In this document: positions 1 to 21,844 of the stretch, piece after piece | Numbering within the stretch: the stretch's first letter is position 1 | How the letters are laid out: the number at the start of each line of letters is the position of its first letter | Virus record (IMG/VR): IMGVR_UViG_3300028191_000010 | Location: 1-21,844 of that record | Direction: 5' to 3' (one strand) | DNA length: 21,844 nt | DNA from: a virus | The notes under the pieces: generated by a model | The model's input: only the letters and a program-made list of their open reading frames with translations | Database searches by the model: none | Told to the model about the DNA's origin: nothing | Translations under genes and position numbers: made by a program

Positions 1-1
1 T

Positions 2-265
2 TTTAAAAATAATAGATGGAAGGAACATAGGATTGATTTTGGAGTTGAGCAACCATTAGAAAATATCATACCAGCTAATTTTAATTATATTCTATGCCCT
101 GAAGGACTTTTACAACCAGAAGAAATGCATCCCAAGTATGGATTGCTATGGTTTAATGGAAATAGAATTGTTAATAAGAAAAAAGCTGAATTTATTGATA
201 TGACTTTTGAAAAGAAACTCCGCATAGTAATGCTTTTTCTATCATCAAGGCAAAATAAAAATTAA
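2..265 (+). CDS. C-terminal end of a phage protein, possibly PDDEXK/MmcB-like (partial)
   Basis: An open frame enters from outside the window and stops with TAA at 263-265, giving 87 visible codons and no start. The visible part reads like the end of an MmcB/VRR-NUC type PDDEXK fold: a strand ending in YILCPEGL, then P-E-E-x-H-P-K-Y-G-L-L, a strand, and a run of lysines before a final helix. In that family the P..YGLL segment follows the catalytic strands, which would lie upstream of the window. This is a pattern match from memory, so the nuclease label is tentative. The gene ends 11 nt before the next start and is probably co-transcribed with it. Confidence 0.5.
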   Translation, partial: FKNNRWKEHRIDFGVEQPLENIIPANFNYILCPEGLLQPEEMHPKYGLLWFNGNRIVNKKKAEFIDMTFEKKLRIVMLFLSSRQNKN

Positions 266-276
266 TAAATAAAAAC

Positions 277-540
277 ATGAGTGAATATATTAAAAAGCCA
301 ACTCAAGAGCAAAGGATATTAGATATTTTAATAGAGGCACAAAAGGATTTGAATGGGGGATGGGTAGATGGGATGGTATTTTTAAGATTAATACCAAGAC
401 CGATCACTCAATATCATGCTCGAATCTGGGGACTTCAAAAACAAGGGTACAAGATAGAAGGCAGGTGGGTGTTTGGTAAACGGTGGAAAGAGTATAAATT
501 GGTGGTTGAGCCAGAACAAAAGGCATTTGACATACATTAA
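277..540 (+). CDS. Small helix-turn-helix protein (HTH_39-like)
   Basis: An 87-residue protein. Its middle has the pattern ITQYHARIWGLQKQGYKIE, typical of the short phage winged-helix family HTH_39 (PF14090), in which ITQ..ARI..L...G..I forms the recognition helix and wing entry. The N-terminus (TQEQRILDIL) fits helix 1. Such proteins are usually predicted DNA-binding regulators of phage early or accessory genes. The start is preceded by an A/T leader (ATTAATAAATAAAAAC) without a Shine-Dalgarno sequence. The last codons overlap the -35 box of the strong promoter at 527-555. It could therefore be the factor that binds the palindrome over that promoter, but that is inference from proximity only. 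Confidence 0.75.
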   Translation: MSEYIKKPTQEQRILDILIEAQKDLNGGWVDGMVFLRLIPRPITQYHARIWGLQKQGYKIEGRWVFGKRWKEYKLVVEPEQKAFDIH

Positions 541-555
541 GACCTTTGTTATAAT
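527..555 (+). promoter_or_regulatory. Consensus sigma70 promoter P1
   Basis: A perfect -35 box TTGACA (527-532) and a perfect -10 box TATAAT (550-555) are separated by 17 nt, and TG at 547-548 gives an extended -10 (TGTTATAAT). Transcription should begin near 561-563. It would read the structured leader and the HNH-type gene starting at 644, then the accessory genes. The -35 lies in the 3' end of the preceding HTH gene. Confidence 0.85.
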
Positions 556-573
556 GGGTATAACAATTAGGTC
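541..573. promoter_or_regulatory. Palindromic operator over the P1 -10 box
   Basis: Half-sites TTGTTATA (546-553) and TATAACAA (559-566) form a perfect 8-bp dyad around ATGGG. Outer arms GACCT (541-545) and AGGTC (569-573) extend it after a 2-nt offset. Most of it lies upstream of the predicted start site, so it cannot act as an RNA hairpin. It is placed to let a dimeric repressor block RNA polymerase. A weaker version sits at the same place in promoter P2 (6011-6031). Confidence 0.6.
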
Positions 574-640
574 GTTTAAATAACTTGGGTATAGAATGCG
601 GGGTACGACTTCCAAGTTATGCCTCGCATTTTGTATTAAT
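571..640 (+). promoter_or_regulatory. Structured 5' leader of P1 with terminator-like hairpin
   Basis: In the transcript from P1, 593-605 can pair with 620-632: 13 continuous pairs, three of them G-U, with a 14-nt loop. This is followed by TTTTGTATT, the look of an intrinsic terminator. A second helix, TAACTTGG (581-588) with CCAAGTTA (612-619), uses the loop of the first. GTCGT (571-575) can also pair with ACGAC (605-609). With no linker between 619 and 620 the two main helices probably exclude each other, which suggests an attenuator or RNA switch. The next start codon is 11 nt past the hairpin. Confidence 0.55.
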
Positions 641-643
641 TAT

Positions 644-1045
644 ATGCCATACAAAAATATAGAAGATAGGAAAAAGAATGCTAAAAAATATTATCAATTA
701 CATAAAGAGCAAGAAAAGAGGAGAGTGAAGAAGTATAAACAATCTCCAGAAGGGAAGGCAGTCAAAAAGGAAATAGATAGAAGATATCATCGATCTTCTA
801 AGGGGAAAGAAATGAAGAGAAAGGGGAATGCAAAACGAAGGCAATTTGGTTTTATCCCTCTCAATAAACCTTTTGAAGGAGCAGAAGGACATCATATAGA
901 TTCCCAAAGAATTATCTATATTCCTGAGGGGATACATCGTAGTGTATGGCATAGCATTACTTCAGGTGTTGGGATGGACAAGATTAATAAATTAGCACTT
1001 GAGTATTATGATAGGCAAGTAAAAATAAAGGTCGAATCAAATTAA
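644..1045 (+). CDS. HNH-like endonuclease
   Basis: A 133-residue protein. The first 65 residues are highly basic (RKKNAKKYY, RRVKKYK, KGKEMKRK). The C-terminal part carries the His-Me finger-like signature E-G-H-H-I-D at 81-86, then IIYIPEGIHRSVWH (91-103) and GVGMDKINKLALEYY. This matches a recurrent small phage and archaeal HNH-like family in which HH...H...H supply the catalytic and metal ligands. I start at 644 because it follows an A/T leader and begins ATGCC. The in-frame ATG at 596 lies inside the leader hairpin and would add an unlikely N-terminus. The 3' end contains one GGTCGA motif. Likely role: nicking or cleaving DNA in recombination, homing or packaging. Confidence 0.7.
   Translation: MPYKNIEDRKKNAKKYYQLHKEQEKRRVKKYKQSPEGKAVKKEIDRRYHRSSKGKEMKRKGNAKRRQFGFIPLNKPFEGAEGHHIDSQRIIYIPEGIHRSVWHSITSGVGMDKINKLALEYYDRQVKIKVESN
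1030..1035 (+). promoter_or_regulatory. GGTCGA motif before the KH gene
   Basis: AAAGGTCGA lies inside the last codons of the HNH gene (frame AAG GTC GAA), 29 nt before the ATG at 1065. The stretch between is almost purely A/T. Member of the eight-copy set described in the findings. Confidence 0.5.
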
Positions 1046-1064
1046 CAAATAAAAAGATAAAAAA

Positions 1065-1376
1065 ATGGACAAAGAAGGAATACAAGAATTATTAGAATCA
1101 ATTCTCAAAGCAATGGTTGAAAAGCCAGAAGACGTAAAAGTGACACAGACAGTGGACGATATGGGAGTATTACTATCAGTTGAATTAGGAGAGGGAGATG
1201 CAGGATTAGTGATTGGAAGAGGTGGCAAAACCATCAACGCCATTAGACTAATCATTAACGCAATTGGAATGCAGAATAAAGCTAAGATAAATATAAAGCT
1301 CCTAGTTCCTGAAATGCCAAGAGAAGGGCGTGAGAGGATACCATACGGGAAGAGGAAATTTGATACAGAAATATAA
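1065..1376 (+). CDS. KhpA-like KH-domain RNA-binding protein
   Basis: A 103-residue protein. Residues 5-30 (IQELLESILKAMVEKPEDVKVTQ) match the KhpA/YlqC start. The KH signature follows as LVIGRGGKTINAIRLIINAIG, with the GxxG loop G51-R-G-G54 that contacts RNA, then strand INIKLLVPE. A basic 20-residue tail makes it longer than the usual KhpA of about 76-80 residues. Cellular KhpA binds single-stranded RNA, usually with KhpB, and affects envelope growth and sRNA function. The phrase V-D-D/E-M-G-V-L-L just before the KH core is, from memory, characteristic of Patescibacteria KH proteins. That suggests a gene taken from the host and gives the best host clue here. A KH protein next to RNA-like leader elements may be meaningful, but that link is inference. 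Confidence 0.85.
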   Translation: MDKEGIQELLESILKAMVEKPEDVKVTQTVDDMGVLLSVELGEGDAGLVIGRGGKTINAIRLIINAIGMQNKAKINIKLLVPEMPREGRERIPYGKRKFDTEI

Positions 1377-1381
1377 GGGAG

Positions 1382-1669
1382 ATGAACAAGAGCGAAACAA
1401 TTGCATATAATGAGTTGAAAAGAGAGGGATATTTGGTAGAGAAGCCAAGACGAAGTCAATGGCAACCTCAGGATTTCTTTTATGCTTGGGATTTTATTGC
1501 CTTAAGTAGTAAACATATTAGATTTATCCAGGTCTCATCTAAATATCTCTCTCAGCGCTCAAGAGAAGATCAGAAACGAATGAGAGAATTTCCAAATCCT
1601 CCAAATACTCAAAAGGAATATTGGAGGTGGAAAGCAAAAGACAAAACATTTATCAAAGAAATTTTATGA
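1382..1669 (+). CDS. PDDEXK-like small nuclease (tentative)
   Basis: A 95-residue protein. E5 in the first helix, then QDFFYAWDFIAL (D37) and RFIQVSSK (49-54) give an E...D...QVxxK layout like small VRR-NUC or Holliday-resolvase-type PDDEXK folds. The C-terminus has FPNPPNTQKEYWRWK, a segment I associate with phage proteins of this type. The canonical (E/Q)xK is not exact, because Q50 is followed by V-S, so activity is uncertain. GGGAG directly abuts the start, too close for a normal Shine-Dalgarno. The stop overlaps the next start as ATGA (1666-1669), so the pair is translationally coupled. Confidence 0.55.
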   Translation: MNKSETIAYNELKREGYLVEKPRRSQWQPQDFFYAWDFIALSSKHIRFIQVSSKYLSQRSREDQKRMREFPNPPNTQKEYWRWKAKDKTFIKEIL

Positions 1670-1914
1670 ATTATTATTTAATATCATTAGCAGAAGCATT
1701 TGTGGATCTATATACTAGGATACAAAAACAAATTGCCGAAACGATGTGGACGATTGAAAGAATTAAACCAATGAGTCAAAAGGAAGTAGAAAAGTTTCAG
1801 GGGAAGACAGTTAAAAAGAAATTATTGATGGAGGATCTTCAGAAAGAATTAGAAGAGAGGAAGGGAAATTTAAAAGTCGTCTTAAAATTAATAAATGAAT
1901 ATGATACCAAATAG
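1666..1914 (+). CDS. Small coiled-coil phage protein, unknown function
   Basis: An 82-residue protein. I choose the ATG at 1666 because it overlaps the previous stop as ATGA. An upstream in-frame ATG at 1621 would overlap the nuclease-like gene by 49 nt. The sequence is mostly helical and charged: LAEAFVDLYTRIQKQIAETMWTIERI, then KKLLMEDLQKELEERKGNLKVVLKLI. This is consistent with a two-helix coiled coil. There is no recognisable catalytic motif. It overlaps the next gene by 20 nt. Confidence 0.6.
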   Translation: MNYYLISLAEAFVDLYTRIQKQIAETMWTIERIKPMSQKEVEKFQGKTVKKKLLMEDLQKELEERKGNLKVVLKLINEYDTK

Positions 1915-2218
1915 ACTTAAAGTTCTTTTAGCAGAATACTCAGTTTTTTATGCAAGTTCTATTAGGACTGAAGGATTAATATTATCGTTAGAAAAATTAC
2001 CTTCGGTTATGATTTTAAAAGAGGGTGAAATGGTTGCATCAGCTACGGGTATGCCTACAGTAAGAAACAAAACGGTCGAGATGAGATTAAAAGAGTTGAG
2101 AATAGAATATGCAATTTTTGGTGCCAGGCTTGAGACAGCTAAAGAAATGATAGAGAAGGAGCAGGGGGGAAAAGAAACATTAAAAGAATGGGTATGGGAA
2201 GAAACAAAAAATGAATAA
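1895..2218 (+). CDS. Small phage protein, unknown function
   Basis: A 107-residue protein that starts inside the end of the preceding gene after an A/T leader. The ATG at 1901 is an alternative start. The N-terminal half has hydrophobic helices (LKVLLAEYSVFYASS, LILSLEKLP) and the C-terminal half is a charged helix (VEMRLKELRIEYAIFGARLETAKEMIEKEQ). No family is recognised. A GGTCGA at 2074 falls inside the gene, far from any start, and is probably chance. Confidence 0.55.
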   Translation: MNMIPNRLKVLLAEYSVFYASSIRTEGLILSLEKLPSVMILKEGEMVASATGMPTVRNKTVEMRLKELRIEYAIFGARLETAKEMIEKEQGGKETLKEWVWEETKNE

Positions 2219-2226
2219 AAAATAAT

Positions 2227-2424
2227 ATGAGATGTCCAAGATGCAGTGGTTTTATGAGTTTACGGAGACACGCGGAGATTACAAATAAACAGTTAGATCA
2301 GCCATATTATTTTATTAAGTGGTGGTTTTGTAAAAAATGCGGGTATATATTACATAGAGAAAAGTGGAAAGTTTGGAGGACAAGAAATATAAGAAGATGG
2401 CATTTATCAAAAGGAAACGCATAA
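2227..2424 (+). CDS. Small zinc-ribbon protein
   Basis: A 65-residue protein with two CxxC knuckles, C3-P-R-C6 and C35-K-K-C38, separated by about 28 residues that include a beta-like WW segment. This is a typical zinc-ribbon layout. The C-terminal third is very basic and tryptophan-rich (REKWKVWRTRNIRRWHL), suited to nucleic-acid binding. Zinc ribbons this small in phages are often host-transcription or replication accessories, but nothing here fixes the role. It begins 9 nt after the previous stop. Confidence 0.65.
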   Translation: MRCPRCSGFMSLRRHAEITNKQLDQPYYFIKWWFCKKCGYILHREKWKVWRTRNIRRWHLSKGNA

Positions 2425-2442
2425 TTTAATTTTCTTTATTAG

Positions 2443-2673
2443 ATGAATAAGAAACAAATCAAACAAAAGATACAGATGGAGAGAGGAGCATTTGAAAATG
2501 AAAGGAGAAAAAACTTTCTTCATCTGAAAAATACAGGGAAATACGATAGTCATTTTATGCAGAGGATAAAAAAGATGGCAAAGGTCGATTCAATTGTTAG
2601 GCATTTGAATTGGTATCAGAGGATTTATATTTTTATAAGATTAATGTTAAAAAGATTATGGAGGAGAAAATAA
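2443..2673 (+). CDS. Small basic protein, unknown function
   Basis: A 76-residue protein, strongly basic (KKQIKQKIQMERGAF, RIKKMAK), ending in a hydrophobic-then-basic stretch YQRIYIFIRLMLKRLWRRK. That tail could be a short amphipathic or membrane-associating helix. No family is recognised. Its end overlaps the start of the next gene by 16 nt. The codons for KVDSI (2582-2594) share a 14-nt identity with the end of the tail-fibre gene near 18340, which also contains GGTCGA. Confidence 0.5.
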   Translation: MNKKQIKQKIQMERGAFENERRKNFLHLKNTGKYDSHFMQRIKKMAKVDSIVRHLNWYQRIYIFIRLMLKRLWRRK

Positions 2674-3995
2674 AAATAGTAAGAGTTAAAATAGATCAAT
2701 TAAAGGATGCAGAATATAATCCTCGTGTTGCTACCGATAAAGAGAAGGAGGATCTAAAAGAATCATTAAAGAAGTTTGGGTTTGTAGAACCGATCGTAGT
2801 TAATTCTGCGCCGGGAAGAAAAGATGTTATAATAGGAGGACATTTTAGAGTTAGGGTAGCAAAGGAGATGGGGATAGAAGAAGTCCCGGTGGTCTATATT
2901 AATATTTCAGATTTAGAAAAGGAAAAGGAATTAAACTTAAGATTAAATAAAAACTTAGGGCAGTGGGACTTAGGATTGTTAAAAAACTTTGATGAGGATT
3001 TTTTAAAGAACGTGGGATTTGAAGATGAGGAATTGGATCATATCTTTGGACTAGAGATGGCAGAGGAATTTGATGAAGAGAAAGAATTAGCAAAAGCAAT
3101 AAAAGATCCAAGAGGAATAAAGACAGGAGATATTTGGAAATTAGGAGAGCATAGATTAATCATTGGAGATTGTACTAAGCGGGAGGTTTGGGAGAAATTA
3201 TTAGGAGAAGAAAGATTTGATTTTATGTTCACAGATCCTCCATATCGATTAGCATATTGTAAAAAGAGAACGAGGAAAGTTAAAACAAAAGAAGGATTCA
3301 AAACTAAAAGGGAAAGGGAATATCAAAGTGTAGGAGAAACTGATAAGAAAGGAAAGCCAAAAGGATTTGGTGCAAAGCAGGATAGAATTTACGATGGGAT
3401 AATGATTAGGGGCGTGCCAGAATATAATGTATGGTTGTCGATAGCAAATGAATTTCAGAATCCAATTGGAGCGAATGTAATGGTATTTGAAAACTGGAAG
3501 AATATTCATGATCTATGGGAGGCAATAGAAAAGTATTGGAAGATTAAAAATATAATCATTTGGCATCTACCAAATAGAAGACAAGGATTTGCAGCAAGAC
3601 ATCAATTCTTTTCAAAGTTTGATATGGCGCCGTTAGCTGATAAAGGAAAAGCACCAATGAATGAACAGCCTGAGGTAGAGCTTGAGGAATATCTAAAAGA
3701 GAAAGGTCAGAAATTATTAGATACATATGAAATAATAATTTATGGAAAGAAAGAAAAGAGTGAGTGGAATAGAAAGAGTCGTTATTTTAAAGGAAGTAAA
3801 TGGGGAGAAGTTTCGGATCACATAACATGGACCGCAAGTTCGGAAGCATCGACAGGACAAAACTTAGTGTTCGGTACAAAGCCAGTGCAGATATTAATTC
3901 CATATGTTAAAATATTAAGTCAAAGAGGAGGAGCAGAAGTGATTCTGAATAGGTTTGAGAGATTCACAGGAATTAAGGCAATAAAACTCAATTGA
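2658..3995 (+). CDS. ParB-domain/DNA methyltransferase fusion lacking SAM motif I
   Basis: A 445-residue protein. Residues 5-95 form a ParB/sulfiredoxin-like domain (QLKDAEYNPR, FGFVEPIVVN, IIGGHFRVRVAKEMG). After a linker, GDIWKLGEHRLIIGDCT (157-173) and TDPPY (192-196) mark a beta-class N4-cytosine/N6-adenine DNA methyltransferase, with DPPY as catalytic motif IV. Near the C-terminus GTKPVQILIPYVKILS is motif X. The expected DPFxGxG SAM-binding motif I and the following ExD strand should come next. Instead the text jumps from SQRGG to AEVILNRFERFTG, the usual last helix, so about 35 residues appear missing in frame near 3930-3936. The enzyme may be inactive or a DNA-binding relic. I start at 2658 (MEEKIKIV), where ParB homology begins. 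ParB-MTase fusions next to terminase genes are common in phages. Confidence 0.85.
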   Translation: MEEKIKIVRVKIDQLKDAEYNPRVATDKEKEDLKESLKKFGFVEPIVVNSAPGRKDVIIGGHFRVRVAKEMGIEEVPVVYINISDLEKEKELNLRLNKNLGQWDLGLLKNFDEDFLKNVGFEDEELDHIFGLEMAEEFDEEKELAKAIKDPRGIKTGDIWKLGEHRLIIGDCTKREVWEKLLGEERFDFMFTDPPYRLAYCKKRTRKVKTKEGFKTKREREYQSVGETDKKGKPKGFGAKQDRIYDGIMIRGVPEYNVWLSIANEFQNPIGANVMVFENWKNIHDLWEAIEKYWKIKNIIIWHLPNRRQGFAARHQFFSKFDMAPLADKGKAPMNEQPEVELEEYLKEKGQKLLDTYEIIIYGKKEKSEWNRKSRYFKGSKWGEVSDHITWTASSEASTGQNLVFGTKPVQILIPYVKILSQRGGAEVILNRFERFTGIKAIKLN

Positions 3996-4063
3996 GAGCA
4001 AGAGAGGACAACCAGAATCAACCGTGTGAGGTTTTTAAAAGATAGTAGAGTAAATAATCAACT

Positions 4064-4522
4064 ATGATAAAAGAACCGAGAAAAACCGTTAAGAAACCGA
4101 TAAAAAGAGATAAAGGGGGGAAGTTTGTAGATGGGACAGCACCAGGGCCAGGGAGAACCCAAGGCTCTTTAGATTTTAATACTATCTTCGAGGAAGCGGT
4201 TAAAAAAGTAGCGGGTAAACTTAATATTAAACCAGAAAATGTTGATGTTGAAGTTCTAACGAAAGGAATTGCTTTAGCATTAGGAGGAAGTTATAATTTC
4301 TGGAAGGAGATACTAGAAAGGAGATATGGAAAAGTTAAAGAAGTACTGGAAGTGTCAGAAGTAATAAAAGACGAGCAAGGGATAGATGTCGATCCAGCAT
4401 TAAAAAAAGCAATTAAAGTTTATGAAGACGAACTTAAAAAACAAGAATATAGAAAAGAAGATGATAGCAAACAGCGTCTACGTGTGGATAAAAAAGAAAA
4501 GGATAAGAAACGAAAAAAATGA
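4064..4522 (+). CDS. terS: Terminase small subunit-like protein (TerS)
   Basis: A 152-residue protein directly upstream of TerL. The N-terminus has KGGKFVDGTAPGPGRTQGSLDFNTIFEEAVKKVA, the GxF..G..pGPGR.kGS pattern of DUF5681-like phage proteins that occupy the TerS position. The central helices (ILERRYGKVKEVLEV) resemble the oligomerisation and DNA-binding part. The C-terminus is a highly charged Lys/Glu tail. TerS recognises the phage genome and feeds it to TerL. The last 101 nt overlap the TerL frame. The gene ends CGA-AAA-AAA-TGA, a run of seven A at 4513-4519. The gap at 3996-4063 has no gene and no strong fold. Confidence 0.65.
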   Translation: MIKEPRKTVKKPIKRDKGGKFVDGTAPGPGRTQGSLDFNTIFEEAVKKVAGKLNIKPENVDVEVLTKGIALALGGSYNFWKEILERRYGKVKEVLEVSEVIKDEQGIDVDPALKKAIKVYEDELKKQEYRKEDDSKQRLRVDKKEKDKKRKK

Positions 4523-5984
4523 ACTGATTGAATTTACTCATCATCGGTTTTTATTAGATATTTATACTGATGATAGTAAAGAGATTGTGGTAAGAAAAGG
4601 AGCGCAGAGCGGAGGAACTACATGGGCTATTTTAAGTGAGATACATGATGCAATGTATTTAGGAATAAACCAGATACATACGATGCCAACAGTTTCGGAT
4701 GTTCAGAAGCTGGTGCCAAGCAAAGTGAATCAGATGATTAAGATGAATCCTTGTATTAGAGAAACGATGAATAAGGGAGATGTCGATGCAGTAACTCAGA
4801 AACAGATAGGCAAATCGTTTCTTTATTTTAGAGGAACATTTATGGAGAGGGAAGCGATAATGTTAACGAGTGATAAGAATTTCTATGATGAGGTAGACAA
4901 AAGCAACCAACAAGTAATTAAAGATTATTCATCACGACTCGGATATTCTAAACTAGGAAGAAAAATATATATTAGCACGCCGACAGTTCCCGATTTCGGA
5001 ATTGATAAATTATGGAATAATTCAGATCAAAAGTATTGGAGGTTTAATTGTCCTCATTGTGGATTTGAGCAACATATGGAATGGGAAAAGAACGTTGATT
5101 TTGATAGAGAAATATATGTTTGTCAGAAATGCCGCAAAGAATTAATCCCGGAAACAATTCAGGGAGGTGAATGGAAGGCGAGATATCCGGGTAGAGAAAT
5201 ATCTGGATATTGGATATCTCAAATGATGGTGACATGGAGGACGGCAAAAGATTTAATTAAAGAACAAGAAGATGCTGAAGACGAACAATACTTTTATAAT
5301 TTCATTTTAGGGTTGCCCTATCTTAATCCAGAAGACAGAATATCAGCGGGATTAATTTTAAAGAATTTAACAAATGAAAAAAGTAATGAAAGAGATTCGG
5401 CAATGGGAGTAGATGTTGGAGGAAAAGATTTGCATGTGATCGTTGGAAATAATAAAGGAATATTTGGAATAGCAATATTAAAAGATGAGCCGGGAAAAAC
5501 GAAGTGGCAAAGATTAGGAGAATTGATGGAAGTTTATGAAGTGCAGTATTGTGTAATCGATGGAATGTGGAATACAAACGAAGCCTATGAGTTCGCCGAA
5601 AAGTTTCCTTATAAAGTTTATTTGAATTGGTATAAGGAGGATCCAAAAAAAGTTAGGATTGTTAGATTTGCAGATGAAACAAAATTTACTGACAAGCCAG
5701 AGGATTTTGAAGAAGAGATAAAAGTATTATCTGATCGGAATAGAATTATTGATGCGCTGATTAGTGAATTAAGAAAAGGAAAATATAAATTCAATTTTCT
5801 ATCAGGCGATGATCGGATAACAGAATTAATAGAACACGTGCAAACAATGTATGCTCGTACCGTTACTGACAAGGTTGGTCAGGAAAGAAGAGAATGGGTG
5901 AGTACGACGAAGAGGGACCACTTGTTGCATGCATTAGTTTATTATAAAATAGCTTATGATAGAAAGATAAAAGATGAAAAATAG
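4422..5984 (+). CDS. terL: Terminase large subunit (GpA-type)
   Basis: A 520-residue protein, the ATPase-nuclease motor that packages DNA through the portal. From the ATG at 4422: the segment NELIEFTHHRFLLDIYTDDSKEI leads into a Walker A-like loop RKGAQSGGTTWA (58-69, a variant lacking the usual lysine). Walker B-like FYDEVD is at 154-159. GpA-type zinc cysteines are C210-PH-C213 and C234-QK-C237. RNase H-like nuclease acidic residues are MGVDVGG (D331), CVIDGM (D380) and KRDHLLHALVYYK (D499). The start at 4422 follows AATTAAAG like other genes here; 4461 is the alternative. The conserved N-terminus (VYVWIKKKRI) lies inside the TerS overlap, so TerL is translated from an overlapping start and does not need a frameshift. 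Confidence 0.9.
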   Translation: MKTNLKNKNIEKKMIANSVYVWIKKKRIRNEKNELIEFTHHRFLLDIYTDDSKEIVVRKGAQSGGTTWAILSEIHDAMYLGINQIHTMPTVSDVQKLVPSKVNQMIKMNPCIRETMNKGDVDAVTQKQIGKSFLYFRGTFMEREAIMLTSDKNFYDEVDKSNQQVIKDYSSRLGYSKLGRKIYISTPTVPDFGIDKLWNNSDQKYWRFNCPHCGFEQHMEWEKNVDFDREIYVCQKCRKELIPETIQGGEWKARYPGREISGYWISQMMVTWRTAKDLIKEQEDAEDEQYFYNFILGLPYLNPEDRISAGLILKNLTNEKSNERDSAMGVDVGGKDLHVIVGNNKGIFGIAILKDEPGKTKWQRLGELMEVYEVQYCVIDGMWNTNEAYEFAEKFPYKVYLNWYKEDPKKVRIVRFADETKFTDKPEDFEEEIKVLSDRNRIIDALISELRKGKYKFNFLSGDDRITELIEHVQTMYARTVTDKVGQERREWVSTTKRDHLLHALVYYKIAYDRKIKDEK

Positions 5985-5992
5985 AAAAGGGC

Positions 5993-6020
5993 TTGACAGG
6001 GTTTATATATTTGCTATAAT
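5993..6020 (+). promoter_or_regulatory. Consensus sigma70 promoter P2 before the portal gene
   Basis: Perfect TTGACA (5993-5998) and perfect TATAAT (6015-6020), spaced 16 nt, with TG before the -10 (TTGCTATAAT). It starts nine nt after the TerL stop. It should drive the leader hairpin, portal and downstream head genes. From the -12 region to about +5 it matches P1 at 15 of 21 positions, including AACAA at the far edge (6027-6031). Confidence 0.85.
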
Positions 6021-6041
6021 TGTAGGAACAAAAAAATAAAT

Positions 6042-6119
6042 AACAGAGGGATTAGTATTCTTCAATATCTCGTGCGGTTGGCAGGAAGGGATATGACGAA
6101 CATTAATCTCTATTTTTTT
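6042..6119 (+). ncRNA. Long leader stem-loop with U-tract: attenuator or small RNA
   Basis: GATTAGTATTC (6050-6060) pairs with GAACATTAATC (6098-6108): ten pairs with one G-U, plus one mismatch. Stacked inside it, ATATCTC (6065-6071) pairs with GGGATAT (6088-6094). An apical TGC/GCA (6073-6075, 6081-6083) closes a GGTTG loop. TCTATTTTTTT follows at once. The element sits wholly between promoter P2 and the portal ATG at 6133. It is either a terminator that must be read through or the end of a short RNA of about 90 nt. It matches no RNA family that I recognise. Confidence 0.6.
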
Positions 6120-6132
6120 AAATAAATAAATT

Positions 6133-8064
6133 ATGCCAGAACAAAAAGACGAAGAAATAAAACAAGAAGAAAAAGAAGAAAAACAAACAGGGCTTGCAGG
6201 GATGAGTGATGAAGATAGAAAAGAAATTGTAGAAAAGTGGAATAAAAGATTTAAGAAATCGAAAGATTTTATAACTCCATATAGAGAGAAATGGTTGAGA
6301 ATGTATAAACTTTATCGTGCGTATAGGGATGAATCAAAATATGCATATCAAACAAATCTGTTACCACCAATTGCTTTTGAAGTAGTGGAAACAGTTAAGC
6401 CAAGATTGTCGGCCGCAAAAATTAATGTGAGAATTATACCTCGAGAGAAAAATGATATTAATTCAGAGTCATTAAATGCGTGGGATGATTTAATTAAATA
6501 TGATTTTGATGTGACAACATTCTCGGACACTAAAATAGATTGGATTAATTCAACATTACAATTTGGTGATGGAATACTTGGATTAGTTTGGAAAAATAGC
6601 AAAGATGAAAAGAATGATGGTGATCCGTTTATGTGGGTTCAGGATCTTTGGTTATTCTTCCCAGATCCAGAGGCAACCGATCTTCAGAAAGATAGTAGAT
6701 ATGAAATAATCTTATCTTATAAAACGAAGAGTGAGTTAGAGAAAGAGGAAAGTGAAAGAGGAGAATCAAAAATCTATTTGAACTTAGAAAATGTTTCAGA
6801 TAAAATGATTACGGATGATCCTCGGAAAGAGAGATATTCAATTAATACAAAAAAGATGGGACAGATCGCAACGGGAAAAGCAGGAGAGGGAACGGAAACG
6901 GATGATAAAATGGCGGACGTTAAAAAGTTAGAACTTTTACAAATATGGGATCATGAATACGATAGACTTATAGTAATTGCGAATCAGACTGAATTAATTA
7001 GATATGAAGATAATCCATATAAACCTATAAATAAAGGGAGAATATTTATTCAATTATCAGATCATTCAGTTCTTTGGGATTTGTGGTCAATCGGACATAT
7101 CGAACCAATAGAAACAACAATTAATGAATTAGCAGATTCAAGAAATCAGGCGATGGATGATATTGTATTTACGCTTGATCCGATTAGAAAAGTAAGGAAG
7201 GATTCTCATATTAAGGCCGATGATATTGTTTACGCGCCGGGGGCAGTGTGGGAATTAAAAAGAGCGGATGATGTGGTAACAGAAAGACCACCAGAAGTTA
7301 GTAGAGAGTGGATAGCAAAAGATGAAATATTAAGAAAAGAAATTCAATCTTCTCTGGCCATTTCAGAATATGCTATGGGAATGCCACAGGGGAAACAGGA
7401 GGCAATGGGAAAGGTACAATTATTATTAATGCAAACCAATATTAGATTTAGTGTATTGGTTAGGCAATTAGAAACAGCGATCACAAAATTGGTAAATAAT
7501 TTAATTGAATTAAATCAGGAGTTTTTGACAGAAGAGAAAAGCTATAGATTAGTTGGTAAAGAAGTAGCGTTTAAGGATTTTAAAGACGAAGATAAAAAAG
7601 TTATAGTGGATGCAATCGTGGACATCGAACCACAGGTTGAAAAGACACCGGACCAGAGAAAGGATGAAATATTCATGTTATATAAAATATTTATAGCGGA
7701 GGATAAACCAGATGCAAATGATTTGAATGAAGTTGAGCGATGGAAAGTTAGGAAAAAAGTTTTACAGAAGATGATATTAGAAGCATGCGATAAGGAGCAA
7801 TATGAAGAATTAATATTGGGATTGGAGGATCAGAAGGAAAAAGTGGAGGAAAAGGTGGTTGAACCTGCTCCTATACCATCAGCAGTGCAACCAGGAGGGG
7901 TACCAGTCGTGCCCCAAGGACAAACTCAACCAATAGCACTAATACCACGAATGGGGGGGCAAGGTGAGGCAGTTCCACAATCTCCGCCAGGCGAAGCATT
8001 AGGAGCAAAAATTCCTTTTTTAAAACGTATTATAAATAAGATAAAAGGTCGAGCAACTAAGTAA
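6133..8064 (+). CDS. Portal protein
   Basis: A 643-residue protein. The portal forms the dodecameric ring at one head vertex through which DNA enters and leaves. It has the expected length and place after TerL. The acidic N-terminus is followed by KWNKRFKKSKDFITPYREKWLRMYKLYRA and TNLLPPIAFEVVETVKPRLSAA, typical of podovirus-like portals, then the beta-rich wing (LWLFFPDPEATD, WDHEYDRLIVIA) and stem helices (GHIEPIETTINELADSRNQAMDDI; SSLAISEYAMGMPQGKQEAMGKVQLLLMQTN). Residues from about 570 are a low-complexity Pro/Gln/Gly tail (VQPGGVP is shared with the protein at 18598) ending in a basic FLKRIINKIKGRATK. The 3' end holds a GGTCGA motif. Confidence 0.85.
   Translation: MPEQKDEEIKQEEKEEKQTGLAGMSDEDRKEIVEKWNKRFKKSKDFITPYREKWLRMYKLYRAYRDESKYAYQTNLLPPIAFEVVETVKPRLSAAKINVRIIPREKNDINSESLNAWDDLIKYDFDVTTFSDTKIDWINSTLQFGDGILGLVWKNSKDEKNDGDPFMWVQDLWLFFPDPEATDLQKDSRYEIILSYKTKSELEKEESERGESKIYLNLENVSDKMITDDPRKERYSINTKKMGQIATGKAGEGTETDDKMADVKKLELLQIWDHEYDRLIVIANQTELIRYEDNPYKPINKGRIFIQLSDHSVLWDLWSIGHIEPIETTINELADSRNQAMDDIVFTLDPIRKVRKDSHIKADDIVYAPGAVWELKRADDVVTERPPEVSREWIAKDEILRKEIQSSLAISEYAMGMPQGKQEAMGKVQLLLMQTNIRFSVLVRQLETAITKLVNNLIELNQEFLTEEKSYRLVGKEVAFKDFKDEDKKVIVDAIVDIEPQVEKTPDQRKDEIFMLYKIFIAEDKPDANDLNEVERWKVRKKVLQKMILEACDKEQYEELILGLEDQKEKVEEKVVEPAPIPSAVQPGGVPVVPQGQTQPIALIPRMGGQGEAVPQSPPGEALGAKIPFLKRIINKIKGRATK
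8047..8052 (+). promoter_or_regulatory. GGTCGA motif at the portal 3' end
   Basis: Read as AAA GGT CGA within the portal's last codons, a different frame from the copies at 1030 and 18341. It lies 23 nt before the ATG at 8076. Confidence 0.5.
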
Positions 8065-8075
8065 AAATAAAAATT

Positions 8076-8510
8076 ATGCCTCAAGATTTAAAAAGAGATT
8101 TCTCAAAAGCAATTAGTATCCCAATTCAGATAATTCCTTCTACGGGATCATTGAATGGAAATGCGGTTGATACAAAGGTTAGTGAAATGTTCAGATACGA
8201 TACTGCATTAGCTTTCGTAGAGATAGGAAATATTACTGGTACTCCAACATCAGTAAAAGTGAAAATCCAAGAGTGTGATGTGTCTACTTTTGCCACAGGA
8301 GCTACGACAGCAAATGGTGGGGATGAAATAACTGTAGTGCAAGATCATAGTTATACAATGGAGATAGCAAGAACAAAAAGGTGGTTAAGGATTGTAGTAA
8401 CCACGGCCGGTGGAACAACTCCAACAGTAGAATGTTTTGGTGCTTTTATTCTATGGAACGCATCCAAACCATTTCCACGATCAAGCGCAATTGACATAAG
8501 TAATGTCTAA
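8076..8510 (+). CDS. Small beta-sandwich virion protein (possible decoration or head protein)
   Basis: A 144-residue protein, predicted almost entirely beta. Alternating strands include ALAFVEIGNI, TSVKVKIQECD, ITVVQDHSYTMEIA, KRWLRIVVTTAGG and ECFGAFILWNA. The pattern of a measured-difference strand (TSVKVKIQE) followed by KR-W-L-R-I-V-V-T is common in small phage structural proteins with a jelly-roll or Ig-like fold near head genes. The position between portal and scaffold suggests a head decoration or connector role, without direct proof. A short hairpin GACAT/ATGTC (8493-8507) spans the stop codon. Confidence 0.55.
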   Translation: MPQDLKRDFSKAISIPIQIIPSTGSLNGNAVDTKVSEMFRYDTALAFVEIGNITGTPTSVKVKIQECDVSTFATGATTANGGDEITVVQDHSYTMEIARTKRWLRIVVTTAGGTTPTVECFGAFILWNASKPFPRSSAIDISNV

Positions 8511-8512
8511 AA

Positions 8513-8518
8513 GGTCGA
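8513..8518 (+). promoter_or_regulatory. GGTCGA motif, intergenic
   Basis: TAAAAGGTCGA begins at the stop codon of the preceding gene. It lies 26 nt before the ATG at 8545, followed by only A, T and isolated G or C. Confidence 0.5.
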
Positions 8519-8544
8519 GTAAATAAAATAAGTAATCAAATAAC

Positions 8545-8880
8545 ATGGAAAGTATTCATGAAGAAATTGCTAATGCAAGTTTAGGTGCAGGAACAAATAT
8601 ACTCTCATCTTCGGTTGCCGCCATAGCAAAGATTAACCGGATAACTGATATTGCCTTTTCATATACTGGAACGGTGACAAGTGTCAGGATGGAAATTAAA
8701 GCGGGGGGAGAAACTGTTTATAAAACGATTGCTAATCCTACGAGTGGACAAATAGAAAGAATATCGAATTTGGGAAATATTTATTTAAGTGCAGGTGAAA
8801 AGATTGAATTAGTAATCACAGATGCGACAGCAACTGATGATGCTACACTTATTATTCATAGTGTAAAATTAAAATCTTAA
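8545..8880 (+). CDS. Small beta-rich virion protein
   Basis: A 111-residue protein, again mainly beta: SSVAAIAKINRITDIAFSYTGTVTSVRMEIKAGGETVYKTI, then LSAGEKIELVITDATATDDATLIIHSVKLKS. The strand TGTVTSVRMEIK resembles TGTPTSVKVKIQ of the neighbour at 8076, so the two may share a fold and perhaps descend from a duplication. The rest is too divergent to judge by eye. The ending with AGEKIELVITDAT is reminiscent of the end of the protein at 12677 (AGDKIEFTIDIE). Function unknown; a structural role is inferred from context. Confidence 0.5.
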   Translation: MESIHEEIANASLGAGTNILSSSVAAIAKINRITDIAFSYTGTVTSVRMEIKAGGETVYKTIANPTSGQIERISNLGNIYLSAGEKIELVITDATATDDATLIIHSVKLKS

Positions 8881-8882
8881 TA

Positions 8883-8888
8883 GGTCGA
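8883..8888 (+). promoter_or_regulatory. GGTCGA motif, intergenic
   Basis: TAATAGGTCGA starts at the stop codon of the gene before it. It is 21 nt ahead of the ATG at 8910, with an AATTAAATCAATTAAAG tract between. Confidence 0.5.
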
Positions 8889-8909
8889 AAAATTAAATCA
8901 ATTAAAGTC

Positions 8910-9197
8910 ATGGCGGAAGAAAAAACAAAAGGAAATGTTGTGATAGAAAGATTTAGGAAAGAGCAGGAGAAAAAGAATAAGAGGAGAAAGTGGGATGGGA
9001 TAGACGATGCTTTAAATGCAGCATGTCAATCTTATATGGGAAGTTATGAACCGAAGGAAGGAGAAAAGACAGTAAATTTTGAAAAAGCACTTGGAGATTT
9101 GATAGAAGTTCTTCAAAAAATTAAATCAGGTGATATTAAATTAAAAGGATTAGGAGGAGAGGGAGGAATAACTCTGCCAACTCAAAGTGAAGGTTAA
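8910..9197 (+). CDS. Small phage protein, unknown function
   Basis: A 95-residue protein. A basic helical N-terminal half (IERFRKEQEKKNKRRKW) is followed by DGIDDALNAACQSYMGSYEPKEG, an amphipathic helix (FEKALGDLIEVLQKIKSGDIKL) and a glycine-rich end. No family is recognised. The place upstream of the scaffold suggests an assembly factor or virion component. It is separated by a single base from the next start, implying coupling. Confidence 0.5.
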   Translation: MAEEKTKGNVVIERFRKEQEKKNKRRKWDGIDDALNAACQSYMGSYEPKEGEKTVNFEKALGDLIEVLQKIKSGDIKLKGLGGEGGITLPTQSEG

Positions 9198-9198
9198 T

Positions 9199-9468
9199 AT
9201 GGCAAAAGATTACGAAAAAATATTAGAAGATGGAAGATCAGTGCAAGATATGGTTCAGACTGATGGATGGAGAATTTTAGAGAAAAGAATAAAAAGAGAA
9301 ATTGAGGACGAGAGAATAGCACTGAAGGAAGTAAAGAAACAACCAGCATTTGATATGTTGACAGATTTTATGGAACATCAAAAGAAGATGGAAGGACTGG
9401 AAATGGTATTTGATATGGTAGAAGAGTTTCTCAGAGATAAAACTGATGCTGAAAACAATTTAAGATAA
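9199..9468 (+). CDS. Small helical phage protein
   Basis: An 89-residue protein. I choose the start one nt after the previous TAA (TAATATG). An in-frame ATG at 9187 would overlap the preceding gene. It is all helix and heavily charged: DGRSVQDMVQTDGWRILEKRIKREIEDERIALKEV, then MLTDFMEHQKKMEGLEMVFDMVEEFLRDK. The pattern DGWR.LEKRIKREI is reminiscent of small unnamed phage proteins found near capsid genes, but I cannot assign a function. Confidence 0.5.
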   Translation: MAKDYEKILEDGRSVQDMVQTDGWRILEKRIKREIEDERIALKEVKKQPAFDMLTDFMEHQKKMEGLEMVFDMVEEFLRDKTDAENNLR

Positions 9469-9478
9469 AATAAAAATT

Positions 9479-9691
9479 ATGCCCTATGGAGTAAAAGGTA
9501 AAACTAAGGAGTGGGAGGAAGGAACTAAGACTGGCCAGAAAGTAGATGCCAGGATTGAAGGATGTGTTAGCAAATTATTAGCTGATCCAGATTTCAAACC
9601 TCAACAAGGAAGAACTAAAAAAGCTTCGGCTATTGCGGTTTGCAAATCTTCTATTACAAAATCAGATGAATTTAGAAAGCAGTTAAGCTAA
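9479..9691 (+). CDS. Small conserved phage protein with LLADPDFKPQQGRTKKASA motif
   Basis: A 70-residue protein. The core E-G-C-V-S-K-L-L-A-D-P-D-F-K-P-Q-Q-G-R-T-K-K-A-S-A-I-A-V-C-K resembles, from memory, a recurring module in phage structural clusters (C-x(n)-DPxFKPxxGRTKxxSAxAxC) that occurs alone or inside larger head proteins. Two cysteines, at about 29 and 55, are conserved in that module. Function is not established, and in this position it may be an assembly or maturation cofactor. No Shine-Dalgarno; the leader is AAAATAAAAATT. Confidence 0.55.
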   Translation: MPYGVKGKTKEWEEGTKTGQKVDARIEGCVSKLLADPDFKPQQGRTKKASAIAVCKSSITKSDEFRKQLS

Positions 9692-9692
9692 A

Positions 9693-9698
9693 GGTCGA
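9693..9698 (+). promoter_or_regulatory. GGTCGA motif before the scaffold gene
   Basis: CTAAAGGTCGA begins at the stop codon at 9689-9691. It lies 28 nt before the ATG at 9727, with a spacer made only of A and T apart from one G and one C. Confidence 0.5.
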
Positions 9699-9726
9699 AA
9701 TAAAAATTTAATAAAAATAAAGAAAC

Positions 9727-10611
9727 ATGCCGGATAACATAAATGAACTCGCATCTCAACTTGGAAATCCACCAGAAGAGAATAATGAGGAGGGCAAAGA
9801 AGAAGAGGAAAACTTTTTGGAGATAGATGGAGAGAAGTGGCAGGAAGATCCTGATAATCCAGGAGAAGTGTTAAGAGATAATGATGATAATCCTGTTCCA
9901 TTTGAGGAAGAAGATATAAAAGAGGATAAAAAAGTGGAAAAAGAGAAAGGAGGCGAAAAATTCGAAATGCCCGACAAGTTCAAGGGTAAAACACCAGAAG
10001 AGATTGCCAAGTCATATATTGAAATAGAGAAGATGGTTGATAAAAAGGCAGAGGAAAGAGCTGAAGAAATAGTTAAAGAGAAATTGAAAGCAGGAGGAAA
10101 AAAGGAAGATAATGAGGAAAAAGGAAATGAATTTAAGGGAACATATCCAATGAAGGATGGCAAGATTGATATTCCTTCAATGACACCAGATCAGTTTAAG
10201 GATTTTCTCTTAGAACAAATAGATCAGAAAGCAGAGGCAATAGCAAAAAAGATATATACAGACAGTTCAAAAGTTAGGGATACAGTAACTACTGAAATAA
10301 GTAAGGCCCAAAAGGATCATCCACTTCTTAAAACTAGTGAAGCATATCGAAATTTAGCGTTAGCAATTTTAGAGGCAAGTGCATCCAAAGGAAAGCCAAT
10401 TGAATTAAAGGAAGCTTGCGAAAGAGTAGATGGATTATTAGATGAAAAGAAAAAGATTACTGAAACAGAAGAGAAGAAACTTAAAAAAGCTAAATTAGAT
10501 GTTGAAACAACTCCTGGAGCATCTCCAGGTGGAGAAAATAAATCAGAAGGAGATAACATTAGAGAGAAGATGTTACAAGGATCGCCAACAGGACCATTAG
10601 GTGGTCTTTAA
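9727..10611 (+). CDS. Capsid scaffolding protein
   Basis: A 294-residue, very acidic protein immediately upstream of the major capsid gene, as scaffolds are. The acidic N-terminus (NNEEGKEEEENF) is followed by the scaffold-like signature EMPDKFKGKTPEEIAKSYIEIEKMVDKKAEERAEEI (about 80-115), matching the usual kfKGKspEelaksYiElEk of phage scaffolds. Helices follow (QFKDFLLEQIDQKAEAIAKKIYTD; YRNLALAILEASASKGKPIELKEACERVDGLL), then a Gly/Ser-rich C-terminus that could bind capsid. Scaffolds direct procapsid assembly and then exit or are degraded. No protease gene is seen nearby. An in-frame internal capsid start is not apparent. Confidence 0.75.
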   Translation: MPDNINELASQLGNPPEENNEEGKEEEENFLEIDGEKWQEDPDNPGEVLRDNDDNPVPFEEEDIKEDKKVEKEKGGEKFEMPDKFKGKTPEEIAKSYIEIEKMVDKKAEERAEEIVKEKLKAGGKKEDNEEKGNEFKGTYPMKDGKIDIPSMTPDQFKDFLLEQIDQKAEAIAKKIYTDSSKVRDTVTTEISKAQKDHPLLKTSEAYRNLALAILEASASKGKPIELKEACERVDGLLDEKKKITETEEKKLKKAKLDVETTPGASPGGENKSEGDNIREKMLQGSPTGPLGGL

Positions 10612-10741
10612 ATAGTAAACTTGGGGGAGGAAAGCACCCCCGACCGAATAAGCCCATTCTGGACAACTTATCGATAATCTAAATTGCCCCTGGGAGAATA
10701 GTCGACCTCTCTGAAAAAAGTAAAATCAAATTATATAGATT
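10612..10741 (+). promoter_or_regulatory. Structured GC-rich leader of the capsid gene
   Basis: A 130-nt gap, clearly richer in G and C than the genes around it. TTGGGGG (10621-10627) pairs with CCCCCGA (10637-10643) around a 9-nt purine-rich loop. AATAAG...CTTAT (10647-10652, 10667-10671) and GGAGA/TCTCT (10693-10697, 10708-10712) are further possible stems, and ATTCT (10656-10660) can reach AGAAT (10695-10699). GTCGACC at 10701-10707 is an inverted GGTCGA. I find no good sigma70 promoter. Probably an mRNA leader that tunes or stabilises capsid expression. Confidence 0.5.
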
Positions 10742-11905
10742 ATGCCCGTAACAGGAATGCGAGGCACAGCCTCGTTAATACAGAGAAAGTATGACATGGA
10801 AAATGTCATAAGTTTGTTAGATGTAAATCGATATCCGTTGTTAGCAATCTTGACAAATGCGGGAAAGGACCCAGTGACTAAAGCAGGTAAAGCTATCAAA
10901 AAGAAAGAAACCACTGATCCAGAGTTCAAATGGAATGAGGATACTTTTGGAACAAGGAATTTAACAGGAGAAGGAACAGTTGATCCAGATGGTGGAGCTC
11001 TTACGCTTGCCACTCCAGGTGGATCTGCATGTCAGGTTGGAGATGTTGTTTTGGTAGCTCTTCAAAAGTGGGTGTTTGAGGTCACAGTATTAGTTAGTGC
11101 GACTGAAGTAACAGTAGGAGCAGAAAAAGGAGGAGCAACAGGAGCAGCCGCTTCAGCAGTAGGAGATGTTTGGATTATTGGTAATGTAAATCAAGAAGGA
11201 GCAGGATTAAGGTCTATCATGGCAACTACTCCAAGTGAAAAGGTTGGTTATTGTCAGATTTTTAGAACTCCATTTGGGATTACTGAAACTGCTAAGAACA
11301 CACAAACTTTGATAGAGGAAAATGATTTTGATTATCAGAGAAAGAAAAAAGCGATCGAACATATGGTTGATATTGAAAGAGCATTTATCTTTAGCAAGAA
11401 ATCCAAAGATACTAGTGGGACACATGTAAAGAGATTTACTGAAGGAATATTTAGCTTGATTACTACTTACGCAACTGCAAATGTTGATACCGAAGCAGAA
11501 TTTGAGACTTGGTTAGAAAGCGCTTTTGCGCATGGTAATGTTGAGAAATATTTATTTGCTTCAGCAAAGGTAGTTTCGATGATTAACGGTTGGGCAAAAG
11601 GAAAGCTCGAAGTTTTGTCAAAAGATAAAACTTATGGATTGACAATTACCAGATACGAATCTCCACACGGAACAGTCAATATTATTAAGCATCCTTTATT
11701 GACTGGTACTATCTTCGGATATTACGCTGTCATGCTTGATATGGAGTGTTTGACTTATCGATATTTGAGCAACAGAGATACGAAACTTTTGACTAATCGA
11801 CAAGCACCAGGAGATGATGTAAGAGTAGATGAATATCTTTCAGAAGTAGGACTTCAAATGAAGTTCAATAGCAGACACGCAGAAATGAGCATGAGTGATC
11901 TCTAA
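10742..11905 (+). CDS. Major capsid protein, SU10-type (DUF5309)
   Basis: A 387-residue protein with the HK97-type capsid fold as found in the SU10/DUF5309 (PF17236) family. Evidence is the long-helix segment GYCQIFRTPFGITETAKNTQTLIEENDFDYQRKKKAIEHMVDIERAFIFSKKS (about 170-222). Also matching are FTEGIFSLITTY, a P-domain-like YLFASAKVVSMINGWAK, and the C-terminal strands HPLLTGTIFGYYAVMLDMECLTYRYL and RVDEYLSEVGLQMKFNSRHA. An inserted beta/Ala-Gly-rich stretch at about 75-150 (VGDVVLVALQKWVFEVTVLVSATEVTVGAEKGG) is probably a surface domain. It follows the scaffold gene. There is no obvious cleaved delta domain, consistent with a separate scaffold. Confidence 0.88.
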   Translation: MPVTGMRGTASLIQRKYDMENVISLLDVNRYPLLAILTNAGKDPVTKAGKAIKKKETTDPEFKWNEDTFGTRNLTGEGTVDPDGGALTLATPGGSACQVGDVVLVALQKWVFEVTVLVSATEVTVGAEKGGATGAAASAVGDVWIIGNVNQEGAGLRSIMATTPSEKVGYCQIFRTPFGITETAKNTQTLIEENDFDYQRKKKAIEHMVDIERAFIFSKKSKDTSGTHVKRFTEGIFSLITTYATANVDTEAEFETWLESAFAHGNVEKYLFASAKVVSMINGWAKGKLEVLSKDKTYGLTITRYESPHGTVNIIKHPLLTGTIFGYYAVMLDMECLTYRYLSNRDTKLLTNRQAPGDDVRVDEYLSEVGLQMKFNSRHAEMSMSDL

Positions 11906-11907
11906 AG

Positions 11908-11981
11908 ACCTCGTAGCTGGATTGTTTGGCCCGTGTGGGCATTCTGCACGGGCTAAGCATAGAATGCCATTCAGCAGAGGT
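11908..11981 (+). ncRNA. Predicted H-type RNA pseudoknot after the capsid gene
   Basis: Helix 1 is GCCCGTGT (11929-11936) with GCACGGGC (11946-11953), eight pairs with one G-U. Eight of the nine loop bases, GGCATTCT (11938-11945), pair perfectly with AGAATGCC (11961-11968) as helix 2, with a 7-nt crossing loop (TAAGCAT). A closing stem surrounds both: ACCTC/GAGGT (11908-11912, 11977-11981) plus GCTGGAT/ATTCAGC (11916-11922, 11969-11975). It starts 3 nt after the capsid stop and ends 5 nt before a GGTCGA motif. I recognise no known RNA family. Confidence 0.65.
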
Positions 11982-11985
11982 TAAA

Positions 11986-11991
11986 GGTCGA
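11986..11991 (+). promoter_or_regulatory. GGTCGA motif after the pseudoknot
   Basis: TTAAAGGTCGA, 33 nt before the ATG at 12025. This is the longest spacer in the set (AAATTAAATTAAATAAG and similar). Confidence 0.5.
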
Positions 11992-12024
11992 GCAAAATTA
12001 AATTAAATAAGATTAAATAAAATC

Positions 12025-12429
12025 ATGCCCGAAAAAGTAAAAGAGCAAACATACATTTCAAAGATTCTAAATCTCACATTAATCAATAAATCTTCTTATT
12101 CGAAAGAGGTTGGAGGAAAGTTTATTGTTGTACAGGGGAGTAAGGTTGAATTTAATGATGGAGTATTCATAACGAGTGATCCAAGCGAGATTGAGTTTTT
12201 AGATAATCATGGAAATTGTGGGAATGTCTTTATTAAAGTTAAAAGTAAAGATGTAGAAAAAGCTAAAGAGGATAAATTTAAAGATTTAGAAACTAAGGAA
12301 AAGGAAATTGCAGATAAAGAGAAAGAGGTAAAAAGGAGAGAAAAGGCATTAGAAGAAGGATCAGAACTTCCTGGGAAAAAGGGAAAGGGAAAGGGAAACA
12401 AAAAGGATAAAGAAAAACCTGCTTTTTAG
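12025..12429 (+). CDS. Post-capsid head protein with coiled-coil, Lys-rich tail
   Basis: A 134-residue protein. The N-terminal 75 residues look beta-rich (ILNLTLINKSS, KFIVVQGSKVEFNDGVFITSDPSEIEFLDNHGNCGNVFIKV). The motif FNDGVFITSDPSEIEFLDNH resembles the f.nG.f.T.d..eiefL..h of small proteins often found right after phage capsid genes. Residues 80-112 are a heptad coiled coil (DLETKEKEIADKEKEVKRREKALEEG), then a lysine/glycine tail. Likely a minor head or completion protein. The stop codon lies within an intrinsic terminator (12413-12442). Confidence 0.55.
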   Translation: MPEKVKEQTYISKILNLTLINKSSYSKEVGGKFIVVQGSKVEFNDGVFITSDPSEIEFLDNHGNCGNVFIKVKSKDVEKAKEDKFKDLETKEKEIADKEKEVKRREKALEEGSELPGKKGKGKGNKKDKEKPAF

Positions 12430-12442
12430 AGGTAGGTTTTTT
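12413..12442 (+). terminator. Intrinsic terminator overlapping the stop codon
   Basis: AAAAACCTGC (12413-12422) pairs with GTAGGTTTTT (12432-12441) as ten pairs with one G-U, around TTTTTAGAG. The A-run before and T-run after make it terminator-like in both directions. The TAG stop (12427-12429) is in the loop. It would end or reduce transcription after the head genes. Confidence 0.7.
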
Positions 12443-12444
12443 AA

Positions 12445-12460
12445 TGGCGCAAAGACGCCA
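12445..12460 (+). promoter_or_regulatory. Short perfect hairpin abutting a GGTCGA motif
   Basis: TGGCG (12445-12449) pairs with CGCCA (12456-12460) over loop CAAAGA. GGTCGA starts at the very next base. Perhaps an RNA-processing or 5'-stabilising element. Confidence 0.45.
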
Positions 12461-12466
12461 GGTCGA
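12461..12466 (+). promoter_or_regulatory. GGTCGA motif after hairpin
   Basis: CCAGGTCGA, 20 nt before the ATG at 12487. It is the shortest spacer in the set (AAATTAACCAATTAATTAAA). Confidence 0.5.
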
Positions 12467-12486
12467 AAATTAACCAATTAATTAAA

Positions 12487-12672
12487 ATGGTAAGCAAAAT
12501 AAACCTAAACGAAAATAAGAATCAACCAGAAATCTCCAAAAAGAAATTGGAAGAGCTTGGGATTCTTAAAGTCATTAGCGTAGTCATCAGTGAAGATGGA
12601 GAAACCAAATATAGAGTTGTAATGGATAATGGCGAAACTAAGTTTATTCTTGCCTCAGAATTGCTTAAATAA
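12487..12672 (+). CDS. Small phage protein, unknown function
   Basis: A 61-residue protein. A charged N-terminus (INLNENKNQPEISKKKLEELGI) is followed by strands KVISVVISEDGETKYRVVMDNGETKFILASELLK, an SH3-like or small beta-barrel pattern. No family is recognised. It ends 4 nt before the next start, so the two are probably coupled. Role in neck or tail assembly is a guess from position. Confidence 0.45.
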   Translation: MVSKINLNENKNQPEISKKKLEELGILKVISVVISEDGETKYRVVMDNGETKFILASELLK

Positions 12673-12676
12673 AATT

Positions 12677-13225
12677 ATGTTTAAATTTATTGCTAATTCA
12701 ACAAATCTTAATGGAAAAGCGAGAGTGTCAATGAAAGTTTTTCGGGCAAAGACGGGAAAATGGGAAGGATTAGGATTGTGGTGGAATATAAAGCAGTTCT
12801 TTAGAGAGGCAGGAATACAACTCCTAAATATCATTACATTCAAGTCGGATAAAAAGTGGGGATATGCGACTGTTTTAACGCAAGCGGGGGAAGAATTTAT
12901 TGTAGATAAATTAGATGAGACGGTTCAAACAACGGGTGATTATATTGGTTGGGGAACTGGCGCTGGAACTGCGGCTAAGGAAGATACTATTCTTTTTACT
13001 GAAGCAGCTGAAACAAGGGTAACAGGCACAAGAACCCAACCAGTAGCAGATAAAATCAGATGGGTAGGGACTTTAACTTGTAATGCTACTCCTAAAACCA
13101 TTACCAATGCTGGAAACTTAACTGCTACCACTGCTGGAACTTTAATTGTTCACGGTGATTTTACAGGAGTGGCTTTGGCTGCTGGAGACAAAATTGAGTT
13201 CACGATTGATATTGAAATAACCTAA
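12677..13225 (+). CDS. Virion structural protein, probable tail or neck component
   Basis: A 182-residue protein. I start at 12677 (MFKFIANSTN) just after the previous stop; an ATG at 12629 would overlap that gene by 44 nt. The first 70 residues include NGKARVSMKVFRAKTGKWEGLGLWWNI. The rest is a beta domain with the string YIGWGTGAGTAAKEDTILFTEAAETRVTGTRTQP (about 89-122), then IRWVGTLTCNAT..TITNAG and AAGDKIEFTIDIEIT. This GWGTGaGtaakeDTtLfTEa pattern recurs in phage and prophage structural genes near tail modules, which supports a virion role without giving a precise one. It is followed by a terminator-like hairpin. Confidence 0.55.
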   Translation: MFKFIANSTNLNGKARVSMKVFRAKTGKWEGLGLWWNIKQFFREAGIQLLNIITFKSDKKWGYATVLTQAGEEFIVDKLDETVQTTGDYIGWGTGAGTAAKEDTILFTEAAETRVTGTRTQPVADKIRWVGTLTCNATPKTITNAGNLTATTAGTLIVHGDFTGVALAAGDKIEFTIDIEIT

Positions 13226-13226
13226 T

Positions 13227-13277
13227 AATCTAATCCGCAGATGAAACCAGTTTGAAAATGTGCGGGTTAGATTTTAA
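13227..13277 (+). terminator. Terminator-like hairpin before the DNRLRE gene
   Basis: AATCTAATCCGCA (13227-13239) pairs with TGCGGGTTAGATT (13261-13273): 13 pairs with one G-U and a 21-nt loop. TTAATTT follows. It begins 2 nt after the stop at 13223-13225, and the next ATG is only 14 nt past the stem. It could equally be an mRNA leader or 3'-stabilising fold, because the U-tract is weak. Confidence 0.5.
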
Positions 13278-13287
13278 TTTATAAGTT

Positions 13288-14976
13288 ATGGAATATCTTG
13301 GTCAAGATTATCTTAAAAAACGCATAAGGGATAATCAGAAGTTTTTATTAAGACTTCTTCATCTTCATATTGGAAATTATTATCCTTTGAGAAAATGGTT
13401 AGGGATTGATTATAAGGAAAAAATTGATGACATAACCCATTTATCATTTGGCTTTAACACAAAACATTTTCCGATGCAACAATCCCGCACTTATCAGCAC
13501 CCAGACTTAGGATACAAGCTCAATTTAGTTTTAGACAAGATACCACAATTAGCCTTACTCCCAGCTCTTTTACAACCTGCTTATGGATTAGGAGCTTTGG
13601 CATTTTTCTTTTTGACAACTACTACTTATCAGCCATCTACAAAGGATACTTATTTAGATGTAGGTGCTCCTAATACAAACTATGGAAATGATACTGGATT
13701 GATAATTTTGGTAACAAGTTATGCTCGTCAAAAGAATATTCTGCTTCACTTTGATACTTCTGACATTCCAAATGGTGCTATATTTTCTCAAGGAGATGTT
13801 GGTTTATATATGTATTCTTGGAATGGTCAGACTTTCCCATTTTTCTTAAATCGTCTGACTCAAACTGCTTGGGTAGAAACTCAAGCTACTTGGAATATTT
13901 ATTCAACTGGAAATAATTGGGCTTCTGCTGGGGGTGATTATACTGAAACTAATAGAGGAACATCCCCGACTCTTTCAACGCCTCCGTTATGGATAACTAT
14001 ATCCGCCTGTCAACTTATTCAAGATTGTTATAATAATCAGTCTAAACACGTTCATATTTTAGGATGTGGAAATACGGCTAATCTAACACAAGCTCGTTAT
14101 TTCTATTCCCGTGAATATGCTGACACCTCTCTCAGACCCAAACTAACAGTTACTTATACAGTTCCTACTACATATTATAAAACTCTTGCTGCTACTGAAG
14201 TATCAAGTATTGATTTATCTAAAATTGCATCTTTCTATAAAATCTTAGCCGTAGTAGAAAGCAGTGTTATAAATTTTAAGAAAGGATTTTCCAAAACATT
14301 AGCAGTCATAGAAACGAGTATTGCGAGCTTGAAAAAAGGATTGTTTAAATCTTTAAATGTGATAGAAGTAAGCATTCCTTATTTGTTAGCACAGAAAGTT
14401 TTGGGGAAATTATTATCAGTAGTAGAAAACTCTATTATTGCTCTTTCAAAACTTTCAAAAAAAATCCTATCAGTCATAGTCACAACAATTCCAGTTATTT
14501 CTTTGTTCAAATCTTTCTATCGGACTTTATTGGTGATAGAAAGTAGTGGTGTTAGTTTAATAAAAGGAATGTTTAAAAGCGTTGCAGTTTCGGCAGTAGC
14601 GATTAGTGCTGTAAGTTTAGTAAAAACATTTTATAGAACATTAGCCACGACAGAGATTTCAATTCCAAGTTTAAGTAAAATATTCAGTTATTTTAGAAGT
14701 TTGCCAGTAGTAGAAAATAGCATTGCGGTTTTATCAAAAATCTCTTCAATTTTCAAAACATTATCAGTGACGGAAATCTCGGTAGCCACTATGTCTTGGA
14801 CCAGAAAGATTCCTTTGTTAGCAACTGCTATATCCATTTCTACAATTTCAAGACTGAAGACATTTTATAGAACATTAGTGGCAACGGTGATAACGATAGT
14901 CAAATTAAAAGTGCCAACGCATTACTGGGATAAATTTACTCAACAAAACGATGATTACCACGATAAATATAATTAA
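13288..14976 (+). CDS. DNRLRE-domain host-contact protein with ~13 tandem repeats
   Basis: A 562-residue protein. Residues 1-105 are a helical region with a hydrophobic stretch (LALLPALLQPAYGLGALAFFFL, about 88-109). Residues 113-292 form a DNRLRE/CBM96-like beta domain: DTYLDVGAPNTNYGNDTGLIIL, NILLHFDTSDIPNGAIF, AWVETQATWNIY, ADTSLRPKLTVTY. Such domains occur in surface-attached and carbohydrate-binding proteins. Residues 296-540 are about 13 repeats of 18-20 residues (FYRTLxVxExSIxxLSK). The end WDKFTQQNDDYHDKYN is a YxDKY-type cap. It is less purine-rich than its neighbours in the DNRLRE part, hinting at separate origin. Most likely a tail-associated adhesin or receptor-binding protein, though the place before the adaptor gene is unusual for one. 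Confidence 0.65.
   Translation: MEYLGQDYLKKRIRDNQKFLLRLLHLHIGNYYPLRKWLGIDYKEKIDDITHLSFGFNTKHFPMQQSRTYQHPDLGYKLNLVLDKIPQLALLPALLQPAYGLGALAFFFLTTTTYQPSTKDTYLDVGAPNTNYGNDTGLIILVTSYARQKNILLHFDTSDIPNGAIFSQGDVGLYMYSWNGQTFPFFLNRLTQTAWVETQATWNIYSTGNNWASAGGDYTETNRGTSPTLSTPPLWITISACQLIQDCYNNQSKHVHILGCGNTANLTQARYFYSREYADTSLRPKLTVTYTVPTTYYKTLAATEVSSIDLSKIASFYKILAVVESSVINFKKGFSKTLAVIETSIASLKKGLFKSLNVIEVSIPYLLAQKVLGKLLSVVENSIIALSKLSKKILSVIVTTIPVISLFKSFYRTLLVIESSGVSLIKGMFKSVAVSAVAISAVSLVKTFYRTLATTEISIPSLSKIFSYFRSLPVVENSIAVLSKISSIFKTLSVTEISVATMSWTRKIPLLATAISISTISRLKTFYRTLVATVITIVKLKVPTHYWDKFTQQNDDYHDKYN
14173..14907 (+). repeat. Tandem coding repeats, ~57-60 nt units
   Basis: About 13 diverged units encode the consensus F-Y-(K/R)-T-L-x-V-x-E-x-S-I-x-x-L-S-K-x. 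Most copies have drifted, but ACATTTTATAGAACATTAG occurs exactly twice (near 14628 and 14870). This points to past duplication or exchange between units. The repeats are rich in Ser, Ile, Leu, Val and Thr, with a lysine or arginine near each unit border. Confidence 0.8.
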
Positions 14977-14991
14977 ACTAAATAAAAACCT

Positions 14992-15657
14992 ATGAAACTT
15001 ACAGAATTTTTAACAGCTCTTAATGATAGAATAGCCGCCGCAAAGGTGAGCGGATTTTGGACCACCGCGCAGAAAGAACAATGGATTTATGAAGCGATAG
15101 TAAGGGTTTGTAGTTTTAGGAGATGGAAAGGATTAGAATTAGCAAGATCCACTGCGACAAAGATAGATCAAGAATATTATGATTACCCTGATAATTTAAG
15201 TATAGACAGTATTTATTATATGGAAGTAGATGGGGGAAAATATATAAAGAAAAGTTGGAGTGAGTATCAAGCACTTAAAGCAAACGAAAGTACTGATCAG
15301 ATATTTACATCACACAATGGATTTTATTTTATTAATCCAATTCCTTCTGAGGCAGGATTAACCATAGATATTTGGGGGATTAAAAAGCCAGTGGAATTAG
15401 TAGAATGGAAGGCTGCTGCAGATGATTCAATACTTTCAGAGAAGTTTGATCAATCAGTAATCAAATTAGCTTTAGCATCCTGTCTACAAAAGACAGGAAA
15501 ATACAACGAAGCATCAGCTGAGATAGCAGAGGTGGAAGCATCAAGGAATCCTATGGTCGAAGGATCCGGAGGATTGTTGGCTAAACTAGCCGACAGTGAA
15601 GAAGATGAAGAGCCGAAAGGATATATAGGTAGAGCTATAAGCACAAGATTTTCATAA
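14992..15657 (+). CDS. Head-tail adaptor protein (SU10-like)
   Basis: A 221-residue protein. The start MKLTEFLTALNDRIAAAKVSGFWTTAQKEQWIYEAIVRVCSFRRWKGLE matches the helical N-terminus of podovirus-like adaptor/gp6-type connectors, which bind under the portal. A small beta part follows (YYDYPDNLSIDSIYYMEVDGGKYIKKSWSEYQAL; NGFYFINPIPSEAGLTIDIWGIKKPVEL). Then come the paired helices typical of the family (SEKFDQSVIKLALASCLQKTGKYNEASAEIAEVEA). The acidic tail ends GYIGRAISTRFS. This is consistent with the SU10-type capsid. It ends one nt before the next start. Confidence 0.7.
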   Translation: MKLTEFLTALNDRIAAAKVSGFWTTAQKEQWIYEAIVRVCSFRRWKGLELARSTATKIDQEYYDYPDNLSIDSIYYMEVDGGKYIKKSWSEYQALKANESTDQIFTSHNGFYFINPIPSEAGLTIDIWGIKKPVELVEWKAAADDSILSEKFDQSVIKLALASCLQKTGKYNEASAEIAEVEASRNPMVEGSGGLLAKLADSEEDEEPKGYIGRAISTRFS

Positions 15658-15658
15658 T

Positions 15659-17044
15659 ATGGCAGAATTAAATTCTTATACAATTAATAACTTTGCAGGA
15701 GGATTATCAGATGAGGAGAAACGAGGAGTACCTGGTAGTTTTAGGAATGGATTTAATTTAGATATCCATAGGAAAGGAGTAAATATATTATCCTGTAACC
15801 AGAAGCTAAAAAAGATTAGTGTGAGTGTAGTGGTAGATTTGATTATTAAGATTATTCCAGTTAGCGCTACAACATCTTATGGATTTGGGAATGCCGGGAA
15901 TGTTTATAAGATAGTTACCGAGACAGTCACCAAGATTTATACCGATCCTAATGGAGCGATTTTAGATGCAGATTATTTTTATGGGTATCTTTACTGGACC
16001 ACAGCCACAAAATTGGGTAGATGTATTGAAACTTCTGCCAACTGGACCGCTGATGCAGCGCCAAGCTGGAAGGCACTAAATTCTTCAAGTTATCATCCAA
16101 TATTTGTTGTTCCTAAAAGCGATTTAATGAGTATTGGAAATGGAAGATATATAGCAAATTTAAGTGCTACAGAAGTATGGAATGACGAAGCATTAGATTT
16201 ATTCTATGGTTGGGAAGTAAGATGCTTGACATTAAAAAAACCAAAGCTTCTAATCGGGGCGAAAGATAGTAAAAAAGCGGAATTATTTGATTGGGATTTA
16301 ATCTCTGAATCTTATGATCCAATAGAGGGATGGGAGGAAAGAGATATTATTGCATTTTTAAAAGCAATAGGGACAACTTATATATTTACACCAACATTGA
16401 TTTATTGGTTTAGTGAAGGATTGGTAGACGTGGCAAAAGAATTGCCGTCAGAAATAAAGCAAGGGGCCATAGATATCTGGAAAGGGAAAGTATTATTTGG
16501 GGCGACAAACGGAGTTTATTCTTATCATAAGAAGAACAAGAATTATCCGTTGGCACTTAATCTTGAATATACACCATCACCGATCACTATTGCCAATTTT
16601 GATTCAAAAAGTATAGAGATCGGAGCAATTTTGGGAAGCGGAGATAATCTTTATGTAGCATGGAAAGATGGAGCGACTTATGGATTGGACAATATTGATT
16701 CAAGTAATAAAGCTGAAGCGGTCTATGAGGGATTATCGTTTGATGCTCAGAATCCATTTGTAGATAAGTTATTTAGATTTATTAAAATTGTGACGAATCC
16801 TTTACCTGAAGATTGCTCAGTAAAAGTTAAATACAGAATGAATGGAGGATCAGAATGGATAGAAACTAAAATGGCAGAAGGTGATGCGGAATCATTTACA
16901 GATGTGGGAGAAACAAAGGCAATATTTCAGATAGAAGGGCAGGGGGAAATTTACGAAGTTAGGATAGAATTATATCCAAAAGTGAACACTACACCAGAGA
17001 TTCTATCAATTAATTCTTATTTCTCGGGAGATAATATTTATTAA
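15659..17044 (+). CDS. Probable tail nozzle/beta-propeller tail protein
   Basis: A 461-residue protein. The opening NSYTINNFAGGLSDEEKRGVPGSFRNGFNLDIHRKGVNILSCNQKLKK is a pattern I associate with phage tail proteins (f.gGls.....g..gsf.n..nlDi). Repeated four-stranded blades seem to follow (YIFTPTLIYWFSEGLVDV, GKVLFGATNGVYSYH, DNLYVAWKDGATYGLD), suggesting a beta-propeller. The C-terminus (CSVKVKYRMNGGSEWIETKM...YEVRIELYPKVNTTPEILSI) is a beta-sandwich. In SU10-like phages the nozzle after the adaptor is propeller-like, so that is the best guess. Spacing is tight: TAATATG at the start and TTAAAATG at the end. Confidence 0.6.
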   Translation: MAELNSYTINNFAGGLSDEEKRGVPGSFRNGFNLDIHRKGVNILSCNQKLKKISVSVVVDLIIKIIPVSATTSYGFGNAGNVYKIVTETVTKIYTDPNGAILDADYFYGYLYWTTATKLGRCIETSANWTADAAPSWKALNSSSYHPIFVVPKSDLMSIGNGRYIANLSATEVWNDEALDLFYGWEVRCLTLKKPKLLIGAKDSKKAELFDWDLISESYDPIEGWEERDIIAFLKAIGTTYIFTPTLIYWFSEGLVDVAKELPSEIKQGAIDIWKGKVLFGATNGVYSYHKKNKNYPLALNLEYTPSPITIANFDSKSIEIGAILGSGDNLYVAWKDGATYGLDNIDSSNKAEAVYEGLSFDAQNPFVDKLFRFIKIVTNPLPEDCSVKVKYRMNGGSEWIETKMAEGDAESFTDVGETKAIFQIEGQGEIYEVRIELYPKVNTTPEILSINSYFSGDNIY

Positions 17045-17045
17045 A

Positions 17046-18359
17046 ATGCCACAAGAACAAACATTAATTGAGGATGATAAAATAAAGATTTTCTATAATC
17101 AGGAGATGGAGGATTTACCATTTCCTGAGAAGCAGGGTTATAGTTTTTTGGTAGAGAAGCCGACAAGTTTGGAAGATATTAATAAGGCAGAAGGAACAAA
17201 ATTAGGAAATGCATTAGATAAAACAGTTGATACTTCTGATGATTTGTCACAAGGAGCAACGAATAAATATTTGTTAGATTTAGCGGTAACCGAATTAAAA
17301 TTAGCCACAGGAGCGGTGACAAATGCGAAGATAGCGGTTAATGCAATTCAAGGGGATGTAATAGCGGCAGGAGCCATCACAGAAACTAAGATAGGAACTA
17401 ATGCCATTTCATCGGGAAAGATAGCGGCTGGAGCGATTATAGCGGGGAAAATAGCAGCAGGTGTGATCACAGCAACAGAAATAGCGGCAGGAGCAATAAC
17501 TAGTACAAAGATTTATGCAGGAGCAGTAACTTCAGATAAAATTACTGTTTCTCAGTTATCGGCCATCTCGGCAAATATTGGAGAAGTAACAGCTGGAAAA
17601 ATAACAGGATTAACAATAAGGACAGCTGCATCAGGACAAAGAATAGCTTTAGAAGGAGCAGGAGGTGAACTAGGATTTCCCCACGAAATTCTTGTATATC
17701 CAGCTTCTGGAAATCCATTGGAAATTTTTGGTGGGGCGGACGCTTTTTATGTCAAAGCAAATTTAGCAGTAAAACCGATATCTTTTGAAAACTTATCCGG
17801 ATATGGAGCTTTTCAGATAAATGAAATATCAGTTAGGTCGAGAGATGTCCTTCCGTATTCAACAGGGGAAGATTTGGGAGGGAGTGCATCTGCTAATAGG
17901 TGGGCAAATGTTTATGCGATTGCTGGTAATTTTAGTGGAAATGTGACAGTAGGTGGATATGTTTATTCAACAAATATCCTTCGTTCAGATACATCTGTCT
18001 TAGCGCCAGCATTTTCTGCTTATGGAGGAGGGAAAGCAAATTTTACTGGAAATTTTACAGCTTGCCCATTACCTATTTCAATAAGTTCAGCACTCGAAAA
18101 AATTGGTAATCCAAAACCTACTCCATATGAAAAATTAAAAGATAAAAGATTTGCTGAAAGAGATATCGATAGAAAGGATATGGGCATTGAAAGAATGTAT
18201 TATGATATTAAACAGGTTCCGAAAGAATGCCGATTTATTAATTCTAAAGGTAAAGATGATATAGAAATATCAAGAACGGTTGGTTTTTTGTATCAGTGTG
18301 TCGTTGAATTAAATAATAAAATGAAATCTTTTGAGCAAAAGGTCGATTCAATAAAATAA
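17046..18359 (+). CDS. Tail fibre with decapeptide repeats and degenerate chaperone-like end
   Basis: A 437-residue protein. The N-terminus (about 1-80) likely anchors to the tail. Residues 81-190 are eleven 10-residue repeats (ITxxKIAAGA), typical of trimeric fibre shafts. ISANIGEVTAGKITGLTI follows, then a beta region and NRWANVYAIAGNFSGNVTVGGYVYS, usually found just before intramolecular chaperone (peptidase S74) domains. The C-terminus (YEKLKDKRFAERDIDRKDMGIERMYYDIKQ...RTVGFLYQCVVELNNKMKSFEQKVDSI) ends with the VxELNxKxxxxE helix of S74-type chaperones. However, it lacks the clear S-D-x-R-x-K-x-x-I start, so cleavage is doubtful. Role: host recognition. Confidence 0.75.
   Translation: MPQEQTLIEDDKIKIFYNQEMEDLPFPEKQGYSFLVEKPTSLEDINKAEGTKLGNALDKTVDTSDDLSQGATNKYLLDLAVTELKLATGAVTNAKIAVNAIQGDVIAAGAITETKIGTNAISSGKIAAGAIIAGKIAAGVITATEIAAGAITSTKIYAGAVTSDKITVSQLSAISANIGEVTAGKITGLTIRTAASGQRIALEGAGGELGFPHEILVYPASGNPLEIFGGADAFYVKANLAVKPISFENLSGYGAFQINEISVRSRDVLPYSTGEDLGGSASANRWANVYAIAGNFSGNVTVGGYVYSTNILRSDTSVLAPAFSAYGGGKANFTGNFTACPLPISISSALEKIGNPKPTPYEKLKDKRFAERDIDRKDMGIERMYYDIKQVPKECRFINSKGKDDIEISRTVGFLYQCVVELNNKMKSFEQKVDSIK
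17286..17615 (+). repeat. Eleven 30-nt coding repeats in the tail-fibre shaft
   Basis: Units of exactly 10 codons, consensus (I/V)-T-x-x-K-I-A-A-G-A. At DNA level ATAGCGGCAGGAGC recurs (near 17360 and 17481) with close variants. The first and last two units are the most diverged. Confidence 0.75.
18341..18346 (+). promoter_or_regulatory. GGTCGA motif at the fibre 3' end
   Basis: Read as AAG GTC GAT inside the fibre gene's last codons, 22 nt before the ATG at 18369. AAGGTCGATTCAAT also occurs at 2581-2594. Confidence 0.5.
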
Positions 18360-18368
18360 ATTAAAGCA

Positions 18369-18596
18369 ATGTTCGAAAAAAGATTAAACAAAAAAGACTT
18401 AGAAGAGTTAAGAAAAAGGAGTGAAATAGTAAATCAATATCGATTGACAATTGAAGCATTAGAACTTCAAACTCAGATCTATATTCAAAAGCTTCTTCCA
18501 AAATATGGGATAGACATGAATAAGAATTATGAGATAGATTTTGAATCAGGGAAGATATCTGTTATCAAAGAAAAACCAATTAAAACAGAGAAATAA
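18369..18596 (+). CDS. Small phage protein, unknown function
   Basis: A 75-residue protein. The long N-terminal helix is LNKKDLEELRKRSEIVNQYRLTIEALELQTQIYIQKLLPKYG. The C-terminal hairpin NYEIDFESGKISVIKE resembles small host- or phage-encoded helix-plus-beta-hairpin proteins. No catalytic motif. It lies between the fibre gene and the next gene (one nt gap), so it may be a fibre-assembly chaperone, but that is only positional inference. Confidence 0.5.
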   Translation: MFEKRLNKKDLEELRKRSEIVNQYRLTIEALELQTQIYIQKLLPKYGIDMNKNYEIDFESGKISVIKEKPIKTEK

Positions 18597-18597
18597 C

Positions 18598-19764
18598 ATG
18601 CCTACATTAGAAGACTACTTAAAACAGAATACAGGATATACTCCACCAGCAGGTTCTTTGGCTGAGCTTTTAGCAAATCAGAAAACCAAAACCCCTGCCA
18701 AAACAGTGATAGGGCAATATGGAGGTACAGCAGCATCGCCAATAAAAATGAATGTTTATTCTGATGGTTCACAATCACCAGCAGGAAGCGGTGATTATGT
18801 TGTTCCTGCAGCCGCACCAGTCGCACCAGTTCAACCGGGTGGAGTACCATCAGCTAATCTTACACCAGAACAAATACAAGCAGGATACAGCAATATTCCT
18901 GGTCCATATAATCCAGTTACAGGAGAGTTAAATATTCCGGCTGGAGCAGGGGTAGGGGCAGGAGTTGGTGAAGTACCGGCAACGCAAGATTATTCGGCCA
19001 TGTGGCAGACTGAATATGATAAGTCAGGAATGGAAGATATTAAAACCCAAATATCTGGGGTTGATACAGATATCACAAACAGAAAGGCAGCGAGGGACCA
19101 GTCATTATTAGACGAGAAAGGTAAACCAATTCCTCAGTGGATGATCACTGGTAGGAAGGCATTGGAAATAGAAGCGGCCACAGGAGATTTAAATAGACTA
19201 ATAGATAAAAGGAATACTTTGGCGGAACAATACAATACCGGTATAGGAGAAGTAGAAAGAAAAGTTAGTTATGCAATAAGTTATTCTCAGGAGATGCAAA
19301 GACAATTAGAATCTACCAGAGGATATGGACTTGAAGAAAAACTATATGAATTAAGAAAGACAGAAGCGGAAAAACCTGAAGCGCCAAAAACATCGAGTAT
19401 CACTTATGAATCTGGAGGAAGACAGTATTTAAGAACCTATAATTCAGTGACAGGGGAAACAATTAAGATAGAAGATTTAGGACCAATACAACCGAAAGAT
19501 GTTGCGGCTGGAAAATATAATGCACAAGCTTATGTGGATGCTATTATGGCAGGACAATTTTGGACTACAGATATGGATAAAAATAATAAAGTTATTGATG
19601 TCATTGATTGGACTAAAATCCCTGCGGAAATTAGAGATGAAGTTTATGAAGGATTAGTGGCAGCTCAAGCAGCAGGAACAGAGAAACCTGGAACTCCAGC
19701 AACTCCAGCAGCACAAGGGGGAACATGGTGGGAAAAACTTCTTGGAATTAAGCCTTGGTTTTAG
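18598..19764 (+). CDS. Pro/Ala/Gly-rich virion-associated protein, unknown function
   Basis: A 388-residue protein. I choose the start ATGCC at 18598, one nt after the previous stop, over an ATG at 18541 that would overlap. The first 25 residues (MPTLEDYLKQNTGYTPPAGSLAELL) may be a docking peptide. Residues 30-135 are low-complexity with AAAPVAPVQPGGVP and PAGAGVGAGVGEVP. Residues 140-265 are helical (DIKTQISGVDTDITNRKAARDQSLL; GDLNRLIDKRNTLAEQYNTGIGEVERKV). A small beta part (SSITYESGGRQYLRTYNSVTGETIKIEDLG) precedes YNAQAYVDAIMAGQFW, and the end is a Trp-rich GGTWWEKLLGIKPWF. Possibly an internal or ejected virion protein, given the neighbour downstream. Confidence 0.5.
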   Translation: MPTLEDYLKQNTGYTPPAGSLAELLANQKTKTPAKTVIGQYGGTAASPIKMNVYSDGSQSPAGSGDYVVPAAAPVAPVQPGGVPSANLTPEQIQAGYSNIPGPYNPVTGELNIPAGAGVGAGVGEVPATQDYSAMWQTEYDKSGMEDIKTQISGVDTDITNRKAARDQSLLDEKGKPIPQWMITGRKALEIEAATGDLNRLIDKRNTLAEQYNTGIGEVERKVSYAISYSQEMQRQLESTRGYGLEEKLYELRKTEAEKPEAPKTSSITYESGGRQYLRTYNSVTGETIKIEDLGPIQPKDVAAGKYNAQAYVDAIMAGQFWTTDMDKNNKVIDVIDWTKIPAEIRDEVYEGLVAAQAAGTEKPGTPATPAAQGGTWWEKLLGIKPWF

Positions 19765-19786
19765 AAAATAATAAAATATCTTCCAT

Positions 19787-21844
19787 ATGAATCTTTTGGA
19801 ATGGTTAAAATCCAATATTAAGAAACCAATTGGATCTGTAACTGATTGGCTGAAAGAATTACCACAACAAATCTCCACGAAAGTGAAGGGAGTTTTTGAT
19901 ATTAAGGAAGCATCAAAACCAATAGAGATAATTCCACATATACCAGAAGATAGATTAAAACCAAAGGAATTAGGAGATAGGATTGTATTGCCAGCAACTG
20001 AAGCAGGAAAAAGAATACAAAATAAAGCTGAAATAGCTGCAATAAAAGCTGGAATACCAGCAGGAACAAGCAGGGTTGATATTGAAGATCCATTGGAAAC
20101 AGAACTTAGATTAAGGAGAGAAAGAGAATTGGCAAACATAAATCAAGGAATGTTGGAAAAACTTAAGCAGCCATTTGCTGCAATAGGAGAAATGTTTAAG
20201 CCACGGGATAAAGTAATAAAACCTCCTGTTGTTGAAGAAAAGAAAGAAGTACCAAGAGCACCAATTATACCTGAATTTGAAAAACCAGAAATAAGACCTG
20301 CAACATTAGGAGAGATATTTAAACCGATCGCTGAAAAGATGGAACCTCCAAAAGTTGAAGTAAAAGCTCCAGAGGTTATTAAGCCGGTAATTCCTACCGA
20401 GAGGGAAGAGAAAATTGAGGATATGGCAACTTTCTTCAAAATATTACCAGGGGAAGTTTTGGAGGCAGGAAAGAAATTATATACATTAGCAAATCCTCAA
20501 ACAAGGGATAAATTTATTACAGAGCATCCTAAAGAGGCAATAAAATTTATTGAAAGTTATGAGAATGTTGTAATGCCATTTCTTAGAAAAGCGTATCCAT
20601 CAAGAATACCTTTAGCTATAGCTGAAAAAATTGTTGGAACAGAATTTGCTGCTACTTATAATGAAGTGGCAGAAAGGGCTCCTGTTGAAGCTACAATAGG
20701 GGGATTAGTTGGGGATATTTATAATATAATGGGTCTTTCTGTTTTAACAGGAGGGCTTAGTAATGTTGTAAAATTACCTGGATGGGCAAAGGCATTCGTT
20801 CCTTATTTATCTCAGCTTGTTCCAAAAGCAATTCATTCTGGGGTTACATGGGGACTTAAAGGGCTATTAGACGAATCTGTTGGACAATTTGAGAAAGGAG
20901 AATTTATACCAACTAAAATAGCAAGTGAAACAGGAATGAATACATTGTTTGGAATTTTACTTGCAGGAGCTTGGTCAATTGAATCAACAGGATTAAGAAT
21001 ACTAGCGAGTGGAGCAGCAAGAGGATCATATACAACATTAGAAACATATTTAAGAGAAGGTAAAATTACAAGTGAAGATTTACCTAATATAGGTGCTAAT
21101 ACTGCATTGGGATTGGTATTTGCAGCAATAAATGCTAATGGAGTAACTGCGAGAATGAGGCAACAAAGATTTGATGATTTTCTTACTCAAAATACGATAG
21201 CAAGAATGACATCTGGAGGAAGAATGTCAGTAGAAGAAGCTAAATCAATTGTTCAAGTAATGAATGAATTGGGAAGTTTGCAAAGGATACCACCAGCGAT
21301 TATTGAACAAATAAAAGTTCCAAAGGGGTTCAAGTTTTTATCTATTGCTGAGCAATACAAAATTGCTGATAAAATAATAGAAGCTGCTACTCCGGCAATA
21401 CAGGGAGGACAACCAATCTGGAGCGCGATCACAAAAGCATTACAATCAGTAGGATTCCCAAAGATAGAAATACCAATGGGGCTTACAACAAAAGCAGTAT
21501 TGCCAGAGGAAGTTCCTGAAATGGGAGGAAAGATATTAGAAAAACAAATTAATGATTTATTAAAAAAGACCAAAGTTAATGATTCTGTAATATTAACAAC
21601 TGTCCCGACTGATTCTTTAAGCGCGAAGGAAGAGGAGGTAGATTTAAGTGATCCAAAACAAAGGAAAAGAGTTGATGCACTTAAGGAGGAGATTTTAAAG
21701 AGTGGAGGAATAAAACCATTATTGGTAGCTGATAGCACAGTACAAGAAGGAACTCATAGATTAGTGGCATTACAAGAATTGGGAATTAAGGATGCTCCTA
21801 TTTATGAAATACAAACAGGAGATATGCTGCAAGAAGAAGCGGAG
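19787..21844 (+). CDS. Large virion or injected protein with ParB-like segment (3' partial)
   Basis: An open frame of 686 codons runs from the ATG at 19787 off the end of the window with no stop. Residues 1-40 start with an amphipathic helix (MNLLEWLKSNIKKPIGSVTDWLKEL). Residues 110-225 are Pro/Lys/Glu-rich with a repeated G-E-(M/I)-F-K-P. Residues 300-430 have glycine-rich hydrophobic helices (TIGGLVGDIYNIMGLSVLTGG; TGMNTLFGILLAGAWSI; NTALGLVFAAINANG), possibly membrane-interacting. From about 606, VPTDSLSAKEEEVDLSDPKQRKR, GGIKPLLVADS and EGTHRLVALQELG (654-666) match a ParB/sulfiredoxin-like core with the G-x-H-R loop. Such domains occur in giant polyvalent phage proteins delivered with DNA. 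It may be an ejection protein. Confidence 0.7.
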   Translation, partial: MNLLEWLKSNIKKPIGSVTDWLKELPQQISTKVKGVFDIKEASKPIEIIPHIPEDRLKPKELGDRIVLPATEAGKRIQNKAEIAAIKAGIPAGTSRVDIEDPLETELRLRRERELANINQGMLEKLKQPFAAIGEMFKPRDKVIKPPVVEEKKEVPRAPIIPEFEKPEIRPATLGEIFKPIAEKMEPPKVEVKAPEVIKPVIPTEREEKIEDMATFFKILPGEVLEAGKKLYTLANPQTRDKFITEHPKEAIKFIESYENVVMPFLRKAYPSRIPLAIAEKIVGTEFAATYNEVAERAPVEATIGGLVGDIYNIMGLSVLTGGLSNVVKLPGWAKAFVPYLSQLVPKAIHSGVTWGLKGLLDESVGQFEKGEFIPTKIASETGMNTLFGILLAGAWSIESTGLRILASGAARGSYTTLETYLREGKITSEDLPNIGANTALGLVFAAINANGVTARMRQQRFDDFLTQNTIARMTSGGRMSVEEAKSIVQVMNELGSLQRIPPAIIEQIKVPKGFKFLSIAEQYKIADKIIEAATPAIQGGQPIWSAITKALQSVGFPKIEIPMGLTTKAVLPEEVPEMGGKILEKQINDLLKKTKVNDSVILTTVPTDSLSAKEEEVDLSDPKQRKRVDALKEEILKSGGIKPLLVADSTVQEGTHRLVALQELGIKDAPIYEIQTGDMLQEEAE

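Follow-up and report, generated by a model that had tools for sequence, protein, structure and literature searches.

How ribosomes find the start codons of genes that lack a Shine-Dalgarno (SD) sequence is an open question in bacteria, chiefly in Patescibacteria, of which few species have been cultured. It is taken up here with a viral DNA stretch of 21,844 nucleotides (IMG/VR record IMGVR_UViG_3300028191_000010, hereafter the window), in which the hexamer GGTCGA recurs upstream of start codons. An earlier note on this DNA had left open whether the motif is a translation enhancer for SD-less genes, an RNA-processing site, a protein-binding site or a phage-specific promoter element. The first option is favoured here, since the motif points to the RNA level, lies in 5′UTRs, does not co-occur with an SD and is shared by host genes and unrelated phages. 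It is probably a cis-acting leader element that recruits the ribosome to SD-less genes, most likely by pairing with the apical loop of helix 26 in 16S rRNA.

Copies of the motif in the window

The window holds 13 copies of GGTCGA, 12 on the plus strand and one on the minus strand, all at the coordinates reported earlier; shuffles gave a mean of 2.8 (maximum 9 in 100). The distances then listed from eight of these copies to the next ATG (29, 23, 26, 21, 28, 33, 20 and 22 nt) are exact, and the claimed coding-strand bias is borne out by AAGGTCGA, with 7 forward and 0 reverse occurrences. GGTCGA was counted 8 times at −50 to −13 of the 29 gene starts, compared with a mean of 0.14 in dinucleotide shuffles (maximum 2 in 300) and of 0.54 under random placement (maximum 5 in 5000), so that the comparison with shuffled sequence proposed in the earlier note came out in favour of the motif. 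The shorter form AGGTCG occurs 9 times in the same interval. A common AT-rich sequence of gene ends, arising by chance or coding bias, could be suspected from the three copies that lie inside coding sequence, and is refuted by the enrichment of the motif. Given the shuffled and randomly placed controls, the independent genomes and the strandedness, this explanation has a negligible probability.

Table 1. Motif copies and associated features in the window, with standard numbering from its first nucleotide
Feature	Position	Strand	Context
AGGTCGT (weaker ninth AGGTCG copy)	569..575	+	20 nt upstream of ORF at 596; missing from the earlier note
AAGGTCGA	1028..1035	+	before KhpA-type KH gene (1065-1376); within end of upstream ORF
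AAGGTCGA	8045..8052	+	before gene 8076 (first after portal); within end of portal ORF
AAGGTCGA	8511..8518	+	before gene 8545
AGGTCGA	8882..8888	+	before gene 8910
AAGGTCGA	9691..9698	+	before gene 9727 (immediately 5′ of capsid gene; probably scaffold, judged by position only)
Hairpin GGGAG-(AATAGTCGAC)-CTCTC exposing AGTCGA	10692..10711	+	5′ of major capsid gene 10742-11905
Major capsid protein (SU10_MCP)	10742..11905	+	anchor gene for finding relatives
AAGGTCGA	11984..11991	+	before gene 12025 (first after capsid gene)
AGGTCGA	12460..12466	+	before gene 12487; GGCG..CGCC inverted repeat directly 5′
AAGGTCGA	18339..18346	+	before gene 18369; within end of tail-fibre-like ORF

The minus-strand copy lies where it was placed (10702–10707), but instead of an inverted copy it is better taken as the forward AGTCGA (10700–10705) that it overlaps in the hairpin preceding the major capsid gene. 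Equivalent capsid-gene hairpins occur in six relatives, with forward GTCGA in the loop. A palindromic protein site at this position was rejected on the grounds that the copy is part of a shared hairpin whose loop carries the forward sequence.

Relatives, other phages and host genomes

When the terminase TerL was used as query, no relatives were found in the genome collection, and those found among named phages were all distant. In relatives, the motif is kept before orthologous genes, in line with the second check that had been proposed for it. In motif-bearing phages as a whole, 38 AGGTCG leaders were counted against 1.33 expected. The phage contigs L361 and L376 share the motif leader without recognised similarity to the window phage, and a pattern scan of viral contigs returned, among the matches listed, mostly single chance ones. 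The same hexamer is present in cellular genomes. In three host Patescibacteria genomes, AGGTCG ranks first of ~3640 hexamers at −50 to −16 (13 observed versus 1.13 expected in G012, 9 versus 0.5 in G026 and 9 versus 0.88 in G046), and its reverse complement is absent from this interval in all three. The host genes concerned include those of HU and KhpA. An element specific to one phage lineage was therefore rejected.

Position in the leader, spacing and sequence variants

The end of the motif lies 27±5 nt from the ATG, and hosts (26.8±5.5) hardly differ from phages (27.1±4.8). The intervening spacer is A-rich and G-poor (~8% G). In the 40 nt upstream of the 47 host copies, TATAAT-like boxes were found 31 times, compared with 18.2 in shuffles (maximum 27 of 500); downstream, the 26 boxes found among the 47 copies do not exceed the shuffle mean of 24.9, and phage copies show no excess of −10-like boxes on either side. 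Because the host copies sit downstream of TATAAT boxes, the motif belongs to the 5′UTR of the host genes. The earlier statement that the motif has no matching −10 agrees with this, as the downstream −10 at a fixed distance that a sigma-70-type promoter would have does not show up as an excess.

These data bear directly on the idea of a DNA promoter element, either −35-like or complete, used by an unusual sigma factor or a phage RNA polymerase to give leaderless or short-leader transcripts. The distance from motif to ATG would suit the −35 of a leaderless mRNA, and transcription might restart after the terminator-like U tracts that lie closely before the motif in L015, L018 and L020; yet −10-like boxes are in excess upstream, as ordinary TATAAT boxes of host genes, and not downstream, and the motif also turns up in hosts, in phages that are unrelated and in the loop of a conserved hairpin, which points to RNA. 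A promoter is thus improbable, and its phage-specific version was dropped, since host genes bear the motif after TATAAT and with no −10 behind it, while phage copies lie inside gene clusters and in the hairpin loop. Similar arguments apply to an RNA-processing site, at which an endonuclease would cut polycistronic phage mRNA to leave short A-rich leaders. Copies do lie between genes or at gene ends in polycistronic clusters, some of them just after terminator-like or hairpin sequences, but cutting would alter little in host genes whose own upstream −10 places the motif near the expected 5′ end, and the constrained distance to the ATG and the alternation with SD sequences described below speak against it. 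Processing is accordingly given little credence.

As to sequence, hosts and phages alike show an excess of the wobble variant AGGTCGG. Enrichment is also seen for AGGTCAA, in which one pair with the rRNA loop considered below would be broken; another wobble variant, AGGTTGA, is not enriched.

Relation to the Shine-Dalgarno sequence

The motif resembles an SD sequence in being a short purine-rich mRNA sequence 5′ of the start, whose predicted partner is 16S rRNA at the platform of the 30S subunit. As claimed earlier, it is too far upstream to be one, at 27±5 nt from the start versus about 5–9 nt. Its complementarity to the 3′ end of 16S rRNA is also weak, the predicted duplex AAAGGUCGA/AUCACCUCCUUU reaching −4.2 compared with −16.9 for a full SD, and a variant SD was rejected on both counts. 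No gene in the sets counted carries both elements (0/10 host genes and 0/32 phage genes). Of the HU genes, 26 could be read; where the motif is missing from its usual distance, a GGAGGTG-like sequence is present in most cases, and some genes have neither.

Complementarity to the helix 26 loop of 16S rRNA

The apical loop of helix 26 has eight bases, U[A/G]UCGACC, and includes UCGACC, to which GGUCGA is exactly complementary. The motif thus has the complementarity that characterizes elements pairing with this helix (TURBS- or Gtx-like). The match was initially placed in helix 27, a position rejected when alignment and folding assigned it to the helix 26 loop. Almost all readable 16S sequences from the class of G012 have UAUCGACC or UGUCGACC as this loop, on variable paired stems, and one 16S has AUUCGACC. 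The loop is UGUCGACC in G012 itself, the genome that holds phage L020, and the same UAUCGACC/UGUCGACC loop is found in G019, G022, G023 and G024. The predicted duplex between motif and loop (−8.6 kcal/mol) is stronger than that of AAGGAG with the anti-SD (−6.6). A six-base complement anywhere in a 16S gene has a chance of ~1 in 3, so what counts is its placement in this loop (~3 in 4096), and the motif was already defined before the loop came under study. In the mRNA exit chamber, helix 26 and the SD duplex are neighbours (PMC4611024). Variation of the loop among genomes is not of a kind usable for covariation.

Loop and motif were compared across genomes. Short helix 26 loops without UCGACC occur in G015, G016, G017 and G018, and motif enrichment is absent from G015 and G017, the two short-loop genomes examined. 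In pooled phages that come from short-loop hosts or resemble the phages of such hosts, AAGGTCG leaders are absent and GGAGGTG is used in their place (18 versus 0.28). G022 has the UCGACC loop, yet on its contig examined the motif is not enriched genome-wide, while it is in its phage. Across 95 Patescibacteria genomes with complete 16S, the UCGACC loop is not associated with the strict host motif pattern (6/40 versus 8/55, P=0.59), a pattern that outside the class of G012 lies barely above its reversed control.

It is conceivable, if rather unlikely, that the match with helix 26 is a coincidence and that the motif is bound, as single-stranded RNA, by a protein (KhpA or another KH protein, an S1-like protein or another RNA-binding factor) by which the ribosome is recruited or the mRNA protected. 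Both phage and host KhpA genes bear the motif, as an autoregulated gene might, the tolerance of variants at positions 5–6 departs from strict pairing, and the capsid hairpin displays the motif in its loop, as many protein sites do. A protein reader alone would, however, leave the absence of the motif from the short-loop genomes G015 and G017 unexplained. The phage KH protein, the candidate named earlier, has lost ground: relatives without the motif also have KhpA, and none was found in the motif-rich phage records G007 and G010 (possibly incomplete). As its presence does not seem to track the motif in these records, a KH protein as sole reader was rejected.

Proposed mechanism and known analogues

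Pairing with helix 26 and an effect on translation are what we infer from these observations. The motif would act as RNA in 5′UTRs and intercistronic leaders, where GGUCGA would pair with UCGACC of the host helix 26 loop; this helix lies on the 30S platform, next to where the mRNA exits. The resulting duplex would tether the 30S subunit, and the ~27-nt A-rich, G-poor spacer would be long enough for the start codon to enter the P site. Such an interaction would be SD-like, with another rRNA target, the helix 26 apical loop instead of the 16S 3′ end, and with a longer spacing. Phages would use it before virion genes and hosts before some of their own, such as those of HU and KhpA.

Cluster K mycobacteriophages carry a start-associated sequence that is likewise short and repeated upstream of many of their genes; it belongs to another host and other phages, and is longer, close to the start and SD-related. 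No bacterial interaction between helix 26 and mRNA was found in the literature searched, which was covered in part. In several eukaryotic cases, the 18S counterpart of helix 26 pairs with mRNA (PMC5972666, PMC6316650). One likeness is to motif 1 of the TURBS of caliciviruses and influenza B virus, a stretch of viral mRNA that is complementary to the apical loop of helix 26 near the mRNA exit and is located 5′ of the start and sometimes at the end of an upstream gene or in a hairpin loop. TURBS are, however, eukaryotic, of sequence UGGGA and linked to termination-reinitiation at overlapping genes, whereas the bacterial motif also precedes host genes that stand singly and have a promoter of their own, and most copies lie in intergenic or single-gene leaders, in hosts after −10 boxes. 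The GGG of subdomain IIId in the HCV IRES and the Gtx element also recruit the small subunit by base pairing of mRNA with helix 26, there of 18S rRNA and here, as predicted, of 16S rRNA; both are eukaryotic, one within a larger structured IRES and the other a nine-base element.

A slightly better than even case can be made for a second rRNA-guided mode of start recognition in bacteria, in which leaders of a class of Patescibacteria and of their phages would pair with the helix 26 loop, replacing the SD. If true, SD-less initiation in Patescibacteria would gain a mechanism through a specific rRNA partner at the mRNA exit, gene calls in the genomes of these bacteria and their phages would improve, and the linking of phages to hosts would be aided. 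Bacterial initiation would then be joined to the helix 26 contacts of eukaryotic viral RNAs, with the motif as the bacterial counterpart of those elements.

Distribution of the motif in the phage and its relatives

The GGTCGA/AGGTCG-type motif is very probably an RNA leader element for the translation of genes devoid of a Shine–Dalgarno (SD) sequence, common to host and phages. The window record is a linear virus contig of 21,844 bases and is a tailed phage. Relatives of its capsid protein, at 53–79% identity, are found in genomes that carry the labels Woesebacteria, Daviesbacteria, Gottesmanbacteria, Shapirobacteria, Doudnabacteria and unnamed Patescibacteria, so by sequence similarity the phage almost certainly infects one of the Patescibacteria. 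At 13001–15000, GC skew falls to about 0 across the CBM96 gene (+0.1 to +0.47 elsewhere), and this gene is perhaps a recent acquisition.

Annotated genes of the window phage
Product	Position
KhpA-type KH protein	1065–1376
ParB-N protein	2667–3995
GpA-type terminase	4422–5984
SU10-like portal	6133–8064
SU10-type major capsid protein	10742–11905
CBM96 protein	13288–14976
Tail-fibre-like protein	17046–18359

The GGTCGA coordinates and distances to start codons listed in the earlier note were all correct on recheck. The window holds 12 forward copies and 1 reverse copy (2.8 expected on both strands), with 8 at positions −50 to −13 of 29 gene starts, against 0.14 in shuffled sequence and 0.54 under random placement. 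At 10702, where an inverted copy had been proposed, a reverse GGTCGA is indeed present, but it overlaps a forward AGTCGA within the loop of a hairpin preceding the capsid gene (GGGAG-AATAGTCGAC-CTCTC). Capsid-gene hairpins occupy the equivalent position in six relatives (L011, L012, L015, L017, L018 and L020), with forward GTCGA in their loops and differing stem bases (GAGAAG/CTTCTC, GAGAG/CTCTC, GGGAG/CTCCC); the changes among relatives, judged by eye, are paired.

AAGGTCGA is strongly biased to one strand, with forward:reverse counts of 4:0 in L008, 8:0 in L009, 6:0 in L012, 7:1 in L015, 7:0 in L018, 6:0 in L020, 8:0 in L029, 10:0 in L030, 8:0 in L048, 9:0 in L049 and 6:0 in L050; the sequence is absent or rare in L014, L016, L019, L025, L026 and L034. 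It precedes corresponding genes near the capsid gene in L012, L015, L018 and L020. In pooled motif-bearing phages, AGGTCG occurs 38 times at −50 to −16 (1.33 expected), whereas in pooled motif-less phages SD hexamers prevail (GGAGGTG, 18 against 0.28 expected) and AAGGTCG leaders were not found, a contrast that is descriptive and not an independent test, both pools having been picked with motif counts known. Among the matches listed in a contig scan for the motif itself, the phage contigs L361 (7/16 genes) and L376 (6/27) carry the same leader, and no similarity of either to the window phage was seen.

Several side observations were made. KhpA genes themselves bear an AAGGTCG leader in phage and host (the window, L124 +11990, L246, L250). 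The motif lies at most ~10 nt after terminator-like U tracts (GGGCTTTTTATT and similar) in L015 (11809), L018 (11819) and L020 (6204), and at 12430–12466 of the window it follows a GGTAGGTTTTTT tract and a GGCG..CGCC repeat. TTGACA-N17-TAAAAT stands immediately upstream of one copy in L361. The Anaerolineaceae-labelled contig L029, with a phage of this Patescibacteria type, is probably misbinned.

Distribution in host genes

When 13 host genomes were scanned with the pattern, AAGGTCGA and an AT-rich spacer turned up ahead of host genes, including those for HU, KhpA, a DUF5679 protein and small proteins that are secreted or in the membrane. AGGTCG ranks first of ~3640 hexamers at −50 to −16 in genomes G012 (13 observed/1.13 expected), G026 (9/0.5) and G046 (9/0.88), its reverse complement scoring 0 in each; these ranks come from samples of 300–400 kb (G012, G026) and 240 kb (G046), with ORFs called by a simple longest-ORF rule and no gene finder. 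No such enrichment was detected in G015, G017 and G022. In the class of G012, AAAGGTCG precedes the start in about half of 26 readable HU leaders; several of the others have GGAGGTG and some have neither. G012 host genes (L203–L222) also show enrichment of another sequence, AATCGCCAAG, at −50 to −16.

RNA or DNA level

Of 47 host instances, 31 have a TATAAT-like box in the preceding 40 nt, more than in shuffles (18.2, maximum 27), and 26 have one downstream, which is no excess (shuffles 24.9); the 68 phage instances show no excess on either side. Therefore, the host motif most probably lies inside the transcript, close to its 5′ end, and the phage motif inside polycistronic messages. Motif-to-ATG spacing is equal in host and phage (about 27 ± 5 nt), and the spacer is about half A, with 7–9% G. 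In the host and phage gene sets counted, motif and SD never occur together on one gene; under a looser definition, an SD-like tetramer is found in the spacer of 3/47 host and 2/68 phage instances.

Helix 26 of 16S rRNA as a candidate partner

The best available mechanism, which we consider reasonably likely, is pairing with 16S rRNA: the GGUCGA motif would pair with UCGACC at the tip of helix 26. An eight-base tip loop, UAUCGACC or UGUCGACC, on stems of variable sequence, occurs in the 16S genes of G019, G022, G023 and G024 and in nearly all readable 16S of the class of G012. GGUCGA is the exact complement of UCGACC in this loop (predicted duplex, −8.6 kcal/mol). Short loops without UCGACC are found in G015, G016, G017 and G018. 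With phages assigned to hosts by binning, five phages of loop-positive hosts (L020, L027, L030, L031, L032) have 14 motif-spacer-ATG matches in total, and four phages of short-loop hosts (L023, L024, L025, L026) have 2. Helix 26 adjoins the SD-duplex chamber at the mRNA exit (PMC4611024), and its 18S counterpart pairs with TURBS motif 1 of calicivirus and influenza B (PMC5972666) and with the HCV IRES and the Gtx element (PMC6316650).

However, part of the evidence does not fit pairing. The match was spotted only after the motif was known, and its probability by chance is about 3 in 4096 in this particular loop and about one in three anywhere in 16S. Single-base variants agree only in part: AGGTCGG (G·U) is enriched, as pairing predicts, but so is AGGTCAA, which loses one pair, while the wobble variant AGGTTGA is not. 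Among 145 genomes of the phylum tested, 95 with a complete 16S match gave no association between the UCGACC loop and the strict host pattern (6/40 with the loop, 8/55 without, P = 0.59), in a screen of little power, since outside the class of G012 this pattern is near its reversed control. The phylum-wide screen gives pairing no support, and the loop is therefore at best necessary, not sufficient.

No description of a bacterial element of this kind was found in the part of the literature that was searched. The proposed pairing of the leader with helix 26 yields sharp predictions.
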